A DNA stretch of 64,000 nt from the NCBI RefSeq assembly GCF_025947065.1, contig NZ_CP109994.1:1550001-1614000 (forward strand), read 5' to 3'. The position numbers and the translations under genes are program-made. This document shows, piece by piece, positions 1 to 64,000 of this stretch (position 1 is the stretch's first letter; the number at the start of each line of letters is the position of its first letter). A model generated the notes under the pieces. The model worked only from the letters and a program-made list of their open reading frames with translations, was not told the DNA's origin and did no database searches. The DNA is from Flavobacterium sp. N1736. Lineage in GTDB: Bacteria > Bacteroidota > Bacteroidia > Flavobacteriales > Flavobacteriaceae.

Positions 1-443
1 TTAACGGTACTTGGTTTATAGCAAAACCGGACTATTCTATCATGATTGTAAGAAGCCAGCTTTTAGGACATGATGGTAAAAACTACAAATCAGATTATAC
101 TGTTGGAGATGGACAAACTACCTATTTTACAGATGCTAAAGGTTTAACATTGTATACTTTCAAAAATGATAATTTCAAGAAAAACAACTATACAAAAGAA
201 GATTTTTCGAACAATGCTGTTTGGCCAATCTATGAAACAGATAAAATTGTAGTTCCTTCACTTCTTGACAAAACTAAATTTAGTGTTATCACCGTATTTG
301 GTAAATCTCAATTGGTTTACAATGGCTGGCCTTTGTATTATTTTGGACAAGATGCCAACGTAAGAGGCGCTAATAAAGGAATTAGTTTCCCTGCTCCTGC
401 CGTTTGGCCAGTACCGGTAAGAGATATACCTCTGGCGATATAA
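1..443 (+). CDS. Secreted-repeat (Lipoprotein_15-like) protein, C-terminal fragment
   Basis: The reading frame is open from base 3, so this is the C-terminal part of a gene that begins left of the window; the ATG at 42 is internal. Two related segments are visible: one with TYFTDAKGLTLYTFKND, a second with QLVYNGWPLYYFGQD. This LY-x-F/Y pattern followed by D is typical of the short secreted repeats of COG4315/PF03640 proteins, which are exported and of unknown biochemical role. In Bacteroidota such repeats often follow a fasciclin domain, but that part is not visible here. The protein ends shortly after a second conserved stretch rich in Pro and Trp. Family assignment is moderately sure; function is unknown. 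Confidence 0.7.
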   Translation, partial: NGTWFIAKPDYSIMIVRSQLLGHDGKNYKSDYTVGDGQTTYFTDAKGLTLYTFKNDNFKKNNYTKEDFSNNAVWPIYETDKIVVPSLLDKTKFSVITVFGKSQLVYNGWPLYYFGQDANVRGANKGISFPAPAVWPVPVRDIPLAI

Positions 444-462
444 ACTTATCTAATACCCTACT

Positions 463-502
463 ATTTCAAATTAGTCCAAATTCTATTGGACTAATTTGAA
501 AT
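463..502. terminator. Perfect 17-bp hairpin after the first gene
   Basis: Arms 463-479 and 486-502 are exact reverse complements (17 bp) around a 6-nt loop. The hairpin lies 20 bp after a plus-strand stop codon. There is no clean T-run after the stem, so intrinsic termination is likely but not certain. Confidence 0.6.
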
Positions 503-554
503 TATAAAATCGAAAACCACATCTGCTAAAACAAAAACCAAATCAAAAATCGAC

Positions 555-950
555 ATGAATAAGACAAGAATCAAGATTCTGATAATTTTATTAGTGATAA
601 GTTTTGGTCCTTATTATATCTATCAAAATATTTTATACAAAGATGCCCGAAACATCGAAAATGAAAAATCAATAGTTACAATTACTGCCTCAAATTTAGA
701 AAAAGAATATGCTTTAAATCCATCAAAAGGAGACTCTAAATATTTAAATAAAACAATAGAAGTTAAAGGAATAGTTTCAGAAGTTACTGATTCGTCAATG
801 GTAATAGATCATAAAGTATTTTGTAAAATGAACGAAAAAGTACAAAAGACTTTAATGAACAAACAAATCAATGTAAAAGGAAGATGTATAGGTTTTGATG
901 ATTTATTCGCAGTAGTAAAATTTGATCAATGCAGTATTCAACAACATTAA
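555..950 (+). CDS. Membrane-anchored OB-fold protein (tRNA_anti-like)
   Basis: A 131-aa protein with one N-terminal hydrophobic segment (about residues 7-24) that is an anchor or uncleaved signal. The soluble part (about 45-125) has the strand pattern of the tRNA_anti-like OB-fold family: a NKTIEVKGIVSEV strand pair, a short D-S-S turn, then a VKGRCIGFDD strand. Despite the name, the family is not known to act on tRNA; members occur next to c-type cytochrome and YceI genes in Bacteroidota. Here it begins a five-gene plus-strand run with short gaps (2 bp to the next start), suggesting one transcript. Function unknown. Confidence 0.7.
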   Translation: MNKTRIKILIILLVISFGPYYIYQNILYKDARNIENEKSIVTITASNLEKEYALNPSKGDSKYLNKTIEVKGIVSEVTDSSMVIDHKVFCKMNEKVQKTLMNKQINVKGRCIGFDDLFAVVKFDQCSIQQH

Positions 951-952
951 AT

Positions 953-1798
953 ATGAAAAAGAAAATATTCCTAATAATCGCTTTTTTAATCTGTTTTTAT
1001 AGTAATGCCCAGGATGATTTGCTCTCTGCGCTCGACTCGACACAAGTGGTTGATAAAAACGTAACGGCAACATTTAAAGGCTTGCAGATTATAACCTTAC
1101 AATCTACAAAATTAGCTGCCAAAAATGAATTTTACATCGTAATATCACATCGATTTGGTACTGTAAAAGGCGGAATTTCCGAATTTTTCGGGTTTGATGA
1201 CGCAACAACAAAAATTGGCGGAATTTACGGCGTAACCGATTGGCTTTCTTTAAGTGCATCACATCATACTTTGCTAAAAATAAATGAAGCATCGGCAAAA
1301 TACAGGCTTATAAGACAAAACGAAGACTTTCCTGTTGATATTGTTGGTTACAGCACCATAGATTTTAATAGTGGTTTAAAAAAAGACGATTATCCTAAAA
1401 TTGAATTTTCTGACCGATTGAGTTATATCAATCAGGTTTTGATTTCAAGAAAATTCTCTGATAAATTATCGCTAGAATTGGTTCCCTCCTATATCCATAA
1501 AAACCTATATAATCCTGATATAGAAAACGATAACCAATTTACTTTCGGTGCGGGCGGACGATTAAAATTAACCAAAAGACTTTCTCTTAATCTGGAATAC
1601 GCAGAGAATTTTAACAAACCCGGCTTTTATAATAATCCACTTTCCGTTGGCTTGGACATAGAAACCGGAGGTCATATTTTTCAATTGCTTTTTACAAATT
1701 CGCAATCAATGACCGAAAGCGGTTACTTAACAAGTGCTGCCGGAGATTGGGGGAAAGGCGATTTTTTCTTTGGGTTTAATTTATATAGAGTTTTTTAA
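953..1798 (+). CDS. DUF5777-type outer-membrane beta-barrel protein
   Basis: I start at 953, where MKKKIFLIIAFLICFYSNAQ gives a clean signal peptide; an upstream in-frame ATG at 929 lies inside the previous gene. The mature protein (about 260 aa) has alternating hydrophobic/polar strands, including FYIVISHRFG and LSLNLEYAENF, and ends in an aromatic residue (YRVF), as outer-membrane barrels do. The HRFGTVKGG...FFGFDDATTKIGGIYGVTDWLS region matches my memory of DUF5777 proteins. It lies between an OB-fold protein and a cytochrome-c-like lipoprotein with 2-11 bp gaps, so all are probably co-transcribed. Substrate or partner unknown. Confidence 0.75.
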   Translation: MKKKIFLIIAFLICFYSNAQDDLLSALDSTQVVDKNVTATFKGLQIITLQSTKLAAKNEFYIVISHRFGTVKGGISEFFGFDDATTKIGGIYGVTDWLSLSASHHTLLKINEASAKYRLIRQNEDFPVDIVGYSTIDFNSGLKKDDYPKIEFSDRLSYINQVLISRKFSDKLSLELVPSYIHKNLYNPDIENDNQFTFGAGGRLKLTKRLSLNLEYAENFNKPGFYNNPLSVGLDIETGGHIFQLLFTNSQSMTESGYLTSAAGDWGKGDFFFGFNLYRVF

Positions 1799-1809
1799 AA
1801 GTATAAAAT

Positions 1810-2160
1810 ATGAAAAAATATATTTACTTATCCGGTCTTATTCTATCATTATATAGTTGTGAATCTACAACTTATGAAAGTCTGGAAGAACCAACTGTTA
1901 TAGTTGAAGACGTTACTTACACCGCAAATGTGAAATCTATTATTGATGCAAACTGCATTGCCTGCCATGCTGCAGAATCTACGCTTAGACCTTTAGAAAC
2001 GTATGATCAGGTAAAAGATGCTGTTTTAAATACGGATTTATTAGATAGAATTCAGCGACAAAACGGAACGCCCGGACAAATGCCAAAAGCAGGAAGAATG
2101 CCGCAGGATAAAATAAATCTAATTCTGCAATGGAATACGGACGGATTATTGGAAAATTAA
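1810..2160 (+). CDS. Cytochrome c-like lipoprotein
   Basis: A 116-aa protein with a lipoprotein signal peptide; Cys17 in LYSC is the likely lipidation site. The haem c attachment motif is C49-I-A-C52-H53. A candidate sixth ligand is Met91 or Met97 in the GQMPKAGRMP segment. The domain is short for a class I cytochrome c but has the usual order: CxxCH, middle helix, Met loop, C-terminal helix ending LILQWNTDGL. It probably sits on a periplasmic or surface membrane face and carries electrons, or is a structural relic. It lies 11 bp after the DUF5777 barrel gene and 12 bp before the YceI gene. Confidence 0.8.
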   Translation: MKKYIYLSGLILSLYSCESTTYESLEEPTVIVEDVTYTANVKSIIDANCIACHAAESTLRPLETYDQVKDAVLNTDLLDRIQRQNGTPGQMPKAGRMPQDKINLILQWNTDGLLEN

Positions 2161-2172
2161 ATCAACACTAAA

Positions 2173-2718
2173 ATGAAAAAAATAATTGTACTGCTATTTT
2201 TATTTGTTGGAATATCGCAGATTTCAGCTCAAAAGTATATCACAAAAACCGGAAGCTTAAAATTTGAAGCTTCTGTTGAATCTTTTGAAGAAGTTGCTGC
2301 AGAAAATAAAAATACATCGGCCATTTTAGAGTCGGCAACGGGAGATATTGCCGTTTTGGCTCTTATGAAAGGATTTCGTTTTAAAGTTGCCTTAATGGAA
2401 GAACATTTTAATGAAAATTATGTAGAATCCGATAAATTTCCGAAGGCAACATTTAAAGGAAAAGTCGACGATTTTGATGTATCGAAACTGTCTTCAACAG
2501 CCAAAATAGTCAAGATTTCAGGAGATTTGACTTTACACGGAAAAACCAAAAAAATAACCGCAAACGCTAAAATTTCAAAATCCGGTGATAAAATAACGGT
2601 AACAGGAAATTTTGATGTAAAACCGGAAGACTTTGACATTGAAATCCCAAAAGTGGTTAGCAAAAAAGTAGCCGATAAAATCAAAGTAAATTTCAATTTC
2701 ATGCTTACAAAATTGTAA
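2173..2718 (+). CDS. YceI family periplasmic lipid-binding protein
   Basis: A 181-aa protein with a signal peptide (MKKIIVLLFLFVGISQISAQ). The mature part has YceI-family hallmarks: a KFPKATFKGKV strand, the GDLTLHGKTKKI strand pair, and a C-terminal KIKVNFNFMLTKL strand. YceI proteins form an extended lipocalin-like barrel that binds polyprenyl or fatty-acyl chains in the periplasm. It closes the five-gene run and faces a minus-strand gene across a hairpin at 2816-2845. In this family the physiological ligand is usually unknown. Confidence 0.88.
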   Translation: MKKIIVLLFLFVGISQISAQKYITKTGSLKFEASVESFEEVAAENKNTSAILESATGDIAVLALMKGFRFKVALMEEHFNENYVESDKFPKATFKGKVDDFDVSKLSSTAKIVKISGDLTLHGKTKKITANAKISKSGDKITVTGNFDVKPEDFDIEIPKVVSKKVADKIKVNFNFMLTKL

Positions 2719-2815
2719 AATGATTAAAAAAAAATCTGCTCAATCTGCAAAATCTGCGTGAAAAAAAATTAAAACATACATTAAAAGCCGATTTCTGATT
2801 TAGTTAATTACAAAA

Positions 2816-2845
2816 AAAATCTCCTGCCAGAAAACAGGAGATTTT
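2816..2845. terminator. Bidirectional intrinsic terminator between convergent genes
   Basis: Perfect 11-bp stem: AAAATCTCCTG (2816-2826) and CAGGAGATTTT (2835-2845) with an 8-nt loop. An A-run precedes and a T-run follows, so either strand gives a GC stem with a U tract. It lies between the plus-strand YceI gene (ends 2718) and the minus-strand GH109 gene (ends 2894). Confidence 0.85.
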
Positions 2846-2893
2846 AATACTCTAATGCAAAATATAACTAACAATCAATTTAAAAACGCGCTT

Positions 2894-4270
2894 TTATTTA
2901 GAAAACTCAACAGTATTTAATTTCTGCCAGCCTCCACGTGTAAAATCCGGAATTTCAACCGGAGCCGAATTATTATCTAATGAAATCTCCGTTAACGGAC
3001 TCAAACAAGACCATTCTGCTAAATCGTAAACATCCATATCCAGCGGAAGTCCTTGCTGTAAACAATGAAACATACGGTAATCCATAATAAAATCCATTCC
3101 GCCGTGACCGCCTACTTTTTTTGCCATTTCTTCAATATCTTTCACGATCGGATTTTTGTATTTTTCCATTAATATCTTTTTCACATCTTCAGATACAAAT
3201 TCTTCGGCATTTAGATTTTGGTAATTTTTTGAGATCTCTCCTCCTGCTTCTTTCGCATCAATTGCATAACCTTCTACAGGATATTTATTGGCAAAACCTT
3301 TAGTTCCTGTCAATTGATACATTCTGCTATACGGTCTGGGGCTTGTAACATCATGCTGAATCTGGATTGTTTTTCCTTTTTCGGTACGAATCATGGTCAT
3401 CGTGTGATCACCGTTTCTAAAATCAGTTACGACTTCTCCCGTTTTTTCCTTAATAAAAGCAGGATTTCCAACCGCTTTTGTATCCATCGAAACTAAAAAA
3501 TTCATTTTATCACCTCTGTGAATATTTAGCGCCAGACACGCCGGACCCATTCCGTGTGTTGGGTAAATATCGCCTCTGTGTTTACGGTTATAATCCATAC
3601 GCCAGTTGTTCCAGTATTGTCCCCAATACGGCTGAAGACCATGAATATAAGAACCTTCGGCATGAAGAATTTCTCCAAATAATCCTTGTTGTGCCATATT
3701 TAATGTTGTCAATTCGAAGAAATCATACACACAATTTTCTAACATCATACAATGTTTACGAGTCTTTTCAGAAGTATCAATAACATCCCAAATTTCCTGC
3801 ATTGTTAATGCGCCGGGAACTTCTACAGCAACATGTTTACCGTCTTTCATGGCTTGTACTGCAATATTAGCGTGATGTTTCCAATCGGTCACAATATATA
3901 CTAAGTCTACATTTTTAAGAGTCGTTACTTTTTTCCATGAATCTTCTCCAAAAAATACTTCTGCTTTTGGTTTTCCGTGTTTTACCAAAGTATCGTTGGC
4001 TGCTGTTGTTCTGTCTTCGAGCATATCACACAAGGCAACTATTTCTACTCCGGGAATATGTGTGATGCGTTCTACAGCGCCCGTGCCACGCATTCCTAAA
4101 CCAATAATGGCGACATGAACAACAGGAATTGCCGGTGTTGCCAAACGCAAAACATCAGTTTGACCTTTATCTCTTTTGGGTGTTTTTGTTTTTATAATTT
4201 GTGCCGATGAATCACAAATTTTCAATAGCAAAAAGGCTATCAGTAAAAATTTTAAAATTGAACTTTTCAT
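2894..4270 (-). CDS. GH109-type Gfo/Idh/MocA oxidoreductase (probable alpha-N-acetylgalactosaminidase)
   Basis: A 458-aa protein with a signal peptide (about 1-24), so periplasmic or surface. Residues 52-62 carry the NAD-binding motif AIIGLGMRG. Later are E150-V-P-G, N179-C-V-Y182 and the Y236-P-T-H239-G-M-G segment, matching the conserved Glu, Tyr and Tyr/His set of GH109. GH109 enzymes use a tightly bound NAD+ and a transient oxidation to cleave terminal alpha-linked N-acetylgalactosamine. The HGMGPACLALNIHRGDKM region and total length (about 450) also fit GH109 rather than a cytosolic dehydrogenase. It lies downstream of the SusC/D locus and matches the HexNAc salvage genes there. The exact linkage cannot be read from sequence. 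Confidence 0.82.
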   Translation of the reverse strand: MKSSILKFLLIAFLLLKICDSSAQIIKTKTPKRDKGQTDVLRLATPAIPVVHVAIIGLGMRGTGAVERITHIPGVEIVALCDMLEDRTTAANDTLVKHGKPKAEVFFGEDSWKKVTTLKNVDLVYIVTDWKHHANIAVQAMKDGKHVAVEVPGALTMQEIWDVIDTSEKTRKHCMMLENCVYDFFELTTLNMAQQGLFGEILHAEGSYIHGLQPYWGQYWNNWRMDYNRKHRGDIYPTHGMGPACLALNIHRGDKMNFLVSMDTKAVGNPAFIKEKTGEVVTDFRNGDHTMTMIRTEKGKTIQIQHDVTSPRPYSRMYQLTGTKGFANKYPVEGYAIDAKEAGGEISKNYQNLNAEEFVSEDVKKILMEKYKNPIVKDIEEMAKKVGGHGGMDFIMDYRMFHCLQQGLPLDMDVYDLAEWSCLSPLTEISLDNNSAPVEIPDFTRGGWQKLNTVEFSK

Positions 4271-4359
4271 TTTTTTTTATTTAGGTAATGTATTGAGGTG
4301 AGTTACTCGTAATTTTTTGTTTTTATTATAAAATTTTATGCATGTTTTAAATGTTTTTT

Positions 4360-4636
4360 TCTCGCAGATTTTGCAGATTAAGCAGATTTTTTCTAATCAT
4401 TTTAATTTTTCCATTAGTTTGTCATTTCGACCGGAGGGAGAAATCACATTAGAAATTCCGCAAAGTAAAGAACCAATCTTTGTCGAGTTGCGCGTGTGAT
4501 TTCTCCCTCCGGTCGAAATGACAAACTAGACTTGAATATGATTATAAAATCTACGTGAAAAAAAAATCATTTTAATCTTTTAATCTGTGGCATTATTTAT
4601 TTTTTACACTTAAAATCTATGTTTCTATGTGTTTAA
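4360..4636. repeat. Composite intergenic repeat region 4271-4654
   Basis: This 384-bp gap has no gene. It holds, in order: a CAGATT-type module (about 4360-4405: CTCGCAGATTTTGCAG followed by TCTAATCATTTTAA), a 114-bp palindromic element (separate entry), a second module ending in TTTAATCTGTGGC (about 4565-4592), and the module CTATGTTTCTATGTGTTTA at 4617-4635. The same modules recur in other gaps of the window. Confidence 0.8.
4415..4528. repeat. Palindromic element, copy 1 (perfect 34-bp arms)
   Basis: Arms 4415-4448 and 4495-4528 are exact reverse complements over 34 bp, starting TAGTTTGTCATTTCGACC and ending GGTCGAAATGACAAACTA. A 46-bp centre contains a CAATCTTTGTCGAGTT segment shared with the other copies at 17468-17575 and 24015-24122. 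It encodes no protein; short reading frames across such elements are spurious. Confidence 0.9.
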
Positions 4637-4654
4637 TACATTTTAACAGCCATT

Positions 4655-5752
4655 CTAAACCTTAATATAAGTCTTGTTTTTATGCATATACCAAAGTATG
4701 AAATAAAGGATTCCGAAACCTGCTAAATCGCAAAATGCATCATAATAGGCTCCTGTAAATTGTTCAAAACCAAAAAATATTTGTTTGGCAATCAATGAAA
4801 AATTGAAAACATGCGAACCAACATAAGCAGCAATAGCATTAAGACCTATAACCCGAAACGGATAAGCCCATTTGGTATAGCCTTTTACATCGACAATCCA
4901 ATAAAATAAAGCTAATAAAACAAAACTTATTCCGGATGAGAAAATGACAAAAGAGCTCGTCCATATTTTTTTAATAATGGGGTGCCATAATCCTATAAGT
5001 AGCGATACAACGATTCCGGTTATACCGATAAAAAAAAGATACATTGCTGTTTTTTGTCTTGGTTTTGATGATAAAAGCAATTCGCCTGCAAATAATCCCG
5101 ACATGGTTGTAGCCGTGAATCCTAAGCCGGTTAATAACCACGAATATTGCGTTTGGTCGTAAAAACGTCCAAAAACCTGCTGGTCAATATAAATAGGAAG
5201 ATTTTTATTGGGTAATAATTCAAAATTATGTCCAAAGAAATTCGGGATTGACAGTAAAACCGCATACAAAACAAGACAGGTTACAAAGAATATATATCTT
5301 CCTTTTTGAGATAAATTGAGATAAGCAATACAGGAGAATAAATATCCTACAGCAATGGCCTGAAGCGTGTTACTGAATAGTTGAAATTTTGAAATATCCA
5401 AAAAAAGCAAATTTCCCTGAACGATCCATCCTAAAATAAAAAGTATTACAAATCGCTTTAGAATATGGTAATATAATGTAGCATCTGATCCTGATTCGGT
5501 ACTTCTTTTTCCTAATGAAAACGGAATTACAACGCCAACAACAAATAGAAACAAAGGCATTATTACATCATATAAATGAAAACCAATCCATTCAGGATGT
5601 TCAAACTGATCTGCCAAAGTCTTTGTTAAATTGGTTTTTGCCGCTGTATTTAAGTTATAGAAAAAACGATCAGCAACGATTATCATTAATAAATCAAATC
5701 CTCGTAGCACATCTACAGACATCAGGCGATTATTGGCTATGATTTTATTCAT
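4655..5752 (-). CDS. HGSNAT-like acyltransferase (DUF5009 family membrane protein)
   Basis: A 365-aa polytopic membrane protein with about ten hydrophobic segments. The N-terminal motif RLMSVDVLRGFDL (residues 9-21) is the signature of the heparan-alpha-glucosaminide N-acetyltransferase-like family; the PLFLFVVGVVIPFSLGKR segment is also typical. Human HGSNAT moves acetyl groups across the lysosomal membrane onto non-reducing glucosamine. Bacterial relatives are common in glycan-utilisation loci but their substrates are mostly untested. Here it sits between the SusC/D operon and the GH109 gene, all on the minus strand. I infer that it acetylates glucosamine ends or intermediates so that HexNAc-specific enzymes can act. 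Confidence 0.78.
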   Translation of the reverse strand: MNKIIANNRLMSVDVLRGFDLLMIIVADRFFYNLNTAAKTNLTKTLADQFEHPEWIGFHLYDVIMPLFLFVVGVVIPFSLGKRSTESGSDATLYYHILKRFVILFILGWIVQGNLLFLDISKFQLFSNTLQAIAVGYLFSCIAYLNLSQKGRYIFFVTCLVLYAVLLSIPNFFGHNFELLPNKNLPIYIDQQVFGRFYDQTQYSWLLTGLGFTATTMSGLFAGELLLSSKPRQKTAMYLFFIGITGIVVSLLIGLWHPIIKKIWTSSFVIFSSGISFVLLALFYWIVDVKGYTKWAYPFRVIGLNAIAAYVGSHVFNFSLIAKQIFFGFEQFTGAYYDAFCDLAGFGILYFILWYMHKNKTYIKV

Positions 5753-5793
5753 GTTTGATATTTATAGGCTGTTTTTGATTCAATTTTTGATAA

Positions 5794-5835
5794 AAATAAT
5801 TCCGGTGTTTTATATTAAAATTCCCGGAATTATTT
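5794..5835 (-). terminator. Intrinsic terminator of the SusC/D operon
   Basis: Perfect 12-bp stem: AAATAATTCCGG (5794-5805) with CCGGAATTATTT (5824-5835) and an 18-nt loop. On the minus strand the stem is followed by a T-rich run. It lies between the last operon gene (ends 5940) and the next minus-strand start at 5752. Confidence 0.7.
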
Positions 5836-5862
5836 CTAAAATTATATAAACTCGATAGCTCA

Positions 5863-5914
5863 TGCCAATAGATTTAAAAAATAATTTCTTCAAAAAACGT
5901 TCCCTCTATTGGCA
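5863..5914. repeat. Spaced inverted repeat
   Basis: TGCCAATAGA (5863-5872) and TCTATTGGCA (5905-5914) are exact reverse complements separated by 32 nt. It lies just after the lipoprotein gene that ends at 5940 (minus strand) and may be a second, weaker hairpin or a protein-binding site. No function assigned. Confidence 0.45.
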
Positions 5915-5939
5915 TATTTGACAGGTTATCGACGACAAA

Positions 5940-6812
5940 CTAAAGTTGTAATGTCGAAAATTTAGGACCTTCAGGGAAATTGGCAACACCAGCCCAACCC
6001 GAAGTCATTTCGGTAATTGCAATACCAATTGAGCTTCCTAAAGTTCCTAATTGCGATTTCGGAATACTAAATTCTATAGCATTTGTTGTATCATTAAGAC
6101 TTACAATAGCCGACGCTTTTAAATTAGCTCCGGAACCAACAATTTGACCCCAGCCCCATCCTCCATTCGGATCGGTATGTTTATAGAAATCTCCCCAGCC
6201 ACCTGTTACCATCGGGCCTTCAAATAAAAACTCTGCTCCAGAACCATCCGGCCAGTTCGAATGCAAAAATCCGGTTTGTGTATTTCCATCCGTATTGATA
6301 TACATATCGACCAATTCCATCAGCATTTTTTTGTTTCCTTCTAAATACACATTTACGTTTGCACCTCCAGCCCAAATTTTAATTTTCTGGATAGAACCGT
6401 TTCCAGATGTATTTTGATCTGTAACCGCTACATCATCCCAATCTGTAAACTTTCCGTCGACTTTGATATCTATAATTATAATTCTTGGAGCTGTTATTGT
6501 TTTTGTAATAAAGGATTCTTCGCCTGCATCGTTTGTAACGGTTAATGAAACTCTGATTTCACCGCCAATTTTATACGTATAAACCGGATCTTTTTCGCTC
6601 GATAAATAATACAAATCGCCAAAATCCCATCTGTATTTTGTAGCATTTTTAGAAAGATTAGTAAACGTAAACGTACTTCCGTCATTCGTAAATGAAAAAT
6701 CTGCTTCGGGTTTTGTTGCTGAATCCGAAGACGAACTATCGCTCGAACAAGCCGTTAGCAATAACAACGCCATTAGCATTGTTACGTATTTGGTTAGTTT
6801 TATTTTTTTCAT
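5940..6812 (-). CDS. PKD-domain surface lipoprotein with CBM9/DOMON-like domain
   Basis: A 290-aa lipoprotein: Cys22 in LLTAC, followed by SSDSSSSD, a Ser/Asp stretch resembling the lipoprotein export signal of surface-exposed Bacteroidota lipoproteins. Residues about 33-108 form a PKD domain with the hallmark RWDFGD (61-66). The rest begins IKVDGKFTDWDDVAVTD, the start pattern of CBM9/DOMON-like sugar-binding domains, and is rich in Gly and Trp (WGWGQ). As last gene of the SusC/SusD operon it occupies the position of SusE/F-type surface glycan-binding proteins. I infer glycan capture rather than catalysis; no catalytic motif is seen. Confidence 0.78.
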   Translation of the reverse strand: MKKIKLTKYVTMLMALLLLTACSSDSSSSDSATKPEADFSFTNDGSTFTFTNLSKNATKYRWDFGDLYYLSSEKDPVYTYKIGGEIRVSLTVTNDAGEESFITKTITAPRIIIIDIKVDGKFTDWDDVAVTDQNTSGNGSIQKIKIWAGGANVNVYLEGNKKMLMELVDMYINTDGNTQTGFLHSNWPDGSGAEFLFEGPMVTGGWGDFYKHTDPNGGWGWGQIVGSGANLKASAIVSLNDTTNAIEFSIPKSQLGTLGSSIGIAITEMTSGWAGVANFPEGPKFSTLQL

Positions 6813-6839
6813 GGTTTTTTGGTTTAAATGTTTTTATAA

Positions 6840-8204
6840 CTATTTAATGATAACCGTTTGTGATAATTTATTGAATCCTGTAGTCGTTTCCCATAAACCT
6901 GTATTAGCAAAACGAATACAATAATCCGGTCTGTCAATTAGTTTAGTTGAACTGTCTTCAATTTTTAAAAGCAATTCGTAAGTACCTGCAGGAATATCTG
7001 CTAAACTCACCGTTTCTTTTAAATCAAAAGCAACTCTTGGTACCACTTTTCTAACATCAAAACTTAATTTTTTCTTGTAAATAGTTCCATTTGCAGTCGA
7101 TCTAAAAATTAAATAAGCATTTTTAGGATTGTAAACCGGAGCAAAACCACCGTTATTAATGACTGCATTAAATTCTAAAGATCCGTTTAATGCCGCTTCT
7201 TTTTTAACGCTCGAAGTTGCCAGCGCAAGTCTGTAACCCAACTTTCTTTCAAAATCTGTAAAACAATTATTGTTTCTCCATTCCTGCAAAACCGGACCGT
7301 AATAATCAAGATTTAAATACGTCCATTTTAGCATCGTCATTTCTTTTTCGGCAATACTGCAGCTTGCAACCGGAACATCTGTTGGCGGACATGTTTCTCC
7401 TCCTGTTGGGACAAAAAGGGCTTCATTGCTTATATATGTTTTATCGGCAGTTACATTTATATACGTTCCATAATCGTCAACACTTGCCATAAAACAATCG
7501 TTATGAAAACCCAAACGGGCTGTATTGGTGGTTCCGTAACCAACTGTGGCATCCATAGCGGTTGTAGTCGCAACAAAATCTTGTTTGATTTTTGGTGTTC
7601 TTACCTGAATTTTAACTTCTTTTGGAAAAGTTTCTAAAAGTTTATCTAAAATCAATTTTTTATTCGCTGGCGTAGTAAGTTGATTTGTTGTGTAATACCA
7701 TTCTCCCCAAGCGCCAACAAAACCAGCCTGAACAAAAGCAATAACATCTTTATTTTCTTCCAATATTGGTTTTAACTGATCTAAATGTCCTGAAATAACC
7801 GCAACAGAAGCATCTGTACCATCCTGAGCGTCGGTATACGCAAAACGCAAAACACATTTTAAGCCCGATTCTCTTAGACGCGTAAAATCGGTTTTAATCA
7901 AATCTAATTGCGTTTGGCTTAAAGCCGTCGTTTTAAATTTTTCCAAATAATACAGACGCAAAATTAGGCTTACATTTTCTTTCTTTAAATTGGCTAAAGA
8001 TGCGGCAGTCATTGCAGCGCCTTCAGAATTTACCTGCCAGCTGTGCATAAAACCACGCTCGGGATTGGTAAAAACTTCATTGGAAGCTGTGTAAGTAACT
8101 TTTTCAAGTCCGTTTGCTTCCTCTTTATTTTCACCGCCTCCATCGCTTTGACAACCGGAAGCAAGATTTAGAAAAAGGCAAAATATCATTACTATATTTT
8201 TCAT
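6840..8204 (-). CDS. DUF4874-DUF4832 lipoprotein (glycosidase-like barrel)
   Basis: A 454-aa lipoprotein; Cys18 in NLASGC is the lipidation site, and QSDGGGENKEE follows as an acidic surface-export signal. The N-terminal half has the DUF4874 pattern NPERGFMHSW, VSLILRLYYLEKF, CVLRFAYTD and the FVQAGFVGAWGEWYY strand, all consistent with a TIM barrel. The C-terminal half (about 330-454) is the DUF4832 beta domain. Barrel strands ending in acidic or aromatic residues suggest a glycoside-hydrolase-like fold, but I know no established activity. It is third in the SusC-SusD-lipoprotein operon (55 bp after SusD), so it probably binds or cleaves the imported glycan at the surface. Confidence 0.75.
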   Translation of the reverse strand: MKNIVMIFCLFLNLASGCQSDGGGENKEEANGLEKVTYTASNEVFTNPERGFMHSWQVNSEGAAMTAASLANLKKENVSLILRLYYLEKFKTTALSQTQLDLIKTDFTRLRESGLKCVLRFAYTDAQDGTDASVAVISGHLDQLKPILEENKDVIAFVQAGFVGAWGEWYYTTNQLTTPANKKLILDKLLETFPKEVKIQVRTPKIKQDFVATTTAMDATVGYGTTNTARLGFHNDCFMASVDDYGTYINVTADKTYISNEALFVPTGGETCPPTDVPVASCSIAEKEMTMLKWTYLNLDYYGPVLQEWRNNNCFTDFERKLGYRLALATSSVKKEAALNGSLEFNAVINNGGFAPVYNPKNAYLIFRSTANGTIYKKKLSFDVRKVVPRVAFDLKETVSLADIPAGTYELLLKIEDSSTKLIDRPDYCIRFANTGLWETTTGFNKLSQTVIIK

Positions 8205-8259
8205 GTTTTTTTAATTAAATTATCTGATTAATCATTTTAAAATCCTTCTGAAAAAGAAA

Positions 8260-9732
8260 TTAATTATATTCCGGATTTTGGATAAACTTCCCTTTACCTT
8301 CACTGATTCTTTCTAATGAAAAAGGAAACAATGCTTTATATGGCGCGCTTTGACTTGCAGATCCGTTTAAGGCAATTGCGTGTTCCGTAAATTTTCCGTG
8401 ACGGATTAAATCAGAACGGTATTGTCCGTTTTCACACCAATATTCATGTGATCTTTCTAACAGAATCATATCATTAAAACTGGCAAGCGTATTATAATCT
8501 GCAAGTTCAATTTTGCTTATTTTCGCTCTTTTTCTAACTACATTAACCAAATCAATCGCTTCTTGTGTAGGCGTTCCGGTTTTATTTACCAAGGCTTCTG
8601 CTTTTGATAATAATACATCAGGATAACGATATACAATAATATCTACGGTTGTTAAAGCAGTTGTTCTCGCTGCATCCGGATCAATTTTTAACGGAATTGG
8701 TCCTAATTGCATGTAATTTGCAGGATTTGCCCTGTTGTACGTAACGCCGTCTGTTCCTGTAAATTCAGCAATTAAGGCATCTTTACGAATATCAGTTGCT
8801 TCAAAAGAATCATAAAAAGTCCAGGAACTCTGAATCGTTCCGTAACCGCCGCGTCCCGGATAATTAGCAGGCAAAACCATTAATTGCCATTGGTTTTCGC
8901 TTGTTCCCGCATAATCTGCCGGAACTGCCCAAATCACTTCTTTACTGCTTACAGGCGCTTTTACATCCCATAAACCAACATAATTATCTTCTAATGCATA
9001 ATAATTCATACCTATAATAGCGTTGGCTTGTTCTTCAACCTCTGCCCATCTTTTTTCATGAAGATATAAACGTATTAAAACCATTCTTGCCATACCGTTG
9101 CTAAATCTTCCGTATGGTGTTTCGGCAGGAGATTTTAAATCTGCGGCAGCATCTTTAAGGTCATTTTCGATAAAACTTACCATAGCAGCATTTGAAAGTC
9201 TTGCCAAAGGTTCTTCTTTCAATGGATTTTGAAGTACATCGAGCGGCGCAACCACAAGAGGTCCGTACATATCAAAAAGTTCATAAGCCAATAATCCGCG
9301 TGCGCATTTAATTTCGGCAATAGCCTGCTTTTTCACAAACTCGTTTACTTTTGATTTTTCGATTCGGTCAATACTCAAAGTCATACCGCTAATCTTATTG
9401 TAAAACACATCGTAAAAGCGTGTAAAAGCTGTAGATGTTGCTTTGTAACTATGATATGATGCTTCTTGCTGTACGCCGTAAGGTCCTTGCAGGATTTCGG
9501 TTGTCGCGTCAAGCATAAACATTAATCCGTTCTCTGAAGTAGAATGAATTCCGTTTCCGTAAGAACCTCTCAGCGGATAATAAGCCGAAGCGACTATCGC
9601 CTGAATATCAGCCTCTGAGCTAGGAAAAATACTTGGATTAATCTCGTCGTAATTAACAGATTCTAAATCTTCATTACATCCTGAGAAAACGAGTAATAGT
9701 AAAACTATTGTATAATTTTTTAAATTTTTCAT
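8260..9732 (-). CDS. RagB/SusD family glycan-binding lipoprotein
   Basis: A 490-aa protein with Cys19 in the lipobox VFSGC and acidic NEDLES after it, typical of surface lipoproteins. SusD features are visible: the early SEADIQAIVASAYYPLRG helix, the KKQAIAEIKCARGLLAYEL TPR-like helix, and the C-terminal YRYPDVLLSKAEALV motif with a LLERSHEYWCENGQYRSDLIRHG segment. SusD proteins form a lid on the SusC transporter and bind the glycan. It begins 10 bp after the SusC stop, the standard pairing. The specific sugar cannot be read from sequence; neighbours point to an amino-sugar glycan. Confidence 0.93.
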   Translation of the reverse strand: MKNLKNYTIVLLLLVFSGCNEDLESVNYDEINPSIFPSSEADIQAIVASAYYPLRGSYGNGIHSTSENGLMFMLDATTEILQGPYGVQQEASYHSYKATSTAFTRFYDVFYNKISGMTLSIDRIEKSKVNEFVKKQAIAEIKCARGLLAYELFDMYGPLVVAPLDVLQNPLKEEPLARLSNAAMVSFIENDLKDAAADLKSPAETPYGRFSNGMARMVLIRLYLHEKRWAEVEEQANAIIGMNYYALEDNYVGLWDVKAPVSSKEVIWAVPADYAGTSENQWQLMVLPANYPGRGGYGTIQSSWTFYDSFEATDIRKDALIAEFTGTDGVTYNRANPANYMQLGPIPLKIDPDAARTTALTTVDIIVYRYPDVLLSKAEALVNKTGTPTQEAIDLVNVVRKRAKISKIELADYNTLASFNDMILLERSHEYWCENGQYRSDLIRHGKFTEHAIALNGSASQSAPYKALFPFSLERISEGKGKFIQNPEYN

Positions 9733-9742
9733 GTCTTTTTTA

Positions 9743-12700
9743 TTAAAACTTTAGATCAACTCCTACTGTGTATGTTTTTACATTTGGATACGCTGCTGCA
9801 TAACCATCTGTTTCAGGATCGATACCATCATATTTTGTAATGGTAAAAAGGTTTTGTCCGTCTAATCTAATGGCGGCACCCTGCATGAATTTACCAAACC
9901 ATTTTTTTGGAAAATTATACGTTAGCGATACACTTTGCAAACGAACAAACGAAGCTTCCTGCAAAAAGAAATCACCGGATCCGTATTGTGTGTAGCCAAA
10001 GTTTGAACCCGGACGTGTATTTGTTGGGTTATCCGGCGTCCATCTGTTATAGATATTTGTCGTGGCATTTCTTCCGTTTTGTGCTACACCAACGGCAGTA
10101 ACGCCATAAGCAAAATCAGTTCTGTCGATGATTTCCCTACCAAACATTCCGTTAAACATAAAGTTCAATTGAAAGTTTTTCCAGATAATCGTATTGCTTA
10201 AACCGGCAACAAAATCAGGATCCTGTGATCCAAGTAAAACAGTATCTGCGTCATCAATTTTACCATCGGCAGCGCCTGTTCTTAAAAATACACCATTTGC
10301 ATCCGTAACCGGATTTCCTGCATTATCTCTCACAAAACCATTAACATCTTTAATTTTTATTTGCCCCGGATATAAATCCGGCTGTGCAGGAACCACTTCT
10401 CCAATTTGCATAACTCCATCAGAAATTTGGTAGTAATTGGCACGAACAGGATCGTTGTAACCTTCATAAACTCTTGGTTTCCAGTCTGGAGCTCTTTTCT
10501 TCCAATTGGTTTTAAATTGAGAATATGTAAAAGTAGATCTCCATTTAAAATCCGGATGATCAATATTTACTGTGCTTACCGTAACTTCCACACCCCGGCT
10601 TCGTGTACTTCCCACGTTTGCCCAAACCTCATTTATTTCATTATAACTATTAATTGGTTTAAGCATTAACAGATCTGAAATTACTCTCTCGTAAACTTCA
10701 ACTGATCCTGAAACTCTTCTGTTTAATATTTCAAAATCAAGACCTAAATTTTTCTCAGTTGTAGTTTCCCATTTCAAATCCGGATTTTCTAATCTCGTCG
10801 GGAAAACTCCTGTCCAAATTGATTCATCAGGATTTAAATAAGCCGGCTGCGCATAATAAGCCGCAAAAGCATTTCCGCCTGAATTACCTACCGCACCGTA
10901 TCCAAATCTTAATTTAAATTGAGAAATATAATCAGAAATAGAAGTCATAAATTTTTCCTGAGATACATCCCATCCCGCAGAAATAGATGGAAATAAGGCG
11001 TATTTATTGTTTTTTGCATACATACTTGCTCCATCTCGACGTATCGTAGACGTTAGCATGTATTTATCTTTATAAGAATAGTTTAATCTTGAAAAATACG
11101 AGCGATACCCAAATTCACTGTTTGTAGAACCAACCACTTTTGTTCCCGCTCCCGCATTCATATTATTCCATAAAAAAGCATCGGTAATAAAATTACTGTT
11201 TCCTAATGTTGATCTTTCAGTTCTAAATGTTTGTTGTGAATATCCCACCATAAAAGTGAAGTTATTAACATCTCTGATTTTTGTATTATAAGTTAAAATC
11301 ACATCCAGCAAATCATCATTCTTTTTTTCCGTATTGATAGATGCCTTACCATTTTCTAATGCTCCGTATAAAGTTGTTCTTGGCAAATAAGTGCTTCTGC
11401 TTGAATTTCCCTGATCAAAACCTGCCTGAACTCTTGCTGTAAAACCTCTAAACGGTTTTGCTTCAGCATAAAAATTCATAAGCGATCTGTCTACAACGCC
11501 TTCATCAGAAATAGTAAGCATCGAATATGGATTAGGTTCTAAGGCATTATCAGGATTTATTGGATAATTGCCCATCGCATCAATTGCCAAAACATCAGGA
11601 CTTTGCTGTATTGCAGATCTGATAATTCCCGAATTTTCAAATTGAGATAATTCCTGACCTGTTACAGGATCAAATTTTCCACCTAATTGTGAGTTTTGAT
11701 TGTTGACTCTACTTTTTGTCATGTTCATACCAACGGTTACAAAATCAACTAATTTTTGGTCGATACTAAAATGAACCGTACTTCTTTTTATCCCAGAATT
11801 TTTCACAATTCCCTGTTGGTCAAATAAATTTCCGGATAAAAAGTATTTAGTAGATTGCGTTCCGCCTCGTAATGACAAGTTATTTTGCTGCACTATTCCG
11901 TCTCTCGTAACCAATGATAACCAATCAGTTCCTGCGCCTGCGTTTCTTATTTGTTCATCAGAATATAATCTTTTGTACGGAATCCCGTTAACCGGAGCAG
12001 CATTTGCCTCGTCTAAAGTTTTTGGAGAATATGGATATACTTTATTGATAAACTCCCAGTTTTCTCTAGAAGCATCATTTCGTAATTGCATCCATTGTTT
12101 CAAATCCAGCACATCATAACCGTCATTGTATTTTTGATACGAATAAGAACCTGAATAATCAACCCGAACTTCGCCGTCTTTTCCTTTTTTAGTCGTAATC
12201 ATGATGACACCATTTGCAGCTCTTGCACCATAAATGGCAGAAGCACTCGCATCTTTTAAAACATCAATAGATTCAATGTCATTTGGATTAAAAGAATTTA
12301 AAACACCTTGCGTTCCTCCATCATAACGATTTCCTGAACCCGGCTGTTCTAAATTGGTAATAGGAAATCCGTCAACCACAATTAAAGGATCATTACTTGC
12401 ATTAATCGAACCCGCACCACGAATCTGGATATTAAATCCACCGCCCGGCTGAGCACTATTTTGCGTAATTTGTAAACCTGCAACTTTACCCTGAAGTGCT
12501 GTTAAAACAGATGGTGCAGACGATAAAGTCAAAGATTCTCCTTTTACGGAAGACATCGCACCCAGTACATTTTTCTTTTTCTGAGTTCCGTAACCTACAA
12601 TAACTACCTCATTCAGGCTTTTTGATACCGGAACCATTGAAACTTTAAGATTAGTCTGGTTTGCAATCGCAACTTCTTTTGAGTCATATCCAACATACGA

Positions 12701-13018
12701 AAACAATAAAGCTTCTGTAGCAGAAGGAACGACAATCGTAAAAGTTCCGTCAAAATCTGTAGTTGTACCTCGTGATGAACCTTTTGGTACAATTGTAACG
12801 CCAATCATGGGCTGACCTAATTCGTCTAAAACAACTCCTTTGATGATAATATCAGCTTCTGAACTTTTGTTTACAATTTCTAATTTATTGCTGCCCGTGG
12901 AGGTGGCCGCGTTTACTTTAAAAACAGATACTATCAAAATTAAAACAGTAATTATAGTCTTTAAATTAAATTTTAATTCGTGATAGTTACTGTGTAGTAA
13001 CTTGTTACTTTTTTTCAT
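9743..13018 (-). CDS. SusC/RagA family TonB-linked outer-membrane transporter
   Basis: A 1091-aa protein. After an N-terminal extension and hydrophobic segment (about 18-38) comes a CarboxypepD_reg-like domain (about 57-133: IIIKGVVLDELGQPMIGVTI ... FSYVGYDSKEV), then NEVVIVGYGTQKKK leading into the plug with PLIVVDGFPI, DASASAIYGARAANGVIMI, and a long 22-strand-type barrel ending VGVDLKF. SusC proteins import oligosaccharides across the outer membrane using TonB energy. It is the first gene of a four-gene operon (SusC, SusD, DUF4832, PKD lipoproteins). Two LacI-type operator palindromes lie about 365-400 bp upstream of the start. Confidence 0.95.
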   Translation of the reverse strand: MKKSNKLLHSNYHELKFNLKTIITVLILIVSVFKVNAATSTGSNKLEIVNKSSEADIIIKGVVLDELGQPMIGVTIVPKGSSRGTTTDFDGTFTIVVPSATEALLFSYVGYDSKEVAIANQTNLKVSMVPVSKSLNEVVIVGYGTQKKKNVLGAMSSVKGESLTLSSAPSVLTALQGKVAGLQITQNSAQPGGGFNIQIRGAGSINASNDPLIVVDGFPITNLEQPGSGNRYDGGTQGVLNSFNPNDIESIDVLKDASASAIYGARAANGVIMITTKKGKDGEVRVDYSGSYSYQKYNDGYDVLDLKQWMQLRNDASRENWEFINKVYPYSPKTLDEANAAPVNGIPYKRLYSDEQIRNAGAGTDWLSLVTRDGIVQQNNLSLRGGTQSTKYFLSGNLFDQQGIVKNSGIKRSTVHFSIDQKLVDFVTVGMNMTKSRVNNQNSQLGGKFDPVTGQELSQFENSGIIRSAIQQSPDVLAIDAMGNYPINPDNALEPNPYSMLTISDEGVVDRSLMNFYAEAKPFRGFTARVQAGFDQGNSSRSTYLPRTTLYGALENGKASINTEKKNDDLLDVILTYNTKIRDVNNFTFMVGYSQQTFRTERSTLGNSNFITDAFLWNNMNAGAGTKVVGSTNSEFGYRSYFSRLNYSYKDKYMLTSTIRRDGASMYAKNNKYALFPSISAGWDVSQEKFMTSISDYISQFKLRFGYGAVGNSGGNAFAAYYAQPAYLNPDESIWTGVFPTRLENPDLKWETTTEKNLGLDFEILNRRVSGSVEVYERVISDLLMLKPINSYNEINEVWANVGSTRSRGVEVTVSTVNIDHPDFKWRSTFTYSQFKTNWKKRAPDWKPRVYEGYNDPVRANYYQISDGVMQIGEVVPAQPDLYPGQIKIKDVNGFVRDNAGNPVTDANGVFLRTGAADGKIDDADTVLLGSQDPDFVAGLSNTIIWKNFQLNFMFNGMFGREIIDRTDFAYGVTAVGVAQNGRNATTNIYNRWTPDNPTNTRPGSNFGYTQYGSGDFFLQEASFVRLQSVSLTYNFPKKWFGKFMQGAAIRLDGQNLFTITKYDGIDPETDGYAAAYPNVKTYTVGVDLKF

Positions 13019-13651
13019 ATTATTCTGGTTAGTTTAATGGTTAATGGAAAAAGCATGCTTTGCGTGAATAAAAAATGGTTAGGGATTTTAATAAACACAA
13101 AGCGAAAGGGTCATGTTATGTTTCTTTTGGTTTCATAATTTTTTCGGTTTTGTTTTTTGTCTTGTTTTTGTTTGGTTATTTTTTAATCTGTATGTTGGGT
13201 TTATGTCTCGCCTGATTTTTAACAGCTTAATTACCTTTTCGAAATGGTAATTTTAAAATTTAAACTTCTCTTTTTCGCCTGATTTTCAACTTAAAACGTT
13301 GCCGAAAAAAAGCTCTTTTTGCACTTACTTTTGGCTAAACTAAATAATATTTTTTAATAAACAATGGTAAAATCAAAAAAATGTGTTCGTGCACATAAAA
13401 AAAGTGTTTTCGAGCACATTTTTTAGAAAAAGTATTATTAAATTCTTACCGATTTTAAATTTTGACTGTGTAAGAATCTAAATAATTATCAAAAAAAATT
13501 AATTTACTTCTAAAAAAAACTGTTTTTTATTTGATATTCATTTAATTAAAAAACGTAGACAAAATTGACATTTGATGATATAAATCAGCGGTTTAATATT
13601 CTTTTGAAATAATATTCGTATTTGAAAAAGTACATTTCACAACGTTGATAA
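13019..13651. promoter_or_regulatory. Upstream region of the SusC operon (633 bp)
   Basis: No gene is seen. The part nearest the SusC start is T-rich on the plus strand and holds two CGCCTGATTTT repeats (about 13209 and 13277) and a small hairpin ATTACC/GGTAAT around 13232-13253. The two LacI-like operators are listed separately. An inverted pair ATTCTTAC (13442-13449) and GTAAGAAT (13470-13477) lies closer to the mutase gene. No convincing TAnnTTTG promoter was found on the minus strand, so the start site is open. Confidence 0.5.
13382..13418. promoter_or_regulatory. Pair of LacI-type operators upstream of SusC
   Basis: TGTGTTCGTGCACA at 13382-13395 and TGTTTTCGAGCACA at 13405-13418, spaced 23 bp start to start. 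They match the paired sites in front of the LacI-family gene (22772 and 22793) and the perfect palindrome at 27101. The spacing of about two helical turns suits cooperative dimer binding. Confidence 0.7.
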
Positions 13652-15034
13652 TTATAGAAGGCTCTTGATTTCTCCGATGAATTTTTCTGCCAGTTCATCT
13701 GCTTTTTTTTGCGAAATACTTTCCGTATAAATTCGAATAATAGCTTCAGTATTTGACTTTCTTAAATGAACCCATTCTGTCGCGAAATCAATTTTAACAC
13801 CATCGATGCAATTTGGTTTTTCACTACTGAATTTTTGAGCTATTTTTTCTAAAATTCCATCAACATCAATTTGCGGTGTTAATTCAATTTTACTCTTGCT
13901 CATATAATAATCGGGATAACTTTCTCTAAGGCTTTTGCAGGAAATTTTAGCATGTGCCAAATGCGATAAAAACAAAGCAACACCCACAAGAGAATCTCTG
14001 CCGTAATGCGCCTCCGGATAAATAATTCCTCCGTTGCCTTCTCCTCCAATAATCGCATTTGTGGTTTTCATTAATTCGACCACATTTACTTCGCCAACCG
14101 CGCTTGCCTGATATTTTCCGCCATGTTTTAAAGTAATATCCCGTAATGCCCTTGAAGAAGATAAATTAGAAACCGTATCTCCTTTTGTTCTTCCTAAAAC
14201 ATAATCGGCGCAGGCGACCAAAGTATATTCTTCGCCAAACATCGAACCGTCTTCGCAAATAATTGCCAATCGGTCGACATCAGGATCTACTACAATTCCA
14301 AAATCTGCTTTTTCCTGAACAACCAAAGCCGAAATATCTGTCAGATGTTCCTTTAATGGCTCAGGATTATGAGGAAAATGACCATTTGGTTCGCAATACA
14401 ACTTGATGCATTGAACACCAAGTTTTTCCAATAAATCCGGAATCGCGATTCCTCCCGTAGAATTAACAGCATCAACTACCACTTTAAAATTGGCACCTTT
14501 AATGGCTTCAACATCGACTAAATTCAGTTTTAAAACTTCTTCAATATGTCGGTTTATATAGCCTTCCTTCTTTTCATATTTTCCCAAATCGTCTACTTCC
14601 GCAAATAAAAAAGATTCTTCCTCTGCTATTATCAGGATTTTTTCTCCTTCGACAGCGTTTAAAAACTCTCCTTTTTCATTTAATAATTTTAAGGCATTCC
14701 ACTCTTTCGGGTTATGACTTGCCGTAATAATAATTCCGCCATCGGCATTATCCAGCATTACGGCAACTTCAACAGTTGGCGTTGTCGATAAACCAATATC
14801 GATTACATTAATTCCTAAACCCGTAAGCGTATTGGCAACCAGATTACTAATCATTTCTCCCGAAATTCTCGCATCCCGACCTAAAATAATACGTAGTGAT
14901 CTATCCAAATTTTGTCCTTTTAGCCACATACCATAAGCCGCAGCAAATTTCACAGCATTCACCGGAGTCAAATTTTCATTTATAACACCCCCAATTGTAC
15001 CTCGTATTCCTGAAATTGATTTTATTAAAGTCAT
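13652..15034 (-). CDS. glmM: Phosphoglucosamine mutase-type phosphohexomutase
   Basis: I start at 15034 (MTLIKSISGIRGT); the longer frame reads into a CAGTCACAG repeat array and is not real. The 460-aa protein has all four phosphohexomutase signatures: catalytic serine S106 in TASHNP, metal loop D250-P-D-V-D254-R, sugar loop GGEGNGG (330-336) and the C-terminal phosphate loop RKSNTEAIIRIYTES. GlmM enzymes interconvert GlcN-6-P and GlcN-1-P; related ones accept GlcNAc phosphates. It lies 171 bp after the NagB fusion on the same strand, so here it may serve amino-sugar catabolism rather than only cell-wall synthesis. Whether a second glmM exists cannot be seen. Confidence 0.87.
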   Translation of the reverse strand: MTLIKSISGIRGTIGGVINENLTPVNAVKFAAAYGMWLKGQNLDRSLRIILGRDARISGEMISNLVANTLTGLGINVIDIGLSTTPTVEVAVMLDNADGGIIITASHNPKEWNALKLLNEKGEFLNAVEGEKILIIAEEESFLFAEVDDLGKYEKKEGYINRHIEEVLKLNLVDVEAIKGANFKVVVDAVNSTGGIAIPDLLEKLGVQCIKLYCEPNGHFPHNPEPLKEHLTDISALVVQEKADFGIVVDPDVDRLAIICEDGSMFGEEYTLVACADYVLGRTKGDTVSNLSSSRALRDITLKHGGKYQASAVGEVNVVELMKTTNAIIGGEGNGGIIYPEAHYGRDSLVGVALFLSHLAHAKISCKSLRESYPDYYMSKSKIELTPQIDVDGILEKIAQKFSSEKPNCIDGVKIDFATEWVHLRKSNTEAIIRIYTESISQKKADELAEKFIGEIKSLL

Positions 15035-15049
15035 TTTTTTAGTTTTTAG

Positions 15050-15205
15050 TTTACAGTCGCAGTAAAAACAGTCAAAACAGTCACAGTAAACAGTCACAGT
15101 AAAAACAGTCGCAGTAAACAGTGAGTTGTAAACTGCGACTGCGACTGAAAACTGTGACTGCAAACTGCGACTGAAAACTGTAAACTGTAAACTGTAAACT
15201 GCGAC
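15050..15205. repeat. Fold-back low-complexity array between nagB and glmM
   Basis: The left half repeats CAGTCACAGTAAA / CAGTCGCAGTAAA units; the right half repeats the reverse complement, AAACTGCGACTG / AAACTGTGACTG. The halves meet near 15123-15128, so the whole 156 bp can fold back. It fills the gap between two same-strand genes and reaches the nagB stop codon. It is not CRISPR-like: units are short, degenerate and lack spacers. Confidence 0.8.
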
Positions 15206-17134
15206 TTAAAAGTGCCATCTCACAAAAGCCTCCATAGCCGCGTAACTCGCTAATCCCATTTGTTGATAAACAACTGCCGTTTCTGCATTTCGGTCTTCGG
15301 CTCTTTGCCAAAATTCCCTTGCATCAATTCCCTGAAAAACAACGCCGTCTTTTTGAGATTGGTGTTTGAAGATTCCGTGGCGTTTTGCCAAAACCTGATC
15401 CGGACTCATTGGTACCGCCATTTCAACCTCGTCAATTCCCCATTCCTGCCATGCACCACGATACAGCCAAAGCCAGCAGTCATCCATAAAAGGCTTTGAT
15501 TTTAATGCTTTTACAGCTTCAAAAATAGCGTCCAGACAAACTTTGTGTGTTCCGTGCGGATCTGCCAAATCTCCTGCAGCATAGATTTGATGTGGTTTTA
15601 TTTTTTCTATTAAATCCATCGTCAGTTGAATATCTTCCTGCCCGATTGGTTTTTTCTCGATGGTTCCGGTTTCATAAAAAGGCAGTTCCATAAAATGAAT
15701 CTGATCATCACTCAATCCGACAAAATGACTCGTTGCCCTCGCCTCGCCTTTTCTGATTAAGCCCTTGATGTAACGCACTTCGGGAATATCAATTTCACTG
15801 TTCTTTTTATTCTCTAAAAACGTTTGTGCTTTTTGGTAAATGTTATCCGCTTCTTCACTTTTTATTCCGAATTTCTCGTTGTAATCAATTACAAATCTTG
15901 CGAATCTTAGTGCTTCATCATCCGCAACAGCGATGTTTCCGGAGGTTTGATACGCAACATGAACTTCGTGTCCCTGTTCCTGCAAACGCATAAAAGTGCC
16001 GCCCATACTGATAATATCATCATCAGGATGCGGACTAAAAATCAATACACGTTTCTTGGCAGGTTCAGCTCTTTCGGGTCTGTTGGAATCCTCTGCATTT
16101 GGTTTTCCGCCCGGCCAGCCCGTAATAGTGTTTTGCAGTTTATTGAATATTTTGATGTTAATGTCGTACGCCGGGCCTGAATCTGCCAGTAAATCGCTCA
16201 TTCCGTGTTCGATATAATCGGCATCTGTCAGCATTAAAATTGGTTTTTTAAGCTGAAGCGCCAATCCTAAAACCGCTTTACGGCTTAGTTTGTCTGTCCA
16301 GATTACTTTTTCTACCAGCCACGGTTTATTGATTCTCGTTAGTTTTGAAGATGCTTCTTTATCCAAAATAAAAACAGCATTATTGTGTTCCTGTAAAAAC
16401 GAAGCGGGCACGCGATTGGTGACTTCATCTTCTACCGATTTTTTTACAATATTGGCTTTTCCTTCTCCCCAAGCGAGTAAAATAACCTGTTTGGCTTCCA
16501 TGATTTTTTTTACTCCAAGGGTGATTGCGGTTCTTGGTGTATTGCTCAGTCCAAAGAAATCTTTGCTTGCTGCCACTCTTGTAATATGATCTAAAGCGAC
16601 CAATCGTGTTTTTGAGTTTTGCAGCGAGCCCGATTCATTAAAACCGATATGTCCGTTTCCTCCAATTCCCAGAATCTGCAGATCGATTCCGCCCAAAGCT
16701 TCGATTTTTGTTTCATAATCATGGCAATAATCCGCGATTTGTTCTTTGGTTAAAAGTCCGTCGGGAACATGCGCATTTTCAGGTAAAATATCAACGTGAT
16801 CAAACAAAAGTTCCTTCATAAAACGAACATAACTGTTGATCGAGTTGGGCTGCATTGGATAATATTCATCCAGATTAAAACTGATTACGTTTTTAAAACT
16901 CAACCCTTCTTCCTTATGCAGACGCACCAATTCGGCATACAAACCTTTTGGCGAAGAACCCGTTGCCAAACCTAAAACACAAGGTTTGTTCTCTTTTTGT
17001 TTTAACTGAATTAAAGCGGCAATTTCCTGAGCAACAGCTTTTGAAGCGTCAGACGAATTTTCAAAAACAACCGTATTGATGTTTTCGAATCGCTTCTCGA
17101 ATCCCGTTGCTTTGTCTATATTACTTTTTATCAT
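15206..17134 (-). CDS. nagB: Glucosamine-6-phosphate deaminase fused to PIG-L (LmbE) deacetylase
   Basis: Start chosen at 17134 (MIKSNIDKATGFEKRF); upstream codons are repeat-derived. The 642-aa protein has two parts. Residues about 20-290 are NagB: GLATGSSPKGLY (55-66), NLDEYYPM with D89, and GIGGNGHIGFNE (156-167). Residues about 360-640 are a PIG-L/LmbE deacetylase with the metal motif PHPDDD (368-373), SMGGT, and DPHGTHKVC. NagB converts GlcN-6-P to fructose-6-P and ammonia. No separate NagA is seen in the window, so the fused deacetylase may supply GlcN-6-P from GlcNAc-6-P; that is inference. This two-domain layout is known in Bacteroidota. Neighbours are a sugar permease and a phosphohexomutase. 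Confidence 0.9.
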   Translation of the reverse strand: MIKSNIDKATGFEKRFENINTVVFENSSDASKAVAQEIAALIQLKQKENKPCVLGLATGSSPKGLYAELVRLHKEEGLSFKNVISFNLDEYYPMQPNSINSYVRFMKELLFDHVDILPENAHVPDGLLTKEQIADYCHDYETKIEALGGIDLQILGIGGNGHIGFNESGSLQNSKTRLVALDHITRVAASKDFFGLSNTPRTAITLGVKKIMEAKQVILLAWGEGKANIVKKSVEDEVTNRVPASFLQEHNNAVFILDKEASSKLTRINKPWLVEKVIWTDKLSRKAVLGLALQLKKPILMLTDADYIEHGMSDLLADSGPAYDINIKIFNKLQNTITGWPGGKPNAEDSNRPERAEPAKKRVLIFSPHPDDDIISMGGTFMRLQEQGHEVHVAYQTSGNIAVADDEALRFARFVIDYNEKFGIKSEEADNIYQKAQTFLENKKNSEIDIPEVRYIKGLIRKGEARATSHFVGLSDDQIHFMELPFYETGTIEKKPIGQEDIQLTMDLIEKIKPHQIYAAGDLADPHGTHKVCLDAIFEAVKALKSKPFMDDCWLWLYRGAWQEWGIDEVEMAVPMSPDQVLAKRHGIFKHQSQKDGVVFQGIDAREFWQRAEDRNAETAVVYQQMGLASYAAMEAFVRWHF

Positions 17135-17646
17135 TTTGAAATATATTTTATTATGTTTTTCATTAATTTTAATACTGATGTGTGTCTTGATGTAATTAAT
17201 TTTAACACATAGAAACATAGATTTTGTTATCTGAAAAAAGGCGTTTCACTTATTTAAACAAACATAACTCTGTGTGGAAACTTGTTTCTTTGGTATTCTT
17301 TTTATATACATTTAAACCTATGTTTCTATGTGTTAAAATACTTAGTTAAACTTCATTTTACTGATTTATTTTTTTTTATAAAAAGCATAAGTTGAGCCTG
17401 AACACTTTCAAATACGGGATTTGAGTGCTTAATTGTGATGTTAAATAAAATATTATATTTAGCCCAGTTTTGCCATCCTGACGGAGGAAGGATCACACGC
17501 GTAACTCCGCAAACAAAATCGCCAATCTTTGTAGAGTTTCTAGTGTGATTTCTCCTTTCAGTCGAAATGACAAACTTTGGGTTTACAACTTGAAACTTCA
17601 ACTAAAGTTGCTAAAACCTGAAACTTGAAACTTAAAACCTGAAACC
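17135..17646. repeat. Repeat-filled gap with palindromic element copy 2
   Basis: No gene. At 17204-17220 is AACACATAGAAACATAG and at 17319-17336 its inverted partner CTATGTTTCTATGTGTTA, flanking a GGCGTTTCACTTATTTAAAC segment. At 17468-17575 is a divergent palindromic element whose right arm (TGTGATTTCTCCTTTCAG..., 17544-17575) matches copy 1, while the left arm (GCCATCCTGACGGAGGAAGG) differs. A reading frame across it (17353-17601) is spurious. Confidence 0.8.
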
Positions 17647-19020
17647 TTACCAACTCCTATATTTATGCCCTTTAAAAGCAAAAAAGAGAATCATAAAATA
17701 AGCCGGCAATAGTATCGAATAGGCTAATTGATTTCCGCTTTTTGATGTTGCTGCGGTTCCGGCTGCAATGTTTGCGGTATTGATATTGTCTGCCAAAAAA
17801 CCATAAAATAGCGGAAAAACGGCACCGCCAATAATTCCCATAATCAGGATTGCGCCTCCAATTTTTGTAAATCCGCCTAAATCCTGAAGTGCCATTGGCC
17901 AAATCGCCGGCCAGCAAAGCGCATTTGCCAATCCTAAAAGGGCGACTAAAAGAACAATCAAAGGCAATTGTGGGATTCCAGGCAACTGAATCATAATTTT
18001 TGGAGAAAGCAATACGATTAATGAAACCAAAATAACGCCTAAAAAACCGGACGCTTTTAATGCAAAAACCTGCGAAACATATTTAGGAATAAGTGTGATT
18101 CCTAAAATATAACCCACAACCATTGCGGTCATTGTAAACGAAGTTAGTTTTAGATAAAACGATCCATTTTCTCCATAAACGCCCAATTGTTTTCCGAAAC
18201 CTCCAATAGAATCTCCCGCCAAAACTTCGGCAGCGATGTAAACCATTAAAGTAATGACGCCGAAAACCAATTGCGGATGCTTGAAAGCTTCGTTTATTTG
18301 TTTGAAAATGCTTAAATGTTCTACTTGTCCTTCATTGTCTAAATTGATTTCCGGAAGCGGAGAAAATTTTACCAAAACCGCCAATACCAACATAATTCCC
18401 GCCATGTATATGTATGGCGTTTGTAATTGCAATGCCAATAAATCGAGTGCATTTTCTTTTTGAGCAGAAGTCATTACAGCAATTTTATCTGCAGAATAAT
18501 CTCCAATATTTGACAATACTAATGACGTTAAAAGTAACGGCGCGAGAAATCCTGCCAGTTTATTGGCGATTCCTAAAACGCTGATTCTTGCTGCGGCGCT
18601 TTCGCGCGGACCAATTACAACAACATACGGATTTGCAGCGGTTTGCAAAACTGCCAAACCTGTTCCCATTACAAATAAAGCAATCAGGAAAAGCACAAAA
18701 GTTCGTGCTTCGGCAGCGGGATAAAACAATAAAGCGCCAACCGCAATAATCAATAATCCCAATGAAATTCCGTTTTTGTAGCCTACTTTTTCTATTAAAA
18801 ATGAAGACGGAATTGCCATTACGAAATAAGCAATATAAAACGCAAATGTCACAAAATATGATTGTGATTCGGTTAGTTCACAAGCTAATTTAAAAAACGG
18901 AATTAGTGGTCCGTTTAGCCAGGTTACGAATCCAAAAATAAAAAATAAGGACGTTAAAATAACCATTGGAATCAAAGTACTGCTTTGTTCTTTCTTTAAA
19001 GTAATATCGATTTCTGACAT
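17647..19020 (-). CDS. Sugar MFS transporter (FucP/GluP-NagP type)
   Basis: A 457-aa inner-membrane protein with about 12 hydrophobic helices. Family features: FFIFGFVTWLNGPLIPFFK after helix 1, the helix 4-5 segment GTGLAVLQTAANPYVVVIGP, and AAARISVLGIANKLAGFLAP. These are typical of the fucose/glucose/galactose:H+ symporter group, which includes NagP-type GlcNAc permeases in Bacteroidota and Gammaproteobacteria. It lies between the NagB fusion and the epimerase-kinase-nucleotidyltransferase module, all minus strand, but separated from both by repeat-rich gaps, so it may have its own promoter. Amino-sugar import is the likely role; exact substrate is inferred from context. Confidence 0.85.
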   Translation of the reverse strand: MSEIDITLKKEQSSTLIPMVILTSLFFIFGFVTWLNGPLIPFFKLACELTESQSYFVTFAFYIAYFVMAIPSSFLIEKVGYKNGISLGLLIIAVGALLFYPAAEARTFVLFLIALFVMGTGLAVLQTAANPYVVVIGPRESAAARISVLGIANKLAGFLAPLLLTSLVLSNIGDYSADKIAVMTSAQKENALDLLALQLQTPYIYMAGIMLVLAVLVKFSPLPEINLDNEGQVEHLSIFKQINEAFKHPQLVFGVITLMVYIAAEVLAGDSIGGFGKQLGVYGENGSFYLKLTSFTMTAMVVGYILGITLIPKYVSQVFALKASGFLGVILVSLIVLLSPKIMIQLPGIPQLPLIVLLVALLGLANALCWPAIWPMALQDLGGFTKIGGAILIMGIIGGAVFPLFYGFLADNINTANIAAGTAATSKSGNQLAYSILLPAYFMILFFAFKGHKYRSW

Positions 19021-19595
19021 GTTTTTTTTGGTTTGGATTAATTATTGGGTTTGGTTTAATTTATTTTTTAACACATAGAAACATAGATTTTTTTAGCTTA
19101 AAAAAGGCGTTTCACTTATTTAAACAATCATAGCTATCTGTGAGAAACCGGATTGTCTGGCTGAACGAAGTCGAAACCTTTCTATGTGTTAAATATTTTT
19201 TCACGCAGATTTAGCAGATTTGGCAGATTTTTTTCTAATCATTTTAATCTTTTAATCTGTGGCGTTGTTTTTTTCAACACATAGAAACATAGCTCTTGCA
19301 AATTAAAAAAAGGCGTTTCACTTGTTTAAACAAATCCCGACGCTTCGGGACTATGTGTGAGAAACTTGTTTCTTTTTATATTCTTTTTACAATCTATAAA
19401 TCCTATGTTTCTATGTGTTAAATATTTTTTCACGCAGATTTAGCAGATTTGGCAGATTTTTTTCTAATCATTTTTAATCTTTTAATCTGTGGCGTTGTTT
19501 TTTTCAACACATAGAAACATAGCTCTTGCAACTTCAAAAAAGGCGTTTCACTTGTTTAAACAAATCCCGACGCTTCGGGACTATGTGTGAGAAAC
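19021..19595. repeat. Repeat-filled gap with a 188-bp direct duplication
   Basis: No gene in 575 bp. A composite unit starting AACACATAGAAACATAG at 19070 is followed by two near-identical copies: 19181-19367 and 19410-19597. Both run from TCTATGTGTTAAATATTT through a CAGATT module, TTTAATCTGTGGCG, AACACATAGAAACATAG, GGCGTTTCACTTGTTTAAAC and a CCCGACGCTTCGGG hairpin. The copies differ by one extra T and about three substitutions. The second copy reaches the stop codon of the epimerase gene. Confidence 0.88.
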
Positions 19596-20519
19596 TTACT
19601 TCACTAATTCCTGATCGTAAAAAACGATAGTTTCTTCTAAGGCTTTATCTATTGTGTATTCCGGTTTGAAACCTAATTGGTTGAATTTTTCAGGATTGGC
19701 TTTCGAATGTTTGATATCGCCGGGTCTTTCTTCGAGGAATTTTATCTGTGATTTTGAGTTGGTAATTTTTATGATTTTTTCAGCCAGTTCTAAAACCGAA
19801 GTGCTGTGTCCCAGCGCCACATTATACGTTTCAGTTCCTTTTTGAGAAGCCAGAATATTCGCTTTCACGACATCTTTTACATAAATAAAATCTCTGGTTT
19901 GCAATCCGTCTCCATAAATTGTAATGGGTTCATTTTGAAGTGCTTTATTGATAAAAATAGGCACAGCCGCCGCATAAGCAGATTCCGGATTTTGGCGTGG
20001 ACCAAAGACATTAAAATAACGCAAAGAAGCTGTAGGAACCTGATATTGATCGAGATACATTTTTAAATAATATTCTCCGTCAAGTTTTGTAATCGCATAC
20101 GGCGTCATTGGTTCCGGAAACATCGTTTCTACTTTTGGCAAAACAGGATTATTTCCATAATTTGCTGCAGATGTTGAAAGTACCACTTTACAATTTGAAT
20201 TGTTTTTTGCGGCTTCAAGAATATTTATGGTTCCAATGGTATTGATTTCAATGCATTCCCTGATTTTCAAAAGCGATTCGGGAACGCTTACCAAAGCTGC
20301 GAGATGAAAAATTCCTGCTGCTCCGCTTACTAATTCGTTAACTAAATCTTCGTCACGAATATCGCCTTTTACAAAATCAACATTCAGTCCGTTTAAGTTG
20401 TGCTCAAATCCCGTTCTAAGGCTATCAAGTATCGTAACTTTATGTCCTTCTTTTGATAAATGTTCGGCAATGTGGCTTCCTATAAAACCTGCACCGCCGG
20501 TAATTACATATTTTTTCAT
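19596..20519 (-). CDS. NAD-dependent sugar-nucleotide epimerase (GalE-like SDR)
   Basis: A 307-aa extended short-chain dehydrogenase. The Rossmann motif is GGAGFIGSH (8-16) and the catalytic pair is Y141 and K145 with S116-T-S118 nearby. The RYFNVFGPRQNP and GDGLQTRDFIYVKDVV stretches are typical of UDP-hexose and UDP-HexNAc 4-epimerases. It is 5 bp downstream of the NahK-like kinase gene, and a sugar nucleotidyltransferase begins that set. The trio reads as HexNAc to HexNAc-1-P to UDP-HexNAc, then UDP-GalNAc to UDP-GlcNAc. Substrate choice (UDP-GlcNAc versus UDP-Glc) is inferred from the kinase, not from residues. Confidence 0.85.
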   Translation of the reverse strand: MKKYVITGGAGFIGSHIAEHLSKEGHKVTILDSLRTGFEHNLNGLNVDFVKGDIRDEDLVNELVSGAAGIFHLAALVSVPESLLKIRECIEINTIGTINILEAAKNNSNCKVVLSTSAANYGNNPVLPKVETMFPEPMTPYAITKLDGEYYLKMYLDQYQVPTASLRYFNVFGPRQNPESAYAAAVPIFINKALQNEPITIYGDGLQTRDFIYVKDVVKANILASQKGTETYNVALGHSTSVLELAEKIIKITNSKSQIKFLEERPGDIKHSKANPEKFNQLGFKPEYTIDKALEETIVFYDQELVK

Positions 20520-20524
20520 TCTTT

Positions 20525-21628
20525 TTATTTTAGTGACCCAATGAAATTCAAATTATAGTCCTGCATTTCATCAAATTGTTCTGAAAGGCTTTCAATTAAC
20601 TTAAACTGATTTTTAGAACGATCCAGATTATGTTCCGGATATTCTGTTTTGTAATACACATCGTCGTTTAAAAAATCGGTCAAAAAACGTAATGCCATAA
20701 TAAATACCATTGTTTTTGCGCCAAGCGGAAGGTATTTTATCTCTAATAATGAAAGTGATGAATTGGTTTTTTCGAGAAAACCTTTTACATACGCTTTATA
20801 ATACTGAAGATTGAAATTTACAAGCTCTAGGTTTTTTTCATCTTCTGCCGCTGTATTGCAAATGGTTCGAATGGCGTCTCCAAAATCATAGTGAACAATT
20901 CCGGGCATAACAGTGTCAGTATCAATCACGCAAAGTCCTTTTTTATTAGCGTCAAAAAGTGCGTTGGAAATTTTGGTATCGTTATGCGTTACTCTTAGTT
21001 TTATTTTTTGGGCATCTTTTAAATTTTGTAAAACATGCATTTCTTCTTTAAGTTCATGAACCAGATCAATGCATTTTTTTGCCTGTTCAATTCGCTGTTC
21101 CGAAGCTTCTTTTAAAGCCCTGTCAAACTGTGCGTAACGAAAAATCATATTATGAAAATTCGGAATTACTTCTGTTAGTTTTCTGGCGTCAAAATCACTG
21201 GTAAGATTTAGAAATTCACCAAATAATTTTCCGCCTTCATACGCAATTTCCTCATTATTAACGGTTTCAAAAGTCAGGCTTCCTTCAATATAAACCATCA
21301 TATTCCAGAAATTTCCTTCTTTATCATGATAATAAAAAATTCCTTTTTTGGTTCCGATAAAAGTTAAAACCCTTCGTTTGAGTTCTTCTTCAGATAAATG
21401 TTTTAATTTTTTAAGCAAATGTTTGCTTACACTTACTTTATTGGCAATAAGCCCCGGAACGTCTTTAAAAACGCCATCATTAATGCGCTGTAAAATAAAC
21501 TGTTTACGGCTATCAGTTGTTATTAAATAGGTGTCGTTGATATGACCTGACGCCAATTCTTCAAAATTTTTAAAAACTTCTATATGGTCGAACTGGTCGA
21601 ATATAAATTTTAAATGTTCTGCTACCAT
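20525..21628 (-). CDS. NahK-like N-acetylhexosamine 1-kinase
   Basis: A 367-aa member of the aminoglycoside-phosphotransferase fold. The catalytic loop is THNDTKISNALFD (214-226) with D217, and the metal loop is CVIDTDTVMPG (233-243) with D236/D238, followed by HYDFGDAIRT. This spacing and the DTVMPG plus YDFGD text match my recollection of NahK, which phosphorylates GalNAc and GlcNAc at C1. APH enzymes for antibiotics lack this pattern. It sits between a sugar nucleotidyltransferase (1 bp gap) and an epimerase (5 bp gap), the same logic as the galacto-N-biose/lacto-N-biose I pathway. That pathway's phosphorylase is not seen here; GH109 could release free GalNAc instead. Confidence 0.82.
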   Translation of the reverse strand: MVAEHLKFIFDQFDHIEVFKNFEELASGHINDTYLITTDSRKQFILQRINDGVFKDVPGLIANKVSVSKHLLKKLKHLSEEELKRRVLTFIGTKKGIFYYHDKEGNFWNMMVYIEGSLTFETVNNEEIAYEGGKLFGEFLNLTSDFDARKLTEVIPNFHNMIFRYAQFDRALKEASEQRIEQAKKCIDLVHELKEEMHVLQNLKDAQKIKLRVTHNDTKISNALFDANKKGLCVIDTDTVMPGIVHYDFGDAIRTICNTAAEDEKNLELVNFNLQYYKAYVKGFLEKTNSSLSLLEIKYLPLGAKTMVFIMALRFLTDFLNDDVYYKTEYPEHNLDRSKNQFKLIESLSEQFDEMQDYNLNFIGSLK

Positions 21629-21629
21629 A

Positions 21630-22538
21630 TTACCAGAGATTAGTTGGATAAACTTTTTGGGCTCTTAATTTTTCAATTTCTTTTTTTACAATTTCTTTGT
21701 CTTCTTTGTAGGTAACGCCAAACCATTTTGCATTTGACTGAAGTACTTCGAGCGATGCGTTTTCTGATTTCAGGATTTCGTTTACAACGGATGTAATAAA
21801 AAATTCGGCTTTTAAATCGTGTTCGTTTTCTTTGAGGAATTCTTCAAAAAGTGCGCCTCCAAACTCAAAACATTTTGGTGTAAATCCCCAAAAATTCATA
21901 GAAACGATCGTATTTTCATCTATCGGAATAAAATCACCGTTATCGTCTTTACGCATTAATTTGCCGTTTATTTTTTCGATATGCGTACGTTCGGTTACAT
22001 CTGTAAGATAATTATTGGCGTCAACCTGACATTCTCCTCTTGATACAAAACCATGATCTGAGACGGTGTTTTTAAGCAAATATGCCATCATATTAAAATG
22101 ATACGATTCTTTATCCATATCTGTCAAGGCTTTTGCCATGATTTCAAAAGCTTCTTTTCCGTAAAAATCATCGGCATTTATAATGGCAAAATTTTCGGTT
22201 ACTTCATCTTTCGCCATCAATAAAGCATGTCCGGTTCCCCAGGGTTTTTTTCTCTCCGGATTTTGATATTTTACAGGAACATTATCTATTTCCTGAAAAA
22301 CATAGCCAACTTCGGCTTTTCCTTCCAGTTTTTTATTGAAAATTTCTTTACACTCGTCCTCAATATTTTTGCTTATAATAAATACAAATTTTCCAAAGCC
22401 TGCCTGCAATGCATCATATATAGAAAAATCCATAATTGTATCTCCTTCGGGAGTAAATGTATCTAACTGTTTTAATCCTCCATATCGACTTCCAATACCT
22501 GCCGCCAAAATCACGAGAGTAGGTTTACTTTTGCTCAT
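21630..22538 (-). CDS. Sugar-phosphate nucleotidyltransferase (probable UDP-HexNAc pyrophosphorylase)
   Basis: A 302-aa protein with the NTP-transferase signature LAAGIGSRYGGLKQL (11-25), KPWGTGHALLMAKDE for base binding, and IINADDFYG as the metal-binding site. The N-SMNFWGFTPKCFEF segment is typical of the second sugar-binding region. It is the first gene of the minus-strand trio and starts 319 bp from the divergent LacI-family regulator. With the NahK-like kinase next to it, the likely reaction is HexNAc-1-P + UTP to UDP-HexNAc. Two operator-like palindromes in the divergent gap (22772, 22793) suggest it is controlled by that regulator. Confidence 0.82.
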   Translation of the reverse strand: MSKSKPTLVILAAGIGSRYGGLKQLDTFTPEGDTIMDFSIYDALQAGFGKFVFIISKNIEDECKEIFNKKLEGKAEVGYVFQEIDNVPVKYQNPERKKPWGTGHALLMAKDEVTENFAIINADDFYGKEAFEIMAKALTDMDKESYHFNMMAYLLKNTVSDHGFVSRGECQVDANNYLTDVTERTHIEKINGKLMRKDDNGDFIPIDENTIVSMNFWGFTPKCFEFGGALFEEFLKENEHDLKAEFFITSVVNEILKSENASLEVLQSNAKWFGVTYKEDKEIVKKEIEKLRAQKVYPTNLW

Positions 22539-22771
22539 TTAAATAGTATATTAATTGGTTTATTATTTTTAAATTTTTGGTCATTTTTTTGTCTTTCAAT
22601 TTTTCGAAATATGAAGTAAATTAAAAACCGATCAGATATTAACAACTTCTCTTATAAATTGAAAAATAAATATTAATCTGACAATATTTACGTTAATATC
22701 ATAAAGTATATGATTAATATTCGGCTAAAATATATATTAATATTTTATAAAAAAAGAAAATAGTGTTAAAA

Positions 22772-22806
22772 TGTGCTCGAACACAATTAAAATGTTTTCG
22801 AACACA
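22772..22806. promoter_or_regulatory. Pair of LacI-type operators in the divergent gap
   Basis: TGTGCTCGAACACA at 22772-22785 and TGTTTTCGAACACA at 22793-22806, 21 bp apart start to start (two helical turns). They lie 51-85 bp before the regulator start and about 235-270 bp before the nucleotidyltransferase start. The 318-bp gap 22539-22856 holds nothing else recognisable apart from the promoter-like box listed next. Confidence 0.75.
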
Positions 22807-22841
22807 TTAAATTTAATATTTTTAGATATTTGAATTTTATA

Positions 22842-22849
22842 TATATTTG
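22842..22849 (+). promoter_or_regulatory. Candidate Bacteroidota -7 box of the LacI gene
   Basis: TATATTTG matches the TAnnTTTG consensus. It would place transcription start within a few bases of the ATG at 22857, giving an almost leaderless mRNA. No clear -33 TTTG at standard spacing is seen, so this is tentative. The operator at 22793-22806 would lie around -45, suited to blocking polymerase. Confidence 0.35.
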
Positions 22850-22856
22850 TTATTAT

Positions 22857-23897
22857 ATGGAGAAAATTTACACAATTAAGGATATTGCAGAACTTGCAGG
22901 TGTTTCTAAAGGCACTGTAGATCGTGTTTTGCATAAAAGAGGAAAAGTCTCTCAGGATGCTCTTGACAGGGTAAATGAGGTTTTGGATAAGATTGATTAT
23001 CAGCCTAATTTAATGGCAAGAAGTTTAAAGAAAACGCAAATTTATTCGATATGTGTTTTGCTGCCGGATTCTAAAAATGATCCGTATTGGCAGCCTTGCA
23101 TTGATGGAATAAATGAAGCCAAAAAAGAGTTTAAATCTTTTAATGTTAAAGTAGAAATTTTCTTGTTTGATGCCACAAGCACGGCATCGTTTGTAGAAAC
23201 CAACAAAGCTGTTTTAAAAGCGTCGCCGGATGCTGTTTTATTGGTTCCGTTGTTTCATAAAGAAGCGATTGATGCTATCGAAACCTACAATTCTAAAGGT
23301 ATTATCTCCAGTATCTTTAACAATCAGCTTAAATCGAGCGTTATAAAAAGTTTTGTAGGTCAGGATTTATTTCAAAGCGGAAGAATTGCAGCTCGATTAT
23401 TAGAATTGTTGATTCAAAAAGGAACAATCGCCATCGTTCATATCGATGAAGATTACGAGAATGCGATTCACATGCAGGAAAAAGAAAAAGGTTTCAGGGA
23501 TTATTTTGATACTTTAGAAAACGGAAAATTTGAGATTAAAACCTTCAAAGTAAAACATCCGCAATTTAAAACGACGCTTAAAGAATTTTTAGAATCAAAT
23601 CCTCAAATTCAGGGACTTTTTGTTACGACTTCAAAAGCGTATCAGGTGGCTAAAATTATTGCCAAAAATCCTGAACGAAAAATTGCGCTCGTAGGCTACG
23701 ATTTACTCGAAGATAATCTTGAATATCTGAACAATAAAACCATTGATTTTTTAATTCATCAAAATCCAAAAAGGCAAGCTTATTTAGGAACTACAAGTTT
23801 AATTGAGCATTTTATTTTCGAAAAAGAAATTAGTGCGCAAAAGCTTTTGCCTATCGATATTATCAATACTGAAAACGCTAAGGATTATTTTTTGTAA
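22857..23897 (+). CDS. LacI-family transcriptional regulator
   Basis: Start chosen at 22857 (MEKIYTIKDIAELAGVSKG), because an earlier ATG at 22830 would add nine residues coded by a promoter-like stretch and LacI proteins normally begin just before the helix-turn-helix. The 346-aa product has the LacI HTH (about 6-25, TIKDIAELAGVSKGTVDRVL), a hinge helix (DYQPNLMARSLKK), and a periplasmic-binding-protein-like effector domain (about 60-340) as in sugar-responsive LacI members. Six palindromes resembling LacI operators are placed upstream of SusC, of this gene and of the beta-helix gene, so it probably controls the amino-sugar locus. The inducer is unknown; a HexNAc or its phosphate is likely. 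Confidence 0.9.
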   Translation: MEKIYTIKDIAELAGVSKGTVDRVLHKRGKVSQDALDRVNEVLDKIDYQPNLMARSLKKTQIYSICVLLPDSKNDPYWQPCIDGINEAKKEFKSFNVKVEIFLFDATSTASFVETNKAVLKASPDAVLLVPLFHKEAIDAIETYNSKGIISSIFNNQLKSSVIKSFVGQDLFQSGRIAARLLELLIQKGTIAIVHIDEDYENAIHMQEKEKGFRDYFDTLENGKFEIKTFKVKHPQFKTTLKEFLESNPQIQGLFVTTSKAYQVAKIIAKNPERKIALVGYDLLEDNLEYLNNKTIDFLIHQNPKRQAYLGTTSLIEHFIFEKEISAQKLLPIDIINTENAKDYFL

Positions 23898-23912
23898 ACT
23901 TTCGGCTTAGAT

Positions 23913-24276
23913 TTTAAACACATAGAAAGGCTTCCGATTTATATGTTTATTTTTTCTCGCAGATTTTGCAGATTGAGCAGATTTTATTATAATCATTTTA
24001 ATCGCTCCATATAGTTTGTCATTTCGAGCGAAGGGAGAAATCGCACGCGTAACTCGACAAAGATTGACGATTTTGATTGCGGAGTTTCTTGTGCGATTTC
24101 TCCCTTCGGTCGAAATGACAAAAAGCGCGCAAAAAAAAATCTGCTCAATCTGCAAAATCTGCGAGAAAAAACATCACCACATGCATAAAAAACATGTTTC
24201 CACACATAACTATGTTTGTTTAAATAAGTGAAACGTCTTTTTAAGCGTACAGAATCTATGTTTCTATGTGTTTAAA
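23913..24276. repeat. Nested three-layer palindrome (includes palindromic element copy 3)
   Basis: Three inverted pairs lie inside one another. Outer: TTTAAACACATAGAAA (23913-23928) with its exact reverse complement at 24261-24276. Middle: perfect 35-bp arms at 23951-23985 and 24136-24170 (CTCGCAGATTTTGCAG core). Inner: the ~110-bp palindromic element, arms 24015-24046 and 24091-24122 with one mismatch. A GTGAAACGTCTTTTT segment near 24228 matches the GGCGTTTCACTT module elsewhere, inverted. The block fills the gap 23898-24276 and touches the stop codon of the next gene. No gene is present. Confidence 0.9.
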
Positions 24277-24915
24277 TTAAATCCCCAAAGTCAAAATACC
24301 AAACGAACTCGAAATATGAAAATTAGGTTTTTCGGTATCGGGATCAACCCATGAAATCCAAGTTGGTTCGAATAAATTATTGTCTTGTTTTTTATATTTT
24401 GCCCTGAAAAGTCCGGCTTCGATTGTATTGTTTTTAATCAGATTGAAGTTTCGTAAAGACTGAATACTGATGGCTATTTCTACAATAAAATGATCTTCTT
24501 TGATATGCGATTTTACCGTCAGATCATTTTTAGGCCAATTCCAGTCGTAGTCAAATTTTTTATTGGGATAAGCAATAAAATCCATTATTCGTGGTGTTGG
24601 ATCAATTTCCAGACAATAATAAGGATTGAGAGTTTCATCTGTTCGAAAGAAAATTTCAACACGATCCGACTCTGCAATACTGTCTACAGAATCATCTTTT
24701 CTGTCAATATGAATATTGGTATCATAAACGGTATAAGAAAAATAGATATTTTCAAGATCCCATAAAGCCTTAAATTCAATTTTTTCAGGTTCTGCATAAT
24801 CCCACGGAGAAATGAAATCGGTTAATATTTCTGCTTTCTTCCAAAACGGATTATCTCCCAAACCATTTATTTGCAAAATGTTTTTCTCAATGCGATGTAC
24901 AGTATAATTTTTCAT
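24277..24915 (-). CDS. CBM9-like carbohydrate-binding protein
   Basis: A 212-aa protein with the layout of CBM9-type proteins: NPFWKKAEIL near the N-terminus, FKALWDLENIYFSYTVYD strand pair, DDSVDSIAESDRVEIFF, PYYCLEIDPTPRIMDFIAY, and a WISWVDPDTEKPNFH stretch near the end. CBM9 domains bind sugar ends. Unlike the secreted forms, no signal peptide is visible, so it may be cytosolic or exported otherwise. It stands between the LacI gene (convergent) and the T9SS-exported beta-helix gene. An in-locus role in sugar sensing or handling is a guess. Confidence 0.75.
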   Translation of the reverse strand: MKNYTVHRIEKNILQINGLGDNPFWKKAEILTDFISPWDYAEPEKIEFKALWDLENIYFSYTVYDTNIHIDRKDDSVDSIAESDRVEIFFRTDETLNPYYCLEIDPTPRIMDFIAYPNKKFDYDWNWPKNDLTVKSHIKEDHFIVEIAISIQSLRNFNLIKNNTIEAGLFRAKYKKQDNNLFEPTWISWVDPDTEKPNFHISSSFGILTLGI

Positions 24916-24950
24916 TCTAAAAAGGTACGCAATTTAAAAAAAAGAAAAAA

Positions 24951-24982
24951 GGGAGCAAAAAATAAAAATATCTTTTGCTCCC
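24951..24982 (-). terminator. Intrinsic terminator of the beta-helix gene
   Basis: Perfect 10-bp stem GGGAGCAAAA (24951-24960) with TTTTGCTCCC (24973-24982), 12-nt loop. On the minus strand the stem is followed by TTTTTTCTTTTTTTT, a textbook U tract, 12 bp after the stop of the gene ending at 24995. Confidence 0.92.
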
Positions 24983-24994
24983 AAAAATTAAATA

Positions 24995-26857
24995 TTATTT
25001 CAAATATACTTTATTGTTCGTAATTTCATTATCTGCATTTATCTGAAGAATAACCAATTGCGACGTTGTTTTTAAATCTGAAACATTAATTTTTACGGTA
25101 TCAACCGTATTAAATTCTTTTTTAAGAAGCACTCTTCCACTCAAATCTAATATAGAAATACTGGCTGCATTCACATTTTTTCCAAAATTAATATTGATTT
25201 CTTCTGCTGCAGGATTAGGAAAAACAGCAAAGCTTGGGGCAATTTCTTCGGCTACATCAACTGTAGGCGCTTTTTTAGCTGTCGATCCTGTTTGCAATTC
25301 AGAACATCCAATATCGATTCGTCCGTTTCTTTTTCGAATATCATCATCAAAATCTAATGTTCCTGAATAGGTCGAATTGTAAGTTGGATCTCCTTTGTCT
25401 GTTGCAAAAGCACCTGTCGCCAGAGTAAAATCAAAAGTTGCTGCATTTACAAATCCCGGTGAACCTACAACGGAGTTTACATCTTGTCCGGTTGCGGTTG
25501 CAAACTGCGCCGGATTATAAGATCCTGTTGTAGAACTGCCGTTAAAACTAACTCCGGTTAAATCGATGATATAATCTGTTGTGCCCTCTCTGTAAAATAA
25601 ATTATAGTTGGATACAAAACTCGAAACCGTATATCCGTAAGATGCCAAAAGCGCTTTTTTGCCATTTGTAGCATACAGAATATTATTTTTAAAGGTAATT
25701 CCTGAACTGTTTTGAAGATGAACTTCTCCCCCATAAATGTCAGCAACAGTTCCTACGGCAACTCCGGCAATAGTTGTAACGCCATTGATAACTGCTCCGG
25801 TTCTGTTTTTGTAGAAAGTATTATTGAAAATTTTGGTATTTCCAACGCTTGTTGTATAACCGCTTCCTATAACACCGCCAAAAATTGCTCCGGTAACCAC
25901 GTTGTTGTAAACTGAATTGTTATTTACAATATGTCCCGTAGACTGACCTCCGTTTCCGGTTGCTGTATTTTGCTCAGATCCTACGGCAATTCCAACACCG
26001 CAATTATAAACTTCATTTCTTTCTACGGTACAATTCAAAGCGCCATCAACATAAATACCGGCACTATTGGCAACGGCACTCATACAATCAAAAACTTCGT
26101 TTGAGGCAATTACACCATTTCTCGCCTGATTATTACTCGCAGCTCCGGTTGATGTATAATTTCCTGCGGCAACAATTCCGATATTCGCAATATCATAAAC
26201 GGTATTTCCTGAAACCGAAAAACCATTTACATTTCCGGTAACCGTTACAGCTTCTCCCCAGCCTGTGGCACAGTTGTTTACCTCGTTATTATCAATTTTT
26301 ACGTTGGTAATAGCGTACGTTCCGTTTCCTCCGTCGACTTTGATAGCGTTGGCAACAATACCGCTATTTGCAGGAATTGACGACAGATTATTACTGATCC
26401 ATCCAATGTTTTTAACAATACAATTTTTGACTGTAATGTTGTTTAAATTGGCCGTTGCACCGGAATTGGCTAAAATCCAGATTCCTTTACTTCCATTTCC
26501 AATCTTGTTAGAAATTGTCAAACCGTCGATCGTAACGCTGCTTGTATTTACGATTCCTAATACATAAGTATCTGTACTTGTCCAGCCGGATGCGTTGACA
26601 ATTACTGCTCCCGAACCACTTTTTTGAATGGTAAGCGGTTTGCCAACAAAAATAGGTCCCGTTACCGGATATGTTCCTGACAAAACCAAAACAGTTCCGC
26701 CTGACGGTGCAGCCTGAACGCCTTTTACAATAGTTTTAAATGGTAAAGCCGCTGTACCTGTACCGGTTACATCATTTCCTGTGGTGGAAACATACGTCTG
26801 GGAAAATCCCTGGACAAAGCAAAATAAAATAATAAATGTAATTTTTTTGATTTTCAT
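24995..26857 (-). CDS. T9SS-exported right-handed parallel beta-helix protein
   Basis: Start chosen at 26857 (MKIKKITFIILFCFVQGFSQ), giving a clean signal peptide; an in-frame ATG 24 bp upstream adds only MLTQNLKI. The 620-aa protein begins TYVSTTGNDVTGTGTAALPF, the typical opening of pectate-lyase-like beta-helix proteins, followed by many short strands with N-N and V-x-N turns (for example LNNITVKNCIVKNIGW). The last 80 residues are a type A sorting domain: FAVFPNPAAEEININF ... LDLSGRVLLKKEF ... ending NKVYLK. Type IX secretion takes such proteins to the surface. Catalytic residues cannot be assigned; it may be a lyase, hydrolase or binder of the locus's glycan. Two LacI-type operators lie 245-345 bp upstream. 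Confidence 0.85.
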   Translation of the reverse strand: MKIKKITFIILFCFVQGFSQTYVSTTGNDVTGTGTAALPFKTIVKGVQAAPSGGTVLVLSGTYPVTGPIFVGKPLTIQKSGSGAVIVNASGWTSTDTYVLGIVNTSSVTIDGLTISNKIGNGSKGIWILANSGATANLNNITVKNCIVKNIGWISNNLSSIPANSGIVANAIKVDGGNGTYAITNVKIDNNEVNNCATGWGEAVTVTGNVNGFSVSGNTVYDIANIGIVAAGNYTSTGAASNNQARNGVIASNEVFDCMSAVANSAGIYVDGALNCTVERNEVYNCGVGIAVGSEQNTATGNGGQSTGHIVNNNSVYNNVVTGAIFGGVIGSGYTTSVGNTKIFNNTFYKNRTGAVINGVTTIAGVAVGTVADIYGGEVHLQNSSGITFKNNILYATNGKKALLASYGYTVSSFVSNYNLFYREGTTDYIIDLTGVSFNGSSTTGSYNPAQFATATGQDVNSVVGSPGFVNAATFDFTLATGAFATDKGDPTYNSTYSGTLDFDDDIRKRNGRIDIGCSELQTGSTAKKAPTVDVAEEIAPSFAVFPNPAAEEININFGKNVNAASISILDLSGRVLLKKEFNTVDTVKINVSDLKTTSQLVILQINADNEITNNKVYLK

Positions 26858-27100
26858 AATTTTGAGATTTTGGGTTAACAATTAAAAAAAATTTATGATT
26901 AAATATTGCAATATTTCGGAATGAGGAATAAGCTGAGATTGCGATTTTACACTTCTAAATCAAAATAAAACATTATGCTATTTAATGTTAAATTGTTGAT
27001 TTAAAAACTAATACTATTGTGAAAAAACAAAATATAAAGTAGCTTATTTCAGACGAATGTAAATAATGTATTTTAATTAACAATAGAAAAACCAAAAAAA

Positions 27101-27202
27101 TGTGTTCGAACACAAAAAATATTGCGTTTCTTAAAAAATTATAATATTATTCTTATATAAAAAACAGCGAAATATAGATAATCACAAATGTGCTTGAACA
27201 CA
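27101..27202. promoter_or_regulatory. Two LacI-type operators between divergent genes
   Basis: TGTGTTCGAACACA at 27101-27114 is a perfect palindrome; TGTGCTTGAACACA at 27189-27202 has one altered arm base. They are 88 bp apart, which would suit looping. They lie in the 484-bp gap 26858-27341 between the minus-strand beta-helix gene and the plus-strand flavoprotein gene, so either or both could be controlled. The rest of the gap is AT-rich without recognisable features. Confidence 0.75.
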
Positions 27203-27341
27203 TATAAGTAAAGTAGTATAAAAACACCACGTAAATTTTAAGCTCTAAGAAAATAAAAAAAGTATTATGTAACTCGAAATATTAGAACTTTTTTCACTTT
27301 ATATATAATTGTATCTGAGATTTTATCGCTAATTTGGTTAC

Positions 27342-28472
27342 ATGCAAACAAAACCTGATGTACTAATTATTGGAGGTGGTCTTGCCGGTTTGACGGCAGC
27401 AATACATCTTTCAAAAAAAGGAATGAAGGTAATCCTTATAGAAAAATCCGAATATCCGCGTCATAAAGTGTGTGGTGAATATATTTCGAATGAAATTCTG
27501 CCTTACCTACTCTGGCTTGGCGCAGATGTTTTGCAATTACAACCCACCAATATTTCTAAATTTGAGTTTTCGACACAAAATGGTAAAACGGCAAAAACAA
27601 AACTTCCATTGGGCGGTTTTGGCATAAGCCGATATACTCTTGATCATTTTTTATATCAAAAAGCAGTTGCGAACGGCTGTACAATTCTAAATGAAACGGT
27701 TAATGATGTTGCTTTCAGCAATGATGAATTTACGGTTACAACTCCCAATCAAATTTTATCAGCAAAAATTGTTTTAGGCGCATTTGGCAAACGCTCTAAT
27801 ATAGATCAGGTTTTATCCCGAAATTTTATCACTAAAAAATCACCCTGGCTGGCTGTAAAAGCACATTATACGGGAGATTTTCCTGATGATGTTGTGGCTT
27901 TGCATAATTTTAATGGCGGTTATTGCGGCGTATCTAAAGTAGAAAGCAATATTATAAACATTTGCTATCTGGCTGATTATGCAACATTTAAAAAATACAA
28001 GAACATAGAAGAATATCAGCAAAATGTTCTTTATAAAAACAAGCATCTAAAAACAGTTTTTGAAAATAATAAACCTGTTTTTGATAAACCGATCACGATT
28101 AGCCAAATCTCTTTTGATAAAAAACAGCCTGTCGAAAATCATATTTTAATGATTGGCGATACGGCAGGACTTATTCACCCCATGTGCGGCAATGGAATGG
28201 CGATGGCCATACACAGCGCAAAAATTGCATCAGAATTGATATTGGATTATCATAACGGTACAATCGAATCACGCGAATTCCTAGAGAAAAAATACACCAA
28301 AGAATGGCAGCATAATTTTGGAAAACGATTGTTAATGGGAAGAATTCTGGCCAGAACCTTAACAAATAAAACCATTACAAACACTTTCACAGGCATTGTA
28401 GCGTCGCTGCCTGCCCTGCTTTCCGGAATTATTAAACAAACTCACGGCAATCCAATTGCTATAAAAAAATGA
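27342..28472 (+). CDS. FAD-dependent oxidoreductase (geranylgeranyl-reductase-like)
   Basis: A 376-aa flavoprotein. The FAD-binding motif GGGLAG (11-16) is followed by E34 in ILIEKSEYPR, then KVCGEYIS, a segment typical of the geranylgeranyl reductase/halogenase-like group. The second FAD motif is MIGDTAGLIHPMCGNGMAMAIHSA. Such enzymes hydroxylate aromatic rings or reduce isoprenoid chains. It overlaps the methyltransferase start by 4 bp (ATGA), and that gene couples to the type III PKS. This order (oxidoreductase, methyltransferase, PKS) parallels srsABC-type phenolic-lipid sets, so ring hydroxylation of a polyketide is the likely role; reduction is an alternative. Confidence 0.83.
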   Translation: MQTKPDVLIIGGGLAGLTAAIHLSKKGMKVILIEKSEYPRHKVCGEYISNEILPYLLWLGADVLQLQPTNISKFEFSTQNGKTAKTKLPLGGFGISRYTLDHFLYQKAVANGCTILNETVNDVAFSNDEFTVTTPNQILSAKIVLGAFGKRSNIDQVLSRNFITKKSPWLAVKAHYTGDFPDDVVALHNFNGGYCGVSKVESNIINICYLADYATFKKYKNIEEYQQNVLYKNKHLKTVFENNKPVFDKPITISQISFDKKQPVENHILMIGDTAGLIHPMCGNGMAMAIHSAKIASELILDYHNGTIESREFLEKKYTKEWQHNFGKRLLMGRILARTLTNKTITNTFTGIVASLPALLSGIIKQTHGNPIAIKK

Positions 28473-29182
28473 CTATAAACACTAAATACAGAACCCAGGA
28501 AGCGGAGATAATGGACGATTTTTTGCTTCAGAGCGACGAATTACTCGCAGCGCTTGATCAAATTGCACGTATTAATCAATTGCTTGGAGGCAATAATCTA
28601 ACGCTTAACGGAACAAAAAGGTTATTAAAAAAAGCAGCAGTTTCTAAAACAATAATCATTGCGGATATTGGTTGTGGCAACGGAGACATGTTGCGTATGT
28701 TATCAGATTACGGTGAAAAAAACAATATCAATTTTAAATTAATTGGCGTTGATGCAAATGCTTTTACGATAAATTACGCCAAAAAATTATCGAGTGAATA
28801 TTCTAATATCGAATATATATGTGTTGATATTTTTAGTGAAAATTTTGCTGACTTAAAATACGATATTCTTTTGTGTACACTGACGCTTCATCATTTTTCG
28901 AATGAGCAAATATTAAATATAATTACTACCTTTAATAACAATGCAGCTATTGGCATTGTCGTGAATGATTTGCACCGAAGCAAATTGGCTTACAGGCTTT
29001 TTCAATTAATTTGTGTTGTATTTGGCTTAAAAAAAATGTCGCGTGAAGATGGTTTGATTTCTATTTTAAGAGGTTTTAAAAGAAATGAACTGGAGGAATT
29101 CTCCCAAAAACTACATTTAAAAAACTATTCCATAAACTGGAAATGGGCTTTTAGATACCAATGGATAATAAGCAAAATATGA
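28469..29182 (+). CDS. SAM-dependent methyltransferase
   Basis: A 237-aa class I methyltransferase. Motif I is IADIGCGNGDMLRML, followed by KLIGVDANAFTINYAKK as motif II, and LLCTLTLHHFSNEQ as motif IV/V. The start ATG overlaps the previous stop (ATGA at 28469), and its own stop overlaps the PKS start in the same way, so translation is coupled. By position it should methylate the PKS product, at oxygen or carbon of a resorcinol or pyrone ring, as in phenolic-lipid clusters. An early segment (LLQSDELLAALDQIARINQLLGGN) is conserved in small Bacteroidota relatives. Confidence 0.85.
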   Translation: MTINTKYRTQEAEIMDDFLLQSDELLAALDQIARINQLLGGNNLTLNGTKRLLKKAAVSKTIIIADIGCGNGDMLRMLSDYGEKNNINFKLIGVDANAFTINYAKKLSSEYSNIEYICVDIFSENFADLKYDILLCTLTLHHFSNEQILNIITTFNNNAAIGIVVNDLHRSKLAYRLFQLICVVFGLKKMSREDGLISILRGFKRNELEEFSQKLHLKNYSINWKWAFRYQWIISKI

Positions 29183-30231
29183 GTGTAAAAATAGTAACTG
29201 TTGCAAAACAACTACCGCAATATTCCAGAACAACAGCCGATATACTTCCGTTTTTAGATGTATGGCTTGACGGACAGGACGAACGTTTTATAAAAAAGGT
29301 AAAAAAGATTTTTGAAGGTGCAGCTGTAGACAAACGGTATTCGATAATGGATCCGGTTGAAGTTTTTACCGCATCATCTTTTGAAGAGAAAAATGATATT
29401 TACAGCCGTGAAGTTATTATTTTAGGCGAACAGGTTTTGGAAAAAGCATTGGCAAAAGCCGGCTGGGAACCGCAAACACTTGATTATATTATTACGGTAA
29501 GCTGCACCGGAATTATGATTCCGTCGCTGGATGCGTATCTTATTAATAAAATGAAATTAAAACAGGATATCGTACGTTTGCCTGTTACAGAAATGGGTTG
29601 CGCTGCGGGTATTTCGGGGATTATTTATGCCAAGAATTTCCTGAAAGCGAATCCCAATAAACGTGCTGCTGTAATTGCGGTCGAATCGCCAACTGCAACA
29701 TTTCAGCTTGATGATTTTTCGATGCCAAATATTGTGAGTGCAGCGATTTTTGGTGACGGAGCCGCGTGTTGTCTATTATCATCGTACAATGACGATTATG
29801 GTCCTGAAATAGTAAATGAAGAAATGTATCACTTTTATGATGCAGAACATATGATGGGTTTTAAACTTACGAATGGCGGTTTGCAAATGGTTTTGGATAT
29901 TGAAGTTCCGGATACTATTGCTTCGCATTTTGGCGATATTATTCATCCGTTTCTTAAAAAGAATAATCTGGAAATTAAAGATCTCGATCACATGATATTT
30001 CATCCCGGCGGCAAAAAAATAGTGACAACCGTAGAATCGCTTTTTGCAGGATTAGGAAAAAATATTGACGATACTAAAGAAGTGCTCAAACAATACGGTA
30101 ATATGTCGAGTGCAACAGTATTGTATGTTTTAGAGCGTATTATGGATGCGAAACCGAAGGCCGGAGAAAAAGGTCTAATGCTTAGTTTTGGTCCCGGATT
30201 TTCGGCACAGCGCGTTTTATTGCAATGGTAA
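29179..30231 (+). CDS. Type III polyketide synthase
   Basis: I prefer the ATG at 29179, coupled by ATGA to the methyltransferase stop; an alternative ATG at 29161 adds six residues. The 350-aa enzyme has the chalcone-synthase-type triad: C141 in EMGCAAG, H275 in IFHPGGKK, and N308 in YGNMSSAT. The FGDGAACCLL and GFGPGFS-like LSFGPGFSAQ ends are also standard. Type III PKSs extend an acyl-CoA or acyl-ACP starter with malonyl units to alkylresorcinols, alkylpyrones or similar. The neighbouring ACP, ketosynthase and dehydratase suggest a dedicated fatty-acyl starter. Product identity cannot be deduced. Confidence 0.92.
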   Translation: MSVKIVTVAKQLPQYSRTTADILPFLDVWLDGQDERFIKKVKKIFEGAAVDKRYSIMDPVEVFTASSFEEKNDIYSREVIILGEQVLEKALAKAGWEPQTLDYIITVSCTGIMIPSLDAYLINKMKLKQDIVRLPVTEMGCAAGISGIIYAKNFLKANPNKRAAVIAVESPTATFQLDDFSMPNIVSAAIFGDGAACCLLSSYNDDYGPEIVNEEMYHFYDAEHMMGFKLTNGGLQMVLDIEVPDTIASHFGDIIHPFLKKNNLEIKDLDHMIFHPGGKKIVTTVESLFAGLGKNIDDTKEVLKQYGNMSSATVLYVLERIMDAKPKAGEKGLMLSFGPGFSAQRVLLQW

Positions 30232-30243
30232 ATATTAGAAAAT

Positions 30244-30261
30244 CTATGTTTCTATGTGTTA
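30244..30261 (+). repeat. Dispersed repeat module inside the PKS cluster
   Basis: CTATGTTTCTATGTGTTA, identical to the module in several other gaps, sits in the 66-bp gap between the PKS stop and the dehydratase start. It divides an otherwise tight gene set into two halves. Confidence 0.7.
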
Positions 30262-30297
30262 AAATAATATACACAACGTGTTATAAAAAAACAAATT

Positions 30298-30735
30298 ATG
30301 GAATTGAACGAAATTATAGCGCAGCTGCCTTACAGCGTACCGTTTTTATTTGTAGACGAATTGCTTCATGTTGATGAAAATGGTGCAAGAGGAACGTATA
30401 CTTTTAGGGAAGATTTAGATTTTTATAAAGGTCATTTTAAAGATAATCCTGTAACGCCGGGTGTAATTTTAACCGAAACCATGGCTCAGATTGGTATGGT
30501 TTGCCTTGGCATTTTTTTGCTAAAGGATGACGTAAAGAAAGATACTGTAGTTGCTTTTACATCAGCCGATATTCAGTTTTTAAAACCTGTTTATCCAAAT
30601 GAAAAAGTAACCGTAACTTCTCAAAAAACATTTTTCAGGTTTGGTAAACTAAAATGTGATGTTGTAATGAAAAACGAAGCCGGACAAGAGGTCTGCAAAG
30701 GAATTGTTGCCGGAATGATTACTACAAAATTATGA
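30298..30735 (+). CDS. FabZ-like 3-hydroxyacyl-ACP dehydratase
   Basis: A 145-aa single hot-dog domain. The FabZ-type active site is H46 in YKGHFKDNPVTPGVIL and E60 in LTETMAQIG, and the length matches FabZ. It would dehydrate 3-hydroxyacyl-ACP. The ketosynthase start overlaps its stop (ATGA at 30732), so the two are translated together. No ketoreductase or enoyl reductase is in the cluster; general fatty-acid enzymes may supply these steps. The combination suggests tailoring of the acyl starter for the type III PKS, or a short aryl or polyene chain. Confidence 0.87.
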   Translation: MELNEIIAQLPYSVPFLFVDELLHVDENGARGTYTFREDLDFYKGHFKDNPVTPGVILTETMAQIGMVCLGIFLLKDDVKKDTVVAFTSADIQFLKPVYPNEKVTVTSQKTFFRFGKLKCDVVMKNEAGQEVCKGIVAGMITTKL

Positions 30736-32006
30736 ATAAACGTGTTGTGATAACAGGATTGGGTGTTGCTGCTCCAAACGGAGTTGGGATTCCTGCGTTT
30801 ACTAATGCCTTAAAAAACGGATTATCGGGCATAAAACATGATACTCAATTGCAGGAATTACAATTTTCATGTCAAATAGCAGGAAAACCGGAAATATCCG
30901 AAGAACTTAAATCACAGTATTTTACAGATCTTGAATTACGCGGTTTTAATAGTACGGGTATTTTGTACGGTGTTATTGCCGGTATCGAAGCCTGGAAAAA
31001 CGCCGGATTACCAATAGAAAACAATAACGAACCGGATTGGGATAACGGAACTATTTTTGGTTCGGGAACTTCGGGAATTGATAAATTTCGCGAAAGCATT
31101 TATAAAATAGACGAATTACAGGTTCGAAGATTGGGCAGTACCGTGGTGGCTCAAACCATGAACAGCGGTGTTAGTGCTTTTCTTTGCGGTAAATTGGGTC
31201 TTGGAAATCAGGTTACAACCAATTCATCGGCTTGTTCTACGGGTACAGAAGCTATTATAATGGCGTATGATCGTATTCAGTCCGGACAGGCAAAAAGAAT
31301 TCTGGCAGGAAGTACCGGCGACAGCGGTCCATATATTTGGGGCGGTTTTGATGCTTTGCGCGTATGCAGTTCTAATTATAATGATAATCCGGAGCAAGGT
31401 TCGCGCCCAATGAGTGCTACTGCCGCAGGTTTTGTACCCGGAAGCGGCGCCGGAGCATTGGTTATTGAAGATTTAGAAAGTGCTCTGGAACGCGGTGCAA
31501 CTATTTATGCCGAAATTTTAGGCGGTAACGTCAACTCTGGCGGACAGCGTGGCAGCGGAAGTATGACGGCACCAAACAGCGATGCTGTACAGCGATGTAT
31601 TACTGCTGCAATTGCAAATGCAGGTATTTCGGCAAATGATATTGATGCTATAAACGGACATCTTACGGCTACAACAAAGGATGGTCTGGAAATCGAAAAC
31701 TGGACAAAAGCGCTAAACAGAAACGGAAATAATTTTCCATACATCAATTCTCTAAAAAGTATGACGGGACATTGTCTGAGCGCTGCGGGAAGTATCGAAA
31801 GTGTCGCTTCGGTTTTACAGCTTCATGAAGGTTTTTTGTTTGGAAACACAAATTGCGAAGATCTTCATCCTGAAATTACCGCACTAATTGATACTTCAAA
31901 AGTGCCATTAAAAACCCTATATACAAATCCTAAAATAATCGCGAAGGCAAGTTTTGGTTTTGGTGATGTAAACGCTTGTATAGTATTTAAAAAATATGAA
32001 AACTAA
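30732..32006 (+). CDS. Beta-ketoacyl-ACP synthase (FabF-like)
   Basis: A 424-aa condensing enzyme with the FabF/KAS II layout: MNKRVVITGLGVAAPNG at the N-terminus, catalytic C168 in SSACSTGTEA, H310 in INGHLTATTKDG, and H347 in KSMTGHCLSAAGS. The usual NAHGTSTPLND is altered to NGHLTATTKDG, which is within KS variation but marks it as a specialised member. GFVPGSGAGALVIED is intact. It elongates acyl-ACP with malonyl-ACP. ATGA coupling to the dehydratase and an 11-bp gap to the ACP gene place it in one operon with them. Confidence 0.88.
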   Translation: MNKRVVITGLGVAAPNGVGIPAFTNALKNGLSGIKHDTQLQELQFSCQIAGKPEISEELKSQYFTDLELRGFNSTGILYGVIAGIEAWKNAGLPIENNNEPDWDNGTIFGSGTSGIDKFRESIYKIDELQVRRLGSTVVAQTMNSGVSAFLCGKLGLGNQVTTNSSACSTGTEAIIMAYDRIQSGQAKRILAGSTGDSGPYIWGGFDALRVCSSNYNDNPEQGSRPMSATAAGFVPGSGAGALVIEDLESALERGATIYAEILGGNVNSGGQRGSGSMTAPNSDAVQRCITAAIANAGISANDIDAINGHLTATTKDGLEIENWTKALNRNGNNFPYINSLKSMTGHCLSAAGSIESVASVLQLHEGFLFGNTNCEDLHPEITALIDTSKVPLKTLYTNPKIIAKASFGFGDVNACIVFKKYEN

Positions 32007-32017
32007 CCAATTAAAAT

Positions 32018-32272
32018 ATGAATAAAGAAGAACTTATTGCGAAACTAAAGGAAATTATAAAACCTTATACAACAAATACAGAGGCTTACGATAATCTTAC
32101 GGAAGAAACTGATTTTATTAATGATCTTAGTATTAATTCAGCCAATTTGGTTGACATTGTGCTTGATATTGAAGAAGCTTTTGATGTGGTAATTGACAAC
32201 ACGGATATGGAACGTATGCTTGATGTAAAAACTGCGGTGGAAATTATAGAAACCAAACTCGCCGCAAAATGA
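32018..32272 (+). CDS. Acyl carrier protein with atypical attachment site
   Basis: An 84-aa acidic helical protein shaped like ACP: FINDLSINSANLVDIVLDIE around the attachment site and EEAFDVVIDNTDMERM after. The phosphopantetheine serine is probably S41, but the usual D-S-L is N40-S41-A42 here. The phosphopantetheinyl transferase gene overlaps its stop (ATGA at 32269), supporting that it is a real carrier with a dedicated activating enzyme. It would hold the chain for the ketosynthase and dehydratase upstream. Confidence 0.85.
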   Translation: MNKEELIAKLKEIIKPYTTNTEAYDNLTEETDFINDLSINSANLVDIVLDIEEAFDVVIDNTDMERMLDVKTAVEIIETKLAAK

Positions 32273-32769
32273 TAGGCAATGATGTGATCGATATTCTACA
32301 ATCACGTCATGAAAGTAATTGGCAGCGAAAAGGTTTTATAGAAAAACTGTTTACAATTGATGAACAGTTACTTATAACAAATAGTGCTGAACCTGAAATG
32401 ATGGTTTGGACGCTCTGGAGCATGAAAGAAGCTGCTTATAAAGTGCATAACAGGCAGACAAAAATCAGGGAATATATTCCTAAAAAACTGGTTTGCAATA
32501 TAACTTCGCAATTCAGTAATTCTATTTCAGGTCAGGTAATTTGTGGTGAAAATGTCTATTTCACAAAAACAGTTATTTCTAAAGAAACAATTCATACGAT
32601 TGCTGTTTGTAGTTTATCTGATTTACAGCATGTGATTGAAATTGAAAACAAAGGAATTATCAAAGACAAAAATGGTATTCCTTATTTATCGAATATGGTT
32701 TCAAACACCTTTCAGGATGTTTCGGTAAGTCATCACGGAAGATTTGAAAAAGTTGTTACGCTCCAATAA
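32269..32769 (+). CDS. 4'-phosphopantetheinyl transferase
   Basis: A 166-aa protein of the PPTase superfamily, short like AcpS types. Metal and CoA motifs are G3-N-D5-V-I-D8 and W50-S-M-K53-E54-A55, with VSVSHHGRF near the C-terminus as the third, later motif. It moves phosphopantetheine from CoA to the carrier-protein serine. Its start overlaps the ACP stop by 4 bp, so ACP and activating enzyme are translated together. It ends the cluster, with a terminator hairpin 31 bp later. Confidence 0.85.
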   Translation: MIGNDVIDILQSRHESNWQRKGFIEKLFTIDEQLLITNSAEPEMMVWTLWSMKEAAYKVHNRQTKIREYIPKKLVCNITSQFSNSISGQVICGENVYFTKTVISKETIHTIAVCSLSDLQHVIEIENKGIIKDKNGIPYLSNMVSNTFQDVSVSHHGRFEKVVTLQ

Positions 32770-32800
32770 AGAGAGAATTAAGTATTATTTGTAAATATAA

Positions 32801-32828
32801 AAAGCCCATTCCTTTCGGTTTGGGCTTT
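32801..32828. terminator. Terminator between convergent genes
   Basis: AAAGCCCA (32801-32808) pairs with TGGGCTTT (32821-32828), 12-nt loop, with A/T runs on both sides. It separates the plus-strand PPTase gene and the minus-strand M56 peptidase gene. Confidence 0.8.
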
Positions 32829-32858
32829 ATTTGTCTTACAACCTGATTTATTTTGTTT

Positions 32859-34940
32859 TTAATTACTTAGAACAGCTTTTAGTTCAATATACTTATCCAG
32901 ATTTTTAAAATCATGTCCTTTTTCCTTCATCGATTTAATAAAGGCCGGCGTCGCTCCGGTTGCTTTTGCTCCAACAACATCATCGAGATTCAAATCATTA
33001 AAACCCAAATCTTTATATTGCTGAACTAAATCTGCCGTGATATTCTGTGATTTCATCGCCACCAAATCGTTTGCTTTTATATCCTTATATCCTGCTTTTA
33101 TAAAATTGTTTACATATTCAGGTGTTACATTTAAGGATTTCATAGCAATCAAATCGTCTGTTTTGATATTTTTAAATCCTGCTTTTTGAAAATCTTCTAT
33201 ATATTCAGGAGTAACATTTAGAGATTTCATCGCGATCAAATCACTGTTTGAAATATTTGTATACCCTAATTTTTTAAAGGAATCAATAAATGCCTGATCA
33301 ATATTCAAAGATTTAAACGCCATGATATCATCATCTGAATCATCATTTTTGGAGCCATCAGCATTAGTAGAATTTCGGACATCGGCGATATATTTTCCAT
33401 CAATGCCCTGAGATTTTAATGCAATAATATTGTCCGGACTAACATTTTTATATCCTGACTTGCGAATTTCTTCAATAAAAGCGGCGTCAATTCCCAATGA
33501 TCGAAAAGGAACCAAATTCTCTAAATCAATATCTTGCATAGCCTTTTTGATCGAAGTAATATAAGCTTCATTTACATCTAAAGCTGCAAGCGGAATAAGC
33601 TGGTCTTTGTCTAACTTATTGTAACCGTTTTTCTTGAGCATTTGTACATACGATTGTTTCAGGTTCACCATAAAGAAAACCATAACATCTGTATCTGTAA
33701 TATCAACTCCTTCTTTGCGCATTGCGGCGCTGTAAGCTGTATTGCCGATAAATTTATAAGTTCCCATTCCTTTGTTGCCTTCAAATTTTCCGGTAAAATG
33801 TATTGTTCCGGCTTCGCGGGTTAACGTAAATGTTCCTTCCTTATCTTTTGGAAGATCACTAAAATCGCTCAGCTTAAAAGTGTTTGAAGAAACATTATCT
33901 TCATTGCTTTGAAATTGCATATTCACCGTATTGTCTTTGACTGTGGCAAACCAATTCCCTTCAGTTTTCATTCCATCCTGAATGTTTTGGTGTGTTTCCG
34001 ATTTCTTTTCGGAAGTAAGATTCTGACTTTGCGCTGCCGGTTGATTAAAAAGGCAGGCAAATAACACCATTAGCGGTAATAGGAAAAAATATTTCCACGT
34101 GGTGTGAATGTTTGATTTTTTTGAGTTCATCATAACGATTCGTTTTTTTAATAATGATTGATTATAGTTAGTTGTAAGACTCAAAGGAAATTGTGGCGCT
34201 GCTACTTTAAGCAGGCTAAATTGGTAACTTTCTTTTTCAACAGTGTCGCGTTTCAGCATTTGATCATCCGTTAAAAATTCAAGATTAATTTCTAATGCTT
34301 TACGCCATTGCCAGGCAAAAGGATTAAACCACTGAAAAATAAGCACAATCTCTGCCAGCAAAAGATCAATAGTGTGTTTTTGCTCAATATGAATTTTTTC
34401 GTGCAGCAAAATCTGATTGTAGGTTTCCCATTCATATTTTTCAGGATTAATGAAAATATTATTTGCAAAAGAACAAGGCGCTTTATCGTCTGTTATTTCA
34501 ACAATTCGGAATTTTCCATCCTGAATAACTGATTTTGAATACGCTCTGTAAAACAACAGTAACGCCTGCATTAAAAAGTTAAGTCCAAAAACAATTACGC
34601 CAAACCAATATAAATAAATCAGCCACTGTACAACTAATTCGATATTAATGGTTTGTTTAGTTTCTTCAACAAGCGTTGGTTTAGCAGGCTGTTCTTTTAG
34701 CAGCGTAGTTTCTATCTTTTCAACCGGAATTTTTACTACCGCAGTATGTTTTTCTGTTGAAACTTTTCTAAACGATAATTGCTGAGGAACCGGAACTAAG
34801 GGCAATGCAAAAGCCAATACCATACAAATCAACAATACATATCTGTTTAAATAGAAAAAAGTTTCTTTTTGCAACAGCAGTTTATAAAACACAAAACATG
34901 CTGAAAGAATAAGGGCTGTGTATAGAATATAAGGTATCAT
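32859..34940 (-). CDS. BlaR1/MecR1-like M56 sensor peptidase with repeat-rich tail
   Basis: A 693-aa membrane protein. Hydrophobic segments near 4-22, 33-50 and 102-131 precede the zinc motif H180-E181-K-I-H184, with E217/E221 in the following ALEINLEFLTDD helix as third-ligand candidates; a fourth hydrophobic segment lies near 283-298. BlaR1-type proteins sense an outside signal and cleave a repressor. Instead of a penicillin-binding sensor domain, the tail (about 420-690) is a series of ~25-residue helical repeats of the form LIAMKSLNVTPEYIEDF / KAGFKNIKTDD. Its start overlaps the BlaI-like repressor stop by 4 bp. I see no transpeptidase SxxK/SxN/KTG set, so beta-lactam sensing is unlikely. 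Confidence 0.85.
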   Translation of the reverse strand: MIPYILYTALILSACFVFYKLLLQKETFFYLNRYVLLICMVLAFALPLVPVPQQLSFRKVSTEKHTAVVKIPVEKIETTLLKEQPAKPTLVEETKQTINIELVVQWLIYLYWFGVIVFGLNFLMQALLLFYRAYSKSVIQDGKFRIVEITDDKAPCSFANNIFINPEKYEWETYNQILLHEKIHIEQKHTIDLLLAEIVLIFQWFNPFAWQWRKALEINLEFLTDDQMLKRDTVEKESYQFSLLKVAAPQFPLSLTTNYNQSLLKKRIVMMNSKKSNIHTTWKYFFLLPLMVLFACLFNQPAAQSQNLTSEKKSETHQNIQDGMKTEGNWFATVKDNTVNMQFQSNEDNVSSNTFKLSDFSDLPKDKEGTFTLTREAGTIHFTGKFEGNKGMGTYKFIGNTAYSAAMRKEGVDITDTDVMVFFMVNLKQSYVQMLKKNGYNKLDKDQLIPLAALDVNEAYITSIKKAMQDIDLENLVPFRSLGIDAAFIEEIRKSGYKNVSPDNIIALKSQGIDGKYIADVRNSTNADGSKNDDSDDDIMAFKSLNIDQAFIDSFKKLGYTNISNSDLIAMKSLNVTPEYIEDFQKAGFKNIKTDDLIAMKSLNVTPEYVNNFIKAGYKDIKANDLVAMKSQNITADLVQQYKDLGFNDLNLDDVVGAKATGATPAFIKSMKEKGHDFKNLDKYIELKAVLSN

Positions 34941-35299
34941 ACTTTTCCTTTTTTAATGATGTCTACTATTTCATCCAAATCATTTTCTGTAAGCTTTTGT
35001 TCTTTTGCAAAAAAAGCAAGCATTCGGGGATACGAATTATCAAAATACTGGCTAACGATATCTTTTAATGCAAATTTCTGGTATTGTTCTCTACTGATAA
35101 CCGGAAAAAAACAATGCATATTTCCGGCAGTTTCATGACTCAAAAATCCTTTTTCTTCTAATATCTTGACTATTGTTGCAACACTGTTATAGTGCGGTTT
35201 AGGATCTGGCAACAATGGAATTATATCCCTAATAAAGGCTTTGTTCAAATCCCAAAACACCTGCATGATCTGTTCTTCTCGTTTAGCTAATTTTATCAT
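34937..35299 (-). CDS. BlaI/MecI/CopY-family repressor
   Basis: A 120-aa winged-helix repressor with the BlaI pattern: KLAKREEQIMQVFWDLNKAF, helix-turn-helix KPHYNSVATIVKILEEKGFL, then the wing ETAGNMHCFFPVISREQYQ and a C-terminal dimer helix. BlaI dimers bind palindromes in their own promoter and are cleaved by the partner peptidase. The M56 peptidase gene overlaps its stop. Three palindromic sites lie 26-81 bp upstream (35325-35380). It likely represses its own operon, and possibly the divergent metallopeptidase gene at 35583. Confidence 0.92.
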   Translation of the reverse strand: MIKLAKREEQIMQVFWDLNKAFIRDIIPLLPDPKPHYNSVATIVKILEEKGFLSHETAGNMHCFFPVISREQYQKFALKDIVSQYFDNSYPRMLAFFAKEQKLTENDLDEIVDIIKKGKV

Positions 35300-35324
35300 A
35301 CTTAAAAATTTTGATGCAAGTTAC

Positions 35325-35380
35325 TACTAATTTATTAGTAGACAAACTAATTCGTTAGTTAATTAACTAATTTCTTAGTA
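35325..35380. promoter_or_regulatory. Three phased BlaI-type operators
   Basis: Sixteen-base sites TACTAATTTATTAGTA (35325-35340), AACTAATTCGTTAGTT (35345-35360) and AACTAATTTCTTAGTA (35365-35380). All share the arms ACTAA and TTAGT and repeat every 20 bp exactly. They sit between the BlaI start (35299) and the divergent metallopeptidase start (35583), in a 283-bp gap with no other recognised feature. Confidence 0.85.
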
Positions 35381-35582
35381 GGCGCGCATTTTTAGTGGGA
35401 TTTCAAAAGAAAAAAACTTTTTAAAAACAGGTATTTTCACTCGTAACCAATTGATTGTAAATATATAATTTTGATTTAATGCTATAAAAGTGCTTCGCTT
35501 TAAAAAAGTAATCAGCACACATTGCAAGTGAATGACATCGTTTGTAAACTAATATAATTGTTAAATTTAAACATGTCCCCTT

Positions 35583-37511
35583 ATGACAAAGCCTATACCA
35601 AAATTAACGTATCGTTATCTTCGGGGTTACACTTTAGATCCCGGATTTTCAAGTCAGCTTGATACAATGAATATCAATCAGACTACTTATCGCATTCCTT
35701 GGGAAAATCTTGAAAAACCACTTGATCCGGAAATTCCACCTTATATTAATGGTGAATATTTTGAAGTAATTGATATCGATCCATCCAGCAATTGCTATTA
35801 TGAACATGTCGATTTGAACAGTGTCGAAGTATTGTCGCAAAATGGGTTGCAGCCCAGCGAAGGAAATCCTAAGTTTCATCAGCAGTTTGTGTATACAATT
35901 GCTATGAAAACCCTCGACAGTTTTGAAAAAGCGCTGGGAAGAAAAGTGATATGGAGTCCGCGAGTATTAGATCAGCAAAGAATATATGTACCAAAAATTA
36001 AAATATACCCACACGGAACTCGTGATGCAAATGCTTATTATGATCCTGATAAAAAAATATTAGTTTTTGGATATTTTAGGGCTTCACAAAAATTGAATGG
36101 AAAAAACTTTCCCGGCGGTTCTGTATTTACCTGTCTTTCACCGGATATTATTACCCATGAAGTAACACATGCTTTACTCGACAGCATACACCCACGATTT
36201 CTTGAAAGCACGAATCCTGATGTTGCGGCATTTCATGAAGCATTCTCTGATATAATTGCCCTTTTACATCGTTTTACCATGACCGAATTGGTAGAAAGCC
36301 AACTTAGAAACTCTAAGGGCGATCTAAACGAATTTAATATATTGGGTGATTTGGCTACTCAGTTTGGAAATTCCCTGCCACATGGCCACGGCGCTTTGAG
36401 AACTGCTATTGGTTCATTTAATGAAAAAGGTAAATGGGTGCGAAAAATACCTGATCCTTCACTTTATAAAAGTGTTTCTACGCCTCATGAACGCGGATCA
36501 ATTTTGGTCGCCGCTTTTTTTGATGCTTTAATTAAGGTATATAGTTTTAAAACACAAGATCTTATACGAATTGCGTCAAATGGTACAGGACTTTTACCTT
36601 CTGGTCAGCTTTCTAATGATTTAACAAAACGACTTGCTCAGGAATTGTGTCAGATTTCGGGAAATTTACTGAACATAGCCATTCGGGCTTTAGATTATTG
36701 CCCTCCGGTCGATATCACTTTTGGAGATTATTTCAGGGCATTAATTACAGCCGATATCGATGCTGCTCCTGCTGATGATAATAATTACAGAGTGGCATTT
36801 ATAGAATCGTTTCGTAATTGGGGAATTTTTCCGGAACGCATAAATACGCTTTCAGAAGAAAGCCTTAGATGGTCTTTACCAGAGGATTTAAATTTTAGTA
36901 AAGATGAACAAAGGGCGCTTGCCTTTATTGGTGCTAATGTAAAAAAAGATGTGCTCGAAATTTTATCGATGAGTATTAGAGAAGATATATTTAATAAATA
37001 TAGTGATAGTCAGGGTAGTTTGCACGGTCTTCTTATGAGAAAACAAGAATTTCTTGGTCCGGATAAGTGGGACAAATTCATAGAAAAATTGGGGCTTTCA
37101 ACTCAACATTCAACTTATACAGATGATACAGGTAAAGAAATGAAACCTAATAATAAATTAAATATTGAGGTACATAAAATACGCCCGGCTTATAGAATGG
37201 GAAGAGAAGGTAATATTTTGGAGCAGGTAATTGTTACGCTAACCCAAAAGGCGGAAATAGATTTAAACGAGACAAATAAAATCAAATTTAGAGGCGGCTG
37301 TACTTTAATTTTTAACCTCGCCAATAATTTTCATTTAGACTATATTATAACAAAAAAAATTAGCAGTAACCGAAGATTTCTCGAGCAGTTAAAGTTTCAA
37401 CAAGGTCCCGGTATCGAGGAATCTCTTGGATTTAATGACTCCATGTATAAGGACGGTTGCAGTTGTAATCGTATCGATTTTGCAAAATTACATTTTAACG
37501 ATAATCTATAA
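35583..37511 (+). CDS. M4-like gluzincin metallopeptidase
   Basis: A 642-aa protein with no signal peptide. Zinc motif H192-E193-V-T-H196 is followed at 216-224 by AFHEAFSDI, with E219 the likely third ligand; this matches the M4 pattern HExxH...NEAxSD, but the spacing is three residues longer than in thermolysin. Downstream, GHGALRTAIG and HERGSILVAAFFDALIKVYS fit a helical catalytic domain. The ~200 residues at the end have no recognised motif and finish with GCSCNR. M4 peptidases are normally secreted; this one appears cytosolic. It is followed after 5 bp by an MBL-fold hydrolase gene, a pairing whose role I do not know. Confidence 0.75.
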   Translation: MTKPIPKLTYRYLRGYTLDPGFSSQLDTMNINQTTYRIPWENLEKPLDPEIPPYINGEYFEVIDIDPSSNCYYEHVDLNSVEVLSQNGLQPSEGNPKFHQQFVYTIAMKTLDSFEKALGRKVIWSPRVLDQQRIYVPKIKIYPHGTRDANAYYDPDKKILVFGYFRASQKLNGKNFPGGSVFTCLSPDIITHEVTHALLDSIHPRFLESTNPDVAAFHEAFSDIIALLHRFTMTELVESQLRNSKGDLNEFNILGDLATQFGNSLPHGHGALRTAIGSFNEKGKWVRKIPDPSLYKSVSTPHERGSILVAAFFDALIKVYSFKTQDLIRIASNGTGLLPSGQLSNDLTKRLAQELCQISGNLLNIAIRALDYCPPVDITFGDYFRALITADIDAAPADDNNYRVAFIESFRNWGIFPERINTLSEESLRWSLPEDLNFSKDEQRALAFIGANVKKDVLEILSMSIREDIFNKYSDSQGSLHGLLMRKQEFLGPDKWDKFIEKLGLSTQHSTYTDDTGKEMKPNNKLNIEVHKIRPAYRMGREGNILEQVIVTLTQKAEIDLNETNKIKFRGGCTLIFNLANNFHLDYIITKKISSNRRFLEQLKFQQGPGIEESLGFNDSMYKDGCSCNRIDFAKLHFNDNL

Positions 37512-37516
37512 GTAAA

Positions 37517-38971
37517 ATGAGTGATATAAACGTAACTGTCAGAATGTACCGCGTGGGTGAATTAGGCGATTGTTTTTTATTAAAATTTAAAGATGGAGAA
37601 CAAAAAATCAGTTCTGTGTTAATTGATTGCGGTTCTTTTAGAAATGGTAAGGAATCGATTAATAGAATGAAAAAAATAGCCCAACATATTGCTAGTGACC
37701 AAAATGGAGAATCGTTAGATGTTGTTATAGGAACACATCAGCATAATGATCACCTTTCTGGATTTAAGCATGCCAAAGACATATTCCTGAAATTAAAAGC
37801 AAAAGAAAGCTGGCTTTCGTGGCTTGATGATCCTGAAGACGAGAGTGCGGAAAGAATTGGCAGAGAGGAAAAAGACTTAACTCAAACACTCCAAAATATC
37901 AAAAAAGCATTGGTAAAAAACAACAAGGAGCTGAAAAAAAACGAAAAAATCAAACTTTCTTTAGATGAGACTACAGATAGAATAAAAGATGTATTAGGTT
38001 TTTATCTTGATCAGGCAGATGCTCCCTCTATACCGGCAGAAGGGCTGGAAGTTTTAAGAAAAATGAGCGATAATAATGTCAAATATCTTGAACCCGGAAA
38101 TCAATTTAACTTGCCGGGAATTGATGGCGGAAAAGTCAAAGTATATGCTCTTGGACCTCCACGCAATACAAAACTATTGTTTGATATTCATGCCGGAAAA
38201 GGTGATTCGTATGATCCTAAACTTAATATTGTAAATGAAGAAGCAAAAAGTTTTTTGCAAGCCTTAACCAATTTTGATGAAAAACGCCATACTAATCCTG
38301 ATCCTGATGAAGAATGTTTTCCTTTTGGAAAAGGATATCAAAAGGAATTAAATGATCCGGCATTTTTGAAAAGCAGTTACAATGATAAAAAAAATGATTG
38401 GCAAAAAATTGATTCAGACTGGTTAAATCAAGCTGAAAGAATGGCGTTATATTTAGATACTTACACCAACAACACCAGTTTGGTTTTGGCATTTGAACTG
38501 GTCGAATCAGGCAAGGTTCTTTTATTTGTTGGCGATGCACAAACAGGAAACTGGCTTTCATGGAAAGATATTGAATGGAAAGGTCTTTCGAATAATTTTA
38601 ACGCCGATAGTTTACTTTCAAAAACCGTTCTTTATAAAGTAGGACATCACTGCAGTCACAATGCAACGCTTAAAGCAGGCCTTGAAGCGATGAATCATAA
38701 TGAATTGGTAGCAATGATTCCTGTAGATAAGTCAGATCCTAATATCACCAAAGCAAAAGGCTGGAAAATGCCTGCGGCAAATCTGTATCTTCGTTTAAAA
38801 GAAAAGACAAAAAACCGAATACTTTTAATGGATGATGTATATGATAAAGATTGTAATCCTTCGAATAAACCTGAAATTAAAAAATCATGGAACGAACTTT
38901 CGGGCAAAGTCGAAGCGAATGAGCTATATATTGAGTATACCGTATATGACTCAAATAAAAAAAGCACCTGA
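37517..38971 (+). CDS. ComEC-like metallo-beta-lactamase-fold hydrolase
   Basis: A 484-aa protein, no signal peptide. It opens MYRVGELGDCFLLKF followed by VLIDCG, then the metal motif H74-Q-H76-N-D78-H79 (THQHNDHLSGF), LLFVGDAQTGNW as the later Asp ligand, and KVGHHCSHNATL with the final His. This order is that of ComEC/Rec2-like hydrolases, which include nucleases and phosphodiesterases. A long insertion (about 95-330) carries many charged residues. It lies 5 bp after the metallopeptidase gene and ends the plus-strand pair. Substrate unknown; a defence or toxin role is possible but unproven. Confidence 0.8.
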   Translation: MSDINVTVRMYRVGELGDCFLLKFKDGEQKISSVLIDCGSFRNGKESINRMKKIAQHIASDQNGESLDVVIGTHQHNDHLSGFKHAKDIFLKLKAKESWLSWLDDPEDESAERIGREEKDLTQTLQNIKKALVKNNKELKKNEKIKLSLDETTDRIKDVLGFYLDQADAPSIPAEGLEVLRKMSDNNVKYLEPGNQFNLPGIDGGKVKVYALGPPRNTKLLFDIHAGKGDSYDPKLNIVNEEAKSFLQALTNFDEKRHTNPDPDEECFPFGKGYQKELNDPAFLKSSYNDKKNDWQKIDSDWLNQAERMALYLDTYTNNTSLVLAFELVESGKVLLFVGDAQTGNWLSWKDIEWKGLSNNFNADSLLSKTVLYKVGHHCSHNATLKAGLEAMNHNELVAMIPVDKSDPNITKAKGWKMPAANLYLRLKEKTKNRILLMDDVYDKDCNPSNKPEIKKSWNELSGKVEANELYIEYTVYDSNKKST

Positions 38972-39018
38972 CATAAAAAATTACGCCAGATGCCATTACA
39001 AATCAATATTAAAACTCT

Positions 39019-39866
39019 TTATTTAACCACATAAGAAACTTTATCAGCCTCACAAAGTCTGAAATAACCAAACGCATAATTATTAGCGTCGCTTGTATTT
39101 ACAATATTTCCCCTGATATTTCCGGGAGGAATCGAAAACGGGCTTCCGCCATATACCTCTAAAAGTAAATTCATATAATTATAGAAGTTTTTAGAAATAC
39201 CGCGGTTTGTAATATCAACAATAACTCCCGCTGTATTTTATCTTCATCAGAAAATCGCGTGTTTATTTCATTTCCGTTATATAATTCATCCTTTGTAAGT
39301 TCATATTCAGGAAAAATCAAAAAGTCACTTTTATAATCCGTAAGATAATAATTGGTTTCATCAACCGGATCTTTATAATAAAAAGTAAGTTCGATCACAT
39401 CTTCACCTCCAAAATCAGGAACAACCTTTTGCTCTACTCTATCAATTGGCGTTACCGAAGTCAGTTTTTCTACAGCCGTAAAACTTTGTCCTTCTGCAGT
39501 TACAAACAGTTTATAATCCATGTTTATGACCGGAACAAAATTGGTACAAACATAAGAACCCGGTTCTGTTTCATTAAAAGTAAAAACATCGCCATTACTA
39601 TTTTCAATTCTTACCTGCGCTCCCGAAACTTTTGGCGTTGTATTATTGTAATAAGGAGCTGTTTTACTAATTTTTATAGTCTGTACCTCGCCTGTTGTTC
39701 CTTTTTGCCAGATAATTTCAGCATCAACCACTAATCTGGTTTCTCCGGTTTCTAAATCAAGCGTTACGACATCTTCACAAGACGAAAAAAACAATACCAA
39801 AAGAAGGCTAAATAAAGTCAGCGCTTTATGTTTAAAATTATATTTTACAAACCTTTGCATATTCAT
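39019..39866 (-). pseudogene. DUF4249 lipoprotein gene with a one-base frameshift
   Basis: The open frame 39171-39866 encodes residues 1-about 210 of a DUF4249 protein with lipobox FFSSC, then diverges. Reading on in the neighbouring frame from about 39236 to a stop at 39019 gives the missing end: AGVIVDITNRGISK, then YNYMNLLLE, SPFSIPPGNIRGN, ANNYAFGYFRLCEADKV. One added A in the AAAA run at 39236-39239 would restore the whole gene. The start overlaps the TonB-receptor stop (TAATG). DUF4249 proteins are surface lipoproteins that pair with TonB receptors of this kind. It may be truly broken or a sequencing error. Confidence 0.82.
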
Positions 39867-42484
39867 TAAAATTTAAAATTATAAGAAATACCAGGAACTA
39901 TTCCAAAAATAGAAAGTCTTCTGGTTTCATTTGCTCCCGTATCTTCGTTTGTTGCAAACGTCATAGAAGCGGCATTTTTTCTGTTGTAGATATTATAAAT
40001 GCTAAATACCCAATAGCTTTGCCAGCCTTTCTTTTTGTCTGGTTTTGGCGTATAAGTTGCCGCCACATCCAGGTGATGAAAAAGCGGTAATCTGTTTTCA
40101 TTTCTCAGGGAAAAATTAGGAATATTGATTCCTCCAAACTCATAATAACTATTTGCGTACGTTACCGGCTGACCTGACTGTAATGAAAAATTAGCATTAA
40201 AAGACCATTTTGGATTGTATACATAACTTCCCACAATATTTAAATTGTGCAATTTATCATATCCCGACAAATACCAGTCACCATTTGCAACTCCCGGTTC
40301 TTCGGGCGTTCTTCCGGGCGTTTTTTGTTCAGCTCTCGAAAGCGTATAAGAAACCCAACCTGTAAAATTGCCAGTATTTTTTCTGAATAATAACTCCAAA
40401 CCATACGATCTGGCTTTACCGTTTAAAATAACTTTCTCAATATTATTATTGGCCAAAATATCTGCACCGTCTATATAATCAATTCGGTTTTTGATATTCT
40501 TATAAAACATTTCACCTTCAAAAGAATAATCACCATCTTTAAAATTCTTAAAATATCCGACCGCATATTGATCCAGAAGCTGTGGTTTTGTAAAAGGACC
40601 GCTTGGTGTCCAGATACTCATTGGCAATGGCGACTGCGTATTCGATAAAATATGAATATATTGCGCCATTCTGTTATAACTTGCCTTTACAGATGTGTCA
40701 TCATTAAAAGCATACGACAATGCGGCACGCGGCTCCAGATTATTAAATTTACTGATCGTTTCGCCGCTTTTATACGATATCGTTCCTGTTGCCGTTCCTT
40801 CTTCATAAATATCATACAACGGATTGTATACCACAGCCTGTCCGTTTTCGTAAGTACTAATTTCCTCGCCTCCTAAACGATAAAACATACTATAACGAAG
40901 TCCGTAACGAAGATTTAGTTTCTCTGTAATCTGATGTTCAAAATCAAGATAAGCAGACGTTTCAAAAGCATGTTTTTTATCTAACTGTTTGTAATTAAAC
41001 TGCGAATCTGAACTTGTTGGCTGTACCGTTCCCGGATTAAAATCATAATACTGACCGTCGATTCCGTAGTTTAGTTTTAGCTTTTCAGATACCGTGTGAT
41101 TCCATCCATATTTAAAACCATAACTTTTTATCGTATTATTCCACTCGAAACTTTCTGCAGAAATGCCAAGATTAAATTTATAATCACTGTAGAAAACCGC
41201 TAAATTCGTATTTACCTTACCAGAAAATGCATGTTTCCAGTTTAAAATTCCCATAGTATTTCCGTACGTACTCGAAAAACGATCGTTTATATCAAAAACA
41301 TCATTTCCTAAATAACCCGAAAAAGTAAGTGTATTATTGGCATTGAAACGATAATTCAGTTTGGTATTAATATCATAAAACATAGCCGAATTACTATTGT
41401 CTGCCAGTTTTAAAAATAAATGCGCATAAGAAGTCCGCCCCGCAATAAGAAACGAACCTTTTCCTTTCTCAAACGGTCCCTGCACTAATAAACGACTGGA
41501 TATTAAGCCAATACCACCGTTTACTTTATAATTTTCAAAGTCTCCCGTTTGCTGGCTAACGTCAAGAACAGAAGAAACTCTCCCGCCAAATTTAGAAGGA
41601 ATACCACCTTTATATAAATCCAGCCCGTTAATCACATCAGCATTAAAAACAGAGAAAAAACCAAACATATGAGAATCTCCATAAACCGGCGCTCCGTCTA
41701 AAAGAATCAAATTCTGATCTGCAGCACCACCACGAACATTAAAACCAGAAGAAAGTTCTCCCGCATTTGTAACTCCCGGCAAAGTCAAAATCGATTTTAA
41801 AGGATCCGGCTCTCCCATTGCCGACGGAATTTTTTTAATTTCTTCCATCGTAAGTTTATTAACGCTCATTTGCGTATTTCTTACATCGACTGCTTTCGTG
41901 TTTGTTACAATAACCTGCTCTAATTGCTGGCTATCGGCATCCATGTTAAAATTTATCCTTTCATCATCAGAAACCGTAATTTGTTTTTCTTTGTTTTTAT
42001 AACCAACATAACTCGTTACAACCGTATACGTTCCCTTGTCTACTTCTATCAAAAACATTCCGTTTCTGTCAGTCGTAGCGCCCGTTTGTAGTTCTTTAAT
42101 AAAAACATTGGCACCAATAACAGGCTCTTTATTTTCATCAAGAACCTGTCCGGTTAACTTACTTTTTTTTTTAGTCGCAGCAGCTTTAGACGCTTTTTGC
42201 TTTACGAAAATATTATTGCCAACAATCGAAAACTGAATCGCCGTATTCTTATTAAGTTCATTAATAAGTGCTGTGATTTCGATATTTTTATACGTATTGG
42301 TTTGAGAAAAATACTTTTGACCTGTATTAATCTGATCTGTAAAAGCAAATTTAAAATCAGATTGATTTTCTATTTGTTTAAAGAATTCTTTTAGGGTTAC
42401 CGTTTTATCTACAGTTACAGTGACGTTTTGAGAAAACATACACCAACTGAATAAAAAAAAGCATGCCGAAATTATCTGCTTCAT
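39866..42484 (-). CDS. TonB-dependent receptor with STN and carboxypeptidase-like domains
   Basis: An 872-aa outer-membrane protein with signal peptide (MKQIISACFFLFSWCMFSQ). Residues about 22-95 are an STN domain (VTLKEFFKQIENQSDFKF), used for signalling through an anti-sigma factor. Residues about 108-185 are a CarboxypepD_reg-like domain (LTGQVLDENKEPVIGANVFI). The plug contains NVRGGAADQNLILLDGAPV, and the barrel ends GISYNFKF. It sits downstream of an ECF sigma gene and a FecR-type anti-sigma gene, the standard trans-envelope cascade. A DUF4249 partner gene overlaps its stop. Ligand unknown. Confidence 0.9.
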   Translation of the reverse strand: MKQIISACFFLFSWCMFSQNVTVTVDKTVTLKEFFKQIENQSDFKFAFTDQINTGQKYFSQTNTYKNIEITALINELNKNTAIQFSIVGNNIFVKQKASKAAATKKKSKLTGQVLDENKEPVIGANVFIKELQTGATTDRNGMFLIEVDKGTYTVVTSYVGYKNKEKQITVSDDERINFNMDADSQQLEQVIVTNTKAVDVRNTQMSVNKLTMEEIKKIPSAMGEPDPLKSILTLPGVTNAGELSSGFNVRGGAADQNLILLDGAPVYGDSHMFGFFSVFNADVINGLDLYKGGIPSKFGGRVSSVLDVSQQTGDFENYKVNGGIGLISSRLLVQGPFEKGKGSFLIAGRTSYAHLFLKLADNSNSAMFYDINTKLNYRFNANNTLTFSGYLGNDVFDINDRFSSTYGNTMGILNWKHAFSGKVNTNLAVFYSDYKFNLGISAESFEWNNTIKSYGFKYGWNHTVSEKLKLNYGIDGQYYDFNPGTVQPTSSDSQFNYKQLDKKHAFETSAYLDFEHQITEKLNLRYGLRYSMFYRLGGEEISTYENGQAVVYNPLYDIYEEGTATGTISYKSGETISKFNNLEPRAALSYAFNDDTSVKASYNRMAQYIHILSNTQSPLPMSIWTPSGPFTKPQLLDQYAVGYFKNFKDGDYSFEGEMFYKNIKNRIDYIDGADILANNNIEKVILNGKARSYGLELLFRKNTGNFTGWVSYTLSRAEQKTPGRTPEEPGVANGDWYLSGYDKLHNLNIVGSYVYNPKWSFNANFSLQSGQPVTYANSYYEFGGINIPNFSLRNENRLPLFHHLDVAATYTPKPDKKKGWQSYWVFSIYNIYNRKNAASMTFATNEDTGANETRRLSIFGIVPGISYNFKF

Positions 42485-42585
42485 GAAATTTTGTATTTTT
42501 GAATAATTATTAAATGGAATAGTTTTCTACTATTCTGACTATGAGGAGGATGTTTAGTTTCGCGGCTAGTGCATCCTTTTCTTTT

Positions 42586-43427
42586 CTATTGAAAAGTAAC
42601 TTCTTTTAATTCATCGTTTATTTCAAAGTTTAGGTTATACATTTCTGATATTAATTGTACAATAGTTTTTAAATCTTCTTTTTTATTGATTCGAACCGTA
42701 ATTCGCTGATTAATATATTCCTGCGGAATTGTCATTTTGTAACCGTAATTCGTCTCAATGTAGTCGCTAAAATTGGTTAGTTTCTCGTTATCAAAATCAA
42801 TAAACCTGTTAAAATCAGCAACTAAAGCAGTATTATGGCCATACGTGAATTTTTCTCCGGGTTCAGTATCCATTTTTTCTGTTGATCTTTTACACTCATC
42901 TGAACACTTCCTTCAAAAAGTTCAACAATCACCCCTTTTTTAGTAAATTCTTTCACCGTAAAAGAAGTTCCTAAAACCGTTGTTGTCGTTTCATTGCAAA
43001 AAACCTGAAAAGGATGTTTTTTATCTTTTTTTACTTTGAAATAGGCTTCTCCATAAACTTGAATTTTTCGGTTACTTTCAAAATTATTGGCATATACAAT
43101 TTTAGAATTCGGACTTAATTCTACCTTAGAACTATCCGGCAGAAAAACAGTTTTTATCTTTAAAGTCGTATTTTCAATTACATTTGAAGCCAGATAAATA
43201 CTATCCTGCAACGGACTTCTGTTTAAATAAATTCCAGTTCCAACAAGTGCAGAAATTAGTACGGCGGCAGCTGCTGCATAACGCCAGACTTTAAAATTTT
43301 TCTTTTTTGGAACAAAGGCTTTAGATTGAAAATCTTCCCATGAAGCCTCTTTTGTACTATCAGAATGTGAAACAGGAGTTTCGTCCCATATTTTTTTCAA
43401 TTCTTCTTCTATCTTTTTCTCATTCAT
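42586..43427 (-). pseudogene. FecR-family anti-sigma factor with a one-base frameshift
   Basis: Start set at 43427 (MNEKKIEEELKKIW). The first part has a cytoplasmic tail, one membrane helix (YAAAAAVLISALVGTGIYL) and the FecR domain (KTVFLPDSSKVELSPNSKI, GEAYFKV, VLGTSFTVKEF, VELFEGSVQ), ending wrongly at KWILNPEKNS. The other frame from the same point gives the true continuation GEKFTYGHNTALV and the C-terminal DUF4974 part to 42586. One added C in the CCC run (42859-42861, minus strand) restores the gene. A -1 base change is the same kind as in the DUF4249 gene nearby. Confidence 0.82.
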
Positions 43428-43438
43428 GTTTTGGAGCG

Positions 43439-43648
43439 TTAAAGTATCTGACAATAAAATCCCTGCTTATTAAAAACACCATACACCATTTCTTTAATGT
43501 CTCTGTTGGTTTCGATTCGTAAAACACGATTTGAATCTTCTAAATCAAAATTCATGATACAATCAGAAATAACAAATTGAAGAAGCGCCACAATAAACCT
43601 TGCATCTTCCTTAGTTGTAACATCTGTTTTATAAGCTTCAATATTCAT
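43439..43648 (-). CDS. Small protein in the sigma/anti-sigma operon
   Basis: A 69-aa protein, MNIEAYKTDVTTKEDARFIV at the start and FNKQGFYCQIL at the end. The pattern (short strand, helix, FDLEDSNRVLRIE strand, second helix, final strand) resembles small ferredoxin-like or HMA-like domains seen in Flavobacteria, but without a CxxC metal site. It lies between the sigma gene (46 bp) and the FecR gene (11 bp) on the same strand, so it is probably co-transcribed. I know no function. Confidence 0.65.
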   Translation of the reverse strand: MNIEAYKTDVTTKEDARFIVALLQFVISDCIMNFDLEDSNRVLRIETNRDIKEMVYGVFNKQGFYCQIL

Positions 43649-43694
43649 TTCTGTGTTTCCGTTTTATAGATAACAAACGAAAACAGAAAAGTTC

Positions 43695-44216
43695 CTAATG
43701 ATCTTCTATTTTTTTTCGAATAAATTTACTGGCAAGATAAATATGATTGGCAATTGTTTTTTCAGAAAGGTCTGTCATTGCTGCAATCTCCTTATAGCTA
43801 AGGTTTTCCAGTTTATGTAAAGTAAATATTTTTTGCTGCTGCTCAGGAAGCTGATTTATGAAATTATATAATTTTTGACTTCTTTCTTCAAAAATTCCCG
43901 TATCTGTTTCCTCCTCCTCCATTACAACATGCGAAGAATCAAGCTGTATTATTTTATTTTCGCGGTTAACGTGATTAATGATGATATTCTTGCAGATCAC
44001 AAACAATTGTTTATCAAACAAAACATCCTCATTAAGCAATTCTCTTTTATTATATAATCTTAAAAACGTTTCCTGCACAAAGTCCTGCGGAGTGAGAACT
44101 GAAAAATTAAATCGTTTGGCAATGTTTATCAGTTTATCATAGTAATTTAGATACGCTTCCTTGAAAGTAGCCTCATTACCTTTCTTTAAACTCAATATAA
44201 ACTTTTTGTTGTCCAT
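43695..44216 (-). CDS. ECF RNA polymerase sigma factor
   Basis: A 173-aa sigma-70 family protein. Region 2 holds TPQDFVQETFLRLYNKREL; region 4 is LPEQQQKIFTLHKLENLSYK followed by EIAAMTDLSEKTIANHIYLA, the promoter-recognition helix-turn-helix. Length is typical of Bacteroidota ECF factors paired with FecR and SusC-like receptors. It heads a minus-strand operon: sigma, 69-aa protein, FecR, TonB receptor, DUF4249. It should direct this operon and perhaps other sites; its anti-sigma appears frameshifted, so its activity could be unregulated. Confidence 0.92.
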   Translation of the reverse strand: MDNKKFILSLKKGNEATFKEAYLNYYDKLINIAKRFNFSVLTPQDFVQETFLRLYNKRELLNEDVLFDKQLFVICKNIIINHVNRENKIIQLDSSHVVMEEEETDTGIFEERSQKLYNFINQLPEQQQKIFTLHKLENLSYKEIAAMTDLSEKTIANHIYLASKFIRKKIEDH

Positions 44217-44472
44217 AACGTAAATATGATAATTAATCTAAACTCAATCTTCAAAATAATATTGCATTTTAAAGTTGATAGTTTAAGACCGCCTTAATCA
44301 TTTCTTAAATAAATATTAAGCTGCAAAGAACAGGATTTTTTCTTCTAAAATTAATTTCATGACAAGAAAAAACCGTTCTGTGACATATTTTCTTTTTAAA
44401 AGTAATTGATTCTGTAATTTTAAAACACCTTAAAAAACAATACAACCACGACAAGAAATATTGCCCGCAAAA

Positions 44473-45339
44473 ATGTTCGAGAAAAAAACTATATTGATTG
44501 GATGTGATAATACTATGGCACTTACCAGCGTACTAAATTCCTTGTCTGCCATTTCTGATTTTACGTTTTCGACCGTATCCGTTACAAGGGCAATTGATCT
44601 TAACAGAGCCATAAACTCGTTAAAGCCGGATTTAATCATACTTTGCTTTAAAAAAAACCAGCCCATTATAAATGATAATCCATTCAATTCAAACAGAATA
44701 GACATTCCTATCTTATGTTTAACTCAAAGTTATGAATGCGAATCATTATGCTGGTCGAAAAACTGTATTGTTTTTACGTATCCTTTCAATCAAATCAGTA
44801 ATGCCGATTTTTTACTGTCCCGAATTCGTTCTATTTTTCTTCTCAAAAAAACAGAATCAAAACCTGCCGTTCCCTCTTTTGCAGAAGCTGCTTATCAAAA
44901 AAATGATCTCAGTTATACCAAACAGCTAAGTCATTATGTGATGGAACTTGATCAAAAGGTTGAAGTACTTCGAAAAGTAAAAGAACGCATTTCTTACCTG
45001 TATCCAAACGTTGATGATTCGATTAGAAGAGAATTAATGTCGATCGCAAATTCTATAAAAGCAGTTGCAAATGACAAGAAACTCTGGGACGATTTTAAAA
45101 TTTATTTTGAGCAGTCAAATCCTGACTTTTTATTGTCACTCGCAAAAAAACACCCTTCGCTAAGCTCCAAAGACCTGAAATATTGCTGTTATATCAAAAT
45201 GAATATGAGCAATAACGATATTACCAATCTTTTGGGAATCAATCAGGAAAGCGTTCGAACTCACAAATACCGCCTAAAAAAGAAACTAACGCTGGAGAAA
45301 GAACAAGATATTATCTCGTATTTAAGAACTGTATCTTAA
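44473..45339 (+). CDS. LuxR-type regulator with degenerate receiver domain
   Basis: Start set at ATG 44473 (MFEKKTILIGCDNT); a TTG 12 bp upstream is less likely. The 288-aa protein has a response-regulator-like N-terminal fold (about 1-125), but the phosphoacceptor region KPDLIILCFKK has Cys where Asp is expected and the acidic pair after strand 1 is reduced to CD. A middle helical part (about 145-215) follows. The C-terminal domain DLKYCCYIKMNMSNNDITNL plus ESVRTHKYRLKKKL is a LuxR/GerE-type helix-turn-helix. It stands 521 bp before the eCIS operon on the same strand; control of that operon is inferred from position. Confidence 0.75.
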   Translation: MFEKKTILIGCDNTMALTSVLNSLSAISDFTFSTVSVTRAIDLNRAINSLKPDLIILCFKKNQPIINDNPFNSNRIDIPILCLTQSYECESLCWSKNCIVFTYPFNQISNADFLLSRIRSIFLLKKTESKPAVPSFAEAAYQKNDLSYTKQLSHYVMELDQKVEVLRKVKERISYLYPNVDDSIRRELMSIANSIKAVANDKKLWDDFKIYFEQSNPDFLLSLAKKHPSLSSKDLKYCCYIKMNMSNNDITNLLGINQESVRTHKYRLKKKLTLEKEQDIISYLRTVS

Positions 45340-45362
45340 ATAGTTCGCCTACTCATCCTGTT

Positions 45363-45395
45363 AAACCCGACAGGTTTTAAAAACCTGTCGGGTTT
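45363..45395 (+). terminator. 33-nt perfect hairpin after the regulator
   Basis: Arms AAACCCGACAGGTTTT and AAAACCTGTCGGGTTT around one A. It lies 24 bp after the regulator's stop codon, a position and shape fitting an intrinsic terminator. An identical copy is at 45521-45553. Confidence 0.8.
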
Positions 45396-45423
45396 CTGAA
45401 TTTTACTAATTTTCACTAATTAT

Positions 45424-45650
45424 TTTTTTGCCACAGATGGCACAGATTAAATTGATTTTTTTTCTAATCTTTTTAATCCTTTAATCTGTGGCAAAAAACA
45501 TTCCTACTATACGTCTTATTAAACCCGACAGGTTTTAAAAACCTGTCGGGTTTCTAGACACAAGCAAAATGAGAAAAATCTGCTCAATCTGCTGAATCTG
45601 CGAGAAACAAAAATCTTTTTAATCATTTAATCTGTGGCAAAAAAACCTTT
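45424..45650. repeat. Repeat-rich gap 45340-45859 with second hairpin copy
   Basis: After the hairpin at 45363 come: inverted arms TTTTTTTGCCACAGAT (about 45423-45438) and ATCTGTGGCAAAAAA (45484-45498) of the CAGATT/ATCTGTGGC family; a second identical 33-nt hairpin at 45521-45553; and a further CAGATT module (about 45571-45605) ending in TTTAATCTGTGGC. No gene. The last ~200 bp hold the putative eCIS promoter region. Confidence 0.82.
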
Positions 45651-45690
45651 CTCATATTAATATACAAATTAAAAAACTCCATTTTAAGTC

Positions 45691-45764
45691 GTGTACGAAA
45701 TTGTATACATTTTGTCTACAAAAAATAAAACATTTCAAACTAATGTATACGAAAAGTACATACA
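45691..45764. promoter_or_regulatory. TGTATAC-rich putative operator region before the eCIS operon
   Basis: GTGTACGAAATTGTATACA (45691-45709) and TGTATACGAAAAGTACATACA-like sequence (45744-45764) share TAC-GAAA-N-GTA arrangements about 52 bp apart. A TCTACA lies between. They are 96-170 bp upstream of the first eCIS gene. They could be sites for the neighbouring LuxR-type regulator; no promoter box fits TAnnTTTG exactly (closest: TTAGTTTG near 45831). Confidence 0.4.
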
Positions 45765-45859
45765 CAAATTCTTACACAAACTGATTTCTAAAGTAATTTT
45801 ACCATCGCAGTAAAACTAAACTTTCACTGGTTAGTTTGAACAAATAAGAATTAGGTAAA

Positions 45860-46429
45860 ATGATACACAAGTCTTTACAATTTACGAATAAACTGCTTGA
45901 ACAGTTTTTAAAGAACCGTTTTGGGCTCGACGAAGACAAAACTGTCCTGAACTATCTTATTGATACCAACGGAAATTTCCCAAAAGTAAACCAGAATAAA
46001 GTCGTATTATCCTTAATTAATGTCGAAAAAGATACCAATCAGCCTTTTTATGTACAAAACAAAAGACTTGAAAACGGAAATTATTCCAGTTTTAATCCTG
46101 CCGAAAGATATAATATAGATTTGCTGATCAGCAGCAATTTTGACGATTATAACGAATCCCTAAAATTTCTGGATGCCGTTGTTTACTTTTTTCAGATAAA
46201 CAACTATCTTGATGCTTCCACATCTTCCTCAATTCCGGATGGTTTAACCAGACTCGAATTTGAATATGAAAAAATTTCCTATCACCAAATGCATAGTTTA
46301 TGGACCGCAATGGGAGCAAAATATCAGCCTTCGATCATGTACAAAATGAAACTCGTAAAAGCCCAGGCTCACGAAACTACAGAGATTATTGCAGGAATTA
46401 CCAAAATCACTAACGATGTAACGATATGA
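45860..46429 (+). CDS. eCIS tail terminator (Pvc16/Afp16, DUF4255)
   Basis: A 189-aa protein with the DUF4255/Pvc16_N pattern: an N-terminal helix (MIHKSLQFTNKLLEQFLKNR), VVLSLINVEKD, RYNIDLLISSNFDDYNESLK and a C-terminal YKMKLVKAQAH strand. In Afp and PVC particles this protein caps the tube and sheath at the distal end and sets length. Usually it is last or near last in eCIS operons; here it is first. The next gene starts within its stop (ATGA at 46426), so the two are coupled. Confidence 0.87.
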   Translation: MIHKSLQFTNKLLEQFLKNRFGLDEDKTVLNYLIDTNGNFPKVNQNKVVLSLINVEKDTNQPFYVQNKRLENGNYSSFNPAERYNIDLLISSNFDDYNESLKFLDAVVYFFQINNYLDASTSSSIPDGLTRLEFEYEKISYHQMHSLWTAMGAKYQPSIMYKMKLVKAQAHETTEIIAGITKITNDVTI

Positions 46430-47265
46430 TACACAGTAATTTCATAAAGACATTTAGTGTTATGGTGTATCATTCTTATTTTGATAACCACAAATGCAAT
46501 TGTATACACCTTATTCCCACCAATAAAACACAGCAATTACTGGATAAATTTGGCTTCAAAATAAATAAAGTTTCAAACGGATTCGATTTATTCTGCAATA
46601 CAACTTCCTCAATAACAACATTATTAGATTATATTTCAAAAACAGCTTCACAGGATTATTTTGAGTTTGATATAAAAACGTCCAATTCAAATTTTATATT
46701 TTTTACTGCATTACCTATTAATTGGCTCGGACAAATTATGTATTCAAGTCAAAATTCTAAAAACCAAAATAGCAAAGGCACAATAACACTCAGCCAAACC
46801 CTCGAAACAAATACAAGACCTGTTTTCTTAGGAAATTTGAAAGTGTATCTTGAAGACATTAAACAGAATCTCAGCAATAACACTTCCCTCCTTTTCGAAA
46901 TAAATTTTGAAGCCAGAGCAACCCAATGGCAATATTATATCATTAATAAAAATTCAGTTCCGCTAAATAACCCAACAATTTCAGGCAAAGAATCCATAGA
47001 ATTTAACGGTCCCAAAAATGTAACATTGCCAACAGGCGAAAAGTCCCTTTTGTTTACTTCGGGCGAAACCAATATTCTGCTAAGCGAAAAACCCAAATAC
47101 AAATTCGATTTACTGAATAAAAGTGCGTCATCAGCAACAAAGCAAAAAAATTCAAATGGCAAAATACTGATTAAAGGACTTCCCGTTCCGGATGTTTCCC
47201 GAATAGGAATAATCGAAAATAACCAACAAAATCAAGTTACATCACCAATGTATATCTATTTATAA
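46426..47265 (+). CDS. eCIS-associated protein of unknown function
   Basis: A 279-aa protein with no signal peptide and no domain I recognise. Its first 130 residues have mixed strands, including YFEFDIKTSNSNFIFFTALP; the rest contains RATQWQYYIINKN, KNVTLPTGEKSLLFTSGE and a C-terminal GLPVPDVSRIG, and ends VTSPMYIYL. Many Asn/Ser/Thr residues resemble phage-tail structural proteins. Because it is translationally coupled to the Pvc16-like cap gene and precedes the sheath gene by 36 bp, a structural role near the distal cap or in fibre attachment is plausible. It could instead be a chaperone. Confidence 0.6.
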   Translation: MIHSNFIKTFSVMVYHSYFDNHKCNCIHLIPTNKTQQLLDKFGFKINKVSNGFDLFCNTTSSITTLLDYISKTASQDYFEFDIKTSNSNFIFFTALPINWLGQIMYSSQNSKNQNSKGTITLSQTLETNTRPVFLGNLKVYLEDIKQNLSNNTSLLFEINFEARATQWQYYIINKNSVPLNNPTISGKESIEFNGPKNVTLPTGEKSLLFTSGETNILLSEKPKYKFDLLNKSASSATKQKNSNGKILIKGLPVPDVSRIGIIENNQQNQVTSPMYIYL

Positions 47266-47301
47266 AAAGAATTAAAAATGAACATTAAAAACTAAGAATC
47301 A

Positions 47302-48879
47302 ATGAATTTATCTACCATCCAAACACCTGGTGTGTATATTCAGGAATTAAATGCTTTTCCAAATTCGGTTGTGGCAGTTGCTACAGCGGTACCGGCATTT
47401 ATTGGATACACACCACAAGCCTCCTACGAGGGAAAATCGTACACGAACGTACCGGTACGAATCACATCGTTCTCTGATTTTCAGGCATTCTTTTGTTTAC
47501 CGGATCCTCCAGCACCTGCGAGCCCAAGTAAACAATATACGCCTGAATATTATTTAGTACAGCAAAAAAGTCAGCCCCTAAAAGGCGATTATATGCTGAT
47601 CAACGGATCATTTTACTCGATTGTGCCAGATCCAAACACCGTTTATTATTTGTACAATAGTGTGAGGCTTTTTTACGAAAATGGCGGCGGCGACGCTTAC
47701 ATTGTATCTGTTGGAAGTTATGGTGCCGCATCAAAAAAACCAATGACACCGGGAACTCCGCTTGTAAATCCAAACGTGCAGTTAAACGACTTATCGAATG
47801 GTCTTAGTTTATTGCTAAATGAGCCGGAACCAACCATGTACATCTGTCCTGAAGCTACTTTGCTAAGCTTAGAAAACAACGGAACACTTATGCAGGAAAT
47901 GCTGTTACAGTCAACAAAAATGCAAACAGCAATGTGTTTATTTGATATTATTGGCGGCGACGATCCTGACCCAATTTTGTATACACAGGATATTGCCAAC
48001 TTTAGAATGAACACAGGTTCTGTTGGATTAAACTACGGAATGGCGTATTATCCATTTATTGGAACTACGATCATGCAAAATTCGGATATCGATTATACGA
48101 ACCTGTTTGGCGGAGACATCAAACAATTAGAACCAATCATTAATCCGCCAAGTGCACCAAATGCAGCTGTTGCCTCGATACTTGCCAGTATTCAAAATCC
48201 TGACAGTACTTTGACCGTAACGCAAAATAACAACGCTTTAATGATTGCAAGTCCAATTTACGGGCTCATTTTAAAACATATATTGAGCGACGCTAATATT
48301 TTGCCTCCAAGCGGTGCAATGGCGGGAGTTATTACCACTGTCGATAACGCTGTAGGACCTTGGCAAGCGCCGGCAAATACCTCTATTGTTGGAGCAGGTT
48401 CATTGCCAATTAGTATTTCTGAAAGCCAGCAGGCTAATTTAAATGTCGATGCCGTTTCGGGTAAATCCATAAACGCAATTCGATTATTTAACGGACTTGG
48501 AATTTTAATCTGGGGATCAAGAACTCTGGACGGAAACAGTCAGGACTGGAGATATATTCCGGTAAGAAGAACCATGATTTTTCTGGAACAATCTTGTAAA
48601 CTGGCAGCTCAGGCTTATGTTTTTCAACCAAATGACAAAAATACGTGGGAAGCCGTAATTGCCATGATCAGCAGTTTTCTTACTTCGATCTGGAAACAAG
48701 GCGGTTTACAGGGAGCAAGTGCTTCAGACGCTTTTTCTGTAGCCTGCGGATTGGGTTCGACCATGACGGGAGACGATATTTTGAATGGTTTTATGAATGT
48801 TACCGTAAAAGTAGCCGTTGTACATCCTGCCGAATTTATCGTACTGACATTTCAACAGCAAATGGCAACTTCTAGTTAG
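47302..48879 (+). CDS. eCIS contractile sheath protein (Pvc2-4/Afp2-4 family)
   Basis: A 525-aa phage-tail-sheath protein. It starts with TPGVYIQELNAFPNSVVAVA and AVPAFIGYTPQA, typical of the N-terminal sheath domain, includes RLFYENGGGDAYIVSVG, and ends with the conserved C-terminal domain GLGILIWGSRTL, WRYIPVRRTMIFLEQS and MNVTVKVAVVHPAEFIVLTF. The sheath wraps the tube and contracts to drive it. Afp and PVC have three sheath genes; only one is seen here, though others outside the window are possible. It is the third gene of the operon. Confidence 0.95.
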   Translation: MNLSTIQTPGVYIQELNAFPNSVVAVATAVPAFIGYTPQASYEGKSYTNVPVRITSFSDFQAFFCLPDPPAPASPSKQYTPEYYLVQQKSQPLKGDYMLINGSFYSIVPDPNTVYYLYNSVRLFYENGGGDAYIVSVGSYGAASKKPMTPGTPLVNPNVQLNDLSNGLSLLLNEPEPTMYICPEATLLSLENNGTLMQEMLLQSTKMQTAMCLFDIIGGDDPDPILYTQDIANFRMNTGSVGLNYGMAYYPFIGTTIMQNSDIDYTNLFGGDIKQLEPIINPPSAPNAAVASILASIQNPDSTLTVTQNNNALMIASPIYGLILKHILSDANILPPSGAMAGVITTVDNAVGPWQAPANTSIVGAGSLPISISESQQANLNVDAVSGKSINAIRLFNGLGILIWGSRTLDGNSQDWRYIPVRRTMIFLEQSCKLAAQAYVFQPNDKNTWEAVIAMISSFLTSIWKQGGLQGASASDAFSVACGLGSTMTGDDILNGFMNVTVKVAVVHPAEFIVLTFQQQMATSS

Positions 48880-48932
48880 TCAAATAAATACTCTAGTAAA
48901 TCAAGTAAATTTTTAATTTAAAATAAAATATT

Positions 48933-49406
48933 ATGCCACCACCAGATGACGGAAGCGCACAAGGCGCAACATGGCCGATGCCAAAGTTTAGGTTCGAAGT
49001 AGACCTTGGAACAGAATTGACAAAAGTAGCTTTTCAGGAAGTTACAGGAATGGATGTCGAAAATCAAATTATAGAATATCGTAAAAGTAACAGCCCGCTT
49101 TTTTCTGTAGAAAAAATGCCCGGTATTACCAAATACGGAAATATTACTATGAAACGAGGGATTTTTGTAAATGATAATACTTTTTGGGACTGGCATCAGC
49201 AAGTCGTAATGAATACGATTAAAAGAAGAACAGTTATTATCAAATTATTAGACGAAAAAGGCGGCGTTACCATGCAATGGACACTTAATAATGCATGGCC
49301 AACTAAAATTACCAGTACCGATTTAAAATCAGATGGAAATGAAGTTGCGGTCGATACCATAGAAATTGCACACGAACAACTCATCATAAAAAATGGTGGC
49401 AAATAG
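48933..49406 (+). CDS. eCIS inner tube protein 1 (Pvc1/Afp1, gp19-like)
   Basis: A 157-aa T4 gp19-like tube protein. Visible: WPMPKFRFEVDLG, FQEVTGMDVENQIIEYRKSN, KYGNITMKRGIF, TVIIKLLDEKGGVTMQWTLN, NAWPTKITSTDLKSDGNEVA and IEIAHEQL. These are the strands and turns of the Hcp-like tube fold. Tube hexamers stack inside the sheath and carry cargo. The next tube gene overlaps by 14 bp. Confidence 0.93.
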   Translation: MPPPDDGSAQGATWPMPKFRFEVDLGTELTKVAFQEVTGMDVENQIIEYRKSNSPLFSVEKMPGITKYGNITMKRGIFVNDNTFWDWHQQVVMNTIKRRTVIIKLLDEKGGVTMQWTLNNAWPTKITSTDLKSDGNEVAVDTIEIAHEQLIIKNGGK

Positions 49407-49863
49407 TGATTATCCGGTTAGCTTTTATTTTACACTTTCGTTTGCAGGTGTAGATGCGGCTTTCAAAGAGGTATCTGGAATTTCTAAAGAATTAAGTATA
49501 GAAGAAATTGTTTGTGGAGGCGAAAACAGGTTTAAATACCGCCTCCCAACTGTTTCTAACAGCCAGAACTTAGTACTAAAAAGAGCCATTGTACCCGTTG
49601 GATCGTTGTTGATAAACTGGTGTTCGAGTTGTATCGATCAGGGATTATCAAACGCAATTCAGCCGCATAATGTCATACTAAAACTGCTTAACGCAAATGG
49701 TATTGTATGTATGCAATGGACTTTTAATAATGCTTATCCGGTAAAATATGCCGTTTCTGACTTAAACTCTCAGGAAAGCAATATTGCAATTGAAACGATT
49801 GAACTTGCTTACACGTATTTTGATATTTCGTCAAAAACAGATTTTGATAAACTTTTTATTTAA
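49393..49863 (+). CDS. eCIS inner tube protein 2 (Pvc5/Afp5, gp19-like)
   Basis: A 156-aa second tube-type protein related to the preceding one: YPVSFYFTLSFAGVDAAFKE, KYRLPTVSNSQNLVLKRAIV, VILKLLNANGIVCMQWTFNN, AYPVKYAVSDLNSQESNIAI and IELAYTYFD. Loops differ from tube 1 and match the Afp5 position, where the protein joins tube and baseplate. Start at 49393 overlaps tube 1 by 14 bp. The small DUF5908 gene follows after 8 bp. Confidence 0.9.
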   Translation: MVANSDYPVSFYFTLSFAGVDAAFKEVSGISKELSIEEIVCGGENRFKYRLPTVSNSQNLVLKRAIVPVGSLLINWCSSCIDQGLSNAIQPHNVILKLLNANGIVCMQWTFNNAYPVKYAVSDLNSQESNIAIETIELAYTYFDISSKTDFDKLFI

Positions 49864-49871
49864 AAATAATT

Positions 49872-50042
49872 ATGCCAATAGAAATACGAGAATTAATTAT
49901 TAAAACAGAAATCGTAACAACAAATACGAAGAATTCTTCTGTGGTGAAAGAAAAAGAATTATCGCTTTTAAGAAAACAGGTTCTGGAAGAATGCAAAAGA
50001 TTAATCGCCGAAAAAAATCAAATAAATAGCTATAAACGTTAG
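49872..50042 (+). CDS. Small eCIS protein (Pvc6/Afp6-like, DUF5908)
   Basis: A 56-aa frame between the second tube gene and the LysM gene. It begins MPIEIRELIIKTEIVTT, the pattern of DUF5908 proteins that occupy this place in eCIS operons, and continues with a charged helix (KEKELSLLRKQVLEECKRLI). It starts 8 bp after the tube 2 stop. The corresponding Afp6/Pvc6 proteins are small and their role in the particle is poorly known. Supported by position, start pattern and lack of any other gene in the gap. Confidence 0.8.
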   Translation: MPIEIRELIIKTEIVTTNTKNSSVVKEKELSLLRKQVLEECKRLIAEKNQINSYKR

Positions 50043-50134
50043 CAACAAAAAAAATCAGTTTTTATCCGCGTTTCACTTTAGTGATCCGTCTCATCAGCGT
50101 AATTAATTACCCCATTAATAAAAAATAAAAAAAA

Positions 50135-50809
50135 ATGGCAAGTCTGGAACCAATGAAAATAACAGGATACACAGATGAGGATTTTCAAAATAAATTCTCA
50201 GGAGATCCGTATGCCTTCATGATAAACCCTGACACCATCAAAATGCAAAAAAGCATTGAATACAATGAACAGCAGGCTCCAGCAACAAGCTCGGCATCAC
50301 AAAAATATAAAAGTACCCCAAGTGATAAACTAACTTTTGAAATGGTTATTGACTGTACCGGCGTCGTAGATTCGAAACGTATCGATATGAACAAAGAAAT
50401 AACCGCTTTAGAAACGATTATTTACACATATAACGGTAAAATTCACCGTCCGAATTTTGTAAAAATACAATGGGGACAGAATATTACATTTAATGGAGTT
50501 CTGGAATCTATCGATGTCTCTTACACCCTGTTTAAACCAGACGGAAGCCCTTTACGAGCCAAAATATCATTGTCATTCAGCCAGTATATTTCTCCAAAAA
50601 CAGTGACCATGCAAGACGCTCCGGAATCGCCGGATCTTACGCATATTGTCACTGTTTCTGAAGGAATGTCCCTGCCTCAGCTTTGCTTACAAACCTGGAA
50701 CGACGATTCTCTATACATACAAGTGGCAGAATTTAACGGCTTAAACAAATTCAGAAACCTAAACGGTATCAGCAAACTAATATTTCCTCCTGTAAATACA
50801 GCAAATTAA
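50135..50809 (+). CDS. eCIS LysM baseplate hub protein (Pvc7/Afp7)
   Basis: A 224-aa protein. Residues 1-165 hold the Afp7 N-terminal domain (MKITGYTDEDFQNKFSGDPY, YAFMINPDTI, LTFEMVIDCTGV, FVKIQWGQNITFNGVLESID, PLRAKISLSFSQY). A LysM-like segment (about 168-222) contains HIVTVSEGMSLPQLCLQTWN and YIQVAEFNGLNKFRN ending LIFPPV. This is the gp53-like adaptor linking tube and spike. Its stop overlaps the spike start (TAATG). Confidence 0.9.
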   Translation: MASLEPMKITGYTDEDFQNKFSGDPYAFMINPDTIKMQKSIEYNEQQAPATSSASQKYKSTPSDKLTFEMVIDCTGVVDSKRIDMNKEITALETIIYTYNGKIHRPNFVKIQWGQNITFNGVLESIDVSYTLFKPDGSPLRAKISLSFSQYISPKTVTMQDAPESPDLTHIVTVSEGMSLPQLCLQTWNDDSLYIQVAEFNGLNKFRNLNGISKLIFPPVNTAN

Positions 50810-52608
50810 TGAGCACTTCAACCGAAATAAAAAGTGGCGGAGTTGTCACCTATTCAATCCTCGTTGATGGAAATGCGATAGAAGATACCTATCCTGTTTA
50901 CTCTATTCATGTCGAAAAAAAAGTAAACCGAATTTCGATTGCAAAAATTATAATTCTCGACGGAGAAGCCAATACAGGCAAGTTTGTTGCAAGTTCCTCG
51001 GCTACTTTTGTTCCCGGCGCCACCGTAAATATAAAAGCAGGTTATGATGCTGTAAACGTGACTATTTTTCAGGGAATTATTATGAGTCAGGAAATTAGAA
51101 TTGACTCCATATTAGGCTCTGCCTTAGAAATTGAATGCCGTGATGCAGCCGTAAAAATGATTGTAGGACGCAAAAGCCTTACATATTCCAATAAAAAAGA
51201 CAGCGATATTATTACATCAATTATAGGAACGTATTCCGGATTAACATCAGATGTTGCCGCAACAACAACACAATGGCCGGAACAAGTACAATATTATGTA
51301 ACCGATTGGGATTATATTTTGTCTCTTGCCGAAGCAAACGGCTTAATCGTAACCACCATAAACGGAAAAGTTACCGTACAAGCGCCCGATAAAAGCACAA
51401 CTTCTGTACTTACCGTATTATACGGCGATAATCTGCTTGAATTTAATGCCAGACTTAATGCCACAACGCAATTAGGCAACGTAACATCAAATACCTGGGA
51501 TTATAAAACGCAGGCTTTGGTCAATAGTTCTGCAACGCCAAATGTAGCCGGAGCAGGAAATTTATCATCTAAAAAACTTTCTGATGTAATCGGGCTTTCG
51601 GCATTTGAGTTACAAACTTCGGCACCTTTAGAAACCGCCGATTTAACCAATTGGTCAAAAGCACAAATCATTAAAAGTGAATATTCTAAAATTACAGGCG
51701 AAGCAAAATTTCAGGGAACAAGCTTAGTCGATCCTGGAAAATACATGACATTTAATGGTGTTGGCGATCGCTTTAACGGAGATTATTTAATAGGCGGAGT
51801 TGTGCACGATTTATCGCTGGGAAACTGGGTTTCAGAAGTGACATTAGGACTTTCGCCTTTTTGGTTTACCGAAGAACCCGATGTGATGTCGCCGCCCGCT
51901 TCAGGATTAATTCCCGGGGCAAGAGGACTTTTTAACGGAACTGTAAAACAAATGTACAACGATCCTGATTCGCAATACCGAATTCTGGTCGAAGTTCCTT
52001 TATTTGATGCCAATGGCGCAGGAATCTGGGCAAGACTTTCTAATTTTTATTCGACCAGCGGAGCAGGTTGCTTTTTTTTACCCGAAGTTGGAGACGAAGT
52101 TATTTTGGGATTTCTAAATGAAGATCCGCGTTTTCCGGTAATACTTGGAAGTTTGTACAGCTCATCAAAAATAAAACCATTTACAGGATTAGATCCAAAC
52201 GAAAAAAATACCATAAAAGCGATCGTTTCAAAATCCGGAATCTCCGTTCAGTTTGATGATGAAAATAAAATCTGGACCGTTGCAACGCCAGGTAAAAACA
52301 CCATCATTATAAGCGATAAAGACAAACAAATTACCATAAAAGATGAAAATCAAAATAGTATCGTCATGTCACAAAGCGGAATTGATATGTCAAGCCAAAA
52401 AAGTATCACGATTTCGGCACAGGAAACAGTCACAATAAAAGGAACACAAGGCGTTTCGATTGAGGCAAGCGCCGGCGATGTCGGAATAAAAGGAATGAAC
52501 ATCAAAGAAAATGCAGATATGCAATATTCTGCACAAGGCGGACAAATGGCGCAAGTTTCCGGCGGAATGGAATTAACGCTGAAAGGCGCAATGGTAATGA
52601 TTAATTAA
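50809..52608 (+). CDS. eCIS spike protein (Pvc8/Afp8, VgrG-like)
   Basis: A 599-aa VgrG-type protein. The N-terminal gp27-like hub includes SIHVEKKVNRISIAKIIILD, WDYILSLAEANGLIVTTING and NVTSNTWDYKTQA. The gp5-like OB domain (about 368-450) has GLFNGTVKQMYNDPDSQYRI, VGDEVILGFLNEDPRFPVIL and GSLYSS. The tail is a beta-helix of short repeats (SIVMSQSGIDMSSQKSITIS, TVTIKGTQGVSIEASAGDV) and ends KGAMVMIN, the standard needle. No extra effector domain follows. The PAAR gene is next after 12 bp. Confidence 0.93.
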   Translation: MSTSTEIKSGGVVTYSILVDGNAIEDTYPVYSIHVEKKVNRISIAKIIILDGEANTGKFVASSSATFVPGATVNIKAGYDAVNVTIFQGIIMSQEIRIDSILGSALEIECRDAAVKMIVGRKSLTYSNKKDSDIITSIIGTYSGLTSDVAATTTQWPEQVQYYVTDWDYILSLAEANGLIVTTINGKVTVQAPDKSTTSVLTVLYGDNLLEFNARLNATTQLGNVTSNTWDYKTQALVNSSATPNVAGAGNLSSKKLSDVIGLSAFELQTSAPLETADLTNWSKAQIIKSEYSKITGEAKFQGTSLVDPGKYMTFNGVGDRFNGDYLIGGVVHDLSLGNWVSEVTLGLSPFWFTEEPDVMSPPASGLIPGARGLFNGTVKQMYNDPDSQYRILVEVPLFDANGAGIWARLSNFYSTSGAGCFFLPEVGDEVILGFLNEDPRFPVILGSLYSSSKIKPFTGLDPNEKNTIKAIVSKSGISVQFDDENKIWTVATPGKNTIIISDKDKQITIKDENQNSIVMSQSGIDMSSQKSITISAQETVTIKGTQGVSIEASAGDVGIKGMNIKENADMQYSAQGGQMAQVSGGMELTLKGAMVMIN

Positions 52609-52620
52609 AAATTAAAAAAT

Positions 52621-52920
52621 ATGCCTCCAGCAGCAAGACTAACAGATTTTCACGAATGTCCAATGGTAACTCCCGCAGTACCGCCCATTCCGCATGTTGG
52701 CGGACCAATAGTGGGTGCCGGAGAACCAACGGTTATAATAGCAGGATTACCGGCAGCCAGAGTTGGCGATATGCTGGTTTGTGTAGGCCCGCCGGATTCT
52801 ATAATAAAAGGATCGGCAACGGTTATGATAGGCGGAGTTCCCGCCGCAAGAATGGGAGATCAAACCGCTCACGGAGGCTCAATACTTCTGGGAGCATTTA
52901 ATGTTATGATAGGTGGATAA
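52621..52920 (+). CDS. eCIS PAAR tip protein (Pvc10/Afp10)
   Basis: A 99-aa PAAR protein with two GxPAAR motifs (GLPAARVGDM and GVPAARMGDQ) and likely zinc ligands among H11, C13, H25, C54 and H84. It makes the sharp tip on the spike. It has no cargo domain. Gene order here is spike, PAAR, gp25, whereas Afp/PVC have gp25 before PAAR. Confidence 0.92.
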   Translation: MPPAARLTDFHECPMVTPAVPPIPHVGGPIVGAGEPTVIIAGLPAARVGDMLVCVGPPDSIIKGSATVMIGGVPAARMGDQTAHGGSILLGAFNVMIGG

Positions 52921-53347
52921 AAAAGCAAACAATAAAGAAAACGCCTTTTTAGGTTCAGGATGGTCATTTCCTGTGTCATTTTCTGCGGGAAATTCACAGC
53001 TTAATATGTCGGCAAATGCGAGTAATATAAACGAATCCATACATATTATTCTCAATACCCGCAAAGGCGAACGTACACTTGAATCCAATTTTGGTTCTGG
53101 TTTACAACAGTTTATGTTTAAAAAAATTGACAATACACTAAAAGGCGAAATTATAGAAACCATTAAGTTCTCGCTCTTACGCTACGAACCCAGAATACTG
53201 GTTCAGGATGTAAAAGTGATAGCAACAGATACGCAAAACGGCGTAATACAAATCATGATTTCTTATATCTATTCGCAAACAAACACAAGACATAATTATG
53301 TATATCCTTTTCATTTAAAAGAAGGAACCAATTTACCCCGAAAATAA
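52913..53347 (+). CDS. eCIS baseplate gp25 protein (Pvc9/Afp9)
   Basis: A 144-aa GPW/gp25 wedge protein starting with GTG at 52913, 8 bp inside the PAAR gene; no ATG upstream gives a better start. Features: FLGSGWSFPVSF, SINESIHIILNTRKGERTL (with the conserved EXR-type R-x-x-x pattern), FGSGLQQFMF and EIIETIKFSLLRYEPRILVQ. It holds the sheath to the baseplate. Its stop overlaps the next start (TAATG at 53347). Confidence 0.92.
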   Translation: MDKKANNKENAFLGSGWSFPVSFSAGNSQLNMSANASNINESIHIILNTRKGERTLESNFGSGLQQFMFKKIDNTLKGEIIETIKFSLLRYEPRILVQDVKVIATDTQNGVIQIMISYIYSQTNTRHNYVYPFHLKEGTNLPRK

Positions 53348-56300
53348 TGATTGTAATTGATCAAAATAGTGCCATAAACTCACTCAACGAGTCACTCGTT
53401 CCTTCTGCTCATTTAATTGACGGAAGAAAAGAGCTCGACTGGCTGTACTTTTTGACGGAGTTTAGCAAACTGATCAATTTTTACAACGATAAAAATACTA
53501 TTGAAGGAAACTGGAATCCGTTTTTGCTAAAAGATCCCGTTTTTTTAATGGCTTCCATATCCAAAACAAATTATAAAAACCTGCACGCCACTTATAAAAC
53601 CAGCTGTGCCGAAATTCAAAAACTTTCGCAACAGCCGGACACCGCAAACCTAAGTGCCAATGCCTTAGATAAATTGTTTGATCACCTTACTGCTATCTAT
53701 AAAATTATAGAACGCTGGACGCATTATATGCAGATTGACAACGAAATGTATGATCTTAAAAATTATATCATTCACGAAGTAAAAACAAAATTAAGCATCG
53801 ATTTCTGGGCGATTCAGGCGTTTCGACAATACTTATACAATTTGTCAGCAAAAGGATTATTTATGGCAGGCATTTCGTATCATGAAATTCTTTCTTTTGA
53901 TAATCTTCTTTGGAGCATTAATAAAGACAAAAGACCTTTTTGGCAAATTTTTGGTTTCGAAACCGAACAGGATATTTTTACTGCAATAAACAAATCAACC
54001 ACTGTTTGTCTAAATATTTTAACCACAATTGGCGATCGATTGTTTAATTTTTTAGAAATAATAATTCACCACGCCGTAAATGAGTTTAAAAAACTAAGTC
54101 ATAAAAAAAGTAAATTTCCGGATACAACGCTTTTGCGCTCCTTTGTTCATGCGCTAAAAGCACAGCAAGAACAGTTAAACGGTATTTCGCAAAAACACCT
54201 TGATTTTTATTATACCGAAATCTTAAAACAAACAGAATTACCTGCCTTTGCAGACACTGTTTTTCTGTGCTCGACACTGGCAAAAAATGATACCGTCTTC
54301 ACTTTGCCCCAAGGCACCTTATTTAATGCCGGGGTCGATGCACAAAAAAATCCAATATTATTTGCATCTCAGCAAAACGTCAATTTAAATCCGGCGGTTA
54401 TTAAAAGCGTGCAAACACTTTCCTATCAAAATCAGTTTAATACGCCGTCATTTAGTCTGCAAACAATTGCAAAACCAACCACGATTCAAAAAGATCCTAA
54501 TAATAAAATAATGGGCTGGTCTACTTTTGGAGAATTAAATCCTGATGTAAATCTTCCTGTAAATCCAGAAAAAAATGTTACCCAAATCGGGATTTCGTTT
54601 GCATCGCCAATTTTGCTGCTGCGCGAAGGAAAACGTACTATTACCTTACGTCTTGAATTTAATACTACGGTAGATATAAGCCTGTTACAAAGCGCAACTT
54701 ATTATTTAAGTACACAAAAAAGCTGGCTTAATCTCCAGCCAAATCAGTTAAAAATTCAGACAAATAATTCTTCGGCGAATACAACTGCAACGATTACAAT
54801 TACTCTTGCGCCAACTGATATTGCGATCGAGCCTTTTTTGATTAATCCGGATGGATTAAAATGTGATTTTCCAATGTTTAAAATTATGTTTCAAACCATT
54901 GCAAATCCTGTTAATCCGCCTAAAATAACATCGATAACCATTGACGTAAAAGTATTAGATGTCAAAACTTTTCAGTTGTATAATGATTTTGGAGAACTTA
55001 ATACCAAGAATCCCTTTCCTCCTTTTGGACCAATTCCGTTAGTAAATTCCAATTTTATAATCGGAAACAATGAAATATTCAGTAAACCGCTCGACAGTTT
55101 TTGTGTAGAAATTAACTGGGATAAACGCCCTTCAGATTTTGAAACATATTATGCCGCATACAACGCGTATTTAAAAATTCTAAATACGCCAACAGATACC
55201 AAACAACGAAAAAGTCTGGCGAGATTGCTTAGCAGTATAAGACATAAAAAACCAGATTTACCAGATTCGAAAGTACCGTTTAGCAATGCGAGTTTTACCA
55301 TTAATTTTAATTTGCTTCAAAATAAAAAATGGCAGGATTTAAAAATGTGCAAAACAGAAATCGAATTATCAGAGATTGTTTTTGTTCCGAAAGAAGACAA
55401 TTGCAATCCGATATTTTTATTTGATCCCGAAAAAGGAGATCCAAAAGTGCCTTTTACAAGCACAAGTGTGAGCTCGTATATTTCCATTTCAAATCTTAAA
55501 ATTGCAGATGACGCAACCACGCCCGGACCAATTCCGGGAATGCAACCAGATCCAAATATTCAGAATCAGCCTTTAAAATTTACCGATACCAGTTCATCTG
55601 GTTTTGTAAAAATGAGTTTGACAGGTCCTGAATACGGTTTTGGTTCAGAATTATATCCTAATATTGTGGCAGATATTGCGCTGCAAAACGGAAACCTTAT
55701 TAGTATGGCAAAAGGTGGAAAAGTAGACAAATTTGTAGCCGCTGCCAATTTGCCTTTTGCACCCAAAATCAAAACTTTTACAGCAGATTATGACGCAAGT
55801 GTAACCTATAAACTCGATAACTCGGCTACCGATTATCCGTTTCAATATTTTATTTATTCGCCCTTTATAACCTATAAAACATTTGACAGCAGCGAACTCA
55901 GTCAAACAACATTAAACTCTGCAATTACCGGATTTTCTAAAGAAAATGCCAGCGGAGGTTTCTTGCTTTATCCGTCTTTTGACTATTCAGGAGCCTTGTT
56001 TATCGAACTCGATTCATTGATTTGCAATAGTATATTAAGCCTTTATTTTCAGCTTGCAAGAAATTCGACAGCCATAACAGACGGCGAAAGTGTTACTTAT
56101 TTTTATCTCAACAATAACGGCTGGAACAAAATTGAACCTTTATCAGACGGGACAAATCAATTTAAATGTTCGGGAATTATCGAACTTCCTATTCCGACAG
56201 ATTACAGTAACAATAAAAATTTCATGCCCGGAGAAAGCAACTGGATTTCTATTGCAGTTTCCGGCGATCCTGAATCGTATTCGAAAACCACTTTTTTACA

Positions 56301-57102
56301 AACCAACGGCTTTACGGCTCAGCGAACCGGAATTTCCTTTTTAGCAAGCACACAAAGTCCGCAAATTGATGGTAATGTTATTAGCAAACCACAAATTACG
56401 ATACCGCAGATAGCGTCAATTATACAGCCATTTCCATCTTTTGGAGGGAAAGCTGCAGAAAACGAAACCAATAGAAACCAGCGTGTCAGCAACACCATAA
56501 AAACAAAAAACAGATCAGTTACACCCGAGGATTATTACAAACTAATACTCGAAAATTTTAATGAAATCTATTATTTAAAAATCGTAAACAAACAATATCA
56601 AAATACCTGCAATGTGTATTTGACAAAAAAAGTTCCGGCAGAAAGCGAAACAGATGCTTTTAATCCGTTGGTTACCAATTGTCTTGAAAATGAAATCCAA
56701 CTTTTTTTACAGCAAAATGCATCGCCTTTTACCACCATAAATGTTTCCAATTTTAATTTGGAATATGTCATTGTGACGGCTCAGATCGAAATTGAAAGCG
56801 GTTATCAGGAAGAACTTATCCGAAAAAATGTAAATCAGGCTTTAAAAATTCATTTATCGCCCTGGATTAGCAGTTCATCGCCTCAAATTGAAATCGATCA
56901 GCCCTTAACTGATGCCAAAATAAGCACTTTTTTACAAACTATTGAAGGCGTAAGTGCAGTGAATAATGTATCGTTTTCGACCTATTTTTTTAATTCAGTA
57001 AGCAAATTGCAAACCGATTGCAAAACCAATAAAACAATGCTTAAAGCATACGGACAAGCAACACTTTTGGTAACAGCACCAAATCATAACATCAATTTCT
57101 AG
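53347..57102 (+). CDS. eCIS baseplate wedge protein (Pvc11/Afp11, baseplate-J family)
   Basis: A 1251-aa baseplate wedge protein. The long N-terminal half is mixed helical (for example DNEMYDLKNYIIHEVKTKLS). A middle region carries short beta segments. The C-terminal 250 residues have the baseplate-J/gp47 pattern: RNQRVSNTIKTKNRSVTPED, YYKLILENFNEIYYLKIVNK, LEYVIVTAQIEIESGYQEEL and ALKIHLSPW. Longer than the Afp11 family average, mainly in the N-terminal part. Pairs with the following Afp12-like protein to make the wedge ring. Confidence 0.87.
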   Translation: MIVIDQNSAINSLNESLVPSAHLIDGRKELDWLYFLTEFSKLINFYNDKNTIEGNWNPFLLKDPVFLMASISKTNYKNLHATYKTSCAEIQKLSQQPDTANLSANALDKLFDHLTAIYKIIERWTHYMQIDNEMYDLKNYIIHEVKTKLSIDFWAIQAFRQYLYNLSAKGLFMAGISYHEILSFDNLLWSINKDKRPFWQIFGFETEQDIFTAINKSTTVCLNILTTIGDRLFNFLEIIIHHAVNEFKKLSHKKSKFPDTTLLRSFVHALKAQQEQLNGISQKHLDFYYTEILKQTELPAFADTVFLCSTLAKNDTVFTLPQGTLFNAGVDAQKNPILFASQQNVNLNPAVIKSVQTLSYQNQFNTPSFSLQTIAKPTTIQKDPNNKIMGWSTFGELNPDVNLPVNPEKNVTQIGISFASPILLLREGKRTITLRLEFNTTVDISLLQSATYYLSTQKSWLNLQPNQLKIQTNNSSANTTATITITLAPTDIAIEPFLINPDGLKCDFPMFKIMFQTIANPVNPPKITSITIDVKVLDVKTFQLYNDFGELNTKNPFPPFGPIPLVNSNFIIGNNEIFSKPLDSFCVEINWDKRPSDFETYYAAYNAYLKILNTPTDTKQRKSLARLLSSIRHKKPDLPDSKVPFSNASFTINFNLLQNKKWQDLKMCKTEIELSEIVFVPKEDNCNPIFLFDPEKGDPKVPFTSTSVSSYISISNLKIADDATTPGPIPGMQPDPNIQNQPLKFTDTSSSGFVKMSLTGPEYGFGSELYPNIVADIALQNGNLISMAKGGKVDKFVAAANLPFAPKIKTFTADYDASVTYKLDNSATDYPFQYFIYSPFITYKTFDSSELSQTTLNSAITGFSKENASGGFLLYPSFDYSGALFIELDSLICNSILSLYFQLARNSTAITDGESVTYFYLNNNGWNKIEPLSDGTNQFKCSGIIELPIPTDYSNNKNFMPGESNWISIAVSGDPESYSKTTFLQTNGFTAQRTGISFLASTQSPQIDGNVISKPQITIPQIASIIQPFPSFGGKAAENETNRNQRVSNTIKTKNRSVTPEDYYKLILENFNEIYYLKIVNKQYQNTCNVYLTKKVPAESETDAFNPLVTNCLENEIQLFLQQNASPFTTINVSNFNLEYVIVTAQIEIESGYQEELIRKNVNQALKIHLSPWISSSSPQIEIDQPLTDAKISTFLQTIEGVSAVNNVSFSTYFFNSVSKLQTDCKTNKTMLKAYGQATLLVTAPNHNINF

Positions 57103-57110
57103 CGTTTAAA

Positions 57111-59840
57111 ATGGATACAATCAATCAAATAACAAAAAAGCAACTTCCTTTACATCAGGATTTTACTTCCCTAAAAACGGAAGCGATTGCTTATATCCAA
57201 AAACATATAGGAAGCGAATGGACAAACTTTAACCCAAGTGATCCCGGAATGACCATTCTGGATCAGTTTTGTTATGCGCTTACAGAATTGGGTTATTGTA
57301 CTGATTTTAGTATTCCTGACATTTTAACCAATATTGATGGAGAAATTGAAATTGAAAATCAGTTTTATCTGCCAAATGAAATCCTGACTACTTCGCCATA
57401 TACGATCAACGATTATAAAAAATATGTAATCGACGGAATAGAAAATATAAACAATGTTGTTATTGTGCCGCAAGCCAGCAATATTTTTCCTTTTAATAAA
57501 ATATATCAGGTTTATGTATACATAAATCCAAATATTGAGGATACACTTGATCGCATAAACATTTGTAAATCGGCATTTTATTATTTAAATAAAAGCCGAA
57601 ATATTGGTGAAACTTTTAATGTTCCGATAGCGCTTGCAACCATAAACTGCACAATAAGCGGTAAAATAGAAATTGAAAAAGAAACCAATCAATACGCTGT
57701 TTTATTAGCCTTGCAAGACAGTATTCGCAATTTTGTATTTCCGAAAATAACACAAAAAGGGTTCGAAAACTTACAACAATCGGGATATTCTGCTGCTGAA
57801 ATTTTTGATGGTCCGGCGTTGAAAAACGGCTGGATTTTGACCGAAGATTTAATCGATAAAAACGACGCTGTACAAACCATAGATTTAATTCCCGTAATCG
57901 AATCTGTAAACAATGTTGTTTCTATAACCGGATTACAGCTTTTTCAGGAACAAAAAAATGTTTCAGTTCTTACGGCAGCGCCAGATCAGATGTTGTTTAT
58001 CGATATTCTGACATCATACAAAAATAAAACGCTGATATTGAGCTGTAACGGCAAAGATGTGCCATTTGATGCTTTTGGTCCGTTAAATATCAACACTGAT
58101 AATTTTGAAGAAACGACTGCGGTTTTAAACAAAAAAGACAATTCGAAACTCCCAAAAAGCAAATTCAGGGATATAAATACGTATTTCTCGATTCAAAACA
58201 CATTTCCGCAGCAATACGGAATTGGTTTTGATACGTTAGAAGATCACTCAAAACCCGTACAAGTTGGGCAATCACGACAATTAAAAGGTTATTTAACCTT
58301 GTTTGATCAAATATTAGCCAATCAGTTTTCGCAATTGGCTAATATTTCTAAACTATTTTCTTTTAAAAATTCGCTTTGCGGTGCTCCTTCAGATGAGGAA
58401 ACTTTTTTTGCTTTAAAAGATAAATACGAGCAAACGCATTTAGAATATCCCGTTCCGTACAAAATGTTTGCGCCAAGTTATTTTTATCAGTCCTTATATA
58501 CTGTGCCGCATATTCAGCCATTATTAAAAAACAGTACGACATTCGATTATACGTATGGCAACGAATCTGCGGCAGAATTAAAAGAAAAAAGCTGGCAGGA
58601 ATATCAGCAAGATCCGTACAATCCGTACATATTTGGTTTGATGAAACTCATGGATGAGGAAAATACAAACCTGAAACGACGAAATAAAATACTCAATCAT
58701 TTGCTTGCCAGACACGGCGAATCGCCAAATGTGGTCGATGCGCTTATTGACGACACGGTTTATACGGGCGATAAACGAAAAGATCAGATTATATTAAAAA
58801 GTTTGTATTTGCAAAATCTGGGCTTGTTGTCGTACAACAGACAAAAAGGATATAATTTTTTAAGCGCCTCAAAAATGACTGCCGATGGAAATTGGGATTT
58901 ACCGGAAATAAAAGAAAAACATTATCTGGAAATCAACGAAAATACCACCGATTTTATATTCAAATCAGAAAAAATAAACAAGAAAGAAAAACTAAGAAAA
59001 AAGGATTTTAATGATTTTTCAGGCTTTGAACTAAAACTGAATTTGATTTTTGGGTTACGCAATTTATACACCAATTTTATAAGTGAACAGTTAGATTCGA
59101 TCAAAGATAATCCTCAGGATTTGTCAAATGCAGCAACGTATAAAACCATTCAAAAAGCATTATGGTTTAAAGAAAAAAGAAACGGTATTGTTTTTCTGGA
59201 AACGGTTTTATTGCTCAATCAGCTCAAATTTGAATTGGAAATAATAAAAGAAAATCAGGTAAATCACGCTGTATACAGCATTCAAAACATAAGTTTTCAG
59301 GCGGTATCCAATATAAATTACACCTTAAATACGGTTGACGAAACCACATTAGACGCACAATTACAGCAAGGATTTTTGCAGGTTTCAGACATTAAATATG
59401 TTTTTAAAACAGAAACTGTTCCTATAGAAAATCAAAACAATTATGTAAAAACAGCTCATTCTAATTATGCGTTTAAAATCACAATTCCGTCAGAAAATCA
59501 GGCAACAACCATAAACGATTTGGTTTTTACAAAAAGTGTTTTGCTCTTATTTCCGGACTTTATTCCGGTTTTTAAAACACCTGAATTTAAAAAACGTTTA
59601 AAACAGTTTCTTAAAATCAGTATTCCGGCAAATGTAAGTTACGAATGCCTGTTTTTAAGCAGTGACGAATTAGATACTTTCATTCCAAATTTTATGCAAT
59701 GGCATGAAAGTCTGCGATATAAAGACGTAACAAATAACACGGCTGAAACCGATTTTAAAATAAATCCGGTTCAGTCAGCGATGAATCTCATTAGTAATTT
59801 AACCACAATTTTAGCCACAAAAAATGGAAGAAATAAATAG
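57111..59840 (+). CDS. eCIS baseplate wedge protein (Pvc12/Afp12-like)
   Basis: A 909-aa protein 8 bp after the J-like gene. Its first part reads LKTEAIAYIQKHIGSEWTNF and NPSDPGMTILDQFCYALTEL, the opening common to Afp12-type wedge proteins, followed by repeated J-like strands (NDYKKYVIDGIENINNVVIV). Near 395-420 is QLKGYLTLFDQILANQFSQL, also conserved in the family. The C-terminal 350 residues are less distinctive. It overlaps the tape-measure gene by 17 bp. Confidence 0.85.
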   Translation: MDTINQITKKQLPLHQDFTSLKTEAIAYIQKHIGSEWTNFNPSDPGMTILDQFCYALTELGYCTDFSIPDILTNIDGEIEIENQFYLPNEILTTSPYTINDYKKYVIDGIENINNVVIVPQASNIFPFNKIYQVYVYINPNIEDTLDRINICKSAFYYLNKSRNIGETFNVPIALATINCTISGKIEIEKETNQYAVLLALQDSIRNFVFPKITQKGFENLQQSGYSAAEIFDGPALKNGWILTEDLIDKNDAVQTIDLIPVIESVNNVVSITGLQLFQEQKNVSVLTAAPDQMLFIDILTSYKNKTLILSCNGKDVPFDAFGPLNINTDNFEETTAVLNKKDNSKLPKSKFRDINTYFSIQNTFPQQYGIGFDTLEDHSKPVQVGQSRQLKGYLTLFDQILANQFSQLANISKLFSFKNSLCGAPSDEETFFALKDKYEQTHLEYPVPYKMFAPSYFYQSLYTVPHIQPLLKNSTTFDYTYGNESAAELKEKSWQEYQQDPYNPYIFGLMKLMDEENTNLKRRNKILNHLLARHGESPNVVDALIDDTVYTGDKRKDQIILKSLYLQNLGLLSYNRQKGYNFLSASKMTADGNWDLPEIKEKHYLEINENTTDFIFKSEKINKKEKLRKKDFNDFSGFELKLNLIFGLRNLYTNFISEQLDSIKDNPQDLSNAATYKTIQKALWFKEKRNGIVFLETVLLLNQLKFELEIIKENQVNHAVYSIQNISFQAVSNINYTLNTVDETTLDAQLQQGFLQVSDIKYVFKTETVPIENQNNYVKTAHSNYAFKITIPSENQATTINDLVFTKSVLLLFPDFIPVFKTPEFKKRLKQFLKISIPANVSYECLFLSSDELDTFIPNFMQWHESLRYKDVTNNTAETDFKINPVQSAMNLISNLTTILATKNGRNK

Positions 59841-62800
59841 CCATATTGTATCGCGCCTAAAGTGGAATACTACTTTTGACCAGAAAAACGAGGCTTACAG
59901 ACTTCAGGAACGCCTGAGTTCGTGGAGCAAAATTTCGTTGCCCGGAGAAGTCGCTTCGATATTTAATGAGCTTTGCCCGACGGAACAAAGCTGGAGAATT
60001 CAGTCTTTAGAATTAGATCTGGGTTTGTGTGATTACAACGATCTTGAATTTGATCTGAGTGCCAAGATTCGCCATTTACTGCGCGAAAAAATCGCCGAAC
60101 TTATTATTTATCAAAACAGTCAGAAACAAAATCTGATTACGGTTTATAACAAAGAAAAATCGACTCTGGAAAACCTGACCGTTTTTTTACTGAAAGGTTA
60201 TTTCCCTTGGAATTATCAAAATAAAGAGGTCTCTGTAAATCAAATTATGTCTGAATTACTCCAAAATAATGTGGCTGAAATTCTTGCCGTTATTAAAAAA
60301 GAAGGAATTGCACATCAGGAAGTTCGCAAGAGAATTTCGTGGCAGTTTGACGAAAAAAATATCACGAAAATAATTGCAGCTCTTGAACCCAATAACAGCG
60401 CTTCGATCATTGAATTTAGTTCGATTATGGTGAATTTGCAGGTTAAAGAAACAATTATTCAAACGAGTGCATCGAGTTTCAAAAAGAATCTATGGTTTTT
60501 TATTCTGAACTTTTTGCTTTTAGAACGCGGCACGCTTTTCAATAAACTTGCTTTTATGAAAAGCAGTATTCTGCAAATGGCAAATCACTATAACATTGCT
60601 TATTTTGATTTGATTTTGCTGATCGAAAATACGATTGTAAAGCTGTCTGATAAAACAACTCAGAATAATAATTTTATTGAGTCGCTAAAAATACTGACGC
60701 ACGAATACGAAGCGCAGAAAAAGCAAAATTTTAAAACGGAATCAAAACCGGATTACTGGACTGTTTTTGAGGAATTATTGACAAACGCAAAAGAGAGAAA
60801 ATCTAAAATTGCAAAAGACAATTTAAACGAATTGATTATTGCGCTGAATAATGAGAATAAAACCAAGTTTAATCGCATTGTAAACCGCATTTTAACATCA
60901 GAAAATGCGTGTATTTCCCTGATTCAGGATTTAGATGAAACGGCTATAAAAATCCTTTTTTCTAAGCTGGACAAAACGTCTTCTTCGCTGAATATGGAAA
61001 CGATTACGTACCTGAATAAGCTGAGCAGTTCGTTTAAACTAAGAACAAATAACAAGGTTTTATGGGAAATTGGGATTACTTTTTTAATCAGAAATAAAAA
61101 TGCGGATAATGCCGCGCTGCTTTTGTTTTGTATCAAAGAATTAAGCAAAAGAAACAACTTAAATCCTGAATATTTATTGGAATTGTTTACGAGTGCCAAA
61201 ATTCCGGCGTCGATAAAAAACAATAATTCGATTGTGGTTTATACGAATTTGAATGCAGTTTACCGAAGTGAAATAAACCGAAACAGTTCAAATTATCCTG
61301 CCGTTCACTTTAAAAATCTGGTTGTAAAACTAGAAACCGAATTGCAAAAAAATGGGGCGAAAAGTGTCTTTTTTGTCGATTTGCAAAGATCGCTAATCAA
61401 AAATATTTACCAGCATCCTAAAATGGCTTTTGAAGTGATGCTTTCGTATGGAAATAAGGAATTTTTAAAGAAAATGATTCCGCTTGTTCTAAATCGCGAA
61501 TTGCTGCAATTGCTTATAAAAACAACGAATTACAAGAAAACAAAACTGGTTGAAACGATTCAGATTGTGTATGAAATTTTAAATGCAAAGGAGAAATTTG
61601 ATTTGCCGGATGAACTTCTTACGGATGATTTATTGCTGTTTGGAATTGAGGAAATTCTGCTGCATCCAAAACACAATTCGTCGTTGTTTCTTGAAACTGT
61701 AATTCTTCGTTTATCGGGAAAAGTAACGAATACAAAACGCAGCGATTATTTTCATTTTATAACAAAATTATTGCAGTCGAAAAAGATCAAATCATTTGGA
61801 GTTTCGGTTAAAAAGAATTTTCTCGTTCAGCTTAAAAATAACAATTCTATTGATATTGTTGAGCTCGCTTTATTGATTGAAAGTACGTCGCAGCAAGCGC
61901 AAACCGAATTATCATATTTATTGGTCAACAATTTTAATGATTCGAGATTTATTGCGCTTCGAAAAGAAGACAAAAAACAAAGCGAAATCATTTTGCATTA
62001 TTTTTTGAAGAATGGAATTACGATCAAAAATAATTGGATTAAAAAACAAATAAGCAGTATTGAAAAACAATTTAAATCAATTTCAAAAACCAAAATAACA
62101 ACTGATTTAAATGTAATTTTCTGGAAAACAATTTTAAACTACAACGCTTATAAAGGAAACGAAATACTGCTTGAGAAACTGATTGAAAAAGCGTTTTCTG
62201 TTTATCTAAAAAACAATTATAACATTCAAAATCAAAGCAATATCAACGAAAAATATTTTAATGCTATGGAATATAATTCTGAAATTAAAACTGATTTTGA
62301 TGATGAAGACGCAAACGATTTTGAAATTGAAGATGAAATAATTCTCGAAAAAAGTGTAGAAACAAGTCAGATTGAGCTGCTGTTTTCGGGACAAAATTTA
62401 TCTGAACAGGAAAAATACGATTGGTGTTTGCGCATTGTATGCCAGAAACAAATTCCGACTGGTTTTGCGGTTTCGGGAGCTTTTGAAATTGAAGTTCTGG
62501 TGAATGAAATCATCATAAAATTTCCGGAAATGTTCTCTGAAATTATCCGAAAAGAATTTATTCCCGAAGCACAAATAGACTGGTTAAGCCGCAATATCAG
62601 GTTTAATAATTTGTGCGCGGCAATTGGTCATTTGGATAAAAACAGGGAATCGTATTTAAAAATCCTGGAGCGTTTTCATCATACACTCGGATTGATTTCG
62701 ATACGCGGAATTGCTCCAAAAGATATGCAGAGTCTGTTATTACGAAAATTGCTCAGAGCGGCAATAAATGATAATTGGAGACTTATTTCGATTGATAAAA

Positions 62801-63531
62801 TCTGGAATGAACTGATTTGGGAAGTGGTGACGAAAAAAGGGGTTCTGAAAAAGAATTTCATCGCAGATATTGAGAAATATATGTATCAGCTTCCGCCCTC
62901 TTTACAGCTTAGTTTTAAGGAAGTCCTGAATAGTGAAAAGCAAATTATTCAAAAGACGATAGAAACGGAACTGATTTCGAAAATTGAATTGATTAAAACA
63001 AATTCAACTTCTAAAAAGCCTCTTACAGAAGGAATTGCAGTGCGAAATGCCGGAATCGTGATTTTAAACAGTTACGTAGTTATGCTTTTTGAGCGGTTAA
63101 ATTTAGTGGTGGAAAATGAATTTAAAACTATTGAAAACCAAATTAGCGCTGCTCAATATCTGCAATATGTTGTAACCGGATTAACAAAAACGGAAGAGCA
63201 TTTTTTGCCTCTGAATAAAGTTTTATGCGGTTTGTCGCTTATGCATACCATTCCTGATGAAATAGAAATTTCGGCAGAAAATAAGATCCTGATAAACGGT
63301 TTGATACAGGCGGCTATTTCGTTTTGGACAGATATTGGCGATTGTTCTGTTGATGGTTTTAGAGGTAACTGGCTCGTTAGAGACGGTTTACTGGTAGAAC
63401 TGGAAGATCGCTGGGAATTAACGGTCGACAAAAAAGCGTATGATGTTTTGATTAACAGATCGCCTTTTGCTTTCTCGATCATCAAATATCCGTGGATGGA
63501 GAAACCGTTGCACGTAAACTGGCCTTATTAA
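59824..63531 (+). CDS. eCIS tape-measure-type protein (CIS_TMP family)
   Basis: A 1235-aa, mainly helical protein. The first 100 residues match the contractile-injection-system tape-measure family: VSRLKWNTTFDQKNEAYRLQ, ERLSSWSKISLPGEVASIFN, LCPTEQSWRIQSLELDLG and LEFDLSAKIRHLLREKIAEL. An acidic segment lies near 820-845 (FDDEDANDFEIEDE). The C-terminal part ends WMEKPLHVNWPY, with GFRGNWLVRDGLLV before it, a conserved close in this family. It should set tube length and aid assembly; the predicted particle length could be tested against 1235 residues. Confidence 0.85.
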   Translation: MEEINSHIVSRLKWNTTFDQKNEAYRLQERLSSWSKISLPGEVASIFNELCPTEQSWRIQSLELDLGLCDYNDLEFDLSAKIRHLLREKIAELIIYQNSQKQNLITVYNKEKSTLENLTVFLLKGYFPWNYQNKEVSVNQIMSELLQNNVAEILAVIKKEGIAHQEVRKRISWQFDEKNITKIIAALEPNNSASIIEFSSIMVNLQVKETIIQTSASSFKKNLWFFILNFLLLERGTLFNKLAFMKSSILQMANHYNIAYFDLILLIENTIVKLSDKTTQNNNFIESLKILTHEYEAQKKQNFKTESKPDYWTVFEELLTNAKERKSKIAKDNLNELIIALNNENKTKFNRIVNRILTSENACISLIQDLDETAIKILFSKLDKTSSSLNMETITYLNKLSSSFKLRTNNKVLWEIGITFLIRNKNADNAALLLFCIKELSKRNNLNPEYLLELFTSAKIPASIKNNNSIVVYTNLNAVYRSEINRNSSNYPAVHFKNLVVKLETELQKNGAKSVFFVDLQRSLIKNIYQHPKMAFEVMLSYGNKEFLKKMIPLVLNRELLQLLIKTTNYKKTKLVETIQIVYEILNAKEKFDLPDELLTDDLLLFGIEEILLHPKHNSSLFLETVILRLSGKVTNTKRSDYFHFITKLLQSKKIKSFGVSVKKNFLVQLKNNNSIDIVELALLIESTSQQAQTELSYLLVNNFNDSRFIALRKEDKKQSEIILHYFLKNGITIKNNWIKKQISSIEKQFKSISKTKITTDLNVIFWKTILNYNAYKGNEILLEKLIEKAFSVYLKNNYNIQNQSNINEKYFNAMEYNSEIKTDFDDEDANDFEIEDEIILEKSVETSQIELLFSGQNLSEQEKYDWCLRIVCQKQIPTGFAVSGAFEIEVLVNEIIIKFPEMFSEIIRKEFIPEAQIDWLSRNIRFNNLCAAIGHLDKNRESYLKILERFHHTLGLISIRGIAPKDMQSLLLRKLLRAAINDNWRLISIDKIWNELIWEVVTKKGVLKKNFIADIEKYMYQLPPSLQLSFKEVLNSEKQIIQKTIETELISKIELIKTNSTSKKPLTEGIAVRNAGIVILNSYVVMLFERLNLVVENEFKTIENQISAAQYLQYVVTGLTKTEEHFLPLNKVLCGLSLMHTIPDEIEISAENKILINGLIQAAISFWTDIGDCSVDGFRGNWLVRDGLLVELEDRWELTVDKKAYDVLINRSPFAFSIIKYPWMEKPLHVNWPY

Positions 63532-63556
63532 AGTTTTAAATATCAAAAATCAATGT

Positions 63557-63607
63557 CAAAATTCAATAGCAAAATTCAATAGCAAAATTCAATAGTAAAA
63601 ATCAATA
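63557..63607. repeat. Short 13-bp tandem repeat
   Basis: Three exact copies of CAAAATTCAATAG (63557-63569, 63570-63582, 63583-63595) and a degenerate fourth, within a wider CAAT-rich low-complexity stretch 63541-63630. It lies in the gap after the tape-measure gene. A CAGATT module follows at about 63637-63665. Confidence 0.85.
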
Positions 63608-63728
63608 TCAGTATCAATGGCAATATCAATCATAAAAAAAATCTGCTTAATCTGCGAGAAAAAACATTTAACACAACAATAAAATACTAAGTCTTTAAAA
63701 TAAAAATTAATCAATAAAAAGAACCATT

Positions 63729-64000
63729 ATGAACAGCTACAGTGAAAATTTACATTCCAGTGTATTGGCTTCATTAGAAAGCCAGGAAATGAGTAAGAAA
63801 AAATTGGATTCCCAATTAAATTCTTCCATGTTTACACTTTATTATGCCGAAGGCGCAGAGATTATTGCCAACGACAAACTTGCTTCTGCAACAAAAAAAT
63901 ACAACAAATCGCAGAAGGTTAAAGAACAGGCGGTTAAAACTAAAAATATTTCGACCAATATTGTGATGTCGTCTACACAGCAAAATAGTTATACCTCACA
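63729..64000 (+). CDS. Unrecognised protein, N-terminal part (runs off the edge)
   Basis: Open frame from ATG 63729 to the end of the window (90 codons). It begins MNSYSENLHSSVLASLESQE and continues with a helical, Lys/Ser/Gln-rich sequence (AEGAEIIANDKLASATKKYN). No signal peptide or known domain. It is 197 bp downstream of the tape-measure gene. In eCIS operons this place can hold an AAA ATPase (Pvc15) or accessory/cargo gene; the visible part has no Walker motif yet. Role unassigned. Confidence 0.65.
   Translation, partial: MNSYSENLHSSVLASLESQEMSKKKLDSQLNSSMFTLYYAEGAEIIANDKLASATKKYNKSQKVKEQAVKTKNISTNIVMSSTQQNSYTS

Follow-up and report, generated by a model that had tools for sequence, protein, structure and literature searches.

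Organization of the particle operon

The stretch of DNA analysed (the window) comprises 64,000 nt of Flavobacterium sp. N1736 (GCF_025947065.1, NZ_CP109994.1, positions 1,550,001 to 1,614,000, forward strand). Open reading frames were read directly from the sequence, their boundaries, starts and stops were rechecked, and Pfam families were assigned at curated cut-offs. As an earlier note on this DNA had described, 13 plus-strand genes with overlaps or short gaps (-17 to +92 bp) lie between 45860 and 63531; none contains an internal stop. A regulatory gene is located upstream.

44461..45339, +, LuxR/GerE-type regulator (Pfam GerE 9.6e-05; 22.4 bits, just under the cut-off of 23.5)
45860..46429, +, cap protein, Pvc16/Alg16A-like, DUF4255 (Pvc16_N 1.3e-21; PDB cap proteins 9r9n, 7adz)
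46426..47265, +, 279-aa protein, analogous to Alg16B (cap adaptor) in position only
47302..48879, +, sheath, 525 aa (Phage_sheath_1C 6.7e-14; PDB 9r9h 9e-111, 7adz 1.8e-78, 7b5h 4.7e-75)
48933..49406, +, inner tube 1 (Phage_T4_gp19 3.8e-43)
49393..49863, +, inner tube 2 (Phage_T4_gp19 1.7e-33)
49872..50042, +, DUF5908 small protein (DUF5908 1.4e-11)
50135..50809, +, CIS_tube protein, hub/tube initiator (CIS_tube 6.6e-49)
50809..52608, +, spike, VgrG-like (Phage_base_V 3.1e-17; Phage_GPD below cut-off)
52621..52920, +, PAAR tip (PAAR_motif 9.2e-24)
52913..53347, +, gp25 wedge (GPW_gp25 2.7e-19)
53347..57102, +, wedge protein, Alg11/gp6-like, 1251 aa (PDB 7b5h, All3317, 2.1e-59; 7aeb, Algoriphagus Baseplate_J protein, 4.3e-52)
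57111..59840, +, wedge protein, Alg12/gp7-like, 909 aa (PDB Alg12 1.8e-37)
59824..63531, +, tape-measure protein, 1235 aa (CIS_TMP 1e-85)

Cap, single sheath, two tubes, DUF5908, spike, PAAR, gp25 and tape-measure protein, all named in the earlier note, were recovered above the curated Pfam cut-offs. Neither of its two wedge proteins matched a Pfam family, and both were confirmed by their matches to solved CIS baseplates. What had been called a LysM hub carries the CIS_tube family, and LysM gave no match at the threshold used. For the 279-aa protein, Pfam and PDB sequence searches returned neither a family nor a sequence match. The regulator has upstream relatives with 75-81% identity in G102, G103, G121 and G006.

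A second extracellular contractile injection system (eCIS), of the Algoriphagus type, is also encoded in this genome. Its spike shares 39% identity with the spike described here, and a 280-aa gene without BLAST similarity to the 279-aa protein occupies the equivalent place.

Genes to the right of the window

The operon had been thought nearly complete within 45860..64000. It is an eCIS operon, but it does not end at 64000; the genes continue to 75874 in the numbering of an extended window, which is used below for genes right of 64000 (ext.).

63729 to ext. 66230, +, CC833, coiled-coil protein of 833 aa, candidate fibre (the window holds 63729..64000)
ext. 66255-67085, CC276, coiled-coil protein
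ext. 67313-68236, p307, predicted gasdermin-fold protein
ext. 68226-69599, AAA ATPase (AAA 1.8e-27)
ext. 69920-70480, p186
ext. 70541-70720, GH25 remnant, which looks broken
ext. 70724-71809, cargo-type gene
ext. 71836-73800, cargo-type gene
ext. 73835-75874, cargo-type gene

The p307 gene lies outside the 64,000-nt window, beyond the DNA covered by the earlier note. A search of the right flank for an ATPase, cargo genes and a tail fibre had been proposed, and lack of an ATPase there was to count against the eCIS reading; an AAA ATPase gene is present. The ATPase, which we take to be the Pvc15/Afp15 protein of the system, shares 46% identity over 382 residues with that of the second eCIS. Cargo genes were likewise found 3′ of it: two of the three cargo-type proteins contain an eCIS_core (DUF4157) domain (2.9e-10 and 2.1e-10), and one of these two also has an endonuclease domain. 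An HExxH sequence occurs in the eCIS_core cargo. A Pvc13/Afp13-type or Alg19 tail fibre was not recognisable among the operon and flank proteins. A coiled-coil protein may fill the fibre role in place of Pvc13/Afp13, and CC833 is a candidate only; among its relatives (alignment A2, 39 sequences from the best 120 of 138) the length varies while the ends are conserved.

Scans of the proteins encoded around the operon detected no family of the T6SS membrane complex, ClpV or the phage head, in agreement with the absence of ClpV, TssJLM and capsid genes noted before. Core genes, ATPase and eCIS_core cargo support the proposed Afp/PVC/MAC-type particle. As read from the sequence, the locus is a complete eCIS operon, from about 45860 to ext. 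75874, comprising the particle genes, the ATPase gene and, at the 3′ end, eCIS_core cargo genes that include one for a nuclease-domain protein. The eCIS identity and the presence of a second eCIS are already known biology; PMC8213781 reports Flavobacterium genomes that carry more than one eCIS.

Distribution and neighbourhood of p307

Prediction and comparison show that, in this Bacteroidota eCIS clade, the ATPase gene is surrounded by a conserved group of genes: CC833, CC276, p307 and p186. The p307 protein is highly conserved, and in several families of the phylum its gene keeps one position; it adjoins and overlaps the ATPase gene and lies outside the 3′ cargo block. The relatives of p307 that were collected number 474. 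From 82 confirmed stretches we obtained 79 distinct p307 loci, and L109 was left out of all flank counts (n = 78) because its p307 was missed by the ORF picker.

Together with CC833 and CC276, p307 also occurs where no wedge gene is seen alongside (L111, L112, L132, L089), and in L107 and L110 it is found beside spike and PAAR genes without the coiled-coil pair. Seven of the 78 loci, several of them on short contigs, have p307 but none of the tested CIS genes in the flank, and a sheath was not found in two of these seven genomes (G395 and the metagenome bin G398). Conversely, 7 of the 15 genomes of Flavobacterium that have a window-type sheath lack p307; we set this class at full length and at least 69% identity in the genus survey (at least 65% in the family survey). 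Searches for p307 and the tape-measure protein covered 17 of 199 genus genomes, and gene contexts were read for 10 relatives; the tree labels "reduced" (G151, G024) and "full" (G077, G184, G185) derive from these searches alone. A GH25 gene is present in some relatives; none was detected at 50 of the 63 loci.

Predicted structure of p307

AlphaFold, given a 42-row alignment, produced one good model of five (74.5 versus 42-49). With this model, gasdermin or gasdermin-like entries filled the first 11 rows of the Foldseek search and the first 23 of the VIA search. TM-scores of the Foldseek gasdermin rows were below 0.5 (best row 0.32 by query, 0.42 by target), and VIA rmsd values ranged from 4 to 13 Å. 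These predictions make a gasdermin-type fold of p307 probable. Sequence profiles of p307 matched no PDB chain up to E 10, and the Pfam Gasdermin profile matched none of 42 members at E 0.1. This profile may be blind to bacterial forms, because it passed the cut-off in none of 198 Bacteroidota genomes.

Most bacterial gasdermins carry a conserved N-terminal cysteine (PMC12547243), a residue for palmitoylation. No Cys was present within the first 10 residues of p307 in 42 rows of alignment A1 (42 relatives from the best 120 of 416) or in 42 rows of the overlapping alignment A3 (41 of the 79 loci plus P0121); within 25 residues, one row in A1 and four in A3 have one. The N-terminal region is basic, with a net charge averaging +3 across 25 residues; no 19-residue stretch is strongly hydrophobic (best Kyte-Doolittle mean 0.95), and the DNRxxS/eCIS_core leader of the cargo proteins is absent. 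As to a neighbouring activating protease, none of the operon proteins matched a caspase- or trypsin-type family, and the eCIS_core cargo has the HExxH sequence given above.

A possible role of p307 in particle release

Gasdermins are pore proteins of inflammatory cell death (pyroptosis), and holins perform the membrane-opening step in phage release. Taken as a whole, the data are best explained by p307 acting as the release factor of this eCIS, a prediction to which we assign a probability of about 0.48. Particles would assemble in the cytoplasm and be loaded with cargo. The p307 protein would be made with the ATPase, whose gene overlaps its own; it would then oligomerise in the inner membrane of the producer and open it, taking the place of a holin. 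A wall hydrolase would be the endolysin partner, either GH25, as in some relatives, or a host enzyme, and CC833 may serve as fibre or tether. From published dimensions, a bacterial gasdermin pore measures about 320 Å inside and the Algoriphagus cap about 164 Å in outer diameter; on paper, such a pore could be wide enough for the whole particle. A further step, which we consider doubtful, is that a Bacteroidota eCIS clade took over the gasdermin-type pore as an exit gate, its rings passing intact loaded particles and replacing the phage holin, so that the fold would serve weapon export rather than immunity.

Several observations run against the release reading: the single good model, low TM-scores, high VIA rmsd values and missing sequence-profile match; the lack of an N-terminal Cys and of a protease match, the solitary p307 loci and the window-type genomes without p307; and GH25, undetected at most of the 63 loci and broken-looking here.

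It is rather unlikely that p307, instead of being a release factor, sits on the particle or on CC833, where it would breach or dock at the target membrane. Its inheritance with the candidate fibres CC833 and CC276, even at the loci where no wedge gene was seen, and its basic N-terminus, which fits membrane contact, argue for this. However, the gene overlaps that of the ATPase, away from the 3′ cargo block, the protein has no cargo leader, and L107 and L110 lack the coiled-coil pair. We regard it as unlikely that the fold is a modelling error and p307 an unrelated eCIS accessory protein; the one good model in five, the TM-scores and the absent profile match would fit, but so many gasdermin rows at the head of both structural searches are hardly expected of a random fold. 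Lower still we place a poreless protein, gasdermin-like in fold, that serves the particle as a structural or assembly factor, or the ATPase as a chaperone: strong conservation, tight coupling to the ATPase gene and the missing N-terminal cysteine suit this role, whereas solitary p307 in G395 and G398, where no sheath was found, does not. Least probable is an entirely ordinary eCIS with p307 and the coiled-coil pair as unremarkable lineage accessory genes, since retention of p307 at one place across several Bacteroidota families speaks against it, even though every core part is already known and multiple eCIS per Flavobacterium genome are on record (PMC8213781).

If p307 is the release factor, its role would bear on the origin of the gasdermin pore family. 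To our knowledge, as far as the open-licence literature searched goes, it would also be the first known case of a gasdermin-type protein working in a contractile injection system. For most eCIS, exit from the producer is assumed to occur by lysis, and a lysis cassette is named for R-tailocins and Afp in PMC12961389. A conserved gene with a predicted gasdermin fold, tied to the ATPase gene in a widespread Bacteroidota eCIS clade, makes the release question testable and may reveal a way in which these phage-tail-like protein syringes leave their maker.

Comparison with known systems

AlgoCIS of Algoriphagus machipongonensis (7adz, 7aeb) resembles the system in cap, sheath and wedge proteins, in its Bacteroidota host and in having two DUF4157 cargo proteins (PMC8894135). 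Its sheath is longer, however (692 aa versus 525 aa), and its kind of fibre was not recognised in the Flavobacterium operon. BLAST found no counterpart of p307, CC833 or CC276 in the second, Algoriphagus-type locus of the Flavobacterium genome. By sequence, the nearest sheath (519 aa, 9e-111) belongs to PDB entries 9r9h, 9r9n and 9rce, one chain of which is named SalCis12 and for which a literature search found no describing paper; cap and both wedge proteins match as well, but none of their chains matches the p307 profiles. The Anabaena CIS (All33xx, 7b5h) is similar in sheath and wedge, but is attached to thylakoids (PMC12210884, on a multicellular cyanobacterium).

Bacterial gasdermins (7n51, 7n52, 8sl0, 9a84) share the predicted fold of p307. 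In contrast to them, p307 has no Cys in its first 10 residues, no adjoining caspase/trypsin-type protease match and no sequence match, and its gene is set in an eCIS operon instead of a defence island. Compared with the Afp lysis cassette of endopeptidase, holin and lysozyme (PMC12961389), a gasdermin-fold protein would here replace the holin, and a lysozyme (GH25) gene occurs only in some relatives; both systems, however, are predicted to release their particles by opening the producer.

Particle operon and its right flank

The earlier note had read an operon of thirteen particle genes of an extracellular contractile injection system (eCIS) from the window (G000:C1:1550001-1614000 of a 5.1-Mb single-contig genome), and all thirteen are present. 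They lie on the plus strand at 45860-63531 and are free of internal stops, the spacing between neighbours running from -17 to +92 bp. Matches to families and solved structures identified cap, sheath, two tubes, DUF5908, CIS_tube, spike, PAAR, gp25, two wedges and CIS_TMP, the tape-measure protein (TMP); the second gene of the operon matched neither. A LuxR/GerE regulator, with a GerE score just under the cut-off, lies upstream, and GerE regulators are described for eCIS operons (PMC8213781). The gap between TMP and the following gene (63535-63687) includes dispersed repeat sequence, which has 24 further matches in the genome. The genes to the right are listed in extended coordinates (genome position minus 1550000).

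Genes right of the particle operon
63729-66230, coiled-coil protein CC833
66255-67085, coiled-coil protein CC276
67313-68236, p307, 307 aa, predicted gasdermin-type fold
68226-69599, AAA ATPase
69920-70480 (stretch L009, 6920-7480), small conserved protein p186
70541-70720, GH25 remnant of 59 codons
70724-71809, cargo-type gene, 361 aa, no Pfam match
71836-73800, cargo-type gene, 654 aa, eCIS_core
73835-75874, cargo-type gene, 679 aa, eCIS_core and non-specific endonuclease

The AAA ATPase expected in this flank is thus present, as are three cargo-type genes, two of them with eCIS_core. The locus is almost certainly an eCIS, and an eCIS of this sort is an already known kind. An N-terminal DNRxxS motif occurs once or twice in each of the three cargo-type proteins (70724-74100), with similar openings in relatives; the motif is a candidate loading leader. 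p186, which follows the ATPase gene in most p307 loci, matched no Pfam or NCBIfam family and has diverged more rapidly than the genes next to it, identity in four relatives being 46-55%. Past the last cargo gene follow a response regulator and a MarR regulator, and about 12 kb from that same cargo gene lie three tandem tail-collar-like proteins (stretch L010, 5254-6930; G000:C1:1638254-1639930), the first of which was tested for the Collar family.

Distribution of p307

p307 was found in 79 loci from named genomes, including Flavobacterium, Pedobacter, Mucilaginibacter, Kordia, Dokdonia, Tenacibaculum, Winogradskyella, Echinicola and metagenome bins. Several Kordia species hold a p307-type eCIS, e.g. 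K. algicida OT-1 (L098). One record labelled Beijerinckiaceae is probably a misassigned contig, and a pattern-based scan detected no viral contigs among the loci. In the 78 loci counted (L109, where p307 was not called by the ORF picker, was left out), the numbers with each companion gene were 68 (CC276), 67 (CC833), 66 (AAA), 66 (TMP), 61 (Alg12), 60 (p186) and 59 (eCIS_core-type cargo); flanks were read to at most 10 kb, so that the sheath was mostly beyond reach. Directly upstream of p307 lies CC276 (65/78) and directly downstream AAA (66/78). In 65 of these 66 loci the longest ATPase reading frame begins no more than 30 bp from where p307 ends, and the median overlap is 14 bp.

Among 397 genomes of the family, p307 occurred in five and a sheath match of any kind in 73. 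The sheath is full-length and window-type (at least 65% identity) in 12, and these include all five with p307. Of 17 same-genus genomes with a sheath, the same eight hold both p307 and a full-length TMP. A window-type sheath (at least 69% identity) is present in 15 Flavobacterium genomes, seven of which lack p307. Seven of the 78 loci (L072, L075, L108, L123, L128, L129 and L130) have none of the tested injection system genes in the flank; five of their genomes contain a sheath of some kind, and none was found in G395 and in the metagenome bin G398. p307 can therefore exist apart from its eCIS, either as a leftover or with an independent role.

Reduced loci

In several genomes, no wedge genes adjoin the window-type sheath.

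Gene content of reduced loci (G, relative genomes; L, individual loci)
G030, G168: sheath, tube 1, spike, PAAR
G094: sheath, shorter tube 1
G033, G141: sheath alone (G141 sheath only 42-44% identical)
G153: sheath, TMP end with stop
L111, L112: sheath, tube, spike, PAAR, CC833, CC276, p307, AAA, p186, 171-aa TMP end; no wedge gene in the stretch (L111 starts near a contig end)

L107, L110, L132 and L089 were also classed as reduced, and the TMP end, where present, comprises 171-178 aa. Alg12 was not found in the genomes of L111, L112 and L107, and in G402, the genome of L110, a full-type Alg12 lies elsewhere. G033, G153 and G141 yielded no gp25; in G401, G403 and G404 the sole gp25 is a weaker one located elsewhere. 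Between the reduced loci of G030, G168 and G094, which share one chromosomal place, dN/dS of the sheath was 0.129 (G168/G094), 0.094 (G030/G168) and 0.104 (G030/G094). Values for G030/G168 were 0.103 (spike), 0.123 (PAAR) and 0.111 (tube 1), and those for the shortened tube of G094 0.221 and 0.156. These low ratios suggest that the genes compared are probably in use. In the sheath tree, a branch with support 98/98 separates the eight sheaths of genomes with p307 and full TMP from 14 others; since the root is a midpoint on the very long G141 branch, the tree gives no direction of change.

A possible role of p307 in particle release

Structure prediction makes a gasdermin fold of p307 likely. 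Beyond the parts list, gene order, conservation and predicted fold, we infer a function, tentatively and with a probability of about 0.45: p307 would be the membrane step of particle release from the lysing producer. Lysis of the producer is the general account of eCIS particle exit in PMC8894135, PMC12210884 and PMC12961389, the last of which describes a predicted holin/lysozyme cassette in the Afp cluster. Such a step fits a gene with this putative fold that is coupled to the ATPase gene, lies outside the cargo block and lacks the cargo leader. A GH25 muramidase gene was near p307 in 13 of 63 loci and is a 59-codon remnant here, so that a fixed GH25 partner of p307 is not established. Gasdermin pores of Vitiosangium have an inner width of about 320 Å and those of Bacteroidetes 30-31 subunits (PMC12547243); with its adaptor, the Algoriphagus cap reaches about 164 Å outer diameter (PMC8894135). 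By analogy with these other systems, a particle could pass a pore of Vitiosangium size, baseplate width aside.

Among the matches listed, no openly licensed PMC paper linked gasdermins with contractile injection systems or eCIS, and PMC12948488 mentions the two separately. New here is a core gene of predicted gasdermin fold in an eCIS, the consequence of which is directly testable.

Comparison with the second eCIS of the genome

Flavobacterium is listed among the genera with genomes holding more than one eCIS (PMC8213781), and a second eCIS lies on the minus strand at about G000:C1:4890898-4916855 (L032, L033). BLAST between the two loci gave no relative of p307, CC833 or CC276 in the second. 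Two of its proteins (1373 and 486 aa) match the eCIS_core region of the cargo of the window locus. Its 698-aa sheath is of the Algoriphagus type, and identities between the two systems are 51% for the C-terminal part of the sheath, 52% and 41% for the tubes, 39% for the spike and 46% for the ATPase.
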